Shown one piece after another: positions 1-64,000 of a DNA stretch of 64,000 nucleotides (positions are counted from its first letter, which is position 1; each line of letters opens with the position of its first letter). Source of the stretch: Phytohabitans rumicis (GTDB lineage: Bacteria > Actinomycetota > Actinomycetes > Mycobacteriales > Micromonosporaceae); the NCBI RefSeq assembly GCF_011764445.1, contig NZ_BLPG01000001.1, positions 5,394,001 to 5,458,000 of the forward strand, written 5' to 3'. A program made the position numbers and the translations under genes. The notes under the pieces were generated by a model. It saw only the letters and a program-made list of their open reading frames with translations. It was not told where the DNA came from and made no database searches.

Positions 1-2
1 GC

Positions 3-758
3 CAAGCCTGCGTGTACGGCGAGTGGGACGACGAACTGCGCGTCCAGCTGCGCGTCGCGTACGAGTCGGTGCTGCACGAGCGGCTCCCGGCGGTGCTCGA
101 CTGGCTGGCGTTCCAGGAGGTGGACCTCAACGCGCCGACGCCCAGCGAACCGATCACGGAGGTCCTGCCGTTCGTGGTGCCGGGTCCGTCCCGGCGCCGG
201 AGCCGGATCGTCCTGGCGTCGGCCGCCACCGTGGCGCTCCTGGGCGTCGTGGTCGCCGTGGCGCTCTTCCGGCCGGACGGCGAGGAGGAGCCCACCGCCG
301 CGTCGACCGGGGCGCTGCCGAGCCCGTCCGCGACCGGGCCCGGCGGGGTCGCGGCGATCGGCACCGGCCCGGCGAAGCCCACCGCCTCCGCGTCCCCGTC
401 GCCCACCCGCGCCTCCGCCACGCCGCGCGCCGAGTCCACCCGGCCGCCCGCCGCCGCGGCGCTGGGCGCCTCGTACGAGACCACGTCGAGCCGCCTGTTC
501 GGCTACGACGGGCGGGTGACCGTCACCAACTCCGGCAAGGCGGCCGCGCGGAAGTGGGCCGTGACGATCACGCTGCGCTCGGGCACGGTCAGCGACGTGT
601 CGGGCGCCGAGTTCAAGCAGGACGGCAACACCGTCACCTTCACCGGTGCGGCGGTGGCGGCCGCCGGCTCGCTGCGGTTCACGTTCACGGTGAACGGGTC
701 GGCCCTGGACACCGGCCCGACCGGGTGCCAGATCGACGGCAAGGCGTGCGCGTCGTAG
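3..758 (+). CDS. CBM2-type carbohydrate-binding membrane protein, 5' end outside window
   Basis: The frame is open from the first bases, so the real start probably lies upstream; the first start inside the window is GTG at 12. From that GTG there are about 65 mostly charged residues, a basic SRRRSR stretch, one hydrophobic span (residues ~66-86), a Pro/Ser/Thr-rich linker (~95-150) and a C-terminal domain of ~95 residues. That domain has the VTVTNSG and FTFTVNG strands of family 2 carbohydrate-binding modules, which bind cellulose or xylan outside the cell. No catalytic domain is visible. It probably displays a sugar-binding module on the cell surface. Function of the N-terminal part is unknown. 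Confidence 0.7.
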   Translation, partial: QACVYGEWDDELRVQLRVAYESVLHERLPAVLDWLAFQEVDLNAPTPSEPITEVLPFVVPGPSRRRSRIVLASAATVALLGVVVAVALFRPDGEEEPTAASTGALPSPSATGPGGVAAIGTGPAKPTASASPSPTRASATPRAESTRPPAAAALGASYETTSSRLFGYDGRVTVTNSGKAAARKWAVTITLRSGTVSDVSGAEFKQDGNTVTFTGAAVAAAGSLRFTFTVNGSALDTGPTGCQIDGKACAS

Positions 759-773
759 GGCATGTAAGCTTGT

Positions 774-795
774 GGAGATCCCTTCAGGGGTCTCC
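774..795 (+). terminator. Hairpin between CBM2 gene and tmRNA
   Basis: GGAGATCCC (774-782) and GGGGTCTCC (787-795) form a 9-bp stem with one wobble pair and a 4-base loop, 15 bases after the CBM2 stop. There is no T tract, so it may be a weak terminator or part of the tmRNA precursor. Confidence 0.35.
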
Positions 796-800
796 TACGA

Positions 801-1172
801 GGGGGTGACTGGTTTCGACTTCGTTCGTTGCGGCAGGGGAAGCGAGCCGAGGAAGCCGACGTTGTCTCGAAAATCATCGTCGGAAACCAATAAGCGCCAA
901 CGACAATCGCGCTAAGTACGCTCTCGCCGCCTGAGGCGAGTAGCTACTTTGTCGGCCTGGGAGTGCCTTCGACCCAGATAGCCGGCATCAGCTAGGAGGC
1001 TGGCCAATCGAGCCCGGTCGCGGGGCTTGTGCGGCGAGATTAATCAGCGGCTGGGCCCGTCACACCGACTCGCTCGCGTGATCGGAGGGGCCGAGTAGAG
1101 GCACAGCGAGCTGCGCTCGGAGAAGCCCTGACAAGGCGCCGAAGGACCCGGGTTCGATTCCCGGCACCTCCA
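801..1172 (+). ncRNA. ssrA: tmRNA (transfer-messenger RNA)
   Basis: The 5' end GGGGGTG (801-807) pairs with CACCTCC (1165-1171) followed by discriminator A at 1172. The conserved GACTGGTTTCGAC block follows the 5' stem, and a T-arm-like GGGTTCGATTCCC lies at 1150-1162. The internal reading frame ends in the ALAA degradation signal. tmRNA rescues stalled ribosomes by tagging unfinished proteins for proteolysis. CCA is not encoded. A hairpin at 774-795 lies just upstream and a strong terminator just downstream. smpB, the usual partner, is not in the window. Confidence 0.97.
896..934 (+). other. tmRNA tag reading frame
   Basis: Translation from GCC at 896 gives ANDNRAKYALAA followed by TGA (932-934). 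The LAA end is the classic ClpXP-recognised tag. The resume codon is inferred from the usual Ala start of tmRNA tags and from frame. Confidence 0.85.
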
Positions 1173-1177
1173 CGATC

Positions 1178-1212
1178 GGCGGCACGTCCCGAATGGGACG
1201 TGCCGCCCTTTT
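1178..1212 (+). terminator. Rho-independent terminator of ssrA
   Basis: A perfect 13-bp stem (1178-1190 with 1195-1207) with loop GAAT is followed by CTTTT. It starts five bases after the tmRNA 3' end. Confidence 0.9.
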
Positions 1213-1246
1213 CGTGCCCTCTCCCGCCCTCCGCCCTTTCGCGCGC

Positions 1247-1365
1247 CGATCAAGGGTTTGTGCGTCGATCAAGGGTTTGTGCGTCGATCAAGGGCGAACG
1301 GTCGTGCTTTGATCTCCGATCCACGACCGTTTGCCCTTGATCGACGGGAAAGTCCTTGATCGGCG
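1247..1365. repeat. REP-like palindromic repeat, copy 1
   Basis: Three CGATCAAGGG units start at 1247, 1266 and 1285 (19-bp period). The third begins a 22-bp arm (1285-1306) that pairs with 1322-1343 at 21 of 22 positions around a 15-base loop. A further CCTTGATCGG unit lies at 1354-1363. A second copy in opposite orientation is at 32638-32715. Both lie just downstream of a stable RNA gene and its terminator. No transposase is nearby. The rest of 1213-1457 holds nothing I recognise apart from the ribosome binding site of the next gene. Confidence 0.8.
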
Positions 1366-1457
1366 GGCGGGCGGGCGGTGCGGGCCGCGGGACGGCGGGC
1401 GCGGTGGCGCGTGGGTTGAACAATGAGGCCCGCCGGGGGAGGAACTCAGGAGGTCTC

Positions 1458-2120
1458 GTGCCAGAGCAGTACGCCGTTGACATCGTCCTGTGCATCGACG
1501 TGACCGGCAGCATGTCGCCGGTCATCGACACGGTCAAGAAGGGTGCGCTGTCGTTCCACCAGCGGTTCGTGGACGCAATGACCGCCAAGGAGAAGTCGGT
1601 GGGGAGGCTGCGACTGCGAGTGGTCGCGTACCGCGACTTCGCGGCCGACCGGAACAACCCGATCGAGCTGTCCGACTTCTGGACCGTCCCGGAGGAGACC
1701 GATCAGTTCAAGCGCTTCGTCAAGGGGCTGCGGGCGGACGGCGGGGGCGACGAGCCGGAGTCCGGCCTGGAGGCGCTGGCCCTGGCGATCAACTCCGAGT
1801 GGGAACGGGAGGCGGAACGCCGGCGGCACGTCATCGTCCTGTTCACGGACGCGTCCGCGCACCCGCTCGGCGTGGGGGCGGGGGCGGCGAAGTACCCGCG
1901 CGGACTCCCGACCGACCTGGGCGAGCTCTCCGCTCTGTGGGCCTCGGGCGCGGTGGACCGGGGCGCCAAGCGGCTGCTGCTCTTCGCCCCCGATGTCGAG
2001 CCGTGGAAGACGATCGCCGGGACCTGGAGCAACACCCTCCATTCGGCCTCCACGGCCGGCACCGGACTGCGTGACGTCGAGCTTGACGAGATCATCGGGG
2101 TCATCGCCGGCAGCGTCTGA
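1458..2120 (+). CDS. von Willebrand factor A domain protein
   Basis: GTG at 1458 is chosen because CAGGAGG lies seven bases upstream; longer readings have no such site. The 220-residue product is essentially one vWA domain. DVTGSMSP near residue 14 gives the metal-ion (MIDAS) site in a DxTGS variant, and VIVLFTDASAH in the middle supplies the later MIDAS Asp. There is no signal peptide or membrane span, so it should be cytoplasmic. vWA proteins mediate metal-dependent protein contacts; some bacterial relatives (TerY-like) go with stress systems. No partner gene is adjacent, so the role stays open. Confidence 0.85.
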   Translation: MPEQYAVDIVLCIDVTGSMSPVIDTVKKGALSFHQRFVDAMTAKEKSVGRLRLRVVAYRDFAADRNNPIELSDFWTVPEETDQFKRFVKGLRADGGGDEPESGLEALALAINSEWEREAERRRHVIVLFTDASAHPLGVGAGAAKYPRGLPTDLGELSALWASGAVDRGAKRLLLFAPDVEPWKTIAGTWSNTLHSASTAGTGLRDVELDEIIGVIAGSV

Positions 2121-2230
2121 GTACGGAGTGACCGCTGTGTGCCAAGGGACGCATGAGGTCATCCGTGGGGCTGGACACAACTGAACAATCGGGTGACCAT
2201 CGGCTAATAGCTCGTGGCGGGAGGTGCGTC

Positions 2231-2697
2231 ATGGTGGCAGGACCGTCTCACCCGACAGCGGCAGAAGACGCCGTCTCACTGGCCGTCGCCCGGCGCCACC
2301 GCGTCGCGCTGCTGCACAGCATCCAGTCCTTCGAGCAGGCCCTGGCGGCCCCGGCTGGTGACCCGGGTTGGCGGGCCCGGGTCAGCACCCGGCTGCACCG
2401 CCTGCGGGGCGCGTTCGCCGAGCACATCGTGGTCACCGAAGGTCCCGAGGGCTCTACGCCGAGCTGCTCGACCACTCGCCGAGGCTGGCGCGCGGCGTGC
2501 ACGTGCTGGTCCGCGAGCACGCCGCGGTGGCCGCCGCGCTCGGCGCCCTGCAGCGCAAGGTGGACGTGCCCGAGCCGACCGTCGAGGAGCTCCGCGCCTG
2601 GGCCAGTGACCTGCTGCGGGAGCTGTCCCGGCACCGGCAGCGCGGCGCCGACCTCGTCTACGAGGCGTACGAGACGGACATCGGTGGCGAGACCTGA
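2231..2697 (+). pseudogene. Hemerythrin-like helical protein, frameshifted
   Basis: ATG at 2231 has GGGAGG just upstream. The first ~75 codons encode a helical sequence ending AEHIVVTEGPE. Continuation (LYAELLDHSPRLARGVHVLVREH) lies in the -1 frame and runs to TGA at 2697. Adding one G to the GGG at 2449-2451 joins both halves into one ~155-residue protein. The spacing of EH, HSP and REH on predicted helices resembles hemerythrin/HHE-type four-helix proteins, but not all metal ligands are certain. Either a real single-base loss or a sequence error; two similar cases occur further right. Confidence 0.6.
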
Positions 2698-2755
2698 TCC
2701 TTACGGTCCGCTGACGTGGCGCCGCGGCCGGCGTACCTGGCTCTAGGCTCGCGAG

Positions 2756-3457
2756 ATGAGACAGCACGTGCTCGTCGTCGACGATGACCTGACCGTCAGC
2801 GACGTGGTGCGGCGCTACCTGGAGCGCGCCGGGTTCGACGTGACGCTCGCCGCCGACGGGCCACAGGCCATGATCGCCTTCGAACGGCGCCGGCCCGACC
2901 TCGTCGTACTCGATTTGATGTTGCCTGGGCTCGACGGCCTGGAGGTGTGCCGGCGGATGCGGTCGCGGGTCCGCGACCTGCCCGTGGTGATGCTGACCGC
3001 GCTCGGCGAGGAGGCCGACCGCGTCGTGGGCCTTGAGCTGGGGGCCGACGACTACGTGACCAAGCCGTTCTCGCCGCGGGAGCTGGTCTTGCGAGTGCGG
3101 TCCGTGTTGCGGCGGGCTGCGCACGCCGGAGCGCCGGTGGTGCTGCGCGACGGCCCGCTCGTGGTCGATGTGGAACGGCGGGTCGCCCATCTGGGTGACC
3201 AAGAGCTTGCTCTGACGGTACGGGAGTTCGACCTGCTCGCCTACCTGTTGAGCCACCCGGGGCGGGCGTTCAAGCGGGCGGAGTTGCTGGACGCGGTGTG
3301 GGGCTGGACGTTCGGCGACCACTCCACCGTTACCGTCCACGTGCGACGGTTGCGGGAGAAGGTCGAGGCCGACCCCGCCGACCCGAAACGGATCGTGACG
3401 GTGTGGGGCGTGGGCTACCGGTACGAGCCGCTCACGGCAGCTCGAACGGCAGCTTGA
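2756..3457 (+). CDS. OmpR/PhoB-family response regulator
   Basis: 233 residues. The N-terminal receiver domain (1-120) has acidic residues D9-D11, phosphoacceptor D53 in VVLDLMLPG, a conserved Thr in VVMLTALG and Lys in TKPFSP. The C-terminal winged-helix DNA-binding domain (~130-225) has LTVREFDLLAYL and VHVRRLREK. Such proteins control promoters after phosphorylation by a sensor kinase. No histidine kinase is adjacent: downstream is the convergent mtnP, whose 3' end overlaps this gene by 26 bp. It may be an orphan or act with a distant kinase. Confidence 0.93.
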   Translation: MRQHVLVVDDDLTVSDVVRRYLERAGFDVTLAADGPQAMIAFERRRPDLVVLDLMLPGLDGLEVCRRMRSRVRDLPVVMLTALGEEADRVVGLELGADDYVTKPFSPRELVLRVRSVLRRAAHAGAPVVLRDGPLVVDVERRVAHLGDQELALTVREFDLLAYLLSHPGRAFKRAELLDAVWGWTFGDHSTVTVHVRRLREKVEADPADPKRIVTVWGVGYRYEPLTAARTAA

Positions 3458-4235
3458 TCCCGTCGAGGGCGTGGGGGCAGGGGCAGGTGCGCTCGGCGGG
3501 CAGCGCCGCGATGGCGTCGAGGAGCAGGCCGCGCAGCCGGGCCGTGTTTTCCCCGAAGACCCGGAAGACCTCCTCATGGGTGACGCTGTGGCCACCCTCG
3601 ACGCCGGCGTCCAGGTCGGTGACGAGCGCGATGGCGGTGTAGCAGAGGGCCAGTTCGCGGGCCAGTACCGCCTCCGGGTGGCCTGTCATGTTTACGACAG
3701 TGCCGCCGATGGCGCTGAACCACCGCGACTCCGCCCGGGTCGAGAAGCGCGGGCCCTCGACGACCACCATCGTGCCGCCGTCCTGCGCCCCGACGCCCTG
3801 CCGCGTGGCCGTACGTAGGAGCGTGTCCCGCCCGGCCGGGCAGTACGGGTCGGCGAACGAGACGTGCACCGCACCCCGGTCGTAGTAGGTCTGGACCCGG
3901 CCGCTGGTGCGGTCGATGAGCTGGTCCGGCACCACGAACGTGCCTGGTCCGAGCTCAGGAAGCAGCCCGCCGACCGCGCAGGGCGCGAGGATCTGCCGTA
4001 CGCCGAGGGAGCGGAGCGCCCACAGGTTGGCCCGGTACGGGATCAGGTGCGGCGGATGCCGGTGATCCCGACCGTGCCGGGGCAGGAACGCCACCGCCCG
4101 GCCGCCAACCTCCGCCACCGTGATCGGGTCGGACGGCGCGCCGTACGGCGTGTCGACCACGTGCTCTGTCGCGCCGTCAAGCAAGGCGTAGAGGCCGGAA
4201 CCACCAATTACGGCGAACTCTGGTTGTGGGCTCAC
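3432..4235 (-). CDS. mtnP: S-methyl-5'-thioadenosine phosphorylase
   Basis: 267 residues, GTG start. IGGSGLY at the N-terminus, PRHGRDH with HLIPYRANLWAL, EGPRFSTRAES and NMTGHPEAVLARE are purine-nucleoside-phosphorylase-type phosphate and substrate motifs of the MTAP group. It cleaves methylthioadenosine to adenine and methylthioribose-1-phosphate in the methionine salvage route, in the cytoplasm. It is convergent with, and overlaps, the response regulator. Its promoter region lies against the left end of the prophage: only 34 bp separate its start from the proposed attachment core, so integration may affect its expression. Confidence 0.92.
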   Translation of the reverse strand: MSPQPEFAVIGGSGLYALLDGATEHVVDTPYGAPSDPITVAEVGGRAVAFLPRHGRDHRHPPHLIPYRANLWALRSLGVRQILAPCAVGGLLPELGPGTFVVPDQLIDRTSGRVQTYYDRGAVHVSFADPYCPAGRDTLLRTATRQGVGAQDGGTMVVVEGPRFSTRAESRWFSAIGGTVVNMTGHPEAVLARELALCYTAIALVTDLDAGVEGGHSVTHEEVFRVFGENTARLRGLLLDAIAALPAERTCPCPHALDGIKLPFELP

Positions 4236-4268
4236 GATTGAGACCTTAACCAGGGGCTAGGACGCAAG

Positions 4269-4532
4269 CTATGGTGCCATGTCTTGCGGCCCTTGCTCTG
4301 ACTCGCGGATGAGGTCTGCGACCTTGATTCCCAGGGCGTTGGCGATTACCTCCAAGTCGTCGAGGTCGAACGCGGTCTCGCCGGTCATTCGCCGGCTGAG
4401 GTTCTGCTGGCGGATGCCGGTCTTCCTGGCTAGCTCGGCGGCGGACATGCGGCGACGGGCGAGGATGACGCGGATCTCCTCGGCCGCCCGTTCGCGGAGG
4501 CGCCCGGTGGGCACCGTCGGGTTGTCGCTCAT
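4269..4532 (-). CDS. Prophage repressor-type HTH protein
   Basis: 87 residues from ATG at 4532. A longer frame reaches 4640, but that would cross the likely leftward promoter and operators. An XRE/Cro-CI helix-turn-helix occupies ~25-75 (MSAAELARKTGIRQQNLSRRMTG). It is the only leftward gene at the early end, as expected of an immunity repressor. It is strikingly similar to the rightward gene at 4657 (33 of 48 residues in the HTH core), so the pair seems to come from duplication. No good ribosome binding site precedes the ATG. Small for a CI protein: no separate dimerisation or peptidase domain. Confidence 0.7.
   Translation of the reverse strand: MSDNPTVPTGRLRERAAEEIRVILARRRMSAAELARKTGIRQQNLSRRMTGETAFDLDDLEVIANALGIKVADLIRESEQGPQDMAP
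4270..4279. other. Candidate attL core
   Basis: TATGGTGCCA matches 31334-31343 exactly. It overlaps the last codons of the leftward repressor. The repeat is short, so chance is not excluded; its position between host and phage genes at both ends is the argument. Confidence 0.35.
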
Positions 4533-4600
4533 AGGAGGATGATGACCCGCTAAGCGGTACGAGCGCAACAGTTCGTGTGTGCCACTCGACTTCTCGGTGT

Positions 4601-4686
4601 TAGCTACACGCTCAGCGTGTTGACAACACACCCCGATCAAGCGTAGACATACCGCTATGAGCGTGAGCTACACGGTTAGCGGTATG
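4601..4686. promoter_or_regulatory. Immunity-region operators and divergent promoters
   Basis: TAGCTACACGCTCAGCG (4601-4617) recurs as GAGCTACACGGTTAGCG (4665-4681). CATACCGCT (4648-4656) and AGCGGTATG (4678-4686) form a perfect inverted repeat around the start of the Cro-like gene. GTGTTGACAACAC (4617-4629) is palindromic and supplies a rightward -35 TTGACA (4620-4625); a -10 TAGACA lies at 4644-4649 (18-bp spacing). That start point would fall at or next to ATG 4657, giving a leaderless message. A leftward promoter (TTGTCA, then TAACAC) overlaps. AGCGGTA also occurs near 4554. Confidence 0.6.
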
Positions 4687-4905
4687 CGAGAGGCGGTCGC
4701 TGAGAACGTCCGCATCGAGCTGGCGCGCCGGAAGATGAGCGCCGCCGAACTGGCTCGTCGGCTCGGCGTTCCCCCACAGAACCTGTCTCGCCGCATGACC
4801 GGCGAGACCCCCTTCGACACCGACGACCTCGTGCAGATCGCGAATGAGTTCGGCATCAGCGTGACTGCGCTCCTGCCGGTCGAGCAGACCGCGAGCGCGT
4901 CATGA
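4657..4905 (+). CDS. Cro-like HTH regulator, paralogue of the repressor
   Basis: 82 residues from ATG 4657; an in-frame ATG at 4684 is possible. The first start is preferred because the predicted promoter would place transcription start on it (leaderless). XRE-type HTH with MSAAELARRLGVPPQNLSRRMTGE, nearly the same as in the leftward repressor. As first gene of the rightward early operon it probably competes with the repressor for the shared operators. Its stop overlaps the next gene's start (ATGA). Confidence 0.75.
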   Translation: MSVSYTVSGMREAVAENVRIELARRKMSAAELARRLGVPPQNLSRRMTGETPFDTDDLVQIANEFGISVTALLPVEQTASAS

Positions 4906-5279
4906 CCGCGCCGAACCTCGACCCCATCGCCGTCCAGCTGCGCGCCGAACGCAAGCGGCGCAACCTGTCCCTACCGCGGGCCGCCGAGCTCGTCGGCCTG
5001 GAGGCCGTCGTGATCGGCTCGTACGAGCGCGGCGACCGGACCCCGCCCCTCGACCGGCTCCGCCAGTGGGTGGAGGGCCTGAACCACCGACTGCTGGCGG
5101 TGCCGACGTCGCCGACTGCGGAGGGTGCGCTTCGGGTCGAGTTCGGTGTCGCGTACGCCGATCGGGTCATTCCTTGCGAGTCCGAGGACTCGGCGGTCGA
5201 GCTGCGTCGTGGCTTGACGGGCTTGGCGGTTGTGGTGGCTCGGGCGGTGCGTACGACGAGCTGGGAGCCGCTGTCATGA
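4902..5279 (+). CDS. XRE-family HTH early regulator
   Basis: 125 residues. The N-terminal HTH (about 10-60: VQLRAERKRRNLSLPRAAELVG, GSYERGDRTPPLDRL) belongs to the XRE family. The C-terminal half has no motif I recognise. It is translationally coupled on both sides by ATGA overlaps. Probably a second early transcription regulator of the prophage. Confidence 0.75.
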   Translation: MTAPNLDPIAVQLRAERKRRNLSLPRAAELVGLEAVVIGSYERGDRTPPLDRLRQWVEGLNHRLLAVPTSPTAEGALRVEFGVAYADRVIPCESEDSAVELRRGLTGLAVVVARAVRTTSWEPLS

Positions 5280-5482
5280 CGGGGCCGCCGCCTCCTCCTC
5301 CTCCGCCTCCTCCGCCTCCCGTCACGTTGCTGCCGCGTAGCTGCCCGCCGGGCGGTGCTGCCGTCGATGACCGCCGCCCGGCGTGGCCGATTCCGGCGTG
5401 TGAGGCGGCCGAGCTGGAGGCGCAGCTGTTCCTGGCGAGCATCGACCTGGCTCGCCGGCACGCCGCCCGGGCGGTGGCGTGA
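5276..5482 (+). CDS. Small protein with 12 consecutive prolines
   Basis: 68 residues, MTG followed by twelve prolines, then a short linker and a helical C-terminus (EAAELEAQLFLASIDLARRHAARA). Start and stop overlap both neighbours (ATGA; TGATG), which supports that it is translated. A run of twelve prolines should stall ribosomes strongly and need EF-P, so the message could act as a brake on distal translation. Function unknown. Confidence 0.55.
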   Translation: MTGPPPPPPPPPPPPVTLLPRSCPPGGAAVDDRRPAWPIPACEAAELEAQLFLASIDLARRHAARAVA

Positions 5483-5955
5483 TGCTGCCGACGTACCTGC
5501 ATCCGACGCCGGCCCGGCGTGCGCTGCGCGATGAGATCGCCGCTGGCCGGGTGTTCCGCGACGCCGCCGGCGACGACTACCTGTCCGGTGAGCGGAAGGT
5601 CAGCACGGTTGTCCGCGAGATGGAGGCGGCCGGCTGGGTGACGCTCGGCGCGCTCGGCGCGGGGCGTGCTACCGCGCTGTGGGCGCCGACCGCGTACGGC
5701 CATGCCGTCGACGTGGTCCGGATCCTCGACTTCGGCACGGAGGCGTCGCCTCAGATGGTGGCCGAGGTCGGCGACGCGGACACGCCGCGGGTGCTCGGCC
5801 ACGTGGTGTACCTGCCGACGCGGACGTCGTTCCGGTGGCAGGTCACGGTCGGCGGCGTCGTGGCGGTGGTGCGGAAGCGGCCGGAGGCGTGGGGCGAGCT
5901 GTGGCACCGGGCGTGCCTCGCGTACGCGGCCCAGCAGCCGATCGCCAATCCCTGA
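5482..5955 (+). CDS. Phage protein of unknown function
   Basis: 157 residues from ATG 5482, overlapping the upstream stop (TGATG); a GTG one codon earlier is equally in frame. The N-terminal ~75 residues are helical with a winged-helix-like pattern (REMEAAGWVTLGALGAGRATALWAPT); the rest is beta-rich. No catalytic motif is seen. It is in the early operon between regulators and DNA-metabolism genes. Confidence 0.65.
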   Translation: MLPTYLHPTPARRALRDEIAAGRVFRDAAGDDYLSGERKVSTVVREMEAAGWVTLGALGAGRATALWAPTAYGHAVDVVRILDFGTEASPQMVAEVGDADTPRVLGHVVYLPTRTSFRWQVTVGGVVAVVRKRPEAWGELWHRACLAYAAQQPIANP

Positions 5956-6032
5956 CAAGCGTGCGGGTCACCGGACTCGACCCGGCGACCCGCCCTGGCC
6001 CACACACCAAATTCGAGCGAAAGGGGCGAGCC

Positions 6033-6803
6033 ATGGCTCAGCCTAGCGACAAGCCCACCACGAAGCGCGCCGCCGACCTCCGGGACGGCGACCAGATCAT
6101 CGTCGACTCCGAGTGGAGCGATGGCCCGACCGTCACCGAGGTTCGCGGCGTCGAGCCGTCCGCCGCTCACCGCGGCGAATTCGTCGTGCTGGTCACCGGC
6201 GGCGACATCTTCCGGTGGCCGGCCGAGAACCCGATCAAGCTCGCCACCGAGGAGCAGGCCCGAAAGGCCGAGCAGGAGCGAGAGCGGGTCGCCAACATCG
6301 AGGCTCTCTCCAGCTTCGTGACCTGGCTGTACAACCACCCAGAGGCACCGGCGCCGAACACCATGAGCGCGCAGGCGAGCTTGTTCGGCCCGTGGCTGGA
6401 CCAGCTCGACATCGCCCAGCGTGTCGCCGAGTCGCTGGGCGTCGAGATCGAGCGGGGCCGGGGATACGACGGCCGGCCGACCGCCAAGGTCGAGACGAAG
6501 TTCGGCGACATCCGGTACGTGGTGTACGGCTCGGACGACCGGCGCGACGTCGAGCGGCGTTGCGAGCACTGCGGTGAGGACCTCGACCTGATCGAGGCCG
6601 GCCGGCTCGGCCACGTCCCGGGCGAGGCGTGCGATCCCGCGCCTGCGCTGGGCGGTGAGACGCCGCTCGACTCGCTTCCTGAGGACTTCGGCGCGGACCA
6701 CAAGCCGGAGCCCGACTGCTGCGAGGACTGCGACGCCGAGCTCGACGCGGACGCCGAGGCGGACGCGGCCGACGACGCGAACACCCGGGCCGGCGTCGCA
6801 TGA
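6033..6803 (+). CDS. Phage protein with paired Cys motifs and acidic tail
   Basis: 256 residues from ATG 6033, with AAGGGGCGAG upstream. The first part (15-75) is beta-rich, the middle (80-170) helical. CEHCGEDLD near residue 180 and CCEDCDAELD near 235 are CxxC pairs likely to bind zinc. The C-terminus is very acidic (Asp/Glu/Ala). A short hairpin (5963-5969 with 5987-5993) lies in the 77-bp gap before it. Function unknown; acidic mimicry of nucleic acid is possible but not shown. Confidence 0.7.
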   Translation: MAQPSDKPTTKRAADLRDGDQIIVDSEWSDGPTVTEVRGVEPSAAHRGEFVVLVTGGDIFRWPAENPIKLATEEQARKAEQERERVANIEALSSFVTWLYNHPEAPAPNTMSAQASLFGPWLDQLDIAQRVAESLGVEIERGRGYDGRPTAKVETKFGDIRYVVYGSDDRRDVERRCEHCGEDLDLIEAGRLGHVPGEACDPAPALGGETPLDSLPEDFGADHKPEPDCCEDCDAELDADAEADAADDANTRAGVA

Positions 6804-7333
6804 TCGCCTTCCTGATCGGTGCTGGCGTCGGCCTGCTGGCCGGCGCCGGCCTCGGCGCCATCATGGTCGCGCTAGTGGCGAAGACACGGATCGGGCAGGC
6901 GCGGACCGCCGCCCGCAACGCCGACGCCGCGCAGGCCCGCGCCGAGGCCCGCGCTGACCGGCTGCAGGTGCGCTGCGACGCGTACGTCGGCGAGCTCGAC
7001 GCGCTCGTCGAGGCGACCAGGCCGCCACGCCCGAGCTTCGATGCGAACCCGACCATCAGCCTCGCGCCCGGGCAGACCTACACCGAGTGGTACGCGGCGT
7101 ACGCCGATGCGCTGGACCGGGAGCAGCCGGGCTGGTGGGAGGACCTGTCCGGGTCGGCGGCGGGGGAGTTGGTTCGGCTCGCTGAGGAGCGGCGCGCCGA
7201 GACGTACGAGCAGAACGAGCTGGATCAGGACCGCATCCCGACCCGCGAGGCGGCGCAGCGGGCCCGGTCGCCGCTGCGGCCCGGCATGGCCATCTACCCG
7301 CGGTACGCGCCCCGGGACGGTGAGGGCCGGTGA
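6800..7333 (+). CDS. Membrane-anchored coiled-coil phage protein
   Basis: 177 residues. Residues 1-28 are a hydrophobic Gly/Ala-rich membrane segment. An Ala/Arg-rich coiled coil (30-75: ARTAARNADAAQARAEARADRLQ) follows, then a soluble domain with GQTYTEWYAAYADALDREQPGWWEDL. It overlaps both neighbours (ATGA, GTGA). Function unknown; the topology suggests an inner-membrane protein made early in infection. Confidence 0.65.
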   Translation: MIAFLIGAGVGLLAGAGLGAIMVALVAKTRIGQARTAARNADAAQARAEARADRLQVRCDAYVGELDALVEATRPPRPSFDANPTISLAPGQTYTEWYAAYADALDREQPGWWEDLSGSAAGELVRLAEERRAETYEQNELDQDRIPTREAAQRARSPLRPGMAIYPRYAPRDGEGR

Positions 7334-7533
7334 AGCGCCTCTGCCGCGAGGTCGCCCGCGTGTGGCGCGCCTACACCCGCACCCCGCGCCACCGCGCCCG
7401 GCGCCCCGTCGCCGCCCACCGGCGCGCCGCCGACCCGTTCGCCGAGCAGCTCCGCGAACGCATCTGGACCGGCGCCATCCACGACTGGGCCGAGCGTCGC
7501 CGTGCCCTCTACGCCAACGGCGGCACCACATGA
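7330..7533 (+). CDS. Small basic phage protein
   Basis: 67 residues, GTG start overlapping the previous stop. Very Arg-rich first half (RARRPVAAHRRAAD), then a helix (FAEQLRERIWTGAIHDWAERRRALYA). Possibly nucleic-acid binding by charge. No family recognised. Confidence 0.5.
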   Translation: MKRLCREVARVWRAYTRTPRHRARRPVAAHRRAADPFAEQLRERIWTGAIHDWAERRRALYANGGTT

Positions 7534-7676
7534 CCGCCGAAGAGTTCATCGCCCTGGTCGAGCGGTACGGCGTCGAGTGCGCGGCCGGCGGGCAGGGCTA
7601 CACCGTCACCGAGGAGTTGGAGTTGCTGGATCAGATCCGTGTGGCCGTCGCTGAGCAATGGAGGGCCGAGCAGTGA
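7530..7676 (+). CDS. Very small acidic phage protein
   Basis: 48 residues from ATG 7530, overlapping the previous stop (ATGA) and ended by the TGA that overlaps the next GTG. Sequence is helical (TAEEFIALVERYGVE, TVTEELELLDQIRVAVAEQW). The continuous overlap chain is the main support. Function unknown. Confidence 0.5.
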   Translation: MTAEEFIALVERYGVECAAGGQGYTVTEELELLDQIRVAVAEQWRAEQ

Positions 7677-8509
7677 AGGTCGTCGTCAAGAAGCACGGAG
7701 CCAACCACTCCTATGTGGACGACGAAGCCGGCGGCGAACGCATCGCAGGCGTCACCGGCCTGGTCGGCGACGGCCTGCCCAAGCCGAACCTGATGAACTG
7801 GCACGCCGAGGCCACCGCCGCCTACGCGATCGACAACTGGGACACCCTGGCCAAGCTCACGCCCAGCGCGCGGATGCAGAAGCTGAAGGGCGGCCGCTAC
7901 GAGTCGAGGGACGCCGCCGCCAAGAAGGGCAAGCAGATCCACACGCTCGCCGAGCGGCTCATCGCCGGCCAGCAGGTGAAGCCGCCCGACGAGATCGCCG
8001 GTCACGTCTTTGCCTGCGTCGACTTCCTGAACGACTTCGACCTGCGATCGGTGCACGTCGAGGCGGTCGTCTACAGCGAAACGCACCGGCACGCCGGCCG
8101 GCTCGACATCATCGCCGACGTGCAGCTGCCCGACATCCCGGAGTACGACCACATCCCGCGCGGTGAGGATGGCTACTCGCGGATGCTGGGCGACTGGAAG
8201 AGCGGCCGCACGGGCATCTTCGGCGACGTCGCGCTGCAGCTGGCGCCGTACCGCTTCTCGGAGTTCATGATCCTGCCGGACGGGACGGTCACCGACATGC
8301 CGGAGGTGGACTTCGTCGCCGGGATCTGGCTGCGGGCGGATGGCGGCTACGAGCTGCGGCCGCTGGTGTGCGAGTACGAGCAGTACCGGGACTTCCTGTA
8401 CGTGAAGGAGGTCGCGCGGATCCAGACGTCGCTGCGGGATCTGGTGGGTGAGCCGATCGTGCCGGTGAAGGGGCCCGCATACCGCATCGTCAAGGGCGAT
8501 GAGTCGTGA
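7673..8509 (+). CDS. PD-(D/E)XK nuclease, RecB/exonuclease-like
   Basis: 278 residues from GTG 7673, preceded at good distance by GGAGGG; ATG 7658 is an in-frame alternative. The nuclease core lies at ~125-195: HVEAVVYSE, then GRLDIIAD (catalytic Asp) and LGDWKSGRTG (D-x-K), followed by ALQLAPYRFSEF (helix with conserved Gln/Tyr). This order fits lambda-Exo/Cas4/RecB-type nucleases. Next to an ERF annealing protein it would make the resected end for phage recombination. Confidence 0.8.
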   Translation: MKVVVKKHGANHSYVDDEAGGERIAGVTGLVGDGLPKPNLMNWHAEATAAYAIDNWDTLAKLTPSARMQKLKGGRYESRDAAAKKGKQIHTLAERLIAGQQVKPPDEIAGHVFACVDFLNDFDLRSVHVEAVVYSETHRHAGRLDIIADVQLPDIPEYDHIPRGEDGYSRMLGDWKSGRTGIFGDVALQLAPYRFSEFMILPDGTVTDMPEVDFVAGIWLRADGGYELRPLVCEYEQYRDFLYVKEVARIQTSLRDLVGEPIVPVKGPAYRIVKGDES

Positions 8510-9342
8510 CCGCGCCGACCCCCGGCCTGGCGAACCTCGCGGCCGCGCTGGCGAAGGTGCAGGCCGAGCTGCCCAAGCTCGACCGCGACCGCACCGTCAC
8601 CGTCGAGCCGAAAGACCCGAAGAAGGCGCCGTACAGCTACAGCTACGTGACGCTGGCCAACCTGTCCGACGCCATCCTGCCGCGGCTCGCCCAGCACGGC
8701 CTGTCGTTCGCGGCCATGCCCGGCGCTGGCGCCGACGGGAAGATGTGCCTGCGCTACCAGCTGCTGCACGAGTCCGGCGAGTCGCTGTCCGGTGAGTTCC
8801 CGATCTCCGGTGAGGGCGGGATCCAGATGATCGGCGGGCGGATCACGTACGCCCGCCGGTACTGCCTCGCCGCGATCGTGGGTGTGGCCGCCGACGAGGA
8901 CGACGAGGCGCGGCTGGCCGACGCGGAGGGTCCGCGGACGGCTCAGCGTGCGGCCGCCCGGCCGCGGCAGCAGGCCGCCGCCGAGCCGGCCGGCGACGGC
9001 CAGCCCGCCGAGAGTGCGCCTGCGCCTGCACCTGCTACGGCGCGGCGGGCGGCTCAGCGGCCGCGGCAGTCCGTCCGGCCGCCTCTGCCCGGCGAGGAGG
9101 ACCCGGACGGCAAGGTCGGGCAGGACCAGCACCGGCAGATGCACGCCCTGTGGAAGGACGTCGGCTTCGGCGGCGATGAGAACCGGGAGCAGCGGCTGGC
9201 CATCACCGCTCGGATCCTCGGCCTTGAGGAGTTGGACAGCAGCGCGACGCTGACGCGCGGGCAGGGCGACCAGGTGATCGAGGCGCTGAAGGCCAAGAAG
9301 GCCAAGAAGGCCGAGCAGCAGGGCGGCGGTGAGCCGTCGTGA
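8506..9342 (+). CDS. ERF-family single-strand annealing protein
   Basis: 278 residues, GTG start overlapping the nuclease stop. Residues 1-140 match the ERF fold: PYSYSYVTLANLSDAILPRLAQHGLSF and GGRITYARRYCLAAIVGVAADEDDE. A Pro/Ala-rich linker (~145-200) joins a C-terminal helical part ending in a Lys-rich tail. ERF proteins anneal complementary single strands in phage recombination. The nuclease-ERF-RusA order forms a recombination module. Confidence 0.88.
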   Translation: MTAPTPGLANLAAALAKVQAELPKLDRDRTVTVEPKDPKKAPYSYSYVTLANLSDAILPRLAQHGLSFAAMPGAGADGKMCLRYQLLHESGESLSGEFPISGEGGIQMIGGRITYARRYCLAAIVGVAADEDDEARLADAEGPRTAQRAAARPRQQAAAEPAGDGQPAESAPAPAPATARRAAQRPRQSVRPPLPGEEDPDGKVGQDQHRQMHALWKDVGFGGDENREQRLAITARILGLEELDSSATLTRGQGDQVIEALKAKKAKKAEQQGGGEPS

Positions 9343-9566
9343 TGGAGCGGCTCCGCTGGTGGATCGCCAACCTGGTCAACAAGCTGGGCGGCCAGTGCTG
9401 GGCCGACCTGGTGAGCTGGGTCCTCGCCGAGCGGGCCGAGCGGCGCGAGTGGTACCGACGCGAGAGGCTGCCCTGGCGGCCGATCAGCTCCGTGTGCCGC
9501 GAGGACCTGGCCAGAACCGGCTGCTGCTACTGCGGGAAGCTGCGCGACGGGGACGGTGGGCGATGA
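9342..9566 (+). CDS. Small Trp/Cys-containing phage protein
   Basis: 74 residues from ATG 9342 (TGATG with the upstream stop; GTG 9339 is possible). The first half is helical and amphipathic. The C-terminus has CREDLARTGCCYCGK, a likely zinc-binding Cys cluster. Function unknown. Confidence 0.55.
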   Translation: MERLRWWIANLVNKLGGQCWADLVSWVLAERAERREWYRRERLPWRPISSVCREDLARTGCCYCGKLRDGDGGR

Positions 9567-9970
9567 GCCTCGACCTCGACGCCATCCGCGCCCGCCTCGC
9601 CGCTGCCACCGCCGGCCCGTGGAGAGCACACCCGGATGGCCTGGTGTGGGCTGACCGCCCCGGCGACCCGGTGTCTGGGTCCACCGAGGTCGAGGACGCC
9701 GAGTTCATCGCGCACGCCCGCACCGACGTGCCGGCGCTGCTCGCCGAGCTGGATGAAGGCTGGGCGCGGTTGGTGACCGTAGAGAGGGTCTTCGACGCGA
9801 TCCGAGAGCACTACATCAGGTGCCGGCTCTCGCACCCGACCAACGAGGACTGGTTCGGCTGCGAGGCGCGCGCTGTCGCGGCCGCTTTGACACCCCAGGT
9901 AGGGGGTAATGGCGAGGCCGTCAAACGCGATGCGGGCGGCCCCGCCCCGCGGGGTGGCGGGCCGCTGTGA
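9563..9970 (+). CDS. Phage protein of unknown function
   Basis: 135 residues from ATG 9563, overlapping its neighbour (ATGA). It begins LDLDAIRARLAAATAGPWRAHPDG and contains DAEFIAHARTDVPALLAELDE, a pattern I associate with small proteins common in actinobacterial phages. No catalytic motif recognised. Confidence 0.6.
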   Translation: MSLDLDAIRARLAAATAGPWRAHPDGLVWADRPGDPVSGSTEVEDAEFIAHARTDVPALLAELDEGWARLVTVERVFDAIREHYIRCRLSHPTNEDWFGCEARAVAAALTPQVGGNGEAVKRDAGGPAPRGGGPL

Positions 9971-10569
9971 CCACAGTGGACCCGATCCTCGACATCCGCG
10001 TCATCGGCACCCCACGGCCGAAAGGCAGCCTGAAGCCGTTCATCGCCGGCAACGGCAAGCCCCGCGTACGCGAGCAGCTCGAAGGCTCCGGCGACTGGCG
10101 ACAAGACGTCATCACCGCCGCACACGAGGCGATCCGCTGCTGCGACGACCCCACCTGCAGCAAGCTTCGCGACGGCTACCCGTTCACCGGGGAATGCACC
10201 GTCGTCATCAAGCTCGGCTTCCGCCGGCCGAAGGCGCGGCGGGCGTACCCGCACACCCGCACCACCGGCGACGCGGACAAGCACGCTCGGAACGTCCTCG
10301 ACGCGTTGCAGGACGCCGGGGTCATCAAGGACGACGCGGCGGTCATCGACCTGGTGGTCGCCAAGAGGTACGTCGACGGCGCCCCGGGGGCGCGCATCAC
10401 CGTGTACGCCGGCGCGACCGACTTCCTCGGCGAGCCGGTGACCCCGGCCGCCCCGCCCGCCCCGGCGCCGAAACCTGACCGGCCTCCGGACCTGTTCGAC
10501 CAGCCACCCACCGACTGGTGGGCCGGAATCACACCCGCGAAAGCACCATCCACAGAGGAGTCACCATGA
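9967..10569 (+). CDS. RusA-type Holliday junction resolvase
   Basis: 200 residues from GTG 9967. IGTPRPKGSLKPF near residue 13 and TTGDADKHARNVLDALQDAGVIKDDAAVIDL (~98-128; quoted in parts: TGDADKHARNVLDAL and GVIKDDAAVIDL) carry the Asp cluster and the conserved Lys of RusA. RusA cleaves four-way junctions; in phages it resolves recombination intermediates or debranches DNA before packaging. A proline-rich C-terminal tail (~160-200) exceeds the usual ~120-140 residue domain. Confidence 0.88.
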   Translation: MTTVDPILDIRVIGTPRPKGSLKPFIAGNGKPRVREQLEGSGDWRQDVITAAHEAIRCCDDPTCSKLRDGYPFTGECTVVIKLGFRRPKARRAYPHTRTTGDADKHARNVLDALQDAGVIKDDAAVIDLVVAKRYVDGAPGARITVYAGATDFLGEPVTPAAPPAPAPKPDRPPDLFDQPPTDWWAGITPAKAPSTEESP

Positions 10570-10958
10570 CGGCAGTCAACATCAGCGGGACGTTCGCGAA
10601 GGACGAACGCCCGTACAACGGCCTGGAGGCCATCGCCGAGCAGCTCGTCGACGACGAGTTCGGCACGCACTACACGATCAGCCGGATCAAGCCGCACGGG
10701 TACAACAAGAAGCCGGGCGAGGCGGTGGTGCCGGTCGCGAAGCATGAGCACATCGAGGTCGTCACCGGCGACGACGCGGAGTGGGTGGCCAAGAAGCTCG
10801 ACGAGCGGTACCGGGCGCGGAGCGAGCGGGAGGCCGGGCCGGCGACCCCGCTGCCGTCGCCGGGCCAGGTGGACGGCCAGATGGCGATCGACGGCGACGG
10901 CGAGGACGACGGTCCGGTGTCGTCGAAGCAGCCCGACGTGTGGCTGGACGACAAGTGA
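10566..10958 (+). CDS. Phage protein of unknown function
   Basis: 130 residues from ATG 10566, with GAGGAG nearby and an ATGA overlap. Beta-rich N-terminal part (NGLEAIAEQLVDDEFGTHYTISRIKPHGYNKK; quoted from residues ~18-50 in part), then helical and a Gly/Asp-rich acidic C-terminus. Nothing recognised. It follows rusA in the early operon. Confidence 0.6.
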   Translation: MTAVNISGTFAKDERPYNGLEAIAEQLVDDEFGTHYTISRIKPHGYNKKPGEAVVPVAKHEHIEVVTGDDAEWVAKKLDERYRARSEREAGPATPLPSPGQVDGQMAIDGDGEDDGPVSSKQPDVWLDDK

Positions 10959-11191
10959 CCGGGCCGGAGCACTACCGCGAGGCCGAGAAGTGGCTCGCCA
11001 CGGCCCAGAACTGGTTCGAGATGGGCAATGAATACGACCCGGCGTCCGCGGCCGTCGCCTCGGCGGCCGCAGCGATCGCGCAGGGGCACGCCATCCTCGC
11101 CGACGCCGCGGCGAACGCTCTGCAGATCCGCGGCGCCGACACCGTGGCGTGGGAGGCCACCGCCGGCCCGAGGGCGCGCGGCGATGGCTGA
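10955..11191 (+). CDS. Small Ala-rich phage protein
   Basis: 78 residues from GTG 10955 (GTGA overlap). YREAEKWLATAQNW and a helix of Ala residues (ASAAVASAAAAIAQGHAILA) suggest a helical hairpin. Similar small proteins in actinobacteria are mostly hypothetical. Function unknown. Confidence 0.5.
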   Translation: MTGPEHYREAEKWLATAQNWFEMGNEYDPASAAVASAAAAIAQGHAILADAAANALQIRGADTVAWEATAGPRARGDG

Positions 11192-11525
11192 GCTCACCAT
11201 CGCCCAGCGCGTCCAGGCCGGCGCCGACCTCCTCGACCGATCCTGGCCCGACTGGTGGCAGCTCATCGACCTCGACCTGCTCGACGTCGGCGCGCCCGAA
11301 TGCTGTCCGCTCGGCCAGCTGTTCGGCAGCTGGAATGAGGCTCCGGACGGGCTGGCCATGGACGCCGACCGCGGCTTCTACCGCGCGACCCAGTGGCCCG
11401 GCGTGGGCGACCGCACCGACGCGGCGGTCGAGAAGGTCGACCGTGCGATTCGGGTGGAGTACGCCGAGCTGACCGAGGGGTGGCGGGCGCTGATCGAGGA
11501 GCGGCGCAGCGGAGTACCGGCATGA
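11184..11525 (+). CDS. Phage protein of unknown function
   Basis: 113 residues from ATG 11184; the ATG lies eight bases inside the previous gene (ATGGCTGA). IAQRVQAGADLLDRSWPDWW and CCPLGQLFGSW are notable. It is mixed helix with several Trp residues. No family recognised. Confidence 0.55.
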   Translation: MAELTIAQRVQAGADLLDRSWPDWWQLIDLDLLDVGAPECCPLGQLFGSWNEAPDGLAMDADRGFYRATQWPGVGDRTDAAVEKVDRAIRVEYAELTEGWRALIEERRSGVPA

Positions 11526-11959
11526 ACAGCACCGTCGTCGTGAACCTCGTCGCCATCGACTGCTGCTCCTGCGGCGTCGTCTTCGGCCTCTCCGAGGGCC
11601 ACCACAGGCAGCTGCGCAGGACGGGGCAACGGTTCTTCTGCCCCAACGGGCACAGCCAGTCATACACGGAGACGGAGGCCGACCGGCTCCGCAAGCAGCT
11701 CGCCACGGTGGAGCAGCAGCGCGACCGGGCCCGCGCCAACGCCACCCACTATCAGGACCAGGCCGAGGCGACCGAGCGGGTGCTCCGCGCCACCAGGGGG
11801 CAGGTGACCAAGCTCAAGAAGCGGGTCGCGAACGGCGTCTGCCCCTGCTGTAACAGGTCCTTCGCCAACCTCGCGCGGCACATGGCCGGCCAGCACCCGG
11901 ACTACGCCGGCGACGACGACCCGTCCACAACCACATCCCTACCTGTGGGTTCCGCTTGA
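11522..11959 (+). CDS. Two-zinc-site phage protein with coiled coil
   Basis: 145 residues from ATG 11522. CCSCGVVFG followed by FFCPNGHSQ is a treble-clef-like N-terminal zinc site. A coiled coil (~48-100: DRLRKQLATVEQQRDRARAN) follows. CPCCNRSFANLARHMAGQH (~108-126) is a C2H2-type finger. Probably DNA- or protein-binding. It overlaps the helicase gene (TTGA). Role unknown. Confidence 0.65.
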   Translation: MNSTVVVNLVAIDCCSCGVVFGLSEGHHRQLRRTGQRFFCPNGHSQSYTETEADRLRKQLATVEQQRDRARANATHYQDQAEATERVLRATRGQVTKLKKRVANGVCPCCNRSFANLARHMAGQHPDYAGDDDPSTTTSLPVGSA

Positions 11960-13335
11960 CCGATACCCACTCCGCCGACGATGAAGCCCGGGACGCCGCC
12001 GAACGCGTCGTCCTGGGCGCCATGCTGTTGTCGGAAGCCGCGATCGAGCGCGCCACCGAGCTGCTACGCGTCGCCGACTTCTACCGGCCACGCCACGCCG
12101 CGCTGTTCAACCGGCTCCTCATCCAATGGGCCGCCCAGAAGCCCACCGACGCCCAAAGCATCATCGTCGCGCTGTCCGAAGCAGACGAGCTCGGCCGCCT
12201 CGGCGGCGGCGCCTTCCTGCACGACCTGATCGCACCGCTGCCCTCGGTCTACAGCGTCGACTACCACGCCCGCACCATCATCGAGCACGCCGGCCGCCGC
12301 CGCTTCGCCGAGGGCCTGGCCAAGCTCGACGCCGCGCACCGCCTCACCGACACCGCCGTCCGCGCCGAACGGGTCACCGCCGCACTCGGCGAGCTCGTCG
12401 AGCTCGGCACTCCCAAAACCACGGTCAGCGAACCCGACCGCGGTTCGGAGCTCGACGCGTTCCTCGGCCAGGACGACGAGGACCGTTACGAATGGTTGAT
12501 CCCCGGCCTGATCGAGCGCGGTGACCGGCTGATCCTCACCGGCCGGGAAGGCGGCGGCAAGTCCACCCTGCTCCGTCAGATCGCGCTGCAGGCCGCATCC
12601 GGCGTGCACCCGTTCGGCGCCGCCACCTACGCCCCGCTCCGCGTCCTCGTCGTCGACCTGGAGAACAGCGAGCGGCAGCTACGCCGCGAGCTCCGCCCGG
12701 TCCGCCTCGCCGCCGGGACCGCGTACGGCGGCGCCCTGGTCATCAAGGTCCGCACCGACGGCCTGAACCTGCTCGACGCCCGCGACGTCGACTGGTTCCT
12801 GTCCCTGGTCGCCACCCACCAGCCCGACATGCTCATCACCGGGCCCGCCTACAAGATGGCCGCCGGCAACCCGATCGACGAGGAGCCGGCGCGGATCGTC
12901 GCCGGCTACCTCGACCGCATCCGCGTCCAACACGACTGCGCCATCGCCCTGGAAGCCCACACCCCCCAGGGCGGGTACGGCAAACGCCCGGAACGGCCCT
13001 ACGGGGCGTCCCTGTGGCTGCGCTGGCCCGAGTTCGGGCTCTTCCTGTCCCCGGAGGGGCACCTGCGGCACTGGCGCGGCAAGCGCGACGCCAGCAGGGA
13101 CTGGCCGGCCGCCCTGCAGCGGGGCGGGGAGTGGCCGTGGATGCCCGTGACGAACACCCGCGACGTCGTCTGGGCGCGGATGGTCGAGGAGGCGTCAAAG
13201 ATCGATGGCCAGATATCTAACCGGGCCCTCGCGAAGGTCATCGAGGTCTCCGAGGGCACCATCCGGATCGTCATCAAAGACCACGAAGCCGAGTGGGCAG
13301 CGATCACGTCTGGACTGCTCGGCGATGACCCCTGA
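11956..13335 (+). CDS. DnaB-N/RepA-like replicative ATPase
   Basis: 459 residues, TTG start overlapping the previous stop (TTGA); no better start is nearby. Residues 10-110 resemble the DnaB N-terminal domain (AAERVVLGAMLLSEAAIE). Residues ~180-400 are a RecA-fold ATPase with Walker A GREGGGKST (196-204) and a Walker-B-like strand LRVLVVDLEN. The C-terminal ~60 residues look like a winged helix (ISNRALAKVIEVSEGTIRIV). It is likely the phage replication helicase or initiator. The iteron region starts eight bases after its stop, which fits origin recognition in cis. Confidence 0.82.
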   Translation: MTDTHSADDEARDAAERVVLGAMLLSEAAIERATELLRVADFYRPRHAALFNRLLIQWAAQKPTDAQSIIVALSEADELGRLGGGAFLHDLIAPLPSVYSVDYHARTIIEHAGRRRFAEGLAKLDAAHRLTDTAVRAERVTAALGELVELGTPKTTVSEPDRGSELDAFLGQDDEDRYEWLIPGLIERGDRLILTGREGGGKSTLLRQIALQAASGVHPFGAATYAPLRVLVVDLENSERQLRRELRPVRLAAGTAYGGALVIKVRTDGLNLLDARDVDWFLSLVATHQPDMLITGPAYKMAAGNPIDEEPARIVAGYLDRIRVQHDCAIALEAHTPQGGYGKRPERPYGASLWLRWPEFGLFLSPEGHLRHWRGKRDASRDWPAALQRGGEWPWMPVTNTRDVVWARMVEEASKIDGQISNRALAKVIEVSEGTIRIVIKDHEAEWAAITSGLLGDDP

Positions 13336-13342
13336 CCAGGCG

Positions 13343-13481
13343 TTACGCACCCCGACTCCTTACGCAGCAACGTGCGTAACGTGCGTAAGGGGTCTGCGTA
13401 AGGGGTCTGACCTGCGGAAACAGGCCATTACGCACCCCCCCGTGCGTAATCTGACGTTTCCGCAGGTCAGAGGGTGCGTAA
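13343..13481. repeat. Iteron-rich region, candidate phage replication origin
   Basis: Eight exact copies of TTACGCA (either strand) lie in 139 bp, starting at 13343, 13360, 13373, 13382, 13395, 13428, 13443 and 13475. The copies at 13428 and 13443 form a 9-bp hairpin ATTACGCAC/GTGCGTAAT around six C. This hairpin is nested in a perfect 16-bp inverted repeat (13406-13421 with 13456-13471). The block is non-coding and directly follows the helicase gene. It could alternatively be an operator cluster for the late genes. Confidence 0.7.
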
Positions 13482-13496
13482 TGGGTGCGCCTCTAC

Positions 13497-13538
13497 GAGG
13501 GGTGGGGCGTACCGCCACCAAGCCCCACCCCACCCCTC
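13497..13538 (+). terminator. GC-rich hairpin after the iterons
   Basis: GAGGGGTGGGG (13497-13507) pairs perfectly with CCCCACCCCTC (13528-13538); a shorter alternative is 13501-13508 with 13522-13529. There is no T tract. It is the likely end of the early operon, or a structure belonging to the origin. Confidence 0.45.
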
Positions 13539-13569
13539 TAAGGCCAGGCCCAAACAGAGAGGAAGATCA

Positions 13570-13887
13570 ATGACTGACGACACCGCGCAGACCCCGTTCG
13601 CCGAGTGGTGCATCCTCGAACTCCTCGGCCACCGCCGCCTCGCCGGCCACGTCCAAGAGGTCCAGCTCGCCGGCGCCGGGTTCCTCCGCCTCGACATCCC
13701 GGCCGCCGGCGACGACCCCGGCCGCACCCAGTACGTCGCGCCCGGCTCGGTGTACGCCTTGCACCCGGTCGACGAGCAGACGGCGCGGCGCGCCGCTGAG
13801 GCGTGGCGGCCGCCGCCGGTGCAGCGCTGGGAGCTGCCCGCCGCCGTCCTGCCCCCGGGCGATGACCCCGAATGGGAGACCCGCTGA
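13570..13887 (+). CDS. Phage protein of unknown function
   Basis: 105 residues from ATG 13570, with AGAGGAAG upstream. ILELLGHRRLAGHVQEVQLAG, FLRLDIPAAG, QYVAPGSVYALHPVDE show a compact beta-rich protein. I know this pattern as a frequent hypothetical protein in actinobacterial prophages. It is the first gene after the iteron region. Its position upstream of HNH and TerL makes a packaging role conceivable, but there is no direct evidence. Confidence 0.6.
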   Translation: MTDDTAQTPFAEWCILELLGHRRLAGHVQEVQLAGAGFLRLDIPAAGDDPGRTQYVAPGSVYALHPVDEQTARRAAEAWRPPPVQRWELPAAVLPPGDDPEWETR

Positions 13888-14249
13888 TGCCGATCGACTG
13901 GGACCTGGTGCTCCGCGAACGCGACTCCCTCGCCCGCCGACTCGCCGAGCGTTTCAAGGAGGCCGAGAAGCTCCGCGCCCGGATCGCCGAGCTCGAGACC
14001 TCCCACACACACTGCCGCCCCGCGCGGTGCGACGTCTGCGGCGCGGTGACCGTGTGCGACGCCAAGCCCCACACATGCGACACCCCCGACGTGTGCGACC
14101 GCTGCCGCGTGCCCACCGACCCCAACCGCACCTGCGCCCGGACCCAGCGCGGCCGGACCGACGGCGGCTGCCCGGAGTGCGGGGCGTGCAAGGACTGCAT
14201 CAGCCTCGCCGAGCAGTGCGCCCAGCCGGACCCGCCCGAGCAGCCATGA
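13887..14249 (+). CDS. Cys-rich zinc-binding coiled-coil phage protein
   Basis: 120 residues from ATG 13887 (TGATG). N-terminal coiled coil (~8-45: ERDSLARRLAERFKEAEKLR) and a C-terminal half with many Cys and CxxC pairs (CDVCGAVTVCD, CDRCRVP, CPECGACKDC), surely metal-binding. Function unknown. Confidence 0.6.
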   Translation: MPIDWDLVLRERDSLARRLAERFKEAEKLRARIAELETSHTHCRPARCDVCGAVTVCDAKPHTCDTPDVCDRCRVPTDPNRTCARTQRGRTDGGCPECGACKDCISLAEQCAQPDPPEQP

Positions 14250-14716
14250 GCCGCAGCTGGGCGGGCGGCAGCACCCGCGCATGGCGCAAGCTACGCCAGC
14301 AGATCCTGATGCAGGCCGGCTACCAATGCCAGATCCGCATCGCAGGCGTGTGCACCGGACGCGCTACCTGCGTGCACCACACCCAGGGCAGGCGCGCCAC
14401 AGGCGACGACCCCGCCCACCTGCAGGCAGCGTGCCAACCATGCAACGCCCGCATCAACGACCCCGCCGTAGTCTCCAAACACCAGACGATCGTGACCTGG
14501 GTACGCGCGCACGGCAGGCCGGTCGCCTGGCGCGAGATCGTGCGCCAGTTCCCAGACCACGGCGCCATCGGAAAGGTCCTGATCCGAGCGGTCCAACGCG
14601 GGGAGCTGGCGCGCAGAGGCCGCGGACTGTACGCGGCCGGACCGACCGCACTACCCCCGACGATCGACCCGACCTGGCGCGAAGACCCACCCAACGAGGC
14701 AGTGACGAGATGGTGA
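14246..14716 (+). CDS. HNH endonuclease
   Basis: 156 residues from ATG 14246 (ATGA overlap). The HNH core is at ~28-73: CQIRIAGVCTG, CVHHTQGRRATGDD (catalytic His pair) and LQAACQPCNARI. A C-terminal winged-helix-like part follows (WREIVRQFPDHGAIGKVL, GELARRGRGLYA). HNH proteins beside TerL are common in HK97-like phages, where they assist DNA cleavage during packaging. Confidence 0.88.
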   Translation: MSRSWAGGSTRAWRKLRQQILMQAGYQCQIRIAGVCTGRATCVHHTQGRRATGDDPAHLQAACQPCNARINDPAVVSKHQTIVTWVRAHGRPVAWREIVRQFPDHGAIGKVLIRAVQRGELARRGRGLYAAGPTALPPTIDPTWREDPPNEAVTRW

Positions 14717-14814
14717 CCCCCCGTTTTGGCTGGGCCGGGGTGCCCCCCACACCCGCCGCCATGTTCTTTCTCTCTCTCCTGCCTCTGCGTTCGCGGTGGG
14801 GTGGCTGCGCGTGA
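14710..14814 (+). CDS. Possible 34-residue protein between HNH and TerL
   Basis: ATG 14710 lies inside the HNH gene end. The product (VTPRFGWAGVPPTPAAMFF, then a short hydrophobic stretch and RSRWGGCA) ends with TGA overlapping GTG 14811 of terL. It fits the overlap chain but has no good ribosome binding site. May be only a coupling leader for terL. Confidence 0.3.
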   Translation: MVTPRFGWAGVPPTPAAMFFLSLLPLRSRWGGCA

Positions 14815-16319
14815 CCGTCCTCGCCGAAAGCCCGTCGATCCTCGGCCGCACTGAGCCGCGGTTGTGGACGCCGCCGCTGCGTGAGCTGACGCCGGCGACG
14901 TCATACGGCTTCGCGGTGATCGACTTCGCGCGGGACGTGCTGGAGATGCCGCTTGACCCGTGGCAGGAGTGGGCGGTGATCCACGGCGGGGAGATGCTCG
15001 ACGACGGGCGGCCCCGGTTCCGGACGCTGCTCGTGCTGGTCGCCAGGCAGAACGGCAAGACGCACCTGCTGACCGTGCTGGCGCTCTTCTGGATGTTCGT
15101 GGAGAAGTGGCCGCTCACGCTCGGCATGTCGACGATGCTGGAGTACGCCCGGGAGTCGTGGGACCAGGCGCGGACGATCGCGGAGGACGTCGACGAGCTG
15201 GCCGCCCAGTTGCCGCGGAACGCGGTGAAGGAGGGCAACAACGACGTCCGGTTGCTGACGACGCACGGCACCCGGTACAAGATCGCGGCGGCGAACCGGC
15301 GGGGTGGCCGGTCGCTGCGGATCGATCGGCTGATCATCGACGAGCTGCGCGAGCATGCGACGTGGGTGGCGTGGAACGCGGCGACTAACGCGATGAACGC
15401 CCGGCCGAAGGGTCAGGCGTGGTGCATCACGAACATGGGCGACGATACGGCCGCCGTGCTTAACGCGCTGCGCAAGGCGGCGCTGGACTTCCTGGAGACG
15501 GGCGAGGGTGACCCGCGGCTCGGGCTAATGGAGTGGTCCGGGCCGGAGGGCTGCGAGGCCGACGACGTCGACGCGCTCGCGCAGGCGAACCCGAACGTCG
15601 GCCGCCGGCAGCACTGGGACGACCTGCTCGGCCCGGCCCGGCGGGCGAGACGGGCCGGCGGTGAGGAAGAGGCCGGATTCCGGGCCGAGGTGCTGTGTCA
15701 GCGGGTGCCGCTGCTGAACCCGGCGATCGACCCCGGCGACTGGAAGGGGTGCCTCGACGTCGGCGCCCTGGACGACGTCCGGGGGCGGCTGGCCGCGTGC
15801 ATCGACCTCAGCCCGGACGGGACGCACGCGACGCTCGCGGTGGCCGCGGTCCTCGATGACGATCGGGTGCGGGTGGAGACCGTGCAGGAGTGGACTGGGC
15901 CGGCCGCGGCCGCGGCGCTGGAGCGGGACCTGCCGCGCTGGGTGACGCGGGTGAAGCCGCAGGTGCTGGGCTGGTTCCCGAACGGGCCGGCGGCGGCGGT
16001 GGCCGCGAAGGTCGCCGACCGGCGTAAGGATGGGGTGGTCAGCTGGCCGCCGCCGCGGGTGAAGGTGACCGAGATCCGCGGTGAGACCGCCGCGGTGTGC
16101 ATGGGGTTCGTCAAGGAGGCGAAGGCGCGGACGTTGGCGCACTCCGGTCAGGCGATGCCCGACGCGCAAGTCAGCGGGGCCGAGAAGCTGAGGCGCGGCG
16201 ACGCGTGGGTGTTCACTAGGACCGGCGGCGGCAACGTCGACGCGGTGTACGCGATGGCCGGTGCGGCACACCTGGCGCGCACGCTCCCATCTGACCTCGG
16301 TCGATTTAAGATCAGGTGA
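14811..16319 (+). CDS. terL: Terminase large subunit
   Basis: 502 residues from GTG 14811 (an in-frame GTG at 14796 is possible; the GTGA overlap favours 14811). ATPase: Walker A VARQNGKT (~77-84) and Walker B LIIDE (~174-178). Nuclease half: an Asp in AACIDLSPDG and a late Asp in GNVDAVYA. It drives DNA into proheads and cuts at headful or cos sites. No terS-like gene could be recognised upstream. Confidence 0.92.
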   Translation: MTVLAESPSILGRTEPRLWTPPLRELTPATSYGFAVIDFARDVLEMPLDPWQEWAVIHGGEMLDDGRPRFRTLLVLVARQNGKTHLLTVLALFWMFVEKWPLTLGMSTMLEYARESWDQARTIAEDVDELAAQLPRNAVKEGNNDVRLLTTHGTRYKIAAANRRGGRSLRIDRLIIDELREHATWVAWNAATNAMNARPKGQAWCITNMGDDTAAVLNALRKAALDFLETGEGDPRLGLMEWSGPEGCEADDVDALAQANPNVGRRQHWDDLLGPARRARRAGGEEEAGFRAEVLCQRVPLLNPAIDPGDWKGCLDVGALDDVRGRLAACIDLSPDGTHATLAVAAVLDDDRVRVETVQEWTGPAAAAALERDLPRWVTRVKPQVLGWFPNGPAAAVAAKVADRRKDGVVSWPPPRVKVTEIRGETAAVCMGFVKEAKARTLAHSGQAMPDAQVSGAEKLRRGDAWVFTRTGGGNVDAVYAMAGAAHLARTLPSDLGRFKIR

Positions 16320-16331
16320 GAAAGGACACTT

Positions 16332-17510
16332 ATGGTCTCTGGGCAGCTGTGGCCGCCGGTCATCGACCCGGCCACCCTCACACGGCAGGTGTGGGATGTG
16401 GACACGGCCCGGTCGCTGCCGGGCGTAGGTAGGGCGCTGCAGCTGTACGGCGGGCTGATCTCGCAGTGCCCGCTTGACCAGTACCGCGGCGATGAGCTGA
16501 TCAAGCCGCGGCCGCCGCTGCTGCAGCTGCCCGACGTGAACCTGCGGGCCCGGTCGACGTTCAGCCGGGTGCACGTCGAGGACTACCTGTTGCACGGCAA
16601 CGCGGTGCACCTGGTGACCGCACGCACCTCGACCGGCGCGGTACGCGGCGTGCGGTGGTTCCCGGCGTGGATGTGGTTCGTCGCCGACCCGACCTCGACC
16701 CGGGACGGCGGCGTCGACTACTACCTGAACGGCCGCGAGGTGCCCCGGGACGACGTGGTCCATGTGCAGCGCGGCGCCGCCGAGCACCAGCCGTGGCGCG
16801 GTGTCGGGGTCGTCGAGGAGCACCTGAAGACGTTGAACCGGGCCGGCCTGGAGGAGGCGGCCGAGTCCAAGAACCTGTCCGGCGGCGGGGTGCCGTCGGT
16901 GGTGATCGTCGCGCCGCAGACCGAGATCAGCCCGGATGAGGCCGAGGACGCCAAGGACACCTGGGAAGAGAAGTTCGATGGCCCGGGCCGGCGGCCGGCG
17001 ATCGTGCCGAACGGCACCGAGGTCATCCCGCTGGGCTGGTCGCCGGTCGACGGGCAGATGATCGAGGCGCGGAAGATGTCGCTCGTCGACGTCGCGAACG
17101 CGTTCAACCTCGACCCGTACTGGCTCGGCGCGGAGGGCAGCAGCCACACGTACAAGAGCCCCGGCCCGATGTTCCTCACGCTGCTGCGGACGTCGCTTGA
17201 TCCGGTCATGCAGGATCTCGAGCTGGTGTGGTCGCTGCTGTGGCTGCCGCCGACGGGCCGGTCGGTGCGGTTCGACCGGCTGGCGCTGACCCGCGACGAC
17301 TTCGCCACCGAGGTGCAGATCGGCACCCAGGCGGTCGCGGCCGGGCTCATCACCCGCGAGGAGTGGCGTGTTCGGCAGGGCCTGCCGGTCAAGCCGGAGT
17401 TCGGCGTGCTGAAGGCGCCGGCGCCGGCGCCGCCCGTCCCGGCGGGGCCGCCGTCGCTGCAGGTGATCCCCGGCGGCGCCGAGGACGAAGACCAGGAGGT
17501 GACCGGGTGA
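16332..17510 (+). CDS. Portal protein, HK97 family
   Basis: 392 residues from ATG 16332, with GAAAGGAC upstream. LSRxHVEDYLLHGNAVHLV-type motifs (here FSRVHVEDYLLHGNAVHLV), VPRDDVVHVQRG, GGGVPSVVI and SLVDVANAFNLDPYWLG are typical of HK97-like portals. It forms the ring through which DNA enters the capsid. A Pro-rich acidic C-terminus precedes the protease gene (GTGA overlap). Confidence 0.9.
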   Translation: MVSGQLWPPVIDPATLTRQVWDVDTARSLPGVGRALQLYGGLISQCPLDQYRGDELIKPRPPLLQLPDVNLRARSTFSRVHVEDYLLHGNAVHLVTARTSTGAVRGVRWFPAWMWFVADPTSTRDGGVDYYLNGREVPRDDVVHVQRGAAEHQPWRGVGVVEEHLKTLNRAGLEEAAESKNLSGGGVPSVVIVAPQTEISPDEAEDAKDTWEEKFDGPGRRPAIVPNGTEVIPLGWSPVDGQMIEARKMSLVDVANAFNLDPYWLGAEGSSHTYKSPGPMFLTLLRTSLDPVMQDLELVWSLLWLPPTGRSVRFDRLALTRDDFATEVQIGTQAVAAGLITREEWRVRQGLPVKPEFGVLKAPAPAPPVPAGPPSLQVIPGGAEDEDQEVTG

Positions 17511-18175
17511 GGATTCCGGACGAGCGGCGCACGGCGCCGGTGGCACTGCTCGAAGTGGAGACGAGCCTGAACTACATCTCCGCCGTCGCGGTGCCGTACA
17601 ACGACCCGGCCGACATCGGGATGTTTACGGAAGACTTCGCGCCGGGCTCGATGGCGAAGTCCATCAAGGAGGCGGCGCGGTCGCTGCCGCTGCATGTGTT
17701 CCACGACGACATGGCGGCGTTCTCGCCGATGACGATCGAGTCGTGGCCGATCGGTGTGGCGCACGAGTGGGACGACGATAACAATCGGCTGCGCGGGGTG
17801 TGGAAGCTCGACGACGACGTGAAGGCGCAGCGGGCGGCGCGGCTGGCCAAGCCCGACGAGCAGGGCCGGTCGATGCTGGGGTACATGTCGATCCGGTTCC
17901 AGCCGATCAGAAGCCAGTGGACGTACGCGGAAGACTGGAATCCGGACCTGGGTTCGGCGTACAAGGACCGGGTGACCAGGCTTGAGGCCCGGCTGGTGTC
18001 GGTCGCGCTGGTGTCCACGCCGCAGTACCAGGCGGCGGCGGTGGAGTGGGTGCGGTCGGCCGAGCCGCAGCGCAAGCGAGAGTCGGCGGCGCGTGAGCTC
18101 GACGAGTGGGCCGCGTATCTGCAGCAGGTGAAGGCGGGGCCGCTGGCTTCGCAGAAGGGAATCACACGGAGATGA
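17507..18175 (+). CDS. HK97-family prohead protease
   Basis: 222 residues, GTG start overlapping the portal stop. Early YISAVAVPYNDPADIG, then LPLHVFHDDMAAF (His of the active site), MLGYMSIRFQP and SVALVSTPQYQAA (Ser strand) follow the U35 prohead protease layout. It would mature the capsid precursor. A charged helical tail (~185-222) may serve as scaffold. Confidence 0.85.
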   Translation: MRIPDERRTAPVALLEVETSLNYISAVAVPYNDPADIGMFTEDFAPGSMAKSIKEAARSLPLHVFHDDMAAFSPMTIESWPIGVAHEWDDDNNRLRGVWKLDDDVKAQRAARLAKPDEQGRSMLGYMSIRFQPIRSQWTYAEDWNPDLGSAYKDRVTRLEARLVSVALVSTPQYQAAAVEWVRSAEPQRKRESAARELDEWAAYLQQVKAGPLASQKGITRR

Positions 18176-18480
18176 CCGACACAAGCACGCAGGCCCAACC
18201 CGACCAGCGCGCGGCCGATGCCACGCCGGAGCCGGTGAAGCTGTCCATGCGGAAGGTCCTCGCGGCGATCAACGATGGGGCCGACGACCCCGACACGGTC
18301 GCCGAGCTCAACCGGGGCCTCTACCGCTTCGGCGCCCAGGATCCGTCGTTCGAGCTGCCGCGGTCGTGGCAGCGTGTGCAGCGGCGGATCGGCGTGGACC
18401 CGAACAAGCTCGACGGCGTGGCAACCGCTGAGCAGGTCAACCAGTTCGCCGAGCGTGCGGGACTCACCGTCGCCAGGTAG
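18172..18480 (+). CDS. Phage head-region protein of unknown function
   Basis: 102 residues from ATG 18172 (ATGA overlap). Unstructured Thr/Ala/Gln-rich start, then a helical domain (LSMRKVLAAINDGADDPDTV, FELPRSWQRVQRRIGVD, TAEQVNQFAERAGL). It lies between protease and capsid, a place often taken by scaffold or decoration genes. Confidence 0.6.
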   Translation: MTDTSTQAQPDQRAADATPEPVKLSMRKVLAAINDGADDPDTVAELNRGLYRFGAQDPSFELPRSWQRVQRRIGVDPNKLDGVATAEQVNQFAERAGLTVAR

Positions 18481-18489
18481 CCCGCCCGA

Positions 18490-18539
18490 CCCTCGCGGCC
18501 CCCGGATGTTGTTGACGCCGGGGGGCCGTGTCGTACCAT
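18490..18539 (+). promoter_or_regulatory. Hairpin overlapping a candidate capsid-gene promoter
   Basis: CGGCCCCCGG pairs with CCGGGGGGCCG (one bulged G) across about 18495-18528. Overlapping it are TTGACG (18512-18517) and TACCAT (18534-18539), 16 bp apart. The 196-bp gap before the capsid gene is the largest in the structural module, which fits a separate strong promoter. Confidence 0.35.
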
Positions 18540-18676
18540 CGGGCACAGCAGGCCGCGCCGTCTACCGCGCCGGCCGCCGCGCCGGACGGTTCGAGCTCTA
18601 CCGTCCACCCGGCGGACCACCCGGAGACACCCGACCGGAGATCACACATTCCGTCGAGTGCCCGGGAGGGGCCCCG

Positions 18677-20080
18677 ATGACGCAACCCACGAACACGGTG
18701 ACCCGGTCGCCGTTCTTGCAGAGCCTGTACGACGAGCGGCACGAACTCGAAGCGTTCATCGAGCGCACCGTGGCGGGCGCGATGACCGGCGGCACCGATG
18801 GCGCCCGCCGGGACCTGTCGCAGACCGAGCAGGAGACGCTCACCCGGACCCGTACCCGGATCGGCCAGCTGGATGACCAGATCCAGCCGCTGGAGGAGTT
18901 CGAGCAGCTGCGCTCCGCCGGCGACGCGTCCGCCCGCAATCACCCGGTGCGGCCGACCCCGGCCGCCCAGCCCGGCGCCGGCGAGGGCCGGACCGCGCTC
19001 GGGATGCGGGTCGAGACCCGCGTCCACAACTACCGGACCCGCGGTGAGTGCATCGTCGATCAGCTGCGCGCCGCGCCGCAGAACCTGGGCGGGCAGTCCG
19101 ACCAGGCCGCGCGGGAGCGGCTGCTGTCCGCCGGCGTCATCTACGCGGGCATCTCCGACGCCGACATCGCCGTCGCCCGGGCCAACGCTCGGGACGCCGC
19201 GAACCGGCTCGCGCAAGACCCGACCCAGGCCCGCGTCACCCAGGTCACCGGCGACACGCCCGGCATCCTGCCGGTGCCGATCATCGGCGAGGTCATGAAC
19301 GACGTCGACGCCGCCAGGCCGTTCATCGACAGCCTCGGTGCGAAGGGGCTCGCGTTCACCGGTGAGACGTTCAAGCGGCCGGTCATCACCCAGCACAGCG
19401 CGGTCGGCAAGCAGACCACCCAGGCCACCACGACCGGTGTCGGCACGCAGAAGCTCGTCATCGGCTCGGTCACCTTCACCAAGGAGACCTGGGGCGGCTA
19501 CCTCGACGTGTCCCGGCAGGACATCGACTGGACGTCGCCGGCGGCGTGGGACGCGATCCTCAACGACCTGCAGGAGCAGTACGCGCTGCAGACGGAGAAT
19601 GCCGCCGCGGATGCTTTCGCCGCCGCGGTCGTCGCGTCCGTCGAGGTCGTGGGCGCAGCCGGCATCCCTGGCGGCGGTGACCTGAAGGCGTGGATCACGG
19701 CCCTGTACGGCGCGGCCGCGTTGGCCTACACCGGCGGCGGCCGCCTGCCGGACAAGATCTGGGCGAGCCTCGACATGTGGTCCGGGCTCGGCCCACTGAT
19801 CGAATCGCAGGTGTCGACCAATCAGCAGCCCGGGAGCTCGTCGGTGGGCTCGTTCACCGGCGACCTGCTGAAGCTGCCGCGGGTCGTGGTCCCGTCGTTC
19901 CCGAACGGCACGCTGATCATCGGCGTGTCCCGGTGGTCCGAGGTGTACGAGGAGCGGATCGGTCTGCTGACCGCGGTGCTGCCGTCGGTGTTCGGTGTGC
20001 AGGTCGCCTACGGCGGCTATGTCGCCTACAACACGCTGAAGGCGGGCGCGTTCGCGAAGGTGGTGAACATCGCGGCATGA
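18677..20080 (+). CDS. Major capsid protein, HK97 fold
   Basis: 467 residues from ATG 18677, with GGGAGGGG upstream. The first ~125 residues are helical and charged (LYDERHELEAFIERTV, LDDQIQPLEEFEQL), as in the delta/scaffold domain removed by the prohead protease. The rest has VTQVTGDTPGILPVPIIGEV, FTKETWGGYLDVSRQDIDW, DKIWASLDMW and the terminal FGVQVAYGGYVAYNTL typical of HK97-like capsids. Confidence 0.9.
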   Translation: MTQPTNTVTRSPFLQSLYDERHELEAFIERTVAGAMTGGTDGARRDLSQTEQETLTRTRTRIGQLDDQIQPLEEFEQLRSAGDASARNHPVRPTPAAQPGAGEGRTALGMRVETRVHNYRTRGECIVDQLRAAPQNLGGQSDQAARERLLSAGVIYAGISDADIAVARANARDAANRLAQDPTQARVTQVTGDTPGILPVPIIGEVMNDVDAARPFIDSLGAKGLAFTGETFKRPVITQHSAVGKQTTQATTTGVGTQKLVIGSVTFTKETWGGYLDVSRQDIDWTSPAAWDAILNDLQEQYALQTENAAADAFAAAVVASVEVVGAAGIPGGGDLKAWITALYGAAALAYTGGGRLPDKIWASLDMWSGLGPLIESQVSTNQQPGSSSVGSFTGDLLKLPRVVVPSFPNGTLIIGVSRWSEVYEERIGLLTAVLPSVFGVQVAYGGYVAYNTLKAGAFAKVVNIAA

Positions 20081-20364
20081 GCGGTATGAAGCCGAGCCTC
20101 GGCCGCGTAGTCCACTACATGCTCAACGCCGGCGACGTCGGCCTCATCGATCAGCGGATCCCGATCAAGGGGCCCGACGGCATGGTGCAGCGCAACCCTG
20201 TCCACGCGGGCCAGGTCCTGCCCGCCGAGGTCGTCGCCGTCTTCGACGCCGGGGCCGGGACCGCGAACCTGAAGGTCAAGCTCGACGGCTACGGCGAGCA
20301 CTGGGCAACCTCGCGGGTCGAGGGCACCACGCCGGGCACGTGGGCCTGGCCGCCGCGGGTCTGA
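20077..20364 (+). CDS. Small head-region protein
   Basis: 95 residues from ATG 20077 (ATGA overlap with the capsid gene). Beta-rich: LGRVVHYMLNAGDVGLIDQR, VLPAEVVAVFDAG, ANLKVKLDGYGEHW. It may be a decoration or head-completion protein by position; sequence alone does not decide. Confidence 0.6.
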   Translation: MSGMKPSLGRVVHYMLNAGDVGLIDQRIPIKGPDGMVQRNPVHAGQVLPAEVVAVFDAGAGTANLKVKLDGYGEHWATSRVEGTTPGTWAWPPRV

Positions 20365-20379
20365 GACGAGGGGGCCGCG

Positions 20380-20988
20380 ATGGTGTGGAAGCCGGACTAC
20401 ATCGATGACCTAACGCAGCTGCGGGACTTCATCACCCGCTCCGACGTGACGGTCGACGACGAGTTCCTGACCATCGCGGCCGGCGCCGCGTCCCGGGCCG
20501 TGGACCGGCACACCGGACGCCAGTTCGGCAAGACCGACACCGTCCAGGCCCGCCGGTACACCGCCCGGTGGAACCGTCGCCGGGGCCGCTACGTGGTCAC
20601 CATCGACGACCTCTACTCGGCGGCCGGGCTGGTCATCGCGGTACCGGACGGCCCGGTCAGCGTGTTCGAGCTGGAGCCGGTCAACGCCCTGGCCGACGGC
20701 CTGGTCTACGAGCGGTTGGTGATCGAGCCGGACTCGGCGAACCTGCCCACCGGCCGCGTCCGCAACGAGGTCACCGTGACGACCGACAAGTGGGGTTGGC
20801 CGGCGTTCCCGGTCCCGGTGGTGGAGGGCACACTGCTGCAGGCGTCGCGGCTCGCGTCCCGCCGCAACAGCCCGTACGGGATCGCCGGCAGCCCGGACGA
20901 CGGCAGCGAGATGCGGCTACTGGCCAGGGTGGATCCGGACGTCGCGGTGTCGCTGGGGTCGCACAAGCGTCGGTGGTTCGTGGCATGA
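20380..20988 (+). CDS. Head-tail connector (gp6-like)
   Basis: 202 residues from ATG 20380, with GACGAGGGGG upstream. LRDFITRSDVTVDDEFLTIA, AASRAVDRHTGRQFG and the later beta region fit the adaptor family that sits below the portal. The place right after the capsid genes agrees. Confidence 0.75.
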   Translation: MVWKPDYIDDLTQLRDFITRSDVTVDDEFLTIAAGAASRAVDRHTGRQFGKTDTVQARRYTARWNRRRGRYVVTIDDLYSAAGLVIAVPDGPVSVFELEPVNALADGLVYERLVIEPDSANLPTGRVRNEVTVTTDKWGWPAFPVPVVEGTLLQASRLASRRNSPYGIAGSPDDGSEMRLLARVDPDVAVSLGSHKRRWFVA

Positions 20989-21413
20989 ACCTCAACGACG
21001 TCATCGAGGAGATCGGCGCCCAGGTCGGCGCCATCGCCGGTCTGCGGATGTTCGACTTCCCGCCGGACAACCTGCACCCGCCATCGGCGTGGATCGGCTA
21101 CCCGGAGGATTACACGTTCGACAAGACGTACGGCCGGGGGTCGGACAGCATCAACAGCCTGCCGCTCATCGTGGCGGTGGCCCGGGTCTCGGACCGTGCA
21201 GGGCGGGAGCTGGTCGGCGCGTACGTCAACGGATCCGGCGCCACGTCCATCAAGGCGGTCGTCGAGGCCCGCAACAACGGCGCCAACGGCGGGTGGGCGG
21301 CGTTCGACGACGTCCAGGTCACCGGCGTCACCTTCGACATCCTGACCCGCGGCGGGACCGACTACCTCGCCGCGCTGTTCCTGCTCAACATCACAGGCCC
21401 GGGGAGTACATGA
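20985..21413 (+). CDS. Head-tail joining / tail completion protein
   Basis: 142 residues from ATG 20985 (ATGA). DVIEEIGAQVGAIAGLRMFD and FPPDNLHPPSAWIGYPEDY are followed by strands up to LAALFLLNITGP. By position between connector and tail tube it is probably a tail terminator or second connector. Confidence 0.65.
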   Translation: MNLNDVIEEIGAQVGAIAGLRMFDFPPDNLHPPSAWIGYPEDYTFDKTYGRGSDSINSLPLIVAVARVSDRAGRELVGAYVNGSGATSIKAVVEARNNGANGGWAAFDDVQVTGVTFDILTRGGTDYLAALFLLNITGPGST

Positions 21414-21814
21414 TGCCCAACTCACACGGAAGATTCACCGTCGTCATTCTCGCCGGGAACAACCTGTCGCAGTACTGCGACGATTCGGACTGGACCCGCG
21501 ACCCGGAAATGCACAAGGTGACGACGTACGGCAAGAACGCCAACGTGTACGACGGTGGGCTTAAGGACGGCACATCGCAGCTGACGTTCATTTACGACAC
21601 CAGCGTCACCGCCGGGCCGCGGGCCGTGATCGAGCCGCTGGAGGGGACCGTCGTGTCGTTGGTGTATCGGCCGGAGGGGACCGGGGCGGGGAAGCCGCAG
21701 CGGACGGTGAATGTGTTCGTCGGCGAGTACAAGGAAACCCACCCGGTCAACGACTACGTGCGCGGGACGCTGAAGCTCCAGCACTCCGACGACGTGGTCC
21801 GAACCACTCAGTAA
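21410..21814 (+). CDS. Tail tube (major tail) protein
   Basis: 134 residues from ATG 21410 (ATGA; a second ATG follows directly). LAGNNLSQYCDDSDWTRDP, HKVTTYGKNANVYDGGLKDG and YRPEGTGAGKPQRTVNVFVG are features of short phage tube proteins of the siphovirus type. It would polymerise into the tail shaft around the tape measure. Confidence 0.7.
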   Translation: MMPNSHGRFTVVILAGNNLSQYCDDSDWTRDPEMHKVTTYGKNANVYDGGLKDGTSQLTFIYDTSVTAGPRAVIEPLEGTVVSLVYRPEGTGAGKPQRTVNVFVGEYKETHPVNDYVRGTLKLQHSDDVVRTTQ

Positions 21815-21830
21815 AGGGGAGAACAGGACG

Positions 21831-22169
21831 ATGGGCGCTCTCGCCGCTACCGTACCGACCCGTGCCGGCGTCGCCACGCCTGGTGCCGCTGTCGCCGCAT
21901 CTGACACCATCGCGTCGACGCTGCTCGGCTCGCGCGGTGCGCTGCTGGAGATCCTGAACGGCAACGCCGGCACGGACAACATGACGATTTCCGACGCGAG
22001 CGTGACGCCGACCTCCGCGGCCGCGGCCGCGCTGGCGCCGGCGCTGACCACGGGGACCAACCGTGTGTTTTTCATCCACCCGTCGCAGGCTGACCCGGTA
22101 ACCGGGCTCGTCACCGTCACGCATTCCGTGGTGTCGACGGTTACCTACAAGCTGTACCCGCTGGGCTGA
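21831..22169 (+). CDS. Structural protein, probably tail- or head-associated
   Basis: 112 residues from ATG 21831, with AAAGGGGAG upstream. Ala/Thr/Val-rich beta protein (VPTRAGVATPGAAVAASDTI, GNAGTDNMTISDASVTP, VFFIHPSQADPVTG). I know such sequences as frequent small structural genes in actinophages; which part of the virion is unclear. Confidence 0.6.
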   Translation: MGALAATVPTRAGVATPGAAVAASDTIASTLLGSRGALLEILNGNAGTDNMTISDASVTPTSAAAAALAPALTTGTNRVFFIHPSQADPVTGLVTVTHSVVSTVTYKLYPLG

Positions 22170-22180
22170 GGGAGGCCACT

Positions 22181-22594
22181 GTGGACGATCTGAAGGACCG
22201 GCTGTTGAAGCCTCGCCTCTCGGAGGCAGAGGTCGAGGTGCCCGGCGTCGGCACCGTACGCATGCGGGCGCTGTCCCGCGCCGAGGTGCTGATGGTGCGC
22301 AAGGCCACCGATGACGAGAACATCGACGGCCCGCGCGCCCTGGCCCTTGAGCGGAAGATGCTCGCCACCGCGTTCCTCGACCCGGTGCTCACCGAGGCCG
22401 AGGTGGGCCAGTGGCAGAAGGCGTCGGCGGCCGGCGAGCTGGAGCACGTCTCCCGGAAGATCCAGGAGCTGTCCGGCATGTTGGAGGGCGCCGACAAGGC
22501 CGCGTTTCAAGGCGTTCGAGGCGGATCCGGAGACGGAGTTCGAGCACTTCCTGGCGCAGAAGCTGAGCATGACGGTGGCCCGGCTGCGGGCTGA
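22181..22594 (+). CDS. Tail assembly chaperone, unshifted product (G-like)
   Basis: 137 residues, GTG start with GAGGGAGG upstream. The first ~108 residues are well formed: VEVPGVGTVRMRALSRAEVLMV, ALERKMLATAFLDP, HVSRKIQELSGMLEGADKAAF. After TTT at 22505-22507 this frame gives a Gly-rich nonsense-like tail to TGA 22594. Together with the shifted product it forms the usual G/GT pair upstream of the tape measure gene. Confidence 0.75.
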   Translation: MDDLKDRLLKPRLSEAEVEVPGVGTVRMRALSRAEVLMVRKATDDENIDGPRALALERKMLATAFLDPVLTEAEVGQWQKASAAGELEHVSRKIQELSGMLEGADKAAFQGVRGGSGDGVRALPGAEAEHDGGPAAG

Positions 22595-22685
22595 GATGGA
22601 CAACGGTGAGTTCGTCCGCTGGCACGTGTACTACGCGCGCAAGGCGCAGCGCGAGGAGCTGGAGCGGCTGAAGGCAGGGGGGTGA
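22181..22685 (+). CDS. Tail assembly chaperone, +1 frameshift product (GT-like)
   Basis: A +1 shift at TTT|C (22505-22508) lets the ribosome continue into KAFEADPETEFEHFLAQKLS, MTVARLRAEM, FVRWHVYYARKAQREELERL and stop at 22685, about 167 residues in total. The second frame has no start of its own with a ribosome binding site, which supports the fusion. GT-type proteins link chaperone, tape measure and tube during tail assembly. Confidence 0.7.
22505..22508 (+). other. Programmed +1 frameshift site (TTT C)
   Basis: In frame 0 the codons are GCG TTT CAA; in the +1 frame TTC AAG. tRNA-Phe with anticodon GAA on TTT can slip one base to TTC, a better match. No other overlap residue is needed to join the two conserved halves. 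Confidence 0.6.
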
Positions 22686-22689
22686 GCAC

Positions 22690-23100
22690 ATGCCCGGCGA
22701 GATCCGCATCGACGGCCTGGCCGAGTTCTCCCGCAACCTGCGCAAGCTCGACAGCGACCTGCCGAAGATGCTCCGCGTCGGCCTCAACGACGCGCTGCGG
22801 ATCGTCATCGACTACGCCCGCCCGCGGATCCCTACGCGTACCGGCGCGGCTCGCAAGTCGCTGCGGGCGAAGTCGACGCGGACGAAGGCGCGGATCACGG
22901 CCGGCGGGAAGCGGGCCCCGTACTACCCCTGGTTGGACTTCGGCGGCAAGGGCCCGAACAACCGGCCCGCGCCGCGACCGTTCTATGGGGACGGCCGCTA
23001 CCTGTGGAAGGGCTTCATCGTCAAGCGCGACGAGTTCAACGCCGCGCTCACGCGTGCGTTGGTGTCCACCGCTGAGGCTGCCGGGATCGAGGTCGACTGA
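22690..23100 (+). CDS. HK97 gp10-like connector/tail component
   Basis: 136 residues from ATG 22690. IRIDGLAEFSRNLRKLDSDLP, RPRIPTRTGAARKSLRAKST and PYYPWLDFGGKG follow the gp10 family. The place between the chaperones and the tape measure is unusual; the family normally lies between connectors and tail tube. Confidence 0.75.
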   Translation: MPGEIRIDGLAEFSRNLRKLDSDLPKMLRVGLNDALRIVIDYARPRIPTRTGAARKSLRAKSTRTKARITAGGKRAPYYPWLDFGGKGPNNRPAPRPFYGDGRYLWKGFIVKRDEFNAALTRALVSTAEAAGIEVD

Positions 23101-23101
23101 C

Positions 23102-24184
23102 GTGGCGAACGAAGTCAATCTCACCTTCGCGGGCGACACCGCCCAGCTGGAGCGCGCGTTCGATCGGGTGGGCCAGGCGGCGAACGGGATGGAGCGCGAC
23201 GTCGCCGACGCCAGCGACGGCTTTGACCGGGCCAGCGAGGCGGCCGACGCCGCGGAGAACCGCGCCCAGGGTGTCGCGTCCACATTGACTGGTACGGCCG
23301 ACACGGCGGCCGGCGTGGGCCTCATCCTGAAGGGCAACCTGTTCGAGGGCTTCGTCACTGCGGGCGGTGGCCTGGCCGACCTGGCGGAGGGCTTCAACTA
23401 CACCCTGATCCCGGCGATGAAGGGCGCGGTCACGTGGCTCAAGGGAACCCGGGTGGCCACCCTGGCGACGGCGGCTGGGCAGCACATCGCGGCGGCGGCG
23501 TCGAAGGTGTGGGCCGGCGCGCAGTGGCTGCTGAACACGGCGCTGCTGGCTAACCCGATCGTGCTCATCATCGTCGCGATCATCGCGCTGGTGGCCATCA
23601 TCGTGCTGATCGCCACCAAGACGGACTGGTTCCAACGGCTGTGGAAGGTCGCCTGGAAGGGCATCCTGGCCTACCTCACCTTCGTCAAGAACGTGTACGT
23701 GGGCGCGTTCAACATGATGATCAGCATCGGGTCGAAGCTCGTGGGCGCGATCGTGTCGATCCCCGGCCGGCTGAAGAAGGCGTTCGTCGGCCTGGCGAGC
23801 ATCATCACCGCGCCGTTCCGGGCCGCGTTCAACTTCATCTCCCGCGCGTGGAACGCCACTGTCGGGCAACTGTCGTGGACGGTCCCTAACTGGGTGCCGT
23901 TCGGTCTGGGCGGCAACAGCATCTCCGCCCCGCAGCTGCCGCAGTTCCACTCCGGTGGTGTGGTCCCCGGTGCCGCTGGTCAGGAAATGCTGGCGGTCCT
24001 TCAAGCCGGTGAGCGGGTCATCCCGGCCGGCGGCGGCGGGGCGGTCACGGTCGTCGTGGCGGCCGGCGGGGGCGGCACGAGTGCGGAGCAGGCGTTGGCC
24101 ATCCTGGTGCTGAAGCTCTTCAAGTCCGGCGCGCTCGCGCTGCGCGTCCGGTCGGACGGCCGTGTCATCCCCGCGGTGACCTGA
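23102..24184 (+). CDS. Tape measure protein (short)
   Basis: 360 residues from GTG 23102. Charged helical N-terminus (GDTAQLERAFDRVGQAANGM), strongly hydrophobic centre (~145-175: NPIVLIIVAIIALVAIIVLIA), more amphipathic helices, and a Gly-rich C-terminus with FHSGGVVPGAAGQEMLAVLQAGERV, the end signature of many tape measures. At ~0.15 nm per residue the tail would be near 55 nm, short for a siphovirus. Confidence 0.85.
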   Translation: MANEVNLTFAGDTAQLERAFDRVGQAANGMERDVADASDGFDRASEAADAAENRAQGVASTLTGTADTAAGVGLILKGNLFEGFVTAGGGLADLAEGFNYTLIPAMKGAVTWLKGTRVATLATAAGQHIAAAASKVWAGAQWLLNTALLANPIVLIIVAIIALVAIIVLIATKTDWFQRLWKVAWKGILAYLTFVKNVYVGAFNMMISIGSKLVGAIVSIPGRLKKAFVGLASIITAPFRAAFNFISRAWNATVGQLSWTVPNWVPFGLGGNSISAPQLPQFHSGGVVPGAAGQEMLAVLQAGERVIPAGGGGAVTVVVAAGGGGTSAEQALAILVLKLFKSGALALRVRSDGRVIPAVT

Positions 24185-24185
24185 C

Positions 24186-26957
24186 GTGGCCAAGCACGAG
24201 CTGGTGACGCAGGTCTTCTATGACGGCGCCTGGCACACGGTCAAGTTGTACGACCGCGAAGACATCGAGATCGTGCGCGATCGCGGCGAGGGGCAGGGGG
24301 AGCCGACCACGGGCAGCGTGGAGTTCGACTTGCCCGGCCACGACTTCAACCCCGAGAACGTCGCCAGTCCCTTGTACGGGCTCATCGGCCCGTCCATGCC
24401 CGTTCGCATGTACGAGCTGGGACTGTCCTTTCTGGAGACCACGGGACCGGGCGCGGTGCCAACGGCGTTCACGCCGGATCATTCGAGCCTCGACATCACG
24501 AGTGACATCGACATCCGCGTCGACTGCCAGCTCACCGCTTACAACGACGTGGGTTTGGCCGCCAAGTTCATCACACCGAACCAGAAAAGCTGGGCGCTGT
24601 ACCTCGACTCGTCGCGGCGGCCGGTGCTGCACTGGTCGTCCGACGGGACTGCGGGCACCGCCACCCGCACCGCCACCGCCGCGGTGCCGGCCACCGACGG
24701 CGATCGGATCGCGATCCGGGCCACCCTCGACGCCGACAACGGCGCCGGGCAGCACGTGGTCACGTTCCTGACGGCGCCCACCATCGCCGGCCCGTGGACG
24801 CAACTGGGCAGCACCGTGACGACCGCGGGCACCGCGAGCATCTTCGCCTCGACCTCGTGGATCGACGTGGGTGGTACCCCACTGCTCGGGCCGCTGTACT
24901 CGGTGGGTCGGTTCTATGAATTCGAGCTGCGTAGTGGGATTGGTGGCACAGTCGTCACGAACCCCAAGTTCCACAACGTGCTGTCGGACGGGCCGTTCAC
25001 CGATGCGTTCGGTCGACAGTGGAGCGCGACGCCGGTCTCCTACTTCCGGCCCAACTCTGTTCGGTTCTACGGCGAGGTGTCGTCGTTCAAGCCTCGCCGG
25101 TCGCTCGGGCCGGTCGAGTACGGCCCGGATGGCGTACCGGTCAAGGGCGACCGGTGGGTGCACGTCACGGCCAACGGCCCGCTACTGCGGATTGGACAGG
25201 GTGACCCGCCAGCGCTGTCCGCCCTGTGGGTCGAGAACCTGCGCGGCGGGCCGGTGGCGATGTGGCCGATCACGGACGGCGCGGATGCCAGCCAGGCCGC
25301 GAGTGCACTGCCGGGCGGCGCCCCGCTGTCGATCCAGAGCCTTGACTTCAACACGCAGGCACCCATCACGCTGGACTGGGAACCTGTCGCCTACAACGCG
25401 TGGGTGGAGCCCCTGGCCACCGCGGCGGCAGAGACCCAGCTCTACATGCTCGGCAACATCGAGATGGACCCTGGCGCGACCGAGTGGGCGGCTGACTTCG
25501 TCTTCGCGGCGCGCAACGCAGGTGGGGCGGCGTTCGACGGCAACGTGCTTTTCCTGCATGGCACGGGGACGGGAGGCCCGGGCGACCCACGCACCGACTG
25601 GCTGTTCGGGTTCGTGGACGGCAACTGGGGCTTTGAGCGACGGATCTACGAGGGTGCCTCGCTCTCGTCCATCGAGATCTCGGCCGGGCCGGTCGCCTAT
25701 CAGGACGGCCGCGTTCACCATGGCCGGGTCACCACCGTGCGCGACGGCGCCGACGTCGACTGGGCGGTCTGGATCGACGGCGTGGTGCTCGACTCGGGCA
25801 CCCTGGCAGCGTCGTCGTGGTCGACGCTGACCAGCCAGCAGACCAGCAGCGGCACCACCGGTGATGCGCAGACGTCGATTGGCTTCGTGACCATCTGGGA
25901 TACCGCTAGCCCGCCGGCCAACGCAGCCAACGCCGCGGTGGTCGGCAGGTCCGGTGAGCTGGCCGCAGACCGGCTGGCCCGTCTGTGTCTGGAGAACGGG
26001 CTGGACTTCGACCTGATCGGCAGCGCCTCGGACACGGTGCCCATGGGGCCGCAACCCATCACGACGTTCGTCGGGCACGTCGCCGAGATCGAGCGCACCG
26101 ACTCGTCTCGCATCATGGAGACCCGGTACAAGCCTGGCCTGACTATGCGGACCCGGGCCAGCATGTCCGCGCAGCCCGAGAAGCTGTTGCTCGACATGGA
26201 CGCCGGGGTCGTACTACCTCCGATCCTGCCGGACGTGGACAACTCCAATGTGGTCAACGACGTCACGGTGGTCCGCACGGACGGGTCCTCCGCCCGCGCG
26301 GTGCGGGAGGACGGACCACGCGGCGTCAACACCATCGGCCGCTATCCCGTGCGCGTCGATGTCAACACGGACGTGGACAACACGTTGCCCAATCACGCGC
26401 ATTGGCGAGTGGCGGCCGGAACGCAGACCGGTACGCGATATCCACAGGTGGGTGTTGACCTCGATGCCGCGCCCCATCTAGCCATAGATGCGTCCTCAGT
26501 GGACGGCGGCGATATCATCGGGCTCGACAATGCCGAGCCCGACCGCGCCCGACTGATGGCGCTCGGGTACACGGAGCTTCGCCGAGGACACCGCTGGAGC
26601 ATCACGTTCAACACCGGCCCGGGGAAGGTGTTCAACACCGGGGTGTGGAACGACTCGGGGAGCCGCTACGACTCCGCCTACTCGACCACCGGGGGCTCGG
26701 TCGTCGTCGGCACGACCACGAGCATCAGCGTGGTGATCGCGGCGGGGCGGTACCTGTGGGTCACCGGGTCCAGCGCGCCGCAGTTCCCGATCGAGATCGA
26801 GATAGCCGGCGCCCGGTTCAACGTCACGGCGATCTCCGGCGCCAGCTCTCCGCAAACGTTCACAGTGGACGCCGCGCCGACCAACGGTGTCCCCGCCAAG
26901 ACGATCGCGGCCGGCGCCTCGGTGCGCCTGGCCAAGCCGGTCCGCTACGGGTTCTAG
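24186..26957 (+). CDS. Large minor tail protein with LamG-like domain
   Basis: 923 residues from GTG 24186. The N-terminal ~70 residues resemble a distal-tail type start (VTQVFYDGAWHTVKLYDREDIEIV). Residues ~90-260 and again ~400-560 have the beta-sandwich pattern of laminin-G/ConA-like domains (SWALYLDSSRRPVLHWSSDG; WLFGFVDGNWGFERRIYEG). The C-terminus (from ~680) is beta-rich. One protein may combine distal tail and receptor-binding roles, since no separate Dit/Tal pair is seen. Confidence 0.75.
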   Translation: MAKHELVTQVFYDGAWHTVKLYDREDIEIVRDRGEGQGEPTTGSVEFDLPGHDFNPENVASPLYGLIGPSMPVRMYELGLSFLETTGPGAVPTAFTPDHSSLDITSDIDIRVDCQLTAYNDVGLAAKFITPNQKSWALYLDSSRRPVLHWSSDGTAGTATRTATAAVPATDGDRIAIRATLDADNGAGQHVVTFLTAPTIAGPWTQLGSTVTTAGTASIFASTSWIDVGGTPLLGPLYSVGRFYEFELRSGIGGTVVTNPKFHNVLSDGPFTDAFGRQWSATPVSYFRPNSVRFYGEVSSFKPRRSLGPVEYGPDGVPVKGDRWVHVTANGPLLRIGQGDPPALSALWVENLRGGPVAMWPITDGADASQAASALPGGAPLSIQSLDFNTQAPITLDWEPVAYNAWVEPLATAAAETQLYMLGNIEMDPGATEWAADFVFAARNAGGAAFDGNVLFLHGTGTGGPGDPRTDWLFGFVDGNWGFERRIYEGASLSSIEISAGPVAYQDGRVHHGRVTTVRDGADVDWAVWIDGVVLDSGTLAASSWSTLTSQQTSSGTTGDAQTSIGFVTIWDTASPPANAANAAVVGRSGELAADRLARLCLENGLDFDLIGSASDTVPMGPQPITTFVGHVAEIERTDSSRIMETRYKPGLTMRTRASMSAQPEKLLLDMDAGVVLPPILPDVDNSNVVNDVTVVRTDGSSARAVREDGPRGVNTIGRYPVRVDVNTDVDNTLPNHAHWRVAAGTQTGTRYPQVGVDLDAAPHLAIDASSVDGGDIIGLDNAEPDRARLMALGYTELRRGHRWSITFNTGPGKVFNTGVWNDSGSRYDSAYSTTGGSVVVGTTTSISVVIAAGRYLWVTGSSAPQFPIEIEIAGARFNVTAISGASSPQTFTVDAAPTNGVPAKTIAAGASVRLAKPVRYGF

Positions 26958-26969
26958 GAGGCAGCAGAC

Positions 26970-27665
26970 ATGACGGCAGCGGCAGGGGCGCTCATCGAGA
27001 TCGACGACGTGGTCACGGCCGTCGATGTGCAGGTGTTCACGGCGTCCGGGACGTGGAACAAGCCCGCCGGCGCCCAGCGCGTCAAAATCGAGGTGATAGG
27101 CGGCGGCGGTGGCGGTGGCGGCGCCGCGACGGCGGCAGCCGCTCAGCACGCGGCCGCGGCCGGCGGCGCGGCAGGCGGGTACGCGCTCAGGTGGCGGAAC
27201 GCCTCAGACCTCGGCGCGTCGGAGACCGTCACGTGCGGCGCGGGCGGCGCCGCCGGGGCGAACACCGGTGGCAACGGCGGCAACGGCGGCGCGAGCTCGC
27301 TAGGGGCGCACGCCGCCGCGGACGGCGGCACGGGCGGCACCGGTGCGGCCAGCAGCGCGGCCAGCTTCGGCGTGGGCGGGGCGCTCGGCGGCATCGGCAC
27401 CATCGGCACCTTGCTGACCCGCGGCCAGTCCGGCGGGTCGTCCTACGGCGACGCGTCCCTGGGCGTGTCCGGCCATGGGGGCAGCTCGGTCTACAGCGGG
27501 GGGCCGACCGGCCGCGCGTCCGGATCGACCGGGCAGGCCCTCGCCGGCCTGGCTGGCGGACAGGGTGCCGGCGGATCCGGCGGTCTGACGACGGCATCCT
27601 CCGGGGCGGGCGCGCTGGGCGGTGCCGGCGGCGCCGGAATCGTCATCATCACGACCTACCTGTGA
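26970..27665 (+). CDS. Glycine-rich tail fibre / adhesin
   Basis: 231 residues from ATG 26970, with TAGGAGG upstream. After VQVFTASGTWNKPAGAQRVK comes VIGGGGGGGG and a long Gly/Ala/Ser repeat region to the end (GAGGAGIVIITTYL). This layout matches glycine-rich fibre-tip domains that bind host surface structures. Likely a receptor-binding protein at the tail tip. Confidence 0.75.
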   Translation: MTAAAGALIEIDDVVTAVDVQVFTASGTWNKPAGAQRVKIEVIGGGGGGGGAATAAAAQHAAAAGGAAGGYALRWRNASDLGASETVTCGAGGAAGANTGGNGGNGGASSLGAHAAADGGTGGTGAASSAASFGVGGALGGIGTIGTLLTRGQSGGSSYGDASLGVSGHGGSSVYSGGPTGRASGSTGQALAGLAGGQGAGGSGGLTTASSGAGALGGAGGAGIVIITTYL

Positions 27666-27673
27666 GGGGCACC

Positions 27674-28453
27674 GTGGCTTGGTATCTTGCGCCGTCGCTG
27701 TCGGTGCTTCGCTCCGAAGTGGACGCCCGCTGGCCGCAGCGGGACAAGACGAGCGACGGCACGATCGGTGACCCGGCGCACCAGCAGCGGCCCAGCGATC
27801 ACAACCCGAACGCCCGGGAGTCGGTGGACGCGTGGGATATGGACAAGGACGGCGTCGACGTCGACGCCGTCCTCCGCGCGTTCGAGCGGCACCCGAGCGC
27901 GCACTACTGGATCTGGGACCGGCAGATCGCCGACGCCGACAACGGGTGGCGGCCGGAGCCGTACGACGGCGACAACCCGCACACCGCGCACGTCCATTTT
28001 TCGATCAAGCAGAGCGCGGCCGCCGAGCAGGACCGGCGCGCATGGGGAGTGGAGGACGACATGCCGACCGCTGACGAGATCGCCAAGGCGGTATGGGACC
28101 GGCAGGAAGCCAACGCGCTGACCGGCGCACCGACCCGCCTCGGATCCTTCGTCCGGTACAGCGACTGGCACCACGACCAGACCCGGAAGTTGCTCGGGGC
28201 CAAGCTGGACGCCCTAGCCGCGGCCGTGGCCGGCCAGATGTCCAAGACAGACCTTGCTGCCAAGCTGGCCGAGATCGACCGCGAAGCGACCGAGCGCGCG
28301 GAGGCCGAGGTGAGCCGCGACGCCGCCCTGCGTACCGAGCTGGCCGCGCAGCTCGTCACCGCGCTCCGCGAGGAGCTGACCGACATGCCGGCCGAGGTGG
28401 TCGAGGCGGCGGTCGAGCGCGTGATCGGCCGCGTGGAGATCGCGCTCCGATGA
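27674..28453 (+). CDS. Endolysin, M15-like peptidase with C-terminal helical region
   Basis: 259 residues from GTG 27674, with GAGGGG upstream. Residues 1-115 hold the zinc peptidase layout: QQRPSDHNPNARES, DAWDMDKDGVD and HTAHVHFSI supply His, Asp and His of the M15 (D-Ala-D-Ala) type. The second half is a long charged coiled coil, perhaps for oligomerisation or wall targeting. There is no signal peptide, so release would depend on a holin. It overlaps the next gene (ATGA). Confidence 0.75.
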   Translation: MAWYLAPSLSVLRSEVDARWPQRDKTSDGTIGDPAHQQRPSDHNPNARESVDAWDMDKDGVDVDAVLRAFERHPSAHYWIWDRQIADADNGWRPEPYDGDNPHTAHVHFSIKQSAAAEQDRRAWGVEDDMPTADEIAKAVWDRQEANALTGAPTRLGSFVRYSDWHHDQTRKLLGAKLDALAAAVAGQMSKTDLAAKLAEIDREATERAEAEVSRDAALRTELAAQLVTALREELTDMPAEVVEAAVERVIGRVEIALR

Positions 28454-28614
28454 CCGATTTCGAGCGCGACGTGCTCCAGCGCCTGACGCGGATCGAGGAG
28501 CAGGTGTCACAGCTCCGCGAGGCACGTGCGCGGTGGCGGACGCTGGGGCTGGTCGTGTTGCCCGTGGTGCTCAGCGTGGCTATCGGGCTGATCATGCCGG
28601 GACTGACCCGATAG
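28450..28614 (+). CDS. Holin-like small membrane protein
   Basis: 54 residues from ATG 28450. A charged coiled-coil N-terminus (FERDVLQRLTRIEEQVSQLR) and one C-terminal membrane span (LGLVVLPVVLSVAIGLIMPG). Size, topology and place after the endolysin fit a class of single-span holin/XhlA-like proteins. Function is inferred from context. Confidence 0.6.
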   Translation: MTDFERDVLQRLTRIEEQVSQLREARARWRTLGLVVLPVVLSVAIGLIMPGLTR

Positions 28615-28627
28615 GAGGGCCCGCGTT

Positions 28628-28936
28628 CTAGCTCGGCGCCGGGGAGTACCACCCGGCAGGGCAGTCCGGCCGCGGCGCGGTGTCGGTGATGCACTCAGCC
28701 GGCACCCGCCAGGTACCGCGAGGCGACACGTTGTCCATCTCGCGGCGGACCGTCACTGTGCCGTCCCGGTGGGGCGTGATCTCGTACGCGCATGCGCCGC
28801 GCTGCTCGGCGAAGCACACGCCGGGCTGTGTCCGGTCCGCCAGCACGAACCCCGCTACCCCTGCCGTCGCGACGGCGCCCGCGAGCACGGCCACCGCGAT
28901 GGCCGGGCGAATGCGCAGACGCTCCAGAGTGGTCAC
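28628..28936 (-). CDS. Single-span extracytoplasmic protein
   Basis: 102 residues, GTG start overlapping the upstream gene (GTGA). Residues 10-31 are a membrane anchor (AIAVAVLAGAVATAGVAGFVL). The outer part has Cys in VCFAEQRGACAYEI and ITDTAPRPDCPAGW, suggesting disulfides. Leftward, opposite to the structural genes. In a prophage such genes may be lysogenic-conversion factors or exclusion proteins; nothing shows which. Confidence 0.55.
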   Translation of the reverse strand: MTTLERLRIRPAIAVAVLAGAVATAGVAGFVLADRTQPGVCFAEQRGACAYEITPHRDGTVTVRREMDNVSPRGTWRVPAECITDTAPRPDCPAGWYSPAPS

Positions 28937-29256
28937 TGCCGCACCGTACTGGGTGGCGCTACGTGATCACTGTCGGTCGATTGGTCGTGGCGCTCGCAGC
29001 CGGAAGGTAGCTGGGACCCATCCGATCGGCCCACCGGCTCCGGAGTGATGAGTAGCTCGGCGGGTCCCACCCGGTTCTCGCCGACCCGCTGCAGGATCCG
29101 GCCGAGCGCGGCCAGCCCGTCGCGGTAGGCCGCGGCGGCGGCCGCCTGGTCGACTCGCTCGATGGCCCGGCCCTGCCGGATCGACGAGTCGATGAGCGCG
29201 AACAGGTCGGTGATCAGGGTGGGTTCGTCGGTGCTGGGGCCGCTCTGCCAGCTCAT
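28933..29256 (-). CDS. Leftward accessory protein of unknown function
   Basis: 107 residues from ATG 29256, chosen for the GGGAGGAA upstream. Helical N-terminal half (TLITDLFALIDSSIRQGRAI, AYRDGLAALGRILQRVGE), polar tail (RHDQSTDSDHVAPPSTVRQ). It is in an operon with the anchored protein downstream. Confidence 0.55.
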   Translation of the reverse strand: MSWQSGPSTDEPTLITDLFALIDSSIRQGRAIERVDQAAAAAAYRDGLAALGRILQRVGENRVGPAELLITPEPVGRSDGSQLPSGCERHDQSTDSDHVAPPSTVRQ

Positions 29257-29433
29257 GAGGTTCCTCCCGTGGGGGCTAGGGCAGCACCCGGCCGGGTCTT
29301 GCACAACGGGGGGTGGACCGACCGGGTGCGCTGTGCAACCACGGTAGGCGACAGGTTGCCACCTGTGAAGACGCAGCGTGGCCACCTCGACATACCCGCA
29401 GGTGGGAGGCGGTGTGCATGTCAGAGTGGCCAC
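29257..29433. promoter_or_regulatory. Divergent control region with inverted repeats
   Basis: Nested inverted repeats: GCACCCGG (29284-29291) with CCGGGTGC (29322-29329), and TTGCACA (29299-29305) with TGTGCAA (29332-29338). ACAGGT/ACCTGT (29351-29366) is a further palindrome. They lie between leftward and rightward genes, as expected for operators. Confidence 0.4.
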
Positions 29434-29682
29434 ATGGCGAGTGACCTTGAGGCGGCGGCGGAGGCGTACCGCGCTGCGCTCAAGCGTGTCGACGACGGCC
29501 TGGCCGAGGTCGCCGCGGCGCGGACCGACGTCCCCAAGGTCCGCACCCGACTCGCGGCCGCCATCGTGCAGGCGTACCTGGACGGCACGCGGGTCGGCGA
29601 GATCGCCCGGGTGAGCGGCTACGGCCGGGAGCAGGTGCGGCGGATCCTCCGCGCCGGCGGAGTCGAGGCGGACCAGCCGTAG
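29434..29682 (+). CDS. Small HTH protein
   Basis: 82 residues from ATG 29434. Helical N-terminus (EAYRAALKRVDDGLAEVAAA) and a C-terminal HTH with VGEIARVSGYGREQVRRILR, like resolvase/HPI-type DNA-binding ends. It could be the excisionase or a local regulator, since it is close to the integrase. Confidence 0.6.
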   Translation: MASDLEAAAEAYRAALKRVDDGLAEVAAARTDVPKVRTRLAAAIVQAYLDGTRVGEIARVSGYGREQVRRILRAGGVEADQP

Positions 29683-29740
29683 GCGTGCGGATCGTCCGTG
29701 ACGTACGCTCCGTAGTGGGCACGGTCTGTATTCATCGATG

Positions 29741-29751
29741 CCCCCCCCCCC
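29741..29751 (+). repeat. Homopolymer of 11 C
   Basis: A run of eleven C in the 214-bp gap 29683-29896. No gene covers it. Length could vary between cells or be a sequencing artefact. I see nothing else definite in this gap. Confidence 0.7.
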
Positions 29752-29896
29752 GGCCAAAATGGTTTCTGCGCAGGTGGCGGGCCCGGATAACGATCGTGGT
29801 ATCTCTGCGTGACGGCCCGATCATGAACTGTCCGTGATCTGCCACAACGGGCCAGAGACGCTTGCGTCCCGCTAGATCACTACGATCATTCCGATC

Positions 29897-30253
29897 ATGA
29901 TTGGACTCGGGGCGGCACTACTGGCGATCATCTACCTGGTCGACAACGAGGAGACCCAGCGCTGGGCGCGGGTGTGCATGAACTGGGTGGGCGACCACCA
30001 TTACCAGCTCATCGGCGTCGTCGTGGATGAGACGCCGACCGGCGAGAAATGGCGCAGCGTGGTGCAGATGCTGGCGGACGGCTCGGCGCAGGTGTGCGTC
30101 GTGCCCCGCTGGGACCACATGTCGCGTGAGCGGATCCCTCGTGTGGAGGTCATCGCGGAGGACCTGGCCCGCGACGAGTCGTGGGCGATGCTGACGGAGT
30201 ACCGGCTGGCGCCGGCGGCGCCCCGGCAACGCCGGGCCAAACGACACCCATAG
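29897..30253 (+). CDS. Resolvase-domain-like protein lacking the serine nucleophile
   Basis: 118 residues from ATG 29897. After a hydrophobic start, YQLIGVVVDETPTGEKWRSV, VQMLADGSAQVCVVPRWDHM and SRERIPRVEVI follow the second half of a serine-recombinase catalytic domain. The usual N-terminal YxRVSxxxQ with catalytic Ser is missing. It cannot recombine DNA by the normal mechanism. It may be a decayed or repurposed recombinase, such as a regulator. Confidence 0.55.
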   Translation: MIGLGAALLAIIYLVDNEETQRWARVCMNWVGDHHYQLIGVVVDETPTGEKWRSVVQMLADGSAQVCVVPRWDHMSRERIPRVEVIAEDLARDESWAMLTEYRLAPAAPRQRRAKRHP

Positions 30254-30265
30254 GCCGGAAAGTAG

Positions 30266-30300
30266 ACCGCGCCCCGGACCGATCAAGGCCGGGGCGCGGT
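30266..30300. terminator. Strong bidirectional-type hairpin
   Basis: ACCGCGCCCCGG (30266-30277) and CCGGGGCGCGGT (30289-30300) form a perfect 12-bp stem. It sits between the rightward gene ending at 30253 and the leftward integrase ending at 30325. Confidence 0.8.
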
Positions 30301-30324
30301 ACGGTGCGTGGACCGTGCTGCTTG

Positions 30325-31146
30325 CTAGGCGCCGGTGAGGTTGGGGAGCGCTTGGATAGCCGCCTGGCGCTCCTCATCCGTGACCAGGGTGTACACCTGT
30401 GTGCTGGTCAGGCTGCTGTGCCGCAGCAGCTCCTGCGTCCGGCGGATGTCCCGGGTCTGCTGGTAGACGGTTGTCCCGTACCAGTGGCGGAGGCGGTGCA
30501 GGCCCACGCCGGGCATGTGGAGCTGCCGGCGTAGGTAGAGCGCGTACGTCAGGCTGACGTAGGTGGCCGACGCGGGCGTGCCCTTGTCGGTCCAGGCGAT
30601 TGGCCCCGGCGGCAGGTCGGCGACCGCCTGCCACACGAGCTCGTGGGTGGGGACGACGCCGGGCTTGCCGCCCTTGCCGTCGACGATGGTCAGCTCCTCC
30701 GCGGTGACGTGTTCCCGATGGAGGTCGGCGATCTCGCAGCAGCGCAGGCCGCCGTACGCCGCGAGGAGGGACCATGTGCGGTACGGCTCGGCGGCGTGGG
30801 TGAGCACGTGGGTGAGCTGGTCGTCGGTGACCGGTCGGGGGAGGCCACGTGCGTGCGTGACCTGGGGGAGTAGGGCGCTGGGGTCGAAGTCGAGGTGCGG
30901 GTCGGCGGGGTTGGTCGCCCAGACGAAGAACGCGCGGGCTGCGCCGTAGTAGGTGGCGAGGGTGTTGCGGCAGAACTCGTCGCGGTAGATCCACGCCTTG
31001 AGTTCGTCGGTCGTGGCGAGGGGGAGGCCGTAGGGGAGTTCGGAGTCCATCCGGGTGAGGACGGCGCGGCGTCCCTCGATGGTGCGCGGCCGTCGCCGGC
31101 AGTCGTGGAGCCAGTCCAGGTACTGGATGAGTAACGGGTCAGTCAT
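30325..31146 (-). CDS. int: Tyrosine integrase
   Basis: 273 residues from ATG 31146, with AGAGGA upstream. The N-terminal core-binding domain (1-95) lacks a separate arm-binding domain, as the gene is short. Catalytic residues: R135 (GLRCCEI), a Lys near 160, H217/R220 (LHRLRHWYG), H243 (LRHSS) and Y252 (TQVYTLV). It integrates and excises the prophage. Its start faces the right end, next to the candidate attR. Confidence 0.92.
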   Translation of the reverse strand: MTDPLLIQYLDWLHDCRRRPRTIEGRRAVLTRMDSELPYGLPLATTDELKAWIYRDEFCRNTLATYYGAARAFFVWATNPADPHLDFDPSALLPQVTHARGLPRPVTDDQLTHVLTHAAEPYRTWSLLAAYGGLRCCEIADLHREHVTAEELTIVDGKGGKPGVVPTHELVWQAVADLPPGPIAWTDKGTPASATYVSLTYALYLRRQLHMPGVGLHRLRHWYGTTVYQQTRDIRRTQELLRHSSLTSTQVYTLVTDEERQAAIQALPNLTGA

Positions 31147-31333
31147 GCGAGAAATCCTCTGTTAACGGCGCGTTAAGCGGAAGGTGACGCATGGTCATTG
31201 CGCCGTGGCGGTTGAGTTCACGCGAGCCGGACGGCGGAGGTGCGGCGCGGGCGCCGACGTGTCAACTCGGCTCTTCGGCCGACCCGTACTCGGCCGTCGG
31301 CTGTCACCCGTTCCCCGGCTGGTCATCGCCGGA
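31147..31333. other. Region between int and candidate attR core
   Basis: 187 bp without a convincing gene. GTTAA occurs at two places near the int start (around 31161 and 31172). This is the expected place for integrase and excisionase arm sites and the int promoter. I see no longer repeat. Confidence 0.35.
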
Positions 31334-31343
31334 TATGGTGCCA
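31334..31343. other. Candidate attR core
   Basis: TATGGTGCCA, identical to 4270-4279. It includes an ATG in frame with the VOC gene (31335). Integration here would keep the VOC coding sequence but replace its upstream DNA. Confidence 0.35.
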
Positions 31344-31646
31344 AGCATGGCGTTGACTGCGCGCATGGTCACGATCGACTGCGCGGATCCCGGTGGACTG
31401 GCGAAGTTCTGGTCGGAGGCCGCCGGATACGAGGTGACGTGGCGGTATGAGAACGAGTACCTGATCCTCGCGGCAGGGTCCGGCCAGGGTCCGCAACTGG
31501 ACCTGCAGCGGGTGCCGGAGCCGAAGATCGGCAAGAATCAGGTGCACATCGACTGGGCGGCCGACGACCGACCGGCCGAGGTGGAGCGCCTGGTGATGGC
31601 CGACCCCGAAGGCAACGAGTTTTGTGTTTCGGGTTCGCACGGGTAG
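31335..31646 (+). CDS. VOC (glyoxalase/bleomycin-resistance fold) protein, internally shortened
   Basis: 103 residues from ATG 31335 or 99 from ATG 31347. TARMVTIDCADPGGLAKFW, YLILAAGSGQGPQLDLQRVP, VHIDWAADD and MADPEGNEFCV are typical of the family. The usual segment of ~20 residues between VERL and the MADPEG strand is absent, in frame. Many such proteins are small metal-dependent or binding proteins of unknown substrate. Its promoter side was probably replaced by prophage DNA. Confidence 0.75.
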   Translation: MVPSMALTARMVTIDCADPGGLAKFWSEAAGYEVTWRYENEYLILAAGSGQGPQLDLQRVPEPKIGKNQVHIDWAADDRPAEVERLVMADPEGNEFCVSGSHG

Positions 31647-31693
31647 TGGAGGACGCCGTGCACGGAGAGGGGCAGCGGATCGGGGGGCGGTCG

Positions 31694-32248
31694 ATGGAGT
31701 CGATGACCGGGCAGCTACTGGTCGCGACCCCGGCCCTGAAGGATCCCAACTTCGACCGGACTGTCGTCCTGCTCGTCGCGCACGAGCCGGGCGGCGCCCT
31801 CGGCGTGGTGCTCAACCGCGCGACCGAGGTGCCCGTCTCCGAGGTGCTCGGCAACTGGGGCGCCATGGCCCGCGACCCGGCGGTGCTCTTCGAGGGCGGG
31901 CCGGTGCAGCCCGAGTCGGCCATCTGCCTCGCCCGCACCCATCCCGGGGTACGCCGGGCCCGCGGCTTCCACCGCGTGTCGGGCTTGATCGGCACAGTTG
32001 ATCTCTCCGTCGACCCGGAGACGCTGCAGAACAGCCTGGCCGGCATCCGGGTGTTCGCCGGCTACTCGGGCTGGTCGGCCGGGCAGTTGGAGGACGAGAT
32101 CTCCTCGGGCTCCTGGTTCGTCTTCGACGCCCTGCCCGGCGACGCCTTCGTGGAACGGCCGGACGACCTGTGGCCCATGGTGCTGCGAAGGCAGGGCGGC
32201 ATCCTGGCCGCGGTGGCCCACTTCCCGCCGGACGTGGCCATGAACTGA
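31694..32248 (+). CDS. YqgE/AlgH family protein (UPF0301)
   Basis: 184 residues from ATG 31694, with GGGGGGCGG upstream; earlier in-frame GTG codons exist. MTGQLLVATPALKDPNFDRT, LNRATEVPVSEVL, FEGGPVQPESA and RVFAGYSGWSAGQLEDEI are the family signatures. AlgH-type proteins are widespread; the biochemical role is not settled. Confidence 0.88.
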   Translation: MESMTGQLLVATPALKDPNFDRTVVLLVAHEPGGALGVVLNRATEVPVSEVLGNWGAMARDPAVLFEGGPVQPESAICLARTHPGVRRARGFHRVSGLIGTVDLSVDPETLQNSLAGIRVFAGYSGWSAGQLEDEISSGSWFVFDALPGDAFVERPDDLWPMVLRRQGGILAAVAHFPPDVAMN

Positions 32249-32301
32249 TCTTGTCGTCGGTGTGTCGGCCCCTCGGAGATGACCCCCGCCCCTGGGGTGT
32301 G

Positions 32302-32307
32302 TACTAT
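32302..32307 (+). promoter_or_regulatory. Candidate -10 box for tRNA-Ala
   Basis: TACTAT 31 bases before the tRNA 5' end; a weak -35 (ATGACC, 32279-32284) is 17 bp upstream. Distance suits a short 5' leader. Confidence 0.4.
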
Positions 32308-32337
32308 TGCGCGGGTGCCCGGGAGACTGGGTATGTT

Positions 32338-32410
32338 GGGGCCGTGGCGCAGCTGGTAGCGCACCACACTGGCAGTGTGGGGGTCAGGGGTTCGAGTCCC
32401 CTCGGCTCCA
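32338..32410 (+). tRNA. tRNA-Ala (anticodon GGC)
   Basis: 73 bases. Acceptor GGGGCCG pairs with CGGCTCC; discriminator A at 32410. Anticodon stem CCACA/TGTGG with loop CTGGCAG, so anticodon GGC. T-arm AGGGGTTCGAGTCCCCT. CCA is not encoded. Confidence 0.97.
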
Positions 32411-32427
32411 CCCAAACCGCAAGTGAG

Positions 32428-32470
32428 TAACGCCCTGGTCGGGAGCGCGTCTCCCAAGACCAGGGCGTTA
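32428..32470 (+). terminator. Terminator of tRNA-Ala
   Basis: A perfect 13-bp stem TAACGCCCTGGTC (32428-32440) with 32458-32470, plus an inner GGGAG/CTCCC stem. It lies 17 bases after the tRNA. Confidence 0.8.
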
Positions 32471-32637
32471 ATCGTCTCCGATGCCGTATTGTCCGGCGTG
32501 CCCGATACGGTGGTTGGTGTCCGAGGGCCGGACCGCTGAGGGTCCCGGGCCTTCGTCACGGCGCCCGCCGACCCCGCGCGGAGCCACCGTCGTCAGGTCC
32601 TCACACTCCAATGTGGACGAACGCTCGACCTGTCCGC

Positions 32638-32715
32638 CGATCAAGGATTTCCGCGCCGATCAAGGGCAAAGGGTCGTGGATCTGAGATCAAAGCACGACC
32701 GTTTGCCCTTGATCG
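32638..32715. repeat. REP-like palindromic repeat, copy 2 (inverted)
   Basis: CGATCAAGG unit at 32638, then arm 32657-32678 pairing with 32694-32715 at 21 of 22 positions around a 15-base loop. The loop is the reverse complement of copy 1 at 14 of 15 positions, so the two copies have opposite orientation. The flanks of this 323-bp gap (32471-32637, 32716-32793) hold nothing I recognise. Confidence 0.8.
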
Positions 32716-32793
32716 ACGGTGAGGGGGTCGGGGCGCGGGGGCTAGGGGTCGTCAGGGTGTGGAGGACGTGGGTTAGGTAGGCGCGGCGGATGT

Positions 32794-33324
32794 CTACTGT
32801 GGACGGTAGGAGGCGGGGGCGGAGTGGGCCAGTTGGGTGTGGCCGAGGTAGGCGCTGTAGGCCAGTAGCGCGCGGGACTGGGCCTCGGACGGCGCGAAGC
32901 CCAGCTGGGCCAGTGCGGTGACGATCAGGCCGACCCGCGCACGGGTGACCCGCTCCACGGCGCGCGCGACGGCCGGGTGTGCGGCGGTCGCCAGCAGGGC
33001 CGGCCCTACCCGGTCGACCTCGGCCATCCTGCTCACCCGGATGATCAGCCGGCGGAGCTGGCTGGCGGGGTCGTCGGTGGCGTTGACGATCTCGTCGATG
33101 ACGGCGGTGGTGGTTCGCGCCTCCCAGCGGGCCAGGGCCGCCTCCAGCAGGGCCTCACGGTTGCTGAAGTGCCAGTAGAAGCTGCCCTTGGTGGTGCCGA
33201 GCCGGGCGGCGAGGGGCTCGACGGCGACCGCGGCCAGCCCGCCGTCGGCGATCGCGGCGAGGGCCGCGTCCGCCCAGTCGTCCGGAGTTAGGCGCCGCCT
33301 GGAGCTTGTCTTGCGTTCCGCCAT
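32794..33324 (-). CDS. TetR-family regulator
   Basis: 176 residues from ATG 33324. The N-terminal HTH (~12-60) has ADAALAAIADGGLAAVAVEP, LAARLGTTKGSFYWHFSNRE. The C-terminal ligand domain is helical. It is divergent from the first cluster operon; CGTACG occurs twice just upstream (33328-33333, 33350-33355). It is the best candidate in the window to control the shared promoters, though their direct repeats are unusual for TetR proteins. Confidence 0.9.
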   Translation of the reverse strand: MAERKTSSRRRLTPDDWADAALAAIADGGLAAVAVEPLAARLGTTKGSFYWHFSNREALLEAALARWEARTTTAVIDEIVNATDDPASQLRRLIIRVSRMAEVDRVGPALLATAAHPAVARAVERVTRARVGLIVTALAQLGFAPSEAQSRALLAYSAYLGHTQLAHSAPASYRPQ

Positions 33325-33383
33325 GGACGTACGCTAGCGCATGGTTAGCCGTACGCCACAGTATGGTTTTGTGGGCGATCCTC

Positions 33384-33434
33384 TTGACCGGGAAGTCGTT
33401 CTGACTATAGTTCATCAATAGCGGATTTCATCAA
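33384..33434 (+). promoter_or_regulatory. Cluster promoter P1 with TCATCA direct repeat
   Basis: -35 TTGACC (33384-33389), 16-bp spacer, -10 TATAGT (33406-33411). TTCATCAA occurs at 33411-33418 and 33427-33434. The same arrangement is found at 35833, 47884 and 54221. Repeats overlap the -10 and start site, so a repressor would block it. Confidence 0.8.
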
Positions 33435-33467
33435 GCGAGGACCGCAACTCGAGAGGAGCGACGTCCG

Positions 33468-33743
33468 ATGATGGTTGAAGAGATCGAGCGGTCGGTGATC
33501 GAGATTCTCCGCGAGATGCACTACGAGGTCGGCGAGGGAGCCAGCGAGATGTCGCTCGGCCCGGACGGTCTCGAGCTCGACTCGCTCGCGGTCGCGGAGC
33601 TGGCGGTCCGGATGGAGGACAGCCACGGCGTCAAGCTGCCGGACGACGAGTTGGAGAAGTTTGCCGCCCTGACGCTGCACGAGCTGGCGGTGGAGGTGCA
33701 CCGCATGACCCAGCTCGTCAGCACCGCCGGGGAATCGGAATGA
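33468..33743 (+). CDS. Acyl carrier protein
   Basis: 91 residues from ATG 33468 (a second ATG follows). Four-helix carrier with LELDSLAVAEL; S39 is the phosphopantetheine site. EEIERSVIEILREM and DDELEKFAALTLHELAVEV are typical first and last helices. First gene of operon 1. It probably holds a starter or intermediate acyl chain for the free-standing ketosynthases. Confidence 0.88.
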   Translation: MMVEEIERSVIEILREMHYEVGEGASEMSLGPDGLELDSLAVAELAVRMEDSHGVKLPDDELEKFAALTLHELAVEVHRMTQLVSTAGESE

Positions 33744-33744
33744 C

Positions 33745-34407
33745 ATGACGGACACGATCCGGCTCACCAAGGCCGACTACGTCAAGCTGATGATCGAGGA
33801 GTCGGCGGACCTGGCCGACTACCTCGCCGATCTGGCCGCTCCGGACTGGGATGCACAGACCCTGTGCGCGGGTTGGCGCGTACGTCACGTCGTCAGCCAC
33901 ATGGCGGTCGGGCACACCATGGCGATGGGGCCGTTCCTGCGTACGATCGTCGCCTCCCGGGGCGTCGAGCAGGCTTCGCACCGGCTGGCGCTGCGCTACG
34001 GCGACAGCCATTCGCCGGCGGAGATCCTCGCGCTCTTCCGGGCCGGCACGACCGATCGACCGCGCGGCCCGGCGGGCTTCGTCGCGCCGGCCGAGCTGTT
34101 CATCGACCACCTGATTCACCACCAGGACATCCGCCGTCCGCTGGGGCACTCCCGGGTGATCCCCGCGCACCGGCTGGCCACCGCGCTGGACGTGCTGCCC
34201 CGGCTGGGCGGCCTGCTCAAGCCGCGCCGCCGGGTGCGCGGGCTGTGCCTGGTGGCGGAGGACATCGGACGCCGGGTCGGCGAGGGCGCCGAGGTGCGGG
34301 GCACGGCCGAGGCGCTGATCATGTGTGCCGGCGGCCGTGCGGCACCGTTGCCCGAGCTGTCCGGACCGGGCGCGGCGATCCTGGCCTCGCGCATCGGCGG
34401 GGCCTAG
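33745..34407 (+). CDS. DinB/mycothiol-dependent maleylpyruvate isomerase-like protein
   Basis: 220 residues from ATG 33745. WRVRHVVSHMAVGHTMAMG and FIDHLIHHQDIRRPLG carry the metal-binding His set of the DinB-2 fold; PTRRRVRGLCLVAEDIG-like C-terminal part (here PRRRVRGLCLVAEDIGRRVG) is usual for the actinobacterial branch. Relatives are mycothiol-dependent isomerases or transferases. In this cluster it may handle a reactive intermediate. Confidence 0.8.
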   Translation: MTDTIRLTKADYVKLMIEESADLADYLADLAAPDWDAQTLCAGWRVRHVVSHMAVGHTMAMGPFLRTIVASRGVEQASHRLALRYGDSHSPAEILALFRAGTTDRPRGPAGFVAPAELFIDHLIHHQDIRRPLGHSRVIPAHRLATALDVLPRLGGLLKPRRRVRGLCLVAEDIGRRVGEGAEVRGTAEALIMCAGGRAAPLPELSGPGAAILASRIGGA

Positions 34408-34427
34408 ATACCCATAGGGAGACGAGG

Positions 34428-34949
34428 ATGAGCACGACCGCACGCTCACCCGCGGTGCCGGGGCGCACGCTGCTACGCGTCGGCCTGGCCGGAATGGCCG
34501 TCGAGATGCTGTTCATCGGCGTGCCGGCATCGCTGGCCCCGGAATGGTTCTTCAACTGGTTCGCGTTCGGCCGTGGCTGGGCCGGCGCGATCGGGCCGTA
34601 CAACGAGCACTACGTGCTGGACCTGGGCTTCGTCTATCTGGCTCTGGGCGCGGTGCTGCTTTGGGCGACGTTCCGGCTGGGCCGCGACCTGTGCATTGCG
34701 GCGCTGGTCGGCAGCCTCGTGGCCAACCTGCCGCACCTGCTCTTCCACCTCGCCAACACGCAGGCACTGGGCACCGTGGACAACGTGTTGCAGGACGGCC
34801 TGCTCGGTTCTACCGTCGTGTACGGATTGGCCATGCTGTTGATGGTCTGGACTCGACCGGAGACGACCGAGGTGCCGACCGCGACCGTCCTGCGCCGCCC
34901 GGCGGAGCCGGCCCGGCCGTCCGTACGCGTGGGTGGAGAAGACCGGTGA
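34428..34949 (+). CDS. Four-span membrane protein
   Basis: 173 residues from ATG 34428, with GAGACGAGG upstream. About four hydrophobic spans (GLAGMAVEMLFIGVPASLAP, YVLDLGFVYLALGAVLLWAT, IAALVGSLVANLPHLLFHLA, GLLGSTVVYGLAMLLMVW). H-containing loop NLPHLLFHLANT may bind a ligand or metal. It overlaps the hydrolase gene (GTGA). Function unknown; a second small membrane protein is at 44058. Confidence 0.75.
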   Translation: MSTTARSPAVPGRTLLRVGLAGMAVEMLFIGVPASLAPEWFFNWFAFGRGWAGAIGPYNEHYVLDLGFVYLALGAVLLWATFRLGRDLCIAALVGSLVANLPHLLFHLANTQALGTVDNVLQDGLLGSTVVYGLAMLLMVWTRPETTEVPTATVLRRPAEPARPSVRVGGEDR

Positions 34950-35812
34950 CCTGGGAGCAGCTCGGTGGGGGTCGCACGACCGTCCAGACATCCGTCGGGC
35001 CGGTGGCATACCGCGAGTCCGGCGAGGGCAGGCCGGTCCTGTTCCTGCACGGGCTGCTCACCGATGGGCACTACTGGGACCGGGTGACCCCCTCGGTCCG
35101 GGACGCGCGGGTGATCGTGCCCGACATGCCGTTCGGATCGCATCGGTCGGCCATGCACCCGGCCGCGGACCTGACCCCGCCGGGTCTGGCCGCGCTCGTG
35201 GTGGAGCTGATCGACCGCCTAGAGCTGGAGCGGGTCACCCTGGTCGCCGGCGACTTCGGTGGCGCGGTCGCGCAGTTGGTGGCGACCACCCACGGCGACC
35301 GGCTGGACGCCCTGGTGCTGCACTCCTGCGACGCCTTCGACCACTTCTTCCCGCCGACGTTCTGGTACCTGCAGGCGTTCGGCTACCTGCCTCCCGGAGT
35401 GCTGTGGCTGGCCGGGCAGGGGCAGAAGCTGCCCGGCGCGCACAAGCAGCCGCTGGTGTTCGGCCGGGTGCAGAAGCGGCCGGTGCCCGCGGAGCTGGCG
35501 CGGTACTGGAGGCAGCCGTTCCTCACCGATCGCGCCGTACGCCGTGACGTGGTCAAGGTGCTGCGCGGGGTGGACCGGCGGCACACCAACGCGGCGGCGA
35601 AGCGCCTGCCCGCCTTCGACCGCCCGGTGCGCCTGGTCTGGGGCGACACCGGGCGGGTCTTTCCCATCGCGGACGGTCGCAAGCTGGCCGCGATGATCCC
35701 GACCGCGACACTGACCGTCGTGCCGGACAGCTATGCCCACGTGGCGATCGACGCGCCGGACGTCATGGCGTCCGAGATCAACGACATGCTGTCGGCCCGT
35801 CCGGGCGCCTGA
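34946..35812 (+). CDS. Alpha/beta hydrolase with Asp nucleophile (epoxide hydrolase / dehalogenase type)
   Basis: 288 residues from GTG 34946. LFLHGLLTDGHYW is the oxyanion HG region. The nucleophile elbow is AGDFGGAVAQ with D103 where esterases have Ser. VWGDTGRVFP gives the acid and YAHVAID the His. Asp at this place is the mark of haloalkane dehalogenases and epoxide hydrolases. Last gene of operon 1. Its substrate may be an epoxide or ester of the pathway. Confidence 0.82.
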   Translation: MTWEQLGGGRTTVQTSVGPVAYRESGEGRPVLFLHGLLTDGHYWDRVTPSVRDARVIVPDMPFGSHRSAMHPAADLTPPGLAALVVELIDRLELERVTLVAGDFGGAVAQLVATTHGDRLDALVLHSCDAFDHFFPPTFWYLQAFGYLPPGVLWLAGQGQKLPGAHKQPLVFGRVQKRPVPAELARYWRQPFLTDRAVRRDVVKVLRGVDRRHTNAAAKRLPAFDRPVRLVWGDTGRVFPIADGRKLAAMIPTATLTVVPDSYAHVAIDAPDVMASEINDMLSARPGA

Positions 35813-35832
35813 GCGGCTGCCATCGAGACTCC

Positions 35833-35883
35833 TTGACGGCCCTTTGGGTGTCACTATAATTAATCACTAGAGGAAGTCATTAG
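35833..35883 (+). promoter_or_regulatory. Cluster promoter P2 with direct repeat
   Basis: TTGACG (35833-35838), 16-bp spacer, TATAAT (35855-35860). Repeats TTAATCAC (35860-35867) and GTCATTAG (35876-35883) are the most diverged of the four sets. It drives the ten-gene operon 2, whose first start is GTG 35892. Confidence 0.78.
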
Positions 35884-35891
35884 ATGGGGAC

Positions 35892-37535
35892 GTGATCGGG
35901 CGCCCCGGCGACGCAAAGGAGAAGCCGTTGCGGTCGTACAGTTCCTACGTTGGGGGCGAGGACGTCCCGGGGAGCGAGTGGGTCTACTGCCTGCGAGCCT
36001 CCGCGCTACTGGCGGACGTACTGCCCGGCCTGGCGCTCAAGCGGGATCTGGAAAAGGGCAGGCGGCACGACGGCGACAGCCACGAGATCGTGGAGGCCCG
36101 CTGCGCCATCGCCGACGACGAGGTGTCCCAGCGCGCGCTGGAGGCGGCGCGGGCGGCCGCGCCCGTGTGGGGAGCGACCCCGCTGGACGTCCGGTTCCGA
36201 GTCATCGAACGGTTCCACGAGGAGTTGTGGCGGCGCCGGGAGGAGTTCGTCTCCGTCATCGTCGCCGAGGGGCACCCGCGCACGCTCGCCGAGTGGGAGG
36301 TCGCCTCGCTGCTGCGGTGCAGCGATGGGCCCACCACCGCCTGGTGCCGGCAGCAGATGGGCTGGGACTTCGTCGAGGGCGACCGGCAGCTCCGGCTGGT
36401 GCGCAAGCCCGACGGTGTGGTCGTGCTGAGCCCGCCGCTGAACGCCGCGGCGATCAGTTCGCTGTCCGGCGTGGCCGTGCTGGCCGCCGGCAACGCGCTG
36501 GTCGTGAAGGCGCCCCGCAGCTCGCCGTACGGGGTGATGTGGGCGCTGCGCGAACTGCTCGTCCCGGTGCTGGACGAGGTGGGCGCGCCGCCCGGGGTGC
36601 TCAACGTCCTCTGTGGACACCCCACGCAAATGATCGACCAGTGGATGGAGAGCCCGCTCGTCGACGACATCATGTTCTTCGGCAGCAGCGAGGTGGGCAT
36701 CCCGCTCGGCGTGGAGGCGGTCCGCCGGGGCAAGAAGCCGATCCTGGAGCTGGCCGGCAACGACGGCTGCGTGGTGTGGCGCGACGCCGACATCGACAGC
36801 GCCGCCGAGGCGCTCACCGAGTGCTTCTTCGGGTCGGGCCAGATCTGCATGGTGCCCAACTACGTGGTTGCCCACCCGGCGATCGCCGACGCCCTGATCG
36901 ATCGGCTGGTGAGCCTCGCCGGCAAGGTGCGTCCCGGCTACCCAGAGGACCCAGAGGTCCTGCTCTCGCCCGTCTACAAGACCGAGAAGTACTTCGCCTA
37001 CCTGAGCGAGGCCATGGAGATGGGCGCCGAGCTGCTCACCGGCGGCCGTCGCCTGGAGGTGGACGGCGAGCCGTCCGAGACCGGGATCTTCATCGAGCCG
37101 ACCGTGCTGCGGGTGAACGGGCTGGCCCGCGCGCGGGAGATGTCGGCGGTGGCCAAGGAGACGTTCTTCCCGTTGCTGCCGGTGGTGGTCGCCGAGGACG
37201 TGCCGGACGACCAGTTGCTCGGCGACGTGATCGGCTTCGTGAACGCCAACCCGTACGGCCTGCGGAACTCGCTGTGGGCGCAGAGCCCCGACGTGATCGA
37301 ACAGTTCGTCACCCGGGTCACCAACGGCGGGATCTTGAAGGTCAACGACTCGCACGTGGCCCTGCCGCCGTACCTCGCGCCCAACGGCGGGGGCGGGCTC
37401 ACCGGCGGGCCGTTCGGCGAACTGAACTATCCGATGCTGCGCACCTCGCACCTGCAGGGCATCAGCATCGGCACCGGCATCCAGCCCCGGCGCGCGGTCG
37501 TCGAGGCGTACGCGGCAAGGGAGGCAACCCGATGA
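35892..37535 (+). CDS. Aldehyde dehydrogenase-family oxidoreductase
   Basis: 547 residues from GTG 35892. Catalytic E286 (LELAGND) and C319 (GSGQICMVPN), K206 in VVKAPRSSP for NAD(P). The N-terminal ~65 residues exceed the normal family start. It oxidises an aldehyde or reduces an acyl thioester. Next to an aminotransferase it may supply the aldehyde that becomes an amine, or oxidise one. Stop overlaps the next start (ATGA). Confidence 0.88.
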   Translation: MIGRPGDAKEKPLRSYSSYVGGEDVPGSEWVYCLRASALLADVLPGLALKRDLEKGRRHDGDSHEIVEARCAIADDEVSQRALEAARAAAPVWGATPLDVRFRVIERFHEELWRRREEFVSVIVAEGHPRTLAEWEVASLLRCSDGPTTAWCRQQMGWDFVEGDRQLRLVRKPDGVVVLSPPLNAAAISSLSGVAVLAAGNALVVKAPRSSPYGVMWALRELLVPVLDEVGAPPGVLNVLCGHPTQMIDQWMESPLVDDIMFFGSSEVGIPLGVEAVRRGKKPILELAGNDGCVVWRDADIDSAAEALTECFFGSGQICMVPNYVVAHPAIADALIDRLVSLAGKVRPGYPEDPEVLLSPVYKTEKYFAYLSEAMEMGAELLTGGRRLEVDGEPSETGIFIEPTVLRVNGLARAREMSAVAKETFFPLLPVVVAEDVPDDQLLGDVIGFVNANPYGLRNSLWAQSPDVIEQFVTRVTNGGILKVNDSHVALPPYLAPNGGGGLTGGPFGELNYPMLRTSHLQGISIGTGIQPRRAVVEAYAAREATR

Positions 37536-38662
37536 GCTTCCTGGGACCGGAGCGGGAGACGCTGGAGCGGCTCCTGCCCGGGCTGGACAAGCAGCTGGCG
37601 GAGGTGCCGCTGCTCGAGCTGGAGACCCGCGAAGGCCCCGGCATCGAGATGTTTCGCAAGGCGGGCGGGCCCGGGTTGGTCATCCCGACCGCGTACAACG
37701 GTGTCGGAGCGACGGCGGTGGAGGCCGTGCGGGCGACGCGTGCGCTGGCCACCCGCTCGCCGTCGGTGGCGATAGCCACCACCATGCACCAGTTCTCGGT
37801 GGCCAGCCTGGTCGCGCTGGCCAAGGCGAGCAGCAGTTTCGAGTGGATGCTGCTGGACGGGGTGGCCGTGGACGGCCGGCTCGTGGCGTCCGGCTTCGCC
37901 GAAGGGCGGGCCGGGCAGGGCATCCTGTCGCCGACGCTCACCGCCCGCCGGGACGGCGACGTGCTGCGGCTCAGCGGCGCCAAGCGCCCGTGCAGCCTGA
38001 GCCGCTCCATGGACCTGCTGACGGCCAGCGTGGCGATCCCCGAGCCGGACGGCAGCGTCAAGCTGGGCGTCGCGATGATCCCGGCGCAGTCCGAGGGCAT
38101 CCGGATCGAGCCGTTCTGGTCCTCGTGGGTGCTGGCCGGCGCCCAGTCGGACGCGGTCATCCTCGACGACGTCGAGGTGCACCCGGACCTCATCGTCGAC
38201 CTCGGCACCGGCCTCGACGGCGAGTTGGACGACCTGCAGACGATTGGCTTCGTCTGGTTCGAGCTGCTCGTCACCGCCTGCTACCTGGGCATCGCCGCGG
38301 GGCTGGTGGAGCGGGTGCTGCTGGCCGGCCGGGGATCCGTCGAGGACCGGGCGCGGCTGGCCACCACGATCGAGGGCGCCTCGCTCATGCTGGACGGCGC
38401 CGCCAGCAACCTCGACGCTGGCGACGGCAGCAACGACGGGCTGGGCCGGTCGCTGGTCGTCCGGTTCGCCGTCGCCGAGATGGTCGGTACGGCCGTCCGC
38501 GGCGCGGTCGAAGCGCTCGGCGGGATGGCCTTCGTCTCCTCGTCGGAGGTCGCGTACCTGGCCGCGGCCACGCACGCCATCGCGTTCCACCCGCCGTCGC
38601 GGCACAGCGTCGCCGGCGCGATGGTCGAGTGGTTCGGTGGCCGGCCGCTCGTGATGAGCTGA
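37532..38662 (+). CDS. Acyl-CoA-dehydrogenase-like flavoenzyme
   Basis: 376 residues from ATG 37532, with AAGGGAGG upstream. Helical N-terminal domain, central beta domain (LTARRDGDVLRLSGAKRPCS; LGVAMIPAQSEGIRIEPFW), C-terminal helices (FVWFELLVTACYLGIAAGLV). The fold includes CoA-thioester dehydrogenases and group D flavin monooxygenases such as amine N-hydroxylases. No clear catalytic Glu stands out, so the monooxygenase option is open. A flavin reductase is not adjacent. Confidence 0.78.
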   Translation: MSFLGPERETLERLLPGLDKQLAEVPLLELETREGPGIEMFRKAGGPGLVIPTAYNGVGATAVEAVRATRALATRSPSVAIATTMHQFSVASLVALAKASSSFEWMLLDGVAVDGRLVASGFAEGRAGQGILSPTLTARRDGDVLRLSGAKRPCSLSRSMDLLTASVAIPEPDGSVKLGVAMIPAQSEGIRIEPFWSSWVLAGAQSDAVILDDVEVHPDLIVDLGTGLDGELDDLQTIGFVWFELLVTACYLGIAAGLVERVLLAGRGSVEDRARLATTIEGASLMLDGAASNLDAGDGSNDGLGRSLVVRFAVAEMVGTAVRGAVEALGGMAFVSSSEVAYLAAATHAIAFHPPSRHSVAGAMVEWFGGRPLVMS

Positions 38663-38675
38663 ACGGAGGCCGGTG

Positions 38676-39941
38676 ATGACAACCATCGACGAGAAGGCGC
38701 CGCCCGTCGCCGACCTCTACCGGCGATACCTGTCGCGGGGCAGGGCCCGGCTGGCCGACATCACCGGCGGGCACGTCGAAGTGGCGTCGTCCGGCGCCTG
38801 GGTCACGCTGGCGGACGGTACGCGGCTGCTCAACGCCGGCGGGTACGGCGTCTTCATCCACGGCGCCCGGCACCCGGCCGTCGAGGCCGCGGTGATCGAG
38901 CAGATCCGCACCCACCCGCTCGCCACCCGGATGATGCTGGAGCCGCAGGCGGCCCGCGCCGCGCAGGCCCTCGTCGAGGCGGCTCCGGCGGGGCTCGCGC
39001 GGGCGTACTTCGCGAATTCGGGTGCGGAGGCCGTCGAGGCCGCCATCAAGATGGCCCGCACCCGTGGCAAGACGCGACTGGTGTCCACAGTGGGCGGATA
39101 CCACGGCAAGACCATGGGCGCGCTGTCGGTGACCGCCAAGGACCTGTACCAGCAACCGTTCCGGCCGTTGCTGCCGCAGGTCTCGCACGTGCCGTACGGG
39201 GACGCGGGCGCGCTGGAGGAGGAGCTGCGGAACGGCCCCGAGGCGTGCGTGATCGTCGAACCCGTGCAGGGCGAGGGCGGCGTGGTGATCCCGCCACCGG
39301 GCTACCTGACCGACGTGGCCCGGCTGTGCCGCGAATTCGGCGCCCTCTTCGTGCTCGACGAGGTGCAGACCGGACTCGGCCGGCTCGGCACGTGGTGGGG
39401 CGCGGACCGGGACGGCGTGACCCCGGACGTGCTGCTGGTGGGCAAGAGCCTGTCCGGCGGCGTGGTGCCGGTCGCCGCCGCGGTGGCCACCGTCGAGGCG
39501 TTCGCCGCGTTCGACCGCGACCCGTACCTGCACACGTCGACGTTCTCGGCGGCGCCCATCGCGATGGCGGCGGCCCGCGCGGCCATCGAGGCGATCCAAG
39601 CGGACGGGCTGGTCGAGCGCTCCGCCTCGATCGGCGCGGAACTGCTGCGGAAGCTGCGCGAGTCGGCCGCGCTGCACTGCCCGCACCTGGTGCGGGAGGT
39701 GCGCGGCGCCGGGCTACTGATCGGCGTCGAGTTCCACCAGCCCGGCCTGTCCGGCGAGATGCTCGGCGAACTGCTCGAACGCCATGTCGTGGCCAACCAC
39801 TCGCTCAACGCCCACACCGTACTGCGACTCACCCCGCCGGCGGTCATGCGGGCCGACGAGGTCGACCACCTGGTCGACGCGTGCGACGGCGCGCTGCGCG
39901 CGCTGGGTGACCGCTACCCCAACCGAGCGGAGGACCGCTGA
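38676..39941 (+). CDS. Class III PLP aminotransferase
   Basis: 421 residues from ATG 38676, six bases after GGAGG (GTG 38673 is in frame). FANSGAEAVEAAIKMAR binds PLP phosphate; D228 in FVLDEVQTGLGR and K257 in VGKSLSGGVVP are the cofactor residues. The family works on omega-amino groups such as ornithine, GABA or alkyl amines. With the aldehyde dehydrogenase it could turn an acyl aldehyde into an amine. Confidence 0.92.
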   Translation: MTTIDEKAPPVADLYRRYLSRGRARLADITGGHVEVASSGAWVTLADGTRLLNAGGYGVFIHGARHPAVEAAVIEQIRTHPLATRMMLEPQAARAAQALVEAAPAGLARAYFANSGAEAVEAAIKMARTRGKTRLVSTVGGYHGKTMGALSVTAKDLYQQPFRPLLPQVSHVPYGDAGALEEELRNGPEACVIVEPVQGEGGVVIPPPGYLTDVARLCREFGALFVLDEVQTGLGRLGTWWGADRDGVTPDVLLVGKSLSGGVVPVAAAVATVEAFAAFDRDPYLHTSTFSAAPIAMAAARAAIEAIQADGLVERSASIGAELLRKLRESAALHCPHLVREVRGAGLLIGVEFHQPGLSGEMLGELLERHVVANHSLNAHTVLRLTPPAVMRADEVDHLVDACDGALRALGDRYPNRAEDR

Positions 39942-39942
39942 G

Positions 39943-40425
39943 ATGCGTCACGTCGAGATTTCCGCGTTCATCCCGGGCGCGAACCCAACAGAGGTGTTCG
40001 ACACGCTCAGCGACTTCGCCCGCTACCCGGAACTGGTCGAGATCGTCCGGGCGGTCACGGTGACCCCGGCGGTGGGCGACGGGCCGGTGCTCAGCACGTG
40101 GGAGGTGCTCTTCCGCAACGGCATCCTGCGCTGGACCGAGGAGGACTGGCTGCACCGCGACCGGCTGACGATCGACTTCGTGCAGACCGAGGGCGACTTC
40201 GAGGAGCTGACCGGCGGCTGGGTGGTGACCCAGCAGCCGGACGGCGTGGGCGTGGTCTTCTACAACGACTTCGACTTCGGCATCCCGAGCCTGGCCACCA
40301 TCATCGACCCGGTCGCCGAACGGGTGCTCACCGAGACGATCCAGCTCATCCTGGGCCGGCTGTTCGAGGGTGCGACGTTCCCGCCGGCGCGGGTCGCCAC
40401 CCCCGCCGGCCACGCCGAGGGCTGA
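39943..40425 (+). CDS. SRPBCC (polyketide cyclase/START-like) protein
   Basis: 160 residues from ATG 39943. VEISAFIPGANPTEVFDTLS, DFARYPELVEIVRAVTV and the C-terminal helix (ATIIDPVAERVLTETIQLIL) fit the Coq10/cyclase-like hydrophobic pocket fold. It may bind, cyclise or carry a hydrophobic intermediate. Substrate unknown. Confidence 0.82.
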   Translation: MRHVEISAFIPGANPTEVFDTLSDFARYPELVEIVRAVTVTPAVGDGPVLSTWEVLFRNGILRWTEEDWLHRDRLTIDFVQTEGDFEELTGGWVVTQQPDGVGVVFYNDFDFGIPSLATIIDPVAERVLTETIQLILGRLFEGATFPPARVATPAGHAEG

Positions 40426-40430
40426 TCGCG

Positions 40431-42680
40431 ATGCTCGCCGTCGTCGCCCACCTCGTGGTCCAGCGTCCCTGGCGGGTGATCGTCGGGGCGATGCTCTTCT
40501 GCGTCGTGGCCGCGGTGCCGGCCGCGACGGTGCTGCCGACCCTCGGCACGGCCGGATTCTTCGCCCCCGGCGACGAGTCCGCGCAGGCGGACCGGGCGCT
40601 GGAGGAGCGCTTCCCGGCCGGGCCGCCCAACCTGGTGCTGCTGGTTACGACGCCGGCCGGGGTGCAGGACGCCGCGGCGGTCCGGGCCGGCGAGGCGCTC
40701 ACCGCCCGGCTGTCCGGCACGCCGGGCGTCGGCCCCGCCACGTCGTACTGGACCGCGGGGCGGCCCGACGCGCTGCGCTCCGCGGACGGTCGCGAGGCGC
40801 TGGTGCTGGCCCGGCTGCTCGGCGACGGGGACGACATCAAGGCGACGATGCGGCAGATCCACCCGCTCTTCTCCGGCGACCAGGACGGCCTGCGCGTGCA
40901 GGTCGGCGGGCAGCCGGCCGCCGAGCGGGAGATCCAGAAGCTCAGCCGCGACGACCTGACCCGGGCCGAGCTGCTTGCCGCGCCGCTGCTGATCGTCCTG
41001 CTGGTGCTCGTCTTCGGCAGCGTGATCGCCTCGCTGCTGCCTGGGCTGATCGGGCTGCTCGCGGTGTTCGGCACGTTCGCCGCGCTGCGGCTGTGCTCGG
41101 CGTTCACCGATGTCTCGATCTTCTCGCTGAACCTGGCGACGGCGCTGAGCCTGGGCCTCGCCATCGACTACAGCCTGTTCATCCTGGCCCGGTACCGCGA
41201 GGAGCTGGGCGCGGGACGGGACCGCCCGGAGGCGCTGGAGACGGCGGTCCGTACGGCCGGCCGCACGGTGCTCTTCTCGGCGGTCACCGTCGCGGTCAGC
41301 CTGGCCGGGATGGCCCTGTTCCCGCTGTACTACCTGCGCTCCTTCGCGTACGCGGGGATCGCCGTGGTGCTGGTGTCGGGGCTGGCGGCGGTCGTGGTGC
41401 TGCCGGCGGTGCTCGCCGTCCTCGGTCCCCGGGTCGACCGGTTCGACCTGCGCTTCTGGCGGCGTGGTGCGCCGAGCCCGGAGCGCGGGGCCTGGCGGCG
41501 CATCGCCGAGTTCGTGATGCGCCGGCCGGTGACCATCGCGGTGGTCGCCGTCGTTTTCCTGCTGGCGCTGGGCGTGCCGTTCCTGCGTGCCAGCTTCCAG
41601 CTCCCCGACGACCGGATGCTGCCGGCGAGCAGCGAGGCGCACCGGGTCGCCGAGGCGGTCCGGTCCGACTTCCCGTCGCCGGCCCTGGACGCCCTCTACG
41701 TGACGGCCGAGGGCCTGCCGCCGGGCGCGGAGGCGGCCACGGCCGCGCTCGGCGGGTACGCCACGGCGCTGTCCCGGCTGCCGGACGTCGCCTCGGTCAC
41801 CACCGCCGCGGGCGTGTACGCGGGTGGCGCGCGGGTCGCCGACGCGCCGGCCGCCGCACGCTTCGTCGCCCCGGACGCCCAGGCCGGCTGGGTCTCGGTC
41901 GTACCCACCGTGGACCAGTACTCCGCGGAGGCCGAACGCCTGGTACGCGCCGTGCGCGCGGTGCCGGCCCCGTTCACCGTCCAGGTGGGCGGCAACTCGG
42001 CGCACCTCGTCGACACCCGCGCGACGCTGGGCGAAGCCCTGCCGTGGGTGCTCGGCGTCATGATCGGCGCGATGCTCGTGCTGCTGTTCCTCTTCACCGG
42101 CAGCGTGCTGATCCCGATCAAGGCCGTGCTTTGCAACCTGCTCAGCCTGACGGCGACGTTCGGGGCGCTGGTCTGGGTCTTCTCCGATGGGCATTTCGCC
42201 GGCCTGCTCGGCGGCTTCCAGGTCACCGGGCAGTTGGAGATCTTCACCCCGATCCTCATGCTGTGCATCGCGTTCGGCCTGTCGATGGACTACGAGGTCT
42301 TCCTGGTGTCCCGCATCCAGGAAGCGCACCAGAGTGGCCTGCCCAACGACAAGGCCATCGCCGACGGGCTCCAGCGCACCGGCCGGCTGGTCACCTCGGC
42401 GGCCGCCCTGCTCATCGTCGTCCTGCTCGCGAACGTCACCTCCCAGCTCACCATCCTCAAGATGCTGGGCCTGGGGCTGGGGATCGCGATCCTGGTCGAC
42501 GCCACGGTGGTGCGGGCGTTCCTCGTACCGGCCGTGATGCGGCTGGCCGGCTCGGCGAACTGGTGGGCGCCGCGGCCGCTGCGCCGCTTCCACGAACGGT
42601 TCGGACTGCGGGAGGCCCCGCCGCCCGCCCTCGCGACGGCTCGGGTCCCGCTCGGCCAACCCCAGGAGGTGAGCCGGTGA
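40431..42680 (+). CDS. MMPL/RND-type exporter
   Basis: 749 residues from ATG 40431. Two halves, each with a large outer loop and about six spans: ALSLGLAIDYSLFILARYREE and IAFGLSMDYEVFLVSRIQEA carry the GxxxDY proton-relay motifs (paired Asp-Tyr). MMPL proteins export lipids and hydrophobic products in actinobacteria. Probably the exporter or self-protection pump of this cluster. Confidence 0.92.
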   Translation: MLAVVAHLVVQRPWRVIVGAMLFCVVAAVPAATVLPTLGTAGFFAPGDESAQADRALEERFPAGPPNLVLLVTTPAGVQDAAAVRAGEALTARLSGTPGVGPATSYWTAGRPDALRSADGREALVLARLLGDGDDIKATMRQIHPLFSGDQDGLRVQVGGQPAAEREIQKLSRDDLTRAELLAAPLLIVLLVLVFGSVIASLLPGLIGLLAVFGTFAALRLCSAFTDVSIFSLNLATALSLGLAIDYSLFILARYREELGAGRDRPEALETAVRTAGRTVLFSAVTVAVSLAGMALFPLYYLRSFAYAGIAVVLVSGLAAVVVLPAVLAVLGPRVDRFDLRFWRRGAPSPERGAWRRIAEFVMRRPVTIAVVAVVFLLALGVPFLRASFQLPDDRMLPASSEAHRVAEAVRSDFPSPALDALYVTAEGLPPGAEAATAALGGYATALSRLPDVASVTTAAGVYAGGARVADAPAAARFVAPDAQAGWVSVVPTVDQYSAEAERLVRAVRAVPAPFTVQVGGNSAHLVDTRATLGEALPWVLGVMIGAMLVLLFLFTGSVLIPIKAVLCNLLSLTATFGALVWVFSDGHFAGLLGGFQVTGQLEIFTPILMLCIAFGLSMDYEVFLVSRIQEAHQSGLPNDKAIADGLQRTGRLVTSAAALLIVVLLANVTSQLTILKMLGLGLGIAILVDATVVRAFLVPAVMRLAGSANWWAPRPLRRFHERFGLREAPPPALATARVPLGQPQEVSR

Positions 42681-44047
42681 ACGCGCACGCGTACGACGTG
42701 GTTGTGGTCGGTGCCCGGGTGGCCGGATCGGCCCTGGCGCTGCGGCTGGCCCGGGCGGGTGCGCGGGTCTGCCTGCTGGACCGCGCCACGTTTCCCAGCC
42801 CCACCCTCTCCACCCATGTGCTGCACACCGTCGCCCCGCTGCGCGAGCTGGGCGTACTCGATCGGGTGCTGGCCAGCGGCGCGCCGCTGCTGCGCGAAAC
42901 CCGCTTCGCGATCCAAGGCGTGCGGATGACCCTGGGCCGGGCCGACGATCCCGGCCTCTGCCCGCGCCGGGAGAGCCTGGACACCGCGCTGCTGACGGCC
43001 GCCGGGGAAGCCGGCGCCGACGTGCGCTGCGGCGTACGCGTGCTGGAGGTGCTGCGCCGCGACGGCGCCGTGGCCGGCGTGCTGGCGGAGGGCTCCGGTG
43101 GCCGCCGGTACGAGCTGACCGCCCCGGTCGTGGTCGGCGCGGACGGGCGCAACTCGACCATCGCCCGCGCGATGGGCGCCCGCCGGTACCTGGTGACCGC
43201 TGCTCCCCGGCCCGCGTACTTCGGCTACTTCTCCGGGGTGGCCGCGCCGCCCGCGTTCATCTGGCAGCGGCCCGGCGACGAACTCGTCGCCGGCGCGCCG
43301 ACCGACGGCGGGCTCTTTCTCACGCTGGCCCAGCCGTCGGCCGGGGTCGACCCGCGGCTGCGCGGCGACGACGGCCGGGCCTTCGCCGAGTACGTCGGCG
43401 GCGTCAGCACCGAACTGGGCGAGCTGCTGGCCGGCGCCACCCCGGTCGGCGAGCTGCGCCGGATGCCCGGCTACCAGTGTTACTTCCGCGAGTCCGCCGG
43501 CCCCGGCTGGGCGCTGGTCGGCGACGCGGGGCACTTCAAGGACGTCACGCCGGGACAGGGCATCAACGACGCGCTGCGGCAGGCCGAGCGGCTCGCCGGG
43601 GCGCTCCTGTTCGGACTGTCCCGGCCGGCGCGGCTGGCCGGGGCGCTACGCGCCTACTGGGCGTGGCGGGACACCGACGCGTTCGACATGTACTGGTTCG
43701 GCACCGACCTCGGGGTGTCCGGGCCGCTGCCGCACCTGGTCGCCGGCATGCTGCACCGGGTCGCCCGGCGGCCGGCGGCCCGCGACGCGCTGCACGAGGT
43801 GCTGGCGCACCGGCGCCGGCCGGCCGCGGTGTTCAGCCCGCCGCGCCTGCTCGCCGCCACCGTGACCGCCATCCGCGACGGGTCGATGCCGGCCCGAGCC
43901 GCCCTCGCGCAGGCGGGCGCGCTCACCGCCGCCGAACTGCGCCGCCGCATGATCGCCGCGCGCCGGATCGGCGCGCTCCCGGCGGTGCCGACCACCGTGT
44001 CCGAGCCCGTCGCACCGCCGGCGAGCCAGACGATTCCCGCACGCTAA
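42677..44047 (+). CDS. FAD-dependent oxidoreductase (geranylgeranyl reductase/hydroxylase type)
   Basis: 456 residues from GTG 42677 (GTGA), with CAGGAGG upstream. VVVVGARVAGSALALRLARA is the FAD Rossmann motif. VVGADGRNSTIARAMG is the DG motif and GWALVGDAGHFKDVTPGQGIN the GD motif of class A flavin monooxygenases. Could hydroxylate or desaturate the product chain. Confidence 0.85.
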   Translation: MNAHAYDVVVVGARVAGSALALRLARAGARVCLLDRATFPSPTLSTHVLHTVAPLRELGVLDRVLASGAPLLRETRFAIQGVRMTLGRADDPGLCPRRESLDTALLTAAGEAGADVRCGVRVLEVLRRDGAVAGVLAEGSGGRRYELTAPVVVGADGRNSTIARAMGARRYLVTAAPRPAYFGYFSGVAAPPAFIWQRPGDELVAGAPTDGGLFLTLAQPSAGVDPRLRGDDGRAFAEYVGGVSTELGELLAGATPVGELRRMPGYQCYFRESAGPGWALVGDAGHFKDVTPGQGINDALRQAERLAGALLFGLSRPARLAGALRAYWAWRDTDAFDMYWFGTDLGVSGPLPHLVAGMLHRVARRPAARDALHEVLAHRRRPAAVFSPPRLLAATVTAIRDGSMPARAALAQAGALTAAELRRRMIAARRIGALPAVPTTVSEPVAPPASQTIPAR

Positions 44048-44057
44048 GGAGTAGGCC

Positions 44058-44573
44058 GTGGACCAGAAGAACACCTTCGACACTCCTACGACGGCACGCC
44101 TGCACCGCGCCGAGTACGGCGCCGCGCTGGCGCTGGCGACCGGGCTGTTCGTGGCGCACTGGGGCGAAGTGCGCTGGCTGCCCGCCCTCGTGCTGTTCAC
44201 CTACATCGACATCATCGGGTACATCCCCGGCGCGCTGGCGTTCAAGCGGAGCCCGGACGGCCAGATCCCCAAGGCGTACTACGTGCTCTACAACACGATG
44301 CACAGCGCGCTCACCATGGGCCTGGTCGTCGCGCTGTGGGCATGGCTCGTGCGGCCCGAGTGGGCGCTGCTCGTGGTGCCGATCCACATGTGCATCGACC
44401 GGGCCATCTTCGGCAACCAGCTCAAGCCGTTCGCGGTGCCGTTCGAGCCGCACCGGCTGCCGGCGTTCGACGCGCTGCTGCGCTCGCTGAAGCCCGGCCC
44501 GGTGCCGGTCCACCGGCCCGAGCCCACCCCGGTCGCGGTCGCGCCGGGCCACCACGAGGCCCGCGCGCGATGA
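44058..44573 (+). CDS. Small polytopic membrane protein
   Basis: 171 residues from GTG 44058. Four hydrophobic segments with polar residues inside (AEYGAALALATGLFVAHWGE, FTYIDIIGYIPGALAF, NTMHSALTMGLVVALWAWL, ALLVVPIHMCIDRAIFGNQL). His and Asp in the membrane parts (YNTMHS, IHMCIDRA) may bind metal, as in diiron membrane enzymes. Function unknown. Overlaps the next gene (ATGA). Confidence 0.72.
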   Translation: MDQKNTFDTPTTARLHRAEYGAALALATGLFVAHWGEVRWLPALVLFTYIDIIGYIPGALAFKRSPDGQIPKAYYVLYNTMHSALTMGLVVALWAWLVRPEWALLVVPIHMCIDRAIFGNQLKPFAVPFEPHRLPAFDALLRSLKPGPVPVHRPEPTPVAVAPGHHEARAR

Positions 44574-45585
44574 CCATCACCCCCGCCGCCCCGGCGATCG
44601 ACGTCATCGGCGCCGTCCAACTGCTGTCCCGGCACGCCGAGAACGCCAGCGCGTTCCTCGCGTTGAACGACGAGACCCGGCACTTCACCGCGCCCGGCAT
44701 CGACGGCCTGGTCGCGTACCGGCCGGCGGGCCGGCGCTGGCTGGTCCAGCTCGGCGGTCCCTTCGCCGCGCGCGCGGAGCAGCCGGCGCTGCTGGCCGCG
44801 TTCGAGGCGTGGGCGGCCGGGCAGCGCCGGCGGGTGCTGGCGGTGCAGTTGCTGCGCCACGACGCCGAGCTGTACGCCGGGTCCGGCTACGTTGTCAACC
44901 AGCTCGGCTCCTCCTACAGCATCTCCCTGGAGGGCTACAGCCTGCGCGGCCGGAAGATGGTCAAGGTCCGGAACATGGTGAACCGGGCGCACCGGGAGGG
45001 CATCACCGTCGCGGAGGTGCCGTACGCGCAGCGGGCCGCGGTCACCGGCGCGCTGGACGCCATCGACGCGGCGTGGCTGGGCGCCAAGGGCCGGCACACC
45101 AAGGAGCTCGCCTTCATGATCGGCGAGCGGGATGGCCGCGGCGCGCCGTACCGCCGGCTCTTCGTGGCCCAGTACGACGGGCGGCCGGTCGGGTACGTGT
45201 CCTGCGCGCCCGTGTACGGCGTCGAGTCCGGCTGGCTCTACGACCTCACCCGGCGCGCGCCCGACGCACCGCCCGGCGTGATCGAGGCGGTGTTCGCGCA
45301 CGCGGTCGAGGTCTTCCAGGCGGAGGGCGCGGGCTGGCTGCACCTGGGGCTGACCCCTTCGCCGGCATGGACCCGAGCGTCGAGGTGCCCGGCGCGAACC
45401 GGCGGATGGTGAAGCTGGGCGGCTTCCTCAGCACCCGCGGACACAAGATCTACCCGGCGGCCACCCAGGCGTCGTTCAAGCTCAAGTGGCTGCCGCAGGT
45501 GACCCGGCCGGAGTACATCGCGTTCGCCGGCAAGGTGCGGCTCGGCGGGATGTACGCCCTCGGCAAGTTGACCCGCACGGTCTAG
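44570..45585 (+). CDS. DUF2156 (LPG-synthase-like) aminoacyltransferase, frameshifted
   Basis: From ATG 44570 the frame runs to a premature stop at 45412, but the conserved C-terminus (FAGMDPSVEVPGANRRMVKL to 45585) is in the -1 frame. Adding one C to CCCC at 45354-45357 restores GLTPFAGMDP and ~338 residues. RKMVKVRNMVNRAHREGITV, GRHTKELAFMIGERDG, YVSCAPVYGVESGWLYDLTR fit the GNAT-like domain of lysyl-phosphatidylglycerol synthases. Relatives transfer amino acids from tRNA; VlmA of valanimycin synthesis is reported to be of this kind. Confidence 0.72.
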
Positions 45586-45626
45586 CCCGCCCGCATGCTA
45601 GCCCGCTCCATGAAAGGAGCCGTCCC

Positions 45627-46949
45627 ATGACCGGCGTCCAGCCCTACGGCGTCAGCGGGTGGCAGCGCGACCTGCCACCGGCTTCCCCTCAGCCTCCACT
45701 CGGTGCCGACACCGACGCGCAGGTCGCCATCGTGGGGGCCGGCCTCGCCGGGCTCGCGCTGGCGCACGCGCTGACCAGGTCGGTGCCGCCCGGCGACATC
45801 CTGGTGATCGAGGCGGGCCGGGCCGGGGACGGCGCGACCGGCCGCAGCACCGGCATCGTCGGGCCCGGCGTGGGTGGCCCCATCGCCGCGCTGGTGCGCA
45901 AGCGCGGCCCGGCGGTGGCCAGGCGGATGTTCGGGGCCTCCGTCGAGGGCGTCGCCGCGCTGCGCCGCCTCGTCAAGGACCTGCCCGACGGCTGCGAGCT
46001 GTCCGAGACGTACCAGCTCGTCGCCGCGCAGACCCCGGGGCACGTCGCGCGGCTGCGCGAGCAGGCCGAGACGCTGACCGGCCTGGGCTTCGACGTGCGC
46101 TACCTGGATCGGGTGCAGACCGCCGACCGGCTCGGCGTCGACCGCTACCACGGCGCGCTGTGCTACCCGGACGTCGTCACCATCAACCCGTGGCGGCTGT
46201 GCCAGGTGCTGAAGGAGTCGCTGCTGGCGGCCGGGGTTCGGATCGCCGAGCAGACCCGGGTGACCGGTGTGCGCGGCGGCGACCCGGCGCAGGTCCTGGC
46301 CGGGCCGGTACGGGTACGGGCCCGCCGGGTCGTGCTGACCACCGACGGCTTCACGCGCGCCATCGGCGTACACCAGAAGACGCTCGCGACCATCCGTACC
46401 CACGTGGCCCGGACCGAGGTGCTGCCGCCGGAGCTGCTCGCCCGGACCGGCTGGAACGGCGACGGCGCCGTGATCGACTCCCGTTCGTTCTTCAACTACT
46501 TCCGCCTGACGCCGGAGCGCCGGCTGCTCTTCGGCGGCGGGCCGGCGCTGCTGGAGGAGCGGGTGACGCCCGCGCGGGTGGCCGCGGTCCGGGAGCGGGT
46601 GGCCCGCGAGCTCGCCGTGGTGTTCCCGGCCCTGGCCGGCGTGGCGATCGAAGACTTCTGGGCCGGCGTGACCGCGTCCACTTCGGACCGGATGCCGATC
46701 GTCGGACCGGTGCGCGGCCAGCCGGGAGTCTGGTTCGCCGGCGGCTGGAGCGGCCACGGGCTGGCCATGTCCGCGTACACGGCGCAGACCCTGCCGGCCC
46801 TGCTCGACAGCGGGCTGCCCGGCGGCGAGGCGGACCTGCCCTGGCTGCGCCCGGCGGCCGGCTGGGCACCGACCGGCCGGATGGGCCGGTTGCTGCTGTC
46901 CGGCTACCTGGCCGGGCTCGACGCCGCGGACCGGCTCGCCACCCGCTGA
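45627..46949 (+). CDS. DAO-family FAD oxidase
   Basis: 440 residues from ATG 45627, with AAAGGAGC upstream. VAIVGAGLAGLALAHALTRS is the FAD motif; TGRSTGIVGPG, YHGALCYPDVVTINPWRLCQ and the C-terminal GVWFAGGWSGHGLAMS fit glycine/D-amino-acid oxidases. It oxidises an amine or amino acid C-N bond. In this operon it may act on the amino group introduced by the aminotransferase or the DUF2156 protein. Confidence 0.85.
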   Translation: MTGVQPYGVSGWQRDLPPASPQPPLGADTDAQVAIVGAGLAGLALAHALTRSVPPGDILVIEAGRAGDGATGRSTGIVGPGVGGPIAALVRKRGPAVARRMFGASVEGVAALRRLVKDLPDGCELSETYQLVAAQTPGHVARLREQAETLTGLGFDVRYLDRVQTADRLGVDRYHGALCYPDVVTINPWRLCQVLKESLLAAGVRIAEQTRVTGVRGGDPAQVLAGPVRVRARRVVLTTDGFTRAIGVHQKTLATIRTHVARTEVLPPELLARTGWNGDGAVIDSRSFFNYFRLTPERRLLFGGGPALLEERVTPARVAAVRERVARELAVVFPALAGVAIEDFWAGVTASTSDRMPIVGPVRGQPGVWFAGGWSGHGLAMSAYTAQTLPALLDSGLPGGEADLPWLRPAAGWAPTGRMGRLLLSGYLAGLDAADRLATR

Positions 46950-46977
46950 CCACATTGGACAACTCAGGAGGATCCCG

Positions 46978-47868
46978 ATGACCGATCTCGACGCGCCCTC
47001 GCTGGACGTCCCGGAGGAGCAACTGCACCGCGCCATCCGGGACCACTACGACGGGCTGGTGCACCTCTACGAGAGCCTGTGGGGCGAGCACATCCACCAC
47101 GGCTACTGGGCGCCCGGCGAGGAGGGCGGGGACCGGCACGAGGCGCAGGTGCGGACCGTGCGGGAGCTGGTGGCGTTCGCCAGCGTGCCCACCGGCGCGA
47201 AGGTGCTGGACGCCGGCTGCGGTGTCGGCGCGCCGGCCGTGCACCTCGCCGGCGAGCTGGACTGCCGGGTGGAGGGCGTGACCCTGAGCCCGGCCCAGGT
47301 GGAACGCGCGATGGAAAAGGCCGCCGAGGCGGGAGTGGCCGACCGGACGAGCTTCCGCCAGCTCGACGCGCTGCGTACCGGGCTGCCGGACAGCTCGTTC
47401 GACGTGGTCTGGGCGCTGGAGAGCCTGGAGCTGATGCCGGACAAGACGGCGTTCCTGCGCGAGGCGTACCGGATGCTGCGGCCGGGCGGCACGCTCGCCG
47501 TGACGACCTGGTGTGTACGCGACGGCGGGTTCGACGCAGAGGAGTCGGCGATGCTGACCCAGATCTGCAAGGACTTCGCGATCCCGTACATGCTCCCGAT
47601 GGGGCGCTACGCGACCGAGTGCACGGACCTGGGCTTCACGAGTGTCCGGGTCGCCGACTGGTCCGAGCGGGTGCGCGCCTCGTGGGATGTCGACATGAAC
47701 TCCGACGCCATCCGGGCGCTGCTGCGCGACCAGTCGCACCGGTTGCGGCTGGCCCGTACCGAGGGTGTCGCCGTGCTCCGGCTCATCAAGGTGGTGCCGG
47801 TCATGCAGGCGGCGTACCGCCGTGGCCTCCTGCAGTACGCGGCCCTGCGGGCCGTCAAGCCCAGCTAA
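46978..47868 (+). CDS. SAM-dependent methyltransferase
   Basis: 296 residues from ATG 46978, with CAGGAGG upstream. VLDAGCGVGAPAVHLA (~76-90) is motif I; FDVVWALESLELMPD and MLRPGGTLAVTTW are motifs II/III. WGEHIHHGYW near residue 35 is typical of the tocopherol/sarcosine-type class. It methylates a small product, O or N. Last gene of operon 2. Confidence 0.9.
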   Translation: MTDLDAPSLDVPEEQLHRAIRDHYDGLVHLYESLWGEHIHHGYWAPGEEGGDRHEAQVRTVRELVAFASVPTGAKVLDAGCGVGAPAVHLAGELDCRVEGVTLSPAQVERAMEKAAEAGVADRTSFRQLDALRTGLPDSSFDVVWALESLELMPDKTAFLREAYRMLRPGGTLAVTTWCVRDGGFDAEESAMLTQICKDFAIPYMLPMGRYATECTDLGFTSVRVADWSERVRASWDVDMNSDAIRALLRDQSHRLRLARTEGVAVLRLIKVVPVMQAAYRRGLLQYAALRAVKPS

Positions 47869-47883
47869 CCGCAGCTTGCGGCC

Positions 47884-47934
47884 TTGACGGGTCCCTTGTG
47901 CCCGTTATAATTCATCAACTAAGGATGTCATCAG
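47884..47934 (+). promoter_or_regulatory. Cluster promoter P3 with direct repeat
   Basis: TTGACG (47884-47889), 16-bp spacer, TATAAT (47906-47911). TTCATCAA (47911-47918) and GTCATCAG (47927-47934). It lies between the methyltransferase and the AMP ligase operon. Confidence 0.8.
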
Positions 47935-47967
47935 ACGAGGAAACACTAGTCCCGGGGGAGTGGCTCC

Positions 47968-49344
47968 ATGGGCAATTGGGTAGACGACGTTCTGTTGACT
48001 GGTGCTGGCGACGAGACCTGCATGCGCATGGGGTCGCCGGTTGACCGGGCGCGGCTGCGCGCCGAGGTGCTCGCCCGGCAGGAACGGCTGGCGGACGCCG
48101 GCCTGCGCCCCGGCGGCACGGTCGCGCTGCGCCTGCCACCGTCGTTGAGCTACATCGCCAACCTGCTGGCGGCATGGCGGATCGGTGCGCAGGTCACGTT
48201 GCTCGACCACCGGCTCACCCAGTACGAGGTCGACGCCGCGCTGGAGCGGGTGGGCGCGCAACTGGTCGTACAGCCCGCCGGGCCCGTCGCGGGCCCGCTG
48301 CGCTGCTACCACGTCTTCGACGAGATGGTGCTCCCGCTGGCCGGCCGGCCGGCGCAGACGCCGCACGTGCTGATCCAGCTCAGCTCCGGCTCGACCGGCC
48401 CGTCGAAGGTCATCGGGCGCACCGTCGAGGATCTGCTGGCCGAGATCGACCGCTACACCCGGATCGACGGCGTGCCGCGCGCCGGCGAGCGGTTCGTGCT
48501 GCTCGCCTCGATGGTGCACGTGCTCGGGCTGGTCGGTGGCCTGATGTACGGGCTGCACGCGCACGTCCCGTTCACCGTGCCGGAGCGGATGACCGTCGAC
48601 GACATCCGCGCGGCGATCGCGGCCGAGCCGGCGCCGACCACCGTCCTGGGCGTACCGGCCCACATCGAGCTGCTGACCGCGCCGCCGGCCCCGCCGCCCC
48701 GGCTCCCGCAGCTCGCTCGGATGACCACCGGCGGCGAGCTGGTGCGGGCGGACGTGGCCGCCCGGTTCGCCGACTGGTACGGCGTCACCCTCGGCAACAT
48801 GTACGGGATGACCGAGGTCGGGGTCATCGCCACCGACCTGGCCGGGGCGCACCGTCCCGCGCTGCTCCCGGCGCCGGGCATCGACCTGCGGGTCGGCTAT
48901 GGCCAGCTCCAGGTCGCCCGCGTGCAGTCGCCGTACGTGGGCCTGTCCGACCCGACCCGCTGGTCCAAGGGCTGGCTCAAGACCCGGGACGCGGCCACGA
49001 TCGACCCCGACACCGGGCTGGTGACGGTGCGCGGCCGGCTGGACTCGCTGGTCTCCATCGGCGGCCTCAAGGTCGACCTCACCGAGGTGGAGCACCTGGT
49101 GGCCGGCCTGCCCGACGTGGTCGAGGCGGTTGTCGCGTTCGACCGCGGCATCGAGGTGTACGCGGTGCTGCGCGACCCGACCACCCCGGACGACGTCGAC
49201 CGGGTGCTGGCGGAACGGCTGGCGCGCTACAAGCGCCCGAGCCGGTGGTACGTGCTGGACCGGCTGCCCCGGACGCCCAGCGGCAAGTTGGTCCGGGACC
49301 GGGCCGCACTGCGCAACGCGGCCGCCGCGCCCGTCCCGTCGTAA
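47968..49344 (+). CDS. Acyl-AMP/CoA ligase (ANL superfamily)
   Basis: 458 residues from ATG 47968. LIQLSSGSTGPSKV (~136-148) is the ATP loop, MYGMTEVG the A5 motif, GWLKTRDAATID and GRLDSLVSIGGLKV the hinge, RTPSGKLVRD the catalytic Lys. Somewhat short at the N-terminus. It would activate a carboxylic acid and load the ACP encoded next door. Confidence 0.9.
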   Translation: MGNWVDDVLLTGAGDETCMRMGSPVDRARLRAEVLARQERLADAGLRPGGTVALRLPPSLSYIANLLAAWRIGAQVTLLDHRLTQYEVDAALERVGAQLVVQPAGPVAGPLRCYHVFDEMVLPLAGRPAQTPHVLIQLSSGSTGPSKVIGRTVEDLLAEIDRYTRIDGVPRAGERFVLLASMVHVLGLVGGLMYGLHAHVPFTVPERMTVDDIRAAIAAEPAPTTVLGVPAHIELLTAPPAPPPRLPQLARMTTGGELVRADVAARFADWYGVTLGNMYGMTEVGVIATDLAGAHRPALLPAPGIDLRVGYGQLQVARVQSPYVGLSDPTRWSKGWLKTRDAATIDPDTGLVTVRGRLDSLVSIGGLKVDLTEVEHLVAGLPDVVEAVVAFDRGIEVYAVLRDPTTPDDVDRVLAERLARYKRPSRWYVLDRLPRTPSGKLVRDRAALRNAAAAPVPS

Positions 49345-49368
49345 AGCCCCGCCTCCACGAAGGGATCC

Positions 49369-49629
49369 ATGCAGATGGCCGACGACCTCCGCCACGCCGG
49401 CTGGCCGGCCCGGGAAGACATCATCGCGATCCTGGCCGAGGTGGGTCAGCGCCCGCCGGAGCTGGTGAGCGAGCGGATCGACTCCCTGGAGCTGGCCCGG
49501 CTGGTCTACGAGATGGAGTACCGGTACGACGTCCACCTGGACCTGACCGACGAGCGCCTGGTGCAGATGTCGACCGTCGGCGGCGCGGCGGACGTCGTGC
49601 GGGCCGCACGGGCGGCCGCCGATGGCTGA
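49369..49629 (+). CDS. Acyl carrier protein
   Basis: 86 residues from ATG 49369. ERIDSLELARLVYEMEYRYD with phosphopantetheine site S39. Between AMP ligase and ketosynthases, hence the probable partner of both. The next gene starts within its last codons. Confidence 0.88.
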   Translation: MQMADDLRHAGWPAREDIIAILAEVGQRPPELVSERIDSLELARLVYEMEYRYDVHLDLTDERLVQMSTVGGAADVVRAARAAADG

Positions 49630-50749
49630 GACCGCGGTGCTGACCGGCCTGTCCGCGGTAACCGCGGCCGGGCGGGGCACGGCACCGCTGCTCGCCGCCG
49701 CCCTGGACGGCGCCGCCGCGTTCGGTCCGGTCACCCGGTTCGACACCGGCTGCCAGCGGGTGGGCACCGCCGCCACCCTCCCGGACGCCACCGACCTGCC
49801 CGACGAGCTGGCCGGCGTGGTGGACGGAGCCTGCGCGGAGGCCGGCCTGAGTGCGGCCGACCGGGCGTCCACCCCGCTGCTGCTCGCCGCCCGGGTGGAC
49901 GCCACGCTGGCCCGGCTCAGCACCGGACAGCGGCAGGGCTACGGCGCCGCCGCGCTCGCCGGCATCGTGGCGGAGCGCTGCGGGCTGGGCGGCCCCCTGC
50001 GCGCGTACACCGCGGCCTGCGTCGCCGCGAGCACGGCGATCGCCGAGGCCGCCTCGATGATCGCCGCGGGCCGGCTGGACCGGGCCGTCGTGGCGGCCGG
50101 ATTCCTGGTGGACCCCGACAACCTCGCCCTCTTCGACGCCGGCCGGGCGCTCGCCGACGACGGCCGGATCCGCCCGTTCAGCGCCGGCCGCCGGGGCCTG
50201 CTGCTCGGCGACGGAGTGGCGGCTGTGGTGCTGGAGTCCGCCTCGGCGGCCCGCCGCCGGGGCACGCCGCCGCTCGCCCGGCTGGCCGGCTGGGGTCGCG
50301 CCGGCGACGCGTACCACGTATGCCAGCCGGATCCTGCCGGCGCCGGCCTGGCCAAGGCCATCGACGGCGCGCTGCGCCGGGGCGGCGTGCGGGCCGGCGA
50401 CGTCGGCTACGTCAACGCCAACGGCACCGGTACCCGGCAGTCCGACCCGGCCGAGGCCGCCGGGCTGCGGCGGGCGTTGGGCGACGCGGCCGGGACGACG
50501 CCGGTCAGCTCCACCAAGTCGGTGCACGGCCACGCGCTGGAGGCGTCCGGGCTGGTGGAGCTGGTGCTGACCGTGCTGGCCCTGCGCGCGGGGCGGCTGC
50601 CGGTGAACGCGGGCTACCTGGCGCCCGATCCGGATTGCGAGCTGGACCTCGTGCTCGACCAGCCGCGCCCGGTGGAGGCTGGGTACGCGCTGAGCGTCAA
50701 CTCCGCGTTCGGCGGTGCCAACACCGCGCTGCTGGTCGGTGCCGCGTGA
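49622..50749 (+). CDS. Ketosynthase-like protein with His-to-Asn change
   Basis: 375 residues from ATG 49622. C133 in YTAACVAAST is present, as are K299 and H304 in TKSVHGHALEASG. The first catalytic His (NAHGTGT) is replaced: YVNANGTGT, N267. C-H-N resembles the triad of FabH-type enzymes, so condensation or transacylation may differ from normal. It is followed by a truncated ketosynthase-like gene and a complete ketosynthase. Confidence 0.85.
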   Translation: MAETAVLTGLSAVTAAGRGTAPLLAAALDGAAAFGPVTRFDTGCQRVGTAATLPDATDLPDELAGVVDGACAEAGLSAADRASTPLLLAARVDATLARLSTGQRQGYGAAALAGIVAERCGLGGPLRAYTAACVAASTAIAEAASMIAAGRLDRAVVAAGFLVDPDNLALFDAGRALADDGRIRPFSAGRRGLLLGDGVAAVVLESASAARRRGTPPLARLAGWGRAGDAYHVCQPDPAGAGLAKAIDGALRRGGVRAGDVGYVNANGTGTRQSDPAEAAGLRRALGDAAGTTPVSSTKSVHGHALEASGLVELVLTVLALRAGRLPVNAGYLAPDPDCELDLVLDQPRPVEAGYALSVNSAFGGANTALLVGAA

Positions 50750-51288
50750 ACCTCCTGGACGAACTGGCCGGCGTCGCGGTGCGTTCGCGCGCGCAGTGGC
50801 CCGAGCCGGGTGACACCGGCCGGCCCGGCCAGGTCCCGGGGTTCGTGGCGTCGTCCTTCGGCCCGCTCGTCGCCGAGGTGGCCGAGCGCTGCCTGCGTGG
50901 GTGGCCGACCAACGACACGCACACGCGTACGGCGGTGGTGCTCGCCTCCGTGCGCGGCGATCTGGGCACCGCGACGGCCGTGGCCGAGGCCGTGGACGCC
51001 GGGCGGCGGGTGACGCCGCTGTTCTTCTTCCAGTCGGTGCCGAACTCGATCCTCGGGCACATCGCCGCCCGGTGGCGGCTGACCGGACCGCTGGTCTGCC
51101 TCAGCCCGATCGGCGACCCGCTGGCCGAGGCGGCGGCCGTGGCGGCCGGCCTGTTCGACGACGGCGACGCCGACGAGGCGCTGCTGATCGTCGCCGACCA
51201 GGGCTCCGCATACGGCGGGGACGACACCGCCACCGCGCTTCTCGTCGGCCCCGCCGACAGTCCGCACGACGAAGGGGTACGGCAATGA
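50746..51288 (+). CDS. Short ketosynthase-N-like protein
   Basis: 180 residues from GTG 50746 (GTGA). TPLFFFQSVPNSILGHIAAR, LTGPLVCLSPIGDPLAEAAA, DEALLIVADQGS fit the beta-ketoacyl-synthase N-like family (Ketoacyl-synt_2) seen in aryl polyene-type clusters. No C-terminal half or His. Probably a partner subunit, in the manner of a chain-length factor. Confidence 0.75.
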   Translation: MNLLDELAGVAVRSRAQWPEPGDTGRPGQVPGFVASSFGPLVAEVAERCLRGWPTNDTHTRTAVVLASVRGDLGTATAVAEAVDAGRRVTPLFFFQSVPNSILGHIAARWRLTGPLVCLSPIGDPLAEAAAVAAGLFDDGDADEALLIVADQGSAYGGDDTATALLVGPADSPHDEGVRQ

Positions 51289-52553
51289 CGACAGCAGCAC
51301 GGCCGGTGGCGGTGGTCACCGGCATCGGGTTGGTGACCCCGGTGGGCCGGGATCGCGACGAGTTCTTCGACGCGCTGTGCGTGGGCAAGTCCGGGCTGGT
51401 ACGGCCGCCGGAGGGGCACGAGCTGGACGGCATGGTGGACGCCGCCGCCTTCGCGCCGGACATCGAGCCGGGCTCGGTGCTGCCGCTCGTCGAGTCGCGC
51501 GGCGCCGACCGCTTCCTGCTGATGGGGCTCGCCGCGGCCGACGACGCGGTGGCCGACGCCGGCCTCGTCGTGGGGCAGGACGTCGATCCGCGGCGGGTCG
51601 CGGTCGCGGTGTCCAGCGGTGCGGGCGGGCTCATTACGTTCGAGCAGCAGGCGCTGGCCCGGCACGAGCGTGGCCAGGCGGGCGTCAGCGCCTTCCTCTA
51701 TCCGGCCTTCCTGGCCAACATGGCCGCCGCGCGCATCGCCATCAAGTACGGCATCCGCGGGTACAGCTCGGCCATCGCCACGGCCTGCGCCGCGAGCGCG
51801 CACGCCATCGCCGACGCGCTCCGCCTGATCCGCGCCGGCGACGCCGACGTCGTGCTCTGCGGCGGTGCCGAGGCGCCGCTGGGGCGTACCGGTGTGGCCG
51901 GCTTCGCGAACGCCCGGGCGCTGGCCCGGGGCTGGACGGATCCGACCGCGTCGAGCCGGCCGTTCGACCGGCGGCGCAACGGCTTCGTGCTCGGCGAGGG
52001 CGCGGGCGTCCTGGTGATCGAGCGGCGCGAGCACGCCGACGCCCGGGGCGTGGCCGGCTACGCCGATCTCATCGGCTGGGGCGGCACCACCGACGCCCAC
52101 CACCCGACCATGCCCCGGCCGGATGGTTCGGGCGCGGCGGAGAGCATGCGCCTGGCCATCGCCAGCGCCGGACTGGCGCCGGCCGATGTGGCCTACGTCA
52201 ACGCGCACGGCACCAGCACGAAGGCGGGCGACGTCGCGGAGACCCGCGCCATCCGCACCGCGTTCGGCGCGTACCAGCCGGCCGTCAGCTCCACCAAGTC
52301 GGTGACCGGGCACCTGCTCGGCGGCGCCGGGGTGGTGGAGTCCGCCGCGACGGTGCTCGCGCTGGCCCGCGGCACGCTCCCGCCCACACACAACCTCGAC
52401 GAGCCGGACCCGGACTGCGATCTGGACCACGTGCGGGGAATGCCGCGCACCGGCCAGTTCGGCGCCGCGCTCTCCAACTCGTTCGCCTTCGGCGGGCACA
52501 ACGTCAGCCTGCTGTTCGGCCAGCCCTCGACGCGTCTGCGCCGGGTTGATTGA
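51285..52553 (+). CDS. Ketosynthase (FabF-type)
   Basis: 422 residues from ATG 51285 (ATGA). C168 (ATACAASAHA), H308 (NAHGTST) and H343 (TKSVTGHLLGG) are all present. It condenses malonyl-ACP with an acyl-ACP or thioester. With the two preceding genes it may form a type II condensing complex. Confidence 0.92.
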   Translation: MTTAARPVAVVTGIGLVTPVGRDRDEFFDALCVGKSGLVRPPEGHELDGMVDAAAFAPDIEPGSVLPLVESRGADRFLLMGLAAADDAVADAGLVVGQDVDPRRVAVAVSSGAGGLITFEQQALARHERGQAGVSAFLYPAFLANMAAARIAIKYGIRGYSSAIATACAASAHAIADALRLIRAGDADVVLCGGAEAPLGRTGVAGFANARALARGWTDPTASSRPFDRRRNGFVLGEGAGVLVIERREHADARGVAGYADLIGWGGTTDAHHPTMPRPDGSGAAESMRLAIASAGLAPADVAYVNAHGTSTKAGDVAETRAIRTAFGAYQPAVSSTKSVTGHLLGGAGVVESAATVLALARGTLPPTHNLDEPDPDCDLDHVRGMPRTGQFGAALSNSFAFGGHNVSLLFGQPSTRLRRVD

Positions 52554-52575
52554 CACACCGAGGAAGGGGAATCCG

Positions 52576-53475
52576 ATGGGTATGTTCCACCTCACCGAAG
52601 ATGAGCGAAGGCTTCTGCCGACCGACGAGGAGGTGCAGACCTACCTCGAGCGCGGTTGGTACCTGTCCCGCAAGCTGCTGACCGACGACGAGGTCGACGC
52701 GCTGGTGGACGGCAGCGAGCGGTTCTACGCCGGGCACCGCGACCGCCGGCTGCCCAGCCGCCCGGCCAAGCTGGCGTACTGGGAGCCGGAGCACGGCCCG
52801 GTCCAGCGACACAACGACTACGTGCACTACGAGAGCGACGAGATCGCGCGCATCCTGCGTAAGCCGATCATCGGCGCGGTGGCCGCCCGGCTCGCCGAGG
52901 CGGCCGAGGTCCGGCTCTTCCAGAGCACGCTCATCTACAAGCCGCCGAGCGCGAACGAGCCGACGAACATCGTGCCGTGGCACTTCGACCGCCACTACTG
53001 GCAGTCGTCCACGTCGGAGCGGATGCTCACGGCCTTCGTCCCGATGCACGACTGCGGCGAGGAGATGGGCACGCTGACGGTCGTCGACGGCAGCCACCTG
53101 TGGAAGGAGACCGGCGCCACCGACAGCACCACCCGGCACTTCGCCGAGCGGGACCCCGCCGAGCTGGACGAGATGCTCGAGGAGAACGCGCGGTACAACG
53201 ACGCCGAGGTGAACAAGATCGTCATGGACATCCCCAAGGGGCACATGAGCTTCCACCACTGCCGGACGTACCACGGCAGCGGCGCGAACCGCTCCGACCG
53301 CCCGCGCCGCGCGATCTCGCTGCACATGCAGGACGGCGAGAACCAGTACCGCGAGTTCCGGCGGGCGGACGGCAGCGTCGTGGTCTACAACCACGACACC
53401 CTGGTACGCCGGACGGCCACCGGCAAGCCGGACTACGCCGACCCGGAGTTCTGCCCGGTCCTTTGGAGGTCCTGA
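52576..53475 (+). CDS. Phytanoyl-CoA dioxygenase-family Fe(II)/2OG oxygenase
   Basis: 299 residues from ATG 52576. WHFDRHYW gives H136 and D138, TYHGSG the distal H233, and RPRRAISLHM the 2-oxoglutarate Arg. It hydroxylates or otherwise oxidises a C-H bond. Last gene of operon 3; its 3' end overlaps the convergent thioesterase by 43 bp. Confidence 0.9.
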   Translation: MGMFHLTEDERRLLPTDEEVQTYLERGWYLSRKLLTDDEVDALVDGSERFYAGHRDRRLPSRPAKLAYWEPEHGPVQRHNDYVHYESDEIARILRKPIIGAVAARLAEAAEVRLFQSTLIYKPPSANEPTNIVPWHFDRHYWQSSTSERMLTAFVPMHDCGEEMGTLTVVDGSHLWKETGATDSTTRHFAERDPAELDEMLEENARYNDAEVNKIVMDIPKGHMSFHHCRTYHGSGANRSDRPRRAISLHMQDGENQYREFRRADGSVVVYNHDTLVRRTATGKPDYADPEFCPVLWRS

Positions 53476-54227
53476 GCCAGTGCGGCGCGCAGCCGGCCGG
53501 TGACGGCGGCGACGAACCCGGGGTCTTCGAGCAGGAAGTGGCCGGCGTCGAGCACCGTCAGGTCGAACCGGCCGGCCGTCTCCCGCTCCCAAGCCAGCGC
53601 GCCCGCACCGTCCGCCATCCGGTCGTGCCGGCCCACGTACGCGGCGACCGGGCAGGGCAGCGGGTCGCCGGGCGCGCGGGCGTACAGCTCGGCGATGCGC
53701 AGGTCGGCCCGCAGCGCCGGGAGGAACTGGCGCATCAGCCGCGGGTCGCGCACCACCGACTCCGGCGTCCCGCCGAGGCGGTGCAGCGCGACGACGAGCT
53801 GCGCGTCCGGTAGGGCGTGGATCGGCCGGTGCGACTGGGCCGCGGACGGGCCGTTGCGGGCGGCGGTGAGCAGCAGCCGTGGCGGCCGGCCCGCGCGGTG
53901 CAACTCCCGGGCGACCTCGTACGCGAGCACGGCGCCGAAGCTGTGCCCGAACAGGACCACCTGGTCCGCCCGGCCGGAGTCGGCGGGGGTCGCGTCGGCG
54001 ATGGTGCCGGTCACCTCGGCCACCAGCGCGGGCAGGTCGGTGATCAGCGGCTCGCGGCGGCGCCGGCCGTGGCCGGGGAGGTCCACCGGGACCACGGTGA
54101 CGCCCTCCGGAAGCCACCGTGCCCACCCGGCGAAGTGCGCCGCCGCGCCGCCGGCGTGGGGTAGGCAGAAGAGCTCCAACGAGGACTGTCGGTAGGCCGC
54201 CGTCCAGAGATCGTTCCCCATTGACAT
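53433..54227 (-). CDS. Type II thioesterase
   Basis: 264 residues from ATG 54227 or 54221. LFCLPHAGGAAAHFAGW, nucleophile S96 in LFGHSFGAVLAYE, and DAGHFLLED. TEII enzymes remove wrong acyl groups from carrier proteins. Its start codon overlaps the -35 box of the divergent PKS promoter P4, so the two are expected to share control. Confidence 0.92.
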   Translation of the reverse strand: MSMGNDLWTAAYRQSSLELFCLPHAGGAAAHFAGWARWLPEGVTVVPVDLPGHGRRRREPLITDLPALVAEVTGTIADATPADSGRADQVVLFGHSFGAVLAYEVARELHRAGRPPRLLLTAARNGPSAAQSHRPIHALPDAQLVVALHRLGGTPESVVRDPRLMRQFLPALRADLRIAELYARAPGDPLPCPVAAYVGRHDRMADGAGALAWERETAGRFDLTVLDAGHFLLEDPGFVAAVTGRLRAALAQDLQRTGQNSGSA

Positions 54228-54271
54228 CCCCTAACCCGTACGTAGACTTCATCAAACAGGGAAATCATCGA
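54221..54271 (+). promoter_or_regulatory. Cluster promoter P4 with direct repeat
   Basis: TTGACA (54221-54226), 16-bp spacer, TAGACT (54243-54248). TTCATCAA (54248-54255) and ATCATCGA (54264-54271). Drives the PKS genes. The thioesterase start lies inside it. Confidence 0.8.
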
Positions 54272-54326
54272 GCGGGGAAGCGTTCCTTTTCCAGAAGCTG
54301 GTCGCGATTAGTCGCGGGGGTATGGG

Positions 54327-57300
54327 ATGCAGCGTGAGCGGCTCGAACGCCACATTATACGGCCCTTGCGCGGAGCAGAGTCAAGCGATCTGTCCGATGT
54401 GGTCATTGTCGGCGTAGGGTGCCGGTTGCCCGGTGGCGTAGTGGATCTGGACTCGTTATGGCGGGTCCTGACCGGCGGCGTTGACGTCGTCGGCCCGGTG
54501 CCGCCGGAGCGGCCCGGTGCCGATTTGCTCGCCGCCGCCGGCGTCGGTGGTTACCTCCCCGACATCGACCGTTTCGACGCCGAGTTCTTCGGCGTCTCGC
54601 CGCGCGAGGCCCGCGAAATGGACCCCCAGCAACGGATGCTGCTGGAGGTTTCGTGGGCCGCCATGGAGCACGCCGGCATCCCGCGTGAGCGCTGGGCCGG
54701 CAGCCGCACCGGGGTCTATCTCGGTGTCCTCGGCATGGACTACGCACTGCTGCACGCCCGTACGCACGGGCTGGAGGGCATCGACGGCTACTACGCCAGC
54801 GGCAAGGAGTTCAGCTTCGGGGCCGGGCGGGTGGCGTACACGTTCGACCTGCGCGGCCCCTGCCTGATGCTGAATGCCGCCTGCGCCTCCTCCCTGCTGG
54901 CTGTCCACCTGGCGACCCGGGCGCTCGTCACCGGCGAGTGCGACGCCGCCCTCGCCGGCGGCGTCAACCTGATCGTCGGGCCGGAGCTGAGCACGTACAT
55001 GCGGGCCATCCAGGCGATGTCCCCACGCGGGCGCTGCCAGCCGTTCGACGGTCGGGCCGACGGCATCGTGCGCAGCGAGGGCTGCGGCGTCGTGGTGCTG
55101 AAGCGGTACGCCGACGCGGTCGCCGCGGGCGACCGGATCTGGGCGGTGATCCGGGGCAGCGCGACCAACCACGACGGCCGCAGTGCCGGCCCGACCGCCC
55201 CCAACGCCGGGGCGCAGGAGGCGCTGCTGCGCGAGGCCCTGGAGGTGGCCGGCGTCGACCCGGCCGAGCTGGACTACGTCGAGGCGCACAGCACCGGCAC
55301 GCCGCTCGGCGACCCGATCGAGCTGAGCGCCCTCGCGGCCGCGATCGGGAGCGCCCGGTCACCGGACCGGCCGCTGCTGGTCGGCTCGCACAAGGCCAAC
55401 TTCGGCCACCTGGACTCGGCTGCCGGCATCGTGGGCCTGCTCAAGGCGATGCTGGTGGCGCGGCACGGGATGGTCCCGCCGCAGATCCGGCTCGACCGGC
55501 CCACCCCGGCGTTCGACTGGGCCGGCGCCGGTCTGGTCGTGCCCACCGTCGCGACCCCGCTCCCGCCGCGCGACCGGCCGGTGTACGCCGGTGTCAGCGC
55601 GTTCGGCCTGTCCGGCACCAACGTGCACGTGGTGCTGGCGGCGCCGGGGCGCAGGCGTCCGAGCCGGATGCCGAGGCGCCCGCGGCCGCGCTCGACCCGG
55701 TGCTGCTGGTCTCCGGCCCGACGGCGGACGCGGCGCGGGCACAGGTCGGGGCGTACGCCGAGCGGCTGCGGGACGCCACCGCTGAGGAGGCGGACGCCCT
55801 GCTGTACAGCGCGGCCGTACGCCGTACCCAGCACGCGCACCGGTTGGCGGTCGCCGGCGACCGGACGGCGCTGCTCAAGGGCCTCGACGCGTACGCCGCC
55901 GGCAAGAGCGCGCCCCAGGTCGCGGCCGGTGGACCGGCACAGGAGCACCGGCCGGCGCTGGTGCACGTCTTCTCCGGGCAGGGCTCGCAGTGGTCCGGCA
56001 TGGCCCTGGACCTCTACCGCACCTCGCCGCTGGTGCGCGACACGCTCGACGAGTGCGACGCGCTGGTGCGCGAGCTGGGCGGGTGGTCGCCGCTGGAGGA
56101 ACTGTCCCGGACCGAGGGCGGCCGGCTGGCCGAGACGCGGTACGCCCAACCGGTCAACTTCGCCGTCCAGGTCGCGCTCTCCCGGCTCTTCGCGTCGTGG
56201 GGCGCCGGGCCGGACGCGGTGGTCGGCCACAGCGCGGGCGAGCTGGCCGCGGCGCACGTCAGCGGCGCGCTCGGCCTGCCCGAGGCCACCCGCCTCGCCG
56301 TGGAGCGGGGGCGCCTGATGCAGGCCGCGACCGGCTCCGGCGCCATGGTGGCGGTCGAGTTGCCGGCCGACGAGGTCGCCCCGGTGCTCGCCAGGCACGG
56401 CGCCGACCTGTGCGTGGCCACCGTCAACGGGCCGCGGTCGGTGGTGGCGTCCGGCCCGGCGGAGCCGCTCGGCCGCGCCGTCGAGGAGCTGCGCGCCGCC
56501 GGGGCGACCTGCCTGCCGCTCGGCGTGGACTACGCGTTCCACAGCCCGGCGGTGCACCCGTACGGCGACGCGCTGGCGGAGCTGCTCGCCGACCTCGCGC
56601 CCGGACCGGCCAGCGTCCGCATGGTGTCCACTGTGGATCCGATGGCCGACCCGCCGGCGCTGGACGCCGCCTACTGGGGCCGGAACGTACGCGATCCGGT
56701 GCTCTTCTGGCCCGCCGTCGACCGGCTGCTGGCCGCCGGACCGGCGGTGTTCGTCGAGCTGGGTCCGCACCCCGTCCTGCAGCGCGGGCTCGCGGCGGCG
56801 GCCGCGGCCCGCGGACGGCGCGCCCTCGTGGTCGGCTCGCTGGCCAAGCGGCGCCCGGCGGCCACGACGCTGGCCCAGACGGTGTCCCGGCTGTACGCCG
56901 GCGGCGTCGACCTGGATTGGTCGGCGATCCGGGGCCCGGCGCGGCGGTACGTGCCGCTCCCGCCGGTCCCGCTCGGCGGGGATCGGTACTGGCTGCCGGA
57001 CCCGCCGCCCGGCCGGCGCAACGGATCTGCCGGGCCGAGCGGCCCGGTCCGCGCCGAGGTCCGGTTCTTCGACGCCGAGGGGCGCCTGCTGTCCATGGTG
57101 GACGGTCCGGCGTTCGGCGCCGGCCCGACCAACGGTGTGGCGGCCGGCAACGGCAATGGCAACGGCGCGGCGGTGGGAAACGGCAACGGCGCGAGCGCCC
57201 GGCCGCACCGCAATGGCGACGCGGCGGGCGACCGCGAGCGGGTCGCGGCCGTCATCGGCCGGGTGGCGGCCGAGGTGCTGGGCTATCCGGCCGACCGCCG

Positions 57301-60142
57301 GCTGTCCCCGCTGCGCGGCTTCTTCGACCTGGGGATGAACTCGCTGACGCTGGTGGACTTCGTCGGCCGGCTGGAGCGCGAGCTCGGCTGCGCGCTGGGC
57401 ACGGACGCGGGCATCGAGCACCCGACCATCGAGGCCCTGACCGCGCACGTGCTGGCCATGGGCGCGCGACCCGACCCGGTCGCGGCCGGGCGGGCCACCG
57501 CGGCCGCGCGCCGCCCCACCGCGGTCGCGGAGGCGGGCGCCGCCGAGCCGATCGCGATCGTCGGCATGGGCTGCCGGCTGCCCAGCGCGGCCGGGCTCGA
57601 CGCGTACTGGGCGCTGCTGACCGGGGGCGTGGACGCCACCACCGACGTACCCGCCGACCGGTGGGACGCGGCCGCGCTGCTGGCCGGCGGCCGGGGCGGG
57701 CCGGGCACCGTGACTACGCGGCGCGGCGCCTTCCTCGACCAGGTCGACCTCTTCGACAGCGGGTTCTTCCGGGTCTCGGCCCGGGAGGCGCGGGCCATGG
57801 ATCCGCAGCACCGGTTGCTGGCCGAGGTCGCCTGGGAGGCGCTGGAGGACGCCGGGCTGGACGCGTACCGCCTGCGCGGCGGCCAGACAGCCGTGTACGC
57901 CGGCATGAACAGCACCGACTACCAGCATCTGGTGACCCGCCGGATGGCGGACATCGACCTCTACTACGGCACCGGAAACTCGTTCAGCGGCGCTCCGGGA
58001 CGGCTGTCGTACTTCCTGGGCGTACGCGGCCCGAGCCTCGCCGTGGACACCGCGTGCTCGTCCTCGCTGGTCGCCGTCCACCTCGCCGTGCAGAGCCTGC
58101 GGGCGGGGGAGTCCGACGTCGCGCTGGCCGGCGGCGTGAACGTGATGGCCACGCCCACCGTGTACCTGGCGATGTCGGCCGGGGGCGCCCTGGCGCCGGA
58201 CGGGCGCTGCAAGGCGTTCGACGAGGCCGCCGACGGCTACGGGCGCGGCGAGGGCGCCGGCGTCGTCGTACTCAAGACGCTGAGCCGGGCGCGCGCCGAC
58301 GGCGACCGGGTGTACGCGGTCATCCGGGGCAGCGCCGTCAACCACAACGGGGTGAGCGCGGGCCTGACCGTGCCGAGCGTGGACGCGCAGGAGGAGCTCA
58401 TCCGGTCGGCGCTGGACGCCGGCGACGTGCCGCCCGCCGCCGTGGAGTACGTGGAGGCGCACGGCACCGGCACCCGGCTCGGCGACGCGGCCGAGCTGAC
58501 CGCGCTGGACCGGGCGCTGGGCAGCGGGCGTCCGGCCGACCGCCCGCTGCTGGTGGGCTCGGTGAAGAGCAACATCGGGCACCTGGAGGCGGCCGCCGGC
58601 GTGGCGGCCCTGATCAAGACCGCGCTCGCGCTGTGGCATGGCGAGATCCCGCGACACCTGCACTTCACCCGCCCGACCGGGCAGGTCGACTGGGACCGGC
58701 TCGGCGTGCGGGTGGTCACCGAGCGGGTGCCCTGGCGTTCCCCGGCCGGCCCCGACCGGGTCGCCGGGGTGAGCGCCTTCGGGTTCACCGGGACGAACGC
58801 GCACGTCGTACTCGCCGGGGTGCCGGCGCCGGACCCCGCGCCGCCCGCGGCCCCGGCCCGGGCGCACCTGCTGGTCGCGTCCGCCGCGAACGAGGCGGCG
58901 CTGGTGGCCGTCCGGGAGCGGATGCGGGAGCGGATCGCCGGCCTGCCCGCCGGCGAGCTGGCCGACGCGTGCCACACCGCCGGCGCGCGCCGCACGCAAC
59001 TGGAGCACCGGGTCGCCGCCGTCGGGCACACCGCGGCGGAGCTGGCCACCGGCCTCGCCGGCGGTACCGCCCACGCCGGCGTCGCGCCGGCCGGTTCGAC
59101 GCCCGGGTTCATCCTGGTGTACGGCGGCAGCGCCGCCGTGCCATGGGCCGAGATGGACCGGTCCGAGCCGGCGTTCCGCGCCGCGCTCGACGGGATCGGT
59201 CCGGAGGCCCGGGACGCGCTGCGCGGCGGCGGGCTCGCGGCCGGGGACCCGATCGCGGTCACCGCCGTGCAGATCGCGCTCACCGACGTGTGGCGGGACC
59301 ACGGCGTCTCGCCCGCGGCGGTGGCCGGCTCCGGCATCGGAGGGTGGGCAGCGGCGCACGCGGCCGGCTTGCTGGGCGCAGGCGAAGCGCTTCGCGGCGC
59401 GGGCGGCGGAACAGTGCCGGTGCCGGGCGTGGTGCCCGGCGTACCCCTGTGGCTGACCGCCGGCGGCGAGTCCGGCGCGCCGCTGCTGGTGCCCGTCGAC
59501 GCCGGCCGTGTCCCGGCCGGTATCGCGGGCACCGCCTTGACCTCCACCCGACCCTGGCCGGACGCCATTGTGGACACCGTCGCCCAGCTCTACGTCCACG
59601 GCTGCGTGGTGGACTGGGACCGGCTCATCGGGCGGCGCCCGTACCGCGTTTCGCTGCCGTCGTACCCGTGGCAACGCCGTCCACATTGGATAAGCGGGGC
59701 GACGCCGGCCGCGGACGATGTACCGGCTGGGGACGAAGTACCGGCCGCGGCCGCGTGGCTGCTGGCCGTCCCACCGGCGCAGCGGTTGGACCGGCTGCTC
59801 GATTCGGTGCTCGCCGCCGTGGCCGCCGTCCTGGGCGAGGACTCGGCCGCGGCGATCGCGCCCGACCAGGGCTTCTTCGAGCTTGGCATGGACTCGGTGC
59901 TGGCCGTCGCGCTGCGCGACCGGCTGGCCGAGGAGTACGCCGTGGAGTTGCCGGCGACGCTGACCTTCGAGTTTCCCACCAGCCGGGCGCTCGCCCGGCA
60001 CCTGCTGGAGTCGGTCGCGCCGCAGGCACCGGCTCCGCCCGCCGAGGGCCTCGCCGTCGACCCGGACGACGACGGCGTCGACGGGCTCTCCGACGAGGAC
60101 CTGTTGAACCGCCTGATGGCCACACTCGCGGAGGACGGCTGA
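54327..60142 (+). CDS. Type I PKS: KS-AT-ACP-KS-AT(degenerate)-ACP, one frameshift
   Basis: From ATG 54327. KS1: C186 (LNAACASS), EAHSTGT, HKANFGH. The frame changes by -1 at GGGG 55646-55649, in the KS-AT linker; one added G restores ~1938 residues. AT1 (~55960-56800) has GHSAGE and YAFHS, a mixed specificity motif, malonyl likely. ACP1 has LGMNSLTL (~57344). KS2 is complete (DTACSSS, EAHGTGT, KSNIGH). The AT2 remnant has AGSGIGG instead of GHSxGE. ACP2 has LGMDSVLA. No reductive domains. A Gly/Asn-repeat linker lies at ~57130-57200. Confidence 0.88.
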
Positions 60143-60143
60143 C

Positions 60144-63100
60144 ATGACCACCGCCACCACGCAGGGGATCCTGCCGGACAGCCGGCAGGTCATGGCCGAC
60201 GCGCTGCGCACCATCGAGCGGCTGCGGCGCCGGATCGCGGCGAGCCGCGACGCCTGGCTGGACGAGCCGATCGCGATCGTCGGCATGGGCTGCCGGTTTC
60301 CCGGTGGTGCCGACACGCCGGAGGCGTTCTGGCACGTGCTCCGCAACGGGGTCGACACGACCGGTGAGTTCCCGCCGGAGCGCGCCGACGCCCGCGCGCT
60401 GTACGACCCGGACCCGCAGGCGCCGGGCAAGGCGTACACGATCCGGGGCGGCTTCCTGGGCCGGGTGGACCGGTTCGAGCCGGAGGTCTTCGGGATCTCA
60501 CCACGCGAAGCGCTGGGCATGGACCCGCAACAGCGGCTCGCGCTGGAGGTGTGCTGGGAGGCGCTGGAGCGGGCCGGGTACGCCCCCGACGCGCTGGAGG
60601 GCACCCGCACCGGTGTGTACCTCGGCATGAGCACCACCGACTACGTACGGCTGCGGCAGCAGATCGGCGACATCAACGACGTCGACGCGTATCAGCTGGT
60701 GGGCGAGCCCAGCTTCACCGCCGGCCGGATCTCGTACGTGCTGGGCCTGCGCGGTCCCAGCAAGGTGGTCGACACGTCGTGCTCGTCGTCGCTGGTGGCG
60801 GTCCACGAGGCGTGCCAGGCGCTGCGGCTGCGCGAGTGCGACCTCGCCCTGGCCGGCGGCGTGAACATGCTGCTGGCCCCGTACGGCTTCGTGCTGATGA
60901 GCAAGTTCGGCGCGCTGGCGGCCGACGGGCGGTGCAAGACGTTCGACGAGACGGCGGACGGCTACGCGCGCGGTGAGGGCGCCGGCGTGGTGGCGCTCAA
61001 GCGGCTCGCGGACGCCGAGGCGGACGGCGACCACGTGATCGCGATCGTCCGCGGGTCCGCCGTCAACCACGACGGGCGCTCCAGCGGGCTGACCGTGCCC
61101 AGCCCGGCCGCGCAGCAGGAGGTCATCGCCGCCGCGCTGGCCCAGGGCCGGGTCGACCCGGCGGACGTGGACTACGTGGAGGCGCACGGCACCGGCACCG
61201 CGCTGGGCGACCCCATCGAGCTGCGCGCCCTGCAGGCGGCCGTGGCCCGGCACCGGCCAGCCGGGATGCCGCTGCTGGTCGGCTCGGTGAAGACGAACAT
61301 CGGGCACCTGGAGCCGGCCGCGGGCGTCGCCAGCCTGATCAAGCTGGCGCTCGCCATCGAAGCCGGCGAGGTGCCGCCGCACCTGCACCTGCGCCGGCCG
61401 AACCCCAATGTGGACTGGCAGCGGCTGCACGTACAGGTGCCCGGCGAGTGTGTCCCGTGGCCGGACCGGGGCGGTCCCCGGATCGGCGCGGTGAGCAGCT
61501 TCGGCGCGAGCGGCACGAACGCCCACGCCGTGCTCGCCTCGGCGGTGCCGCGCCCGCGGCGGCCGGAACCGCGCCGGCCGTACGGGCTCTTCCTGGCCTC
61601 CGCGCGCACCGAAGAGGCGCTCCGCGACCTGGCCGCCGCGCACGCGGCCCGGCTGCGCGGCCCCGGCGGGCCCGACCTGCACGACGCCTGCTTCACCAGC
61701 CAGGTCGGCCGGGCCGTGCAGGCGCGCGGGCTGGCCGTCGAGGCCGCCGGCGTGGACGACCTGGCCGACGCGCTGTCCGCGTACGCCCGCGGCGGCGGCG
61801 ACCCGGGCGTGACCGTCGGGGCCCTGCCGCCGCACCGGCAGCGCCGGGTGGCCTGGCTGTTCACCGGCGCGGACGTGCCGTACGCGGGCACCGGGGACGG
61901 GCTGTTCGCCGAGCCCGCGTTCGGGGAGGCGTTCGAGCAGTGCGCCGAGCTGCTGGACTCCACAGTGGACCAGCCCGAGCCGGCGCTGTTCGCGTTGCAG
62001 TACGCGCTGGCGGCGATGTGGCTGTCGTGGGGCCTGCGCCCGGCCGCCGTGGCCGGATATGGCGTCGGCGAGATCGTGGCCGGCTGCGTGGCGGGCGCGC
62101 TGGCGCTGCCGGACGCGGCGGCGCTGGTGGCCGCGCGCGCCCGGTCGACGGCCCTGCCGGCAGTCAATGCCACCGCGCCGGCCATCCCGATGGTGTCCAC
62201 TGTGACCGGTGATTGGGTCGCGGCGGACGGGTTCGGGCGCGAACACTGGGCGGGGCTGGCGACGGGCACCGGCCGCTTCGCCGAGGCCGTACGGGCGCTG
62301 CACGTTTCCGGCTGCCGCACGTTCCTGGAGCTGGGTCCGGTGTCGGCATCGTCCACAGTGGCCGCCGAGGTGGGCGACCCGGAGGCGATGTTCGTATCCA
62401 CGTTGCGTGCCGGCCTGGACGACCAGCGGGCCGTGCTGCGGGCGCTCGGCGCGCTGTGCGTACGGGGTGCCCGGCCGGACTGGGCCGCGTTTCACGACGG
62501 CGAGCAAGTCGCCAGGGTGCCCCTGCCGACCACCCCGTGGCGCGGGGACTCCTACTGGTTCCGGGAGGCGCCCGCCGCGGCGCCGCCGGCGGGTGGCTCC
62601 CGGGCCGCCCGGCCCGGTGACGAGGCGCACCGCCTGCCCGGCCCGGTGCCGGCGTACGAGCTGCCGGTGCGGCGGTGGGCGGCGGCGCCGGTGATCGACC
62701 CGGCGGGGCGCCGATCCGTACCGCTGGGCGCCCTCGTCGACGCCGCGGTGGCGGCGGCCCGGGACTGCCTGGGCGGGGACTGGCCGCGCGTCTCGGACGT
62801 GGACGCGCCCGTACCGGTCCCGCTGGACGAGCCGGACCGGGCGACGGTCCGGCTCACCGTGACCGAATCGGCGGACGGCTCCGCGGTGTGGGAGGTGTTC
62901 AGCCAGACCGAGGCGGAGGCGGCCGCCGGCGCCCCGTGGCAGCGGCACGCCCATGGCCGGTTGCGCCGCCGTCCGGATCCGCGGGCCGGGCTGGGGCAGG
63001 CCGGCCCGGTCGACGCCGCCGCCCTGCCCGCGGTCGCGCACCGCACCCCGGACGCTGGCTTCCTCGTCCCGGTGCCGGCGGACGCGCCGCCCGGCTGGGC

Positions 63101-64000
63101 CGGCGTGCTCGACGCCGCGACGGCCGCCGCAGCTCGGCAGCCGGCCTCCGGTCCGGTGACCGGCTGCGCCGAGCTCACCGCCCCGGCGCTGTCCGAGATC
63201 CGGTACGCCTACGCCGGCCCCGATGAGGAGGCGGTCACGCTGCTGGCCGCCGACGGCACCGTCGCCGGGCACGTGCGTGGACTGCGCGCGGGCGGATCGG
63301 CGGACGGAGCGGCGCCGTGGCGGGACCCGGACACGCTGCTCCACGAGATCGGCTGGCACGACATCGGCGACTGCGCCACCGACCTACCGGTTGCCGGCGA
63401 GGGCTGGCTGGTGGTGGCGGACCCGGGCGGCGACGCCGGGCGTACCGCGGATCGGCTGGCCACGGCGCTGCGCGCGGGCGGCGCCGAGGTGACCGTTGCG
63501 GCGTCGCCGGTGGGTGGGGTGGCGCAGGCGTGCGCGCCCGAGCCCGATGCGGTCCGGGCACTGGTCGACGCGTGGCGCGCGGCGGCCGTCCGGCCGGTCC
63601 GGGTGGCGCTGCTGACCGGCCTGGACGCGCCCCGGCCGCCGCACGCGGACGCCTGGGCCCTCGACGAGTACGCCGCGCGCGCCGACCTCACCGCGGTGGC
63701 GCTGGTGCGCGAGCTCGCCGGCCGCGACGACTGCCCGGACGCCCGCGTCACGCTGGTGACCCGGGGAGCGGTGCCCGCGGCCGGCGGAAGCGACGTGGTC
63801 AGCCCGGCCGGTGCCACGCTGTGGGGCCTGGGCCGGGTGCTGGCGCTGGAGCACCCCGACCGGTGGGGCGGCATCGTCGACCTGGACCCGGACCCGGACG
63901 GAGCCGGCGACGCGGAGCCGGGCGTGCTGCTCGCCGCGCTGGCCGATGCCGCCGAGGACCAGCAGGCCGTACGCGCCGGGCGGCGGCTGGCCGCGCGGCT
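60144..64000 (+). CDS. Type I PKS: KS-AT(degenerate)-DH-like-KR..., runs off the window
   Basis: From ATG 60144, open to the window end (>1285 residues). N-terminal docking coiled coil (MADALRTIERLRRRIAASRD). KS: DTSCSSS, EAHGTGT, KTNIGH. AT remnant (~61850-62380) has AGYGVGEIVAG for GHSxGE and lacks most of the central part. A weak DH-like region (~62640-63250) shows no HxxxGxxxxP. From ~63330 starts the KR structural subdomain (WLVVADPGGDAGRTADRLA; GATLWGLGRVLALEHPDRWGG). KR and probably ACP lie beyond the window. Confidence 0.88.
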   Translation, partial: MTTATTQGILPDSRQVMADALRTIERLRRRIAASRDAWLDEPIAIVGMGCRFPGGADTPEAFWHVLRNGVDTTGEFPPERADARALYDPDPQAPGKAYTIRGGFLGRVDRFEPEVFGISPREALGMDPQQRLALEVCWEALERAGYAPDALEGTRTGVYLGMSTTDYVRLRQQIGDINDVDAYQLVGEPSFTAGRISYVLGLRGPSKVVDTSCSSSLVAVHEACQALRLRECDLALAGGVNMLLAPYGFVLMSKFGALAADGRCKTFDETADGYARGEGAGVVALKRLADAEADGDHVIAIVRGSAVNHDGRSSGLTVPSPAAQQEVIAAALAQGRVDPADVDYVEAHGTGTALGDPIELRALQAAVARHRPAGMPLLVGSVKTNIGHLEPAAGVASLIKLALAIEAGEVPPHLHLRRPNPNVDWQRLHVQVPGECVPWPDRGGPRIGAVSSFGASGTNAHAVLASAVPRPRRPEPRRPYGLFLASARTEEALRDLAAAHAARLRGPGGPDLHDACFTSQVGRAVQARGLAVEAAGVDDLADALSAYARGGGDPGVTVGALPPHRQRRVAWLFTGADVPYAGTGDGLFAEPAFGEAFEQCAELLDSTVDQPEPALFALQYALAAMWLSWGLRPAAVAGYGVGEIVAGCVAGALALPDAAALVAARARSTALPAVNATAPAIPMVSTVTGDWVAADGFGREHWAGLATGTGRFAEAVRALHVSGCRTFLELGPVSASSTVAAEVGDPEAMFVSTLRAGLDDQRAVLRALGALCVRGARPDWAAFHDGEQVARVPLPTTPWRGDSYWFREAPAAAPPAGGSRAARPGDEAHRLPGPVPAYELPVRRWAAAPVIDPAGRRSVPLGALVDAAVAAARDCLGGDWPRVSDVDAPVPVPLDEPDRATVRLTVTESADGSAVWEVFSQTEAEAAAGAPWQRHAHGRLRRRPDPRAGLGQAGPVDAAALPAVAHRTPDAGFLVPVPADAPPGWAGVLDAATAAAARQPASGPVTGCAELTAPALSEIRYAYAGPDEEAVTLLAADGTVAGHVRGLRAGGSADGAAPWRDPDTLLHEIGWHDIGDCATDLPVAGEGWLVVADPGGDAGRTADRLATALRAGGAEVTVAASPVGGVAQACAPEPDAVRALVDAWRAAAVRPVRVALLTGLDAPRPPHADAWALDEYAARADLTAVALVRELAGRDDCPDARVTLVTRGAVPAAGGSDVVSPAGATLWGLGRVLALEHPDRWGGIVDLDPDPDGAGDAEPGVLLAALADAAEDQQAVRAGRRLAAR

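Follow-up and report, generated by a model that had tools for sequence, protein, structure and literature searches.

Four operons of an antibiotic-type gene cluster in the 64,000-nucleotide stretch of the Phytohabitans rumicis genome analysed here (the window) share one promoter-proximal block, which raises the question of what reads this block and with what effect. A preliminary description of the locus proposed that one shared regulator, probably a repressor, binds over the start site, with the TetR gene beside the first promoter as the obvious candidate, and remarked that direct repeats are not the usual palindromic TetR site. Distantly related actinomycetes carry blocks of the same kind in their chlorinated-pyrrole clusters, and this recurrence suggests that a gene for a dedicated repressor is located just beyond the window. 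Among the open-licence PubMed Central matches listed, no paper describing these operators was found.

Layout and confinement of the block

The block aligns without gaps at P1 to P4, as had been reported, with TTGAC starting at 33384, 35833, 47884, and 54221 (Table 1). The spacing of 16 bp given earlier also holds when counted from the six-base TTGACN, corresponding to 17 nt after TTGAC, and is followed by the -10 hexamer and, directly 3' of it, by two units with starts 16 bp apart. The GA/GG-rich stretch, which had been listed as a further element, is present as part of each 16-bp unit rather than separate from it: GGA occupies unit positions 12–14 in all 16 units of the five sites of this genome and the three sites of a related genome (G365). 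The four sites are real, their number is not complete, as a fifth, P5, lies at window-equivalent position 81428 (C1:5475428), 17.4 kb past the window end. Among the four in the window, P2 departs furthest from the others (TAATCA / TCATTA). P1 to P5 are taken as sigma70/HrdB-like promoters with the initiation region as putative operator; the units abut the -10 hexamer at all five sites and overlap the promoter core around the predicted start. At P4 the -35 extends into the beginning of the divergent thioesterase gene, which is possibly under the operator of P4 too; the same order of thioesterase, block, and polyketide synthase is found in another locus (L212).

Table 1. Positions of promoters, putative operators, and genes, numbered from the first base of the window
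Feature	Position	Strand	Details
TetR1, candidate of the preliminary description	32794–33324	-	
P1 promoter	33384–33411	+	-35 TTGACC (33384), -10 TATAGT (33406–33411)
P1 putative operator	33412–33441	+	TCATCAATAGCGGA (33412–33425), TCATCAAGCGAGGA (33428–33441), 16 bp apart, over predicted start
Genes after P1, presumed operon	33468–35812	+	carrier protein 33468–33743; MDMPI_N protein 33745–34407; small protein 34455–34949, membrane-like by eye; alpha/beta hydrolase 35003–35812
P2 promoter	35833–35860	+	-35 TTGACG, -10 TATAAT (35855–35860)
P2 putative operator	35861–35890	+	TAATCACTAGAGGA (35861–35874), TCATTAGATGGGGA (35877–35890)
Genes after P2, presumed operon	35928–47868	+	aldehyde dehydrogenase (start probably TTG at 35928), acyl-CoA-dehydrogenase-like, class III aminotransferase, cyclase-like, MMPL, FAD monooxygenase, small protein with weak DUF4260 similarity, LPG_synthase_C, DAO, methyltransferase
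P3 promoter	47884–47911	+	-35 TTGACG, -10 TATAAT (47906–47911)
P3 putative operator	47912–47941	+	TCATCAACTAAGGA (47912–47925), TCATCAGACGAGGA (47928–47941)
Genes after P3, presumed operon	47968–53475	+	AMP ligase (ATG 47968); small carrier-protein-like ORF (0 Pfam matches), ketosynthase-type proteins, PhyH dioxygenase
Thioesterase gene	53433–54227	-	divergent from P4
P4 promoter	54221–54248	+	-35 TTGACA, -10 TAGACT (54243–54248)
P4 putative operator	54249–54278	+	TCATCAAACAGGGA (54249–54262), TCATCGAGCGGGGA (54265–54278)
Type I polyketide synthase genes after P4, first part	54327–64000	+	run on past the window
TetR3	window-equivalent 73077–about 73700		TetR_C_16 gene; McsH counterpart by gene order
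TetR2	C1:5474744–5475355 (window-equivalent 80744–81355)		TetR_N/TetR_C_16 gene beside P5

Within the window the pattern TTGACN{16,18}TAKARTTMATCA matches three times (P1 to P3) and not once in 100 shuffles. The two-unit pattern alone, with up to two mismatches, yields five matches where a mean of 0.92 is expected, a number reached in one of 100 shuffles; these are P1 to P4 and a match at 34100, taken as chance as it lies inside coding sequence. In the whole 10.7-Mb genome the scan returned exactly five sites (at most two mismatches), all on the plus strand and all in one cluster, and none with the reversed pattern, so that in this genome the block is confined to this cluster. When the scan was extended to 354 genomes of the family, this one included, it gave five sites here, three in G365, and one in G389, where the reversed control also gave one. 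G365, which carries a homologous cluster, is the only convincing case among the 353 others. Its three sites precede orthologues of the genes after P3, P4, and P5, and the block is absent from its P2-equivalent promoter. A second, weaker matrix match in G365 (16.0, lower strand) and lone matches in G028, G100, and G389 were taken as chance, as was a single match in G001 (L012), situated at the junction of two coding frames. The five-site and family scans thus support the proposal of a common regulator over the start site of a cluster-only regulon, in which the role of a repressor is the most likely one by position.

Relatives of the acyl-CoA-dehydrogenase-like protein encoded after P2 occur in 38 of the 354 family genomes, again counting this one. 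None of the six 20-kb regions examined around such relatives contains a site; their best score is 5.0, where G365 reaches 43.3. The block thus seems to track the chloropyrrole part of the cluster and not this type of operon. A unit-pattern search had three matches in this genome and none in 373 others, and the exact 36-letter pattern, in which the right halves of this genome are demanded, had none in either genome_contigs or viral_contigs, records from which the genome of the window or very near ones may be missing.

Arrays of 16 bp in related chloropyrrole clusters

The direct repeats noted earlier are 16-bp-phased arrays of the pseudo-palindrome TCAWCRNNYGWTGA, as found in related chloropyrrole polyketide clusters. 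In 80 halogenase loci 28 pairs of units (from 11 loci) are spaced by 16 bp, whereas the 20 other spacings between 10 and 30 have zero to three each. In a search of 2.07 Mb, which included the discovery sites, a -10 hexamer followed by two TCA[ATC]C[AG] units was matched 14 times at period 16 and never at any of the ten remaining periods between 11 and 21. Arrays were found in 12 of 19 genomes, 17 of which had been picked from the 80 loci, nearly all for showing arrays or TetR2-like genes, and the reversed control was negative in all 19. In each of five Streptomyces genomes two blocks lie 33–39 kb apart on one contig. This yields a sequence rule, TTGAC, 17–18 nt, a -10 hexamer, and TCAWCR units every 16 bp, which marks chlorinated-pyrrole operons in several actinomycete genera.

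Compared with the palindrome, the units of this genome and of G365 keep four to six of six positions in their left halves and two to five of six in their right halves. In the window NRRGGA takes the place of the palindromic right half, and the left half alone retains the palindromic form. Comparison with the relatives probably resolves the apparent conflict between direct repeats and a palindromic TetR site: the units are adjacent, 16 bp apart, and pseudo-palindromic in the relatives, and degenerate right halves would explain the look of direct repeats.

As judged from the position of the -10 hexamer, part of the conserved stretch lies 3' of the predicted start, and it might act in RNA, as a 5' leader or initially transcribed sequence. 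This is very improbable: the first TCATCA precedes the predicted +1, the arrays of relatives comprise two to four units, some of them extending over the -10 hexamer, and the palindromic form of the unit in relatives is what a DNA-bound dimer would require.

Candidate regulators

TetR1 points away from P1, the block lying between the two, and this position made it the first candidate. This assignment was not borne out. Although three sites are kept in G365, no orthologue of TetR1 was found there: none of the ORFs called in the cluster matches TetR1, and the best match in that genome (36% identity) is far from the cluster. The recognition helix of TetR1, TTKGSFYWHF, also differs from the HHFF type associated with the units. 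Because of the lacking orthologue and the different helix, regulation of the block by TetR1 is extremely improbable. A repeat finder run on 33300–33470 for an inverted repeat as separate operator of TetR1 gave only two imperfect pairs.

The only regulator-like genes found in common, among the shared ORFs of this cluster and that of G365, are TetR2 (66–67%) and TetR3 (63% over its C-terminal half). TetR2 (TetR_N 2.6e-15, TetR_C_16 7.8e-30) corresponds in gene order to McsO of the pyrrolomycin K/L cluster. In the tetR2 promoter of G365 the lower strand has two copies of TCATCG, spaced by 16 bp, and the tetR2 promoter of this genome has one clear unit, TCATCACCTGAGGC. In other clusters, too, arrays adjoin TetR2-like genes. 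In 17 picked genomes a 16-bp array lies within 1.5 kb of six of nine TetR2 relatives with 45–50% identity and of one of 21 less similar ones (fetched from 43 found). A unit scoring at least 11 of 12 is present at ten of 20 loci with an HHFF helix and at two of 30 others (L181 and L186), with a Fisher p of 0.0007 which ignores kinship; the helix grouping was made after the array-spacing scores had been seen, and 60 shuffled palindromes averaged 0.7 of the 20 HHFF loci, with a maximum of five. As several TetR2 loci overlap halogenase loci, these tests are not independent of those above. No unit of 11 of 12 occurs at the TetR2 locus of either this genome or G365, and both were counted as misses. 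Within 1.5 kb no convincing array was found for the HHFF relatives L055, L056, L167, and L168, and a single unit at best for L171, L175, L187–L190, and L192. Control spacings score 17–19 in several of the loci, no lower than the 17 of the locus studied here.

TetR3, alone or together with TetR2, might act on the block instead. It is likewise conserved in both clusters, the units with their fixed GGA are asymmetric, and CGATGAA occurs in the intergenic region between TetR3 and the acyl-dehydrogenase gene in both genomes. Against TetR3, its coding frame is interrupted in this genome although all five sites have stayed intact, it has a recognition helix of the VRHYY type, and elsewhere the arrays adjoin TetR2-like genes, so that a part for TetR3 is unlikely. 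It is quite improbable that a regulatory module which predates the families now carrying it travels with chloropyrrole clusters, in which 16-bp arrays would be read by TetR_C_16 dimers on alternate DNA faces and the asymmetry in the window (TCATCA left, NRRGGA right) would stem from a heterodimer of the paralogues TetR2 and TetR3; if so, two signals would be needed to open all five operons.

A regulator from outside the cluster or of another family could also bind the repeats. In five loci with no TetR2 relative found (L090, L092, L094, L095, and L098) the best ones of those genomes (37–40%) are on other contigs. Against this stands that units accompany HHFF-type TetR_C_16 genes more frequently than they do other TetR genes, and that TetR relatives of 32–35% occur on both cluster flanks on the L090, L092, L094, and L095 contigs and one of 34% on one side in L098. 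Either kind of regulator is improbable.

TetR2 is therefore favoured as the most likely regulator of the block, and it is probable that TetR2 acts as repressor of a dedicated regulon, through tandem operators that span the predicted start sites of P1 to P5. From sequence we infer an operator of two tandem 14-bp pseudo-palindromic sites (6-2-6) with starts 16 bp apart, ranging from about -6 to about +24. TetR2 dimers on neighbouring units, possibly binding cooperatively, would mask the -10/+1 region and obstruct RNA polymerase, which would keep all five operons silent together. A product or late intermediate would probably release TetR2, and the cluster and TetR2 itself would be switched on. 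Deletion of tetR2 should accordingly activate the entire cluster in one step, and a structural question becomes testable, namely the packing of TetR dimers on sites separated by 1.5 turns.

Comparison with known systems

The pyrrolomycin K/L (mcs) cluster of Micromonospora sp. RB23 comprises the polyketide synthase genes mcsB and mcsC, four phenol-type halogenase genes (D–G), the regulator gene mcsH, adenylation/oxidase genes I and J, transporter gene L, methyltransferase gene N, the regulator gene mcsO, and the pyrrole halogenase gene mcsQ (PMC12670696). The G365 cluster follows this gene order and the present cluster nearly so, with additional operons (P1 to P3) and HPPD, FMN-dehydrogenase, and aminotransferase genes. 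The mcs paper names both regulators but no operators, its main text being without the words promoter or TetR (PMC12670696).

CalR3, a TetR repressor of the calcimycin cluster, binds a 31-bp site with a 14-bp palindrome over promoter cores, represses its own gene, and is released by calcimycin and cezomycin (PMC5712553). It resembles the putative TetR2 repressor in being cluster-situated and in having its site at the promoter core; the sequence is another one (motifs compared by eye), the main site is one palindrome at one divergent promoter, and CalR3 represses calT and itself rather than five biosynthetic operons (PMC5712553). Cooperative binding of two TetR-family dimers to one operator is described for CprB and QacR, with the CprB dimers on opposite faces of one 22-bp element (PMC4150764). 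Here, in contrast, the sites are adjacent, do not overlap, and form arrays of two to four, 16 bp apart, right after the -10 hexamer. The shared operator of QacR is 28 bp long. DarR also places two dimers on one operator, and the non-matching half site in its second pseudo-palindrome resembles the degenerate right halves found here (PMC10636190).

PltZ, from pyoluteorin-type clusters, is a TetR repressor which responds to a small antimicrobial and has a 16-bp site overlapping the predicted -10 hexamer; it differs in its motif (TNNAATTNNAATTNNA, compared by eye), in its host Pseudomonas, and in controlling an exporter operon (PMC7360687). Heptameric direct repeats at antibiotic-operon promoters are the operators of SARP regulators (PMC5930380). 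Among the cluster proteins scanned, which represent part of the ORFs, no SARP-type domain was found. SARP repeats are 11 bp apart and lie upstream of the -10 hexamer, whereas the units described here lie downstream of it with a period of 16, with 14 matches at 16 and none at 11.

The block and its five occurrences

The four blocks P1 to P4, each a promoter with two operator units, lie where the preliminary description had placed them and align base for base. They consist of TTGAC, 17 nucleotides, a -10 hexamer and then, abutting, two 14-bp units that begin 16 bp from each other. The pattern TTGACN{16,18}TAKARTTMATCA had three matches in the window and none in 100 shuffles. The two-unit pattern by itself is weaker evidence, with five window matches against 0.92 expected and five also reached in one of 100 shuffles. 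Transcription is predicted to start about 7 nucleotides after the -10 hexamer, where the first TCATCA ends, and the units would then span roughly -6 to +24.

A scan of the whole Phytohabitans rumicis genome (10.71 Mb in three contigs, the window being C1:5394001-5458000), as had been proposed earlier, gave exactly five matches with at most two mismatches, all on the forward strand: P1 to P4 and a fifth block, P5. The reversed pattern gave none. Downstream of P5 a small carrier-protein-like reading frame, with no match in Pfam, is followed by a halogenase gene. Among 101 genomes including this one, three others had one match each; one of these is a coding junction and was rejected as a site. 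The exact pattern, a stricter one which P2 and P5 fall outside, matched in this genome alone (three times) among 374 genomes drawn from the class.

Features of the cluster and its surroundings (window or window-equivalent positions unless a contig is named)
Feature	Position	Strand	Remark
tmRNA gene	801-1173		
Phage-type region	801-31146		also exonuclease, DnaB-like helicase, connector, tail/endolysin
Terminase	14796		
Portal	16332		
Major head	18275		
Integrase	30325	-	
TetR1	32794-33324	-	beside P1
P1	33384	+	
P2	35833	+	
P2 operon	35928-47868		
tRNA-Ser (act) call	43618-43717		within coding region
P3	47884	+	
P4	54221	+	
First PKS gene	about 54327-60142		apparent frame change
TetR3	73077 to about 73700		apparent frame change
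P5	C1:5475449	+	17.4 kb past window end
TetR2	80744-81355		beside P5
HPPD-type to aminotransferase genes	83174-86706		L008 3174-6706
FMN-dehydrogenase gene	84262-85329		match partial

All five operons belong to a polyketide cluster, which also encodes a prolyl-carrier dehydrogenase; the NCBIfam matches of this protein, to RedW/PigA, did not reach the curated cut-offs. Further products are an amino-acid adenylation enzyme, a flavin reductase, an MFS exporter and Trp_halogenase-type proteins. Judged by sequence, this gene set would serve to make a chlorinated pyrrole. The P5 operon further holds an antiporter gene and HPPD/hydroxymandelate-synthase-type, FMN-dehydrogenase and aminotransferase genes; the latter three are also found in the sister cluster of G365 and form a set of the kind used for hydroxyphenylglycine. 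An apparent change of frame occurs in several genes. In the first PKS gene it falls between ketosynthase and acyltransferase; TetR3 is another case, and the FMN-dehydrogenase gene perhaps a third. Either assembly indels or gene decay would account for them. The tRNA-Ser call is probably a false positive. Next to the cluster lies what looks like a prophage, with PHROGs matches for nine of the ten proteins scanned, possibly inserted at the tmRNA gene.

Sister cluster and 16-bp arrays in related loci

The genome G365, from another genus of the family, was reached through a protein of the P2 operon (68% identity), and of the 44 cluster reading frames called from 33468 to 88028, 34 matched its region in BLAST at E up to 1e-8. 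A longer pattern with at most two mismatches, searched for in 354 family genomes, had five matches in P. rumicis and three in G365. G389 had a single one, as did the reversed control in that genome. The G365 sites precede an AMP ligase, a PKS and a carrier-protein/halogenase operon, orthologues of the genes after P3, P4 and P5. In them TTGAC and both units are conserved, as is, for the most part, the -10 hexamer (TGTACT at the P4 equivalent), whereas the sequence of the gap has not been conserved. No such units are present in the G365 promoter before aldehyde dehydrogenase, the P2 equivalent, which counts against a uniform rule. Relatives of the acyl-CoA-dehydrogenase-like protein encoded in the P2 operon occur in 38 of the 354 family genomes, this one included, and perhaps mark a widespread sub-cluster; the block was absent from six such regions scanned.

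Loci were then taken from other actinomycetes around 80 of 120 relatives of the P5-operon halogenase, and a matrix built from the eight P. rumicis and G365 sites had strong matches in several of them. The 16-bp units there take the form of a pseudo-palindrome, TCAWCRNNYGWTGA, and stand two to four to an array. Pairs of units that together scored 20 or more of 24 numbered 28 at spacing 16, versus 0-3 at each of 20 other spacings between 10 and 30; the 28 come from 11 loci, which include the putative case of L157 and five closely related Streptomyces clusters, so that the independent cases are fewer than 11. With a lower score bar 45 pairs were found at spacing 16 versus 0-15 at 13 other spacings. 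A -10 hexamer followed directly by two units occurred 14 times at period 16, discovery sites counted, and never at ten other periods. The full block with its -35 was found at nine places outside P. rumicis and G365 (L089, L090, L091, L092, L094, L095, L098, L164 and L165), by a stricter grammar which P2 and the G365 P4 equivalent fall outside.

Nineteen genomes were searched whole (P. rumicis, G365 and 17 from the 80 loci, nearly all picked for arrays or TetR2-like genes); arrays occurred in 12, one match (G404:C22) looking like chance, and the reversed control in none. Five Streptomyces genomes carry two blocks each on the same contig, 33 to 39 kb apart. In L212 (same place as L165) thioesterase and PKS genes diverge from the block, as around P4, and are adjoined by a TetR2 relative (49%). 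Arrays also precede antiporter genes (L201, same place as L211; L202; L204; L214), 32-35% identical to that of the P5 operon, and the same regulation may therefore extend to export or resistance.

The repeats had been described as direct ones. This holds for the P. rumicis units as seen, but in the related clusters each unit is a pseudo-palindrome. In P. rumicis and G365 the left half fits the palindrome at 4-6 of 6 positions and the right half is NRRGGA (GGA in 16 of 16), a divergence which explains the impression of direct repeats. L089 and L165 likewise have GGA-like right halves.

Candidate regulators

TetR1, the candidate favoured in the preliminary description, matches none of the reading frames called in the G365 cluster, and its best match in that genome (36%) lies elsewhere. 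Two regulator-like genes were found among the reading frames common to both clusters, both TetR_N/TetR_C_16 (Pfam, part of the reading frames): TetR2, 66-67% identical between the two, and TetR3, 63% identical over its C-terminal half and interrupted in P. rumicis. Upstream of tetR2 there is one clear unit in P. rumicis, and in G365 TCATCG twice on the lower strand, 16 bp apart; this may point to autoregulation.

Seventeen picked genomes yielded 52 TetR2 relatives, and the loci of 30 of these were retrieved. An array lay within 1.5 kb of six of the nine with 45-50% identity, versus one of the 21 less similar ones; L163, L164 and L165 are on contigs other than their genomes' halogenase loci, the remaining TetR2 loci mostly overlapping these. 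Across the 50 TetR loci scanned, a unit scoring 11 or more of 12 was present in 10 of 20 with the HHFF recognition helix of TetR2 versus 2 of the 30 without it (Fisher p = 0.0007 with kinship left out of account, the grouping having been set after inspection of the sequences). The P. rumicis and G365 loci were scored as misses, because of their right halves. Sixty shuffled palindromes gave a mean of 0.7 of the 20 HHFF loci and at most 5, for a near-relative of the motif; at control spacings, pair scores reached 19 in some TetR loci. A tree was built of 42 proteins: 40 from the 50 loci, plus TetR1 and the G365 TetR3. The array rows do not form a single clade in it. Nine array rows versus five single-unit rows required two changes (shuffled mean 4.4, 5 of 500 as low), the other 28 rows being in neither group.

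Proposed mechanism and known systems

Most likely, the block works through repression by TetR2: its dimers would occupy neighbouring units over the start site and shut RNA polymerase out of five promoters otherwise close to consensus, until released by a product or intermediate. Among the matches listed from the open-licence literature, none described a 16-bp-phased block common to five operons or its recurrence in chloropyrrole clusters from several genera. Cluster TetR repressors and operators with two dimers are already known kinds. The gene order resembles that of mcs, the pyrrolomycin K/L cluster of Micromonospora sp. RB23, which runs, by gene letters, PKS, halogenases, regulator mcsH, adenylation enzyme and oxidase, transporter, methyltransferase, regulator mcsO and pyrrole halogenase mcsQ; TetR3 stands in place of mcsH and TetR2 of mcsO, equated by gene order only (PMC12670696). 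Precedents for such a mechanism are offered by CalR3 of the calcimycin cluster, which the product releases from a site with a 14-bp palindrome lying over promoter cores (PMC5712553), by CprB and QacR, of which two dimers share an operator (PMC4150764), and by DarR, whose operator has a non-matching half site (PMC10636190).
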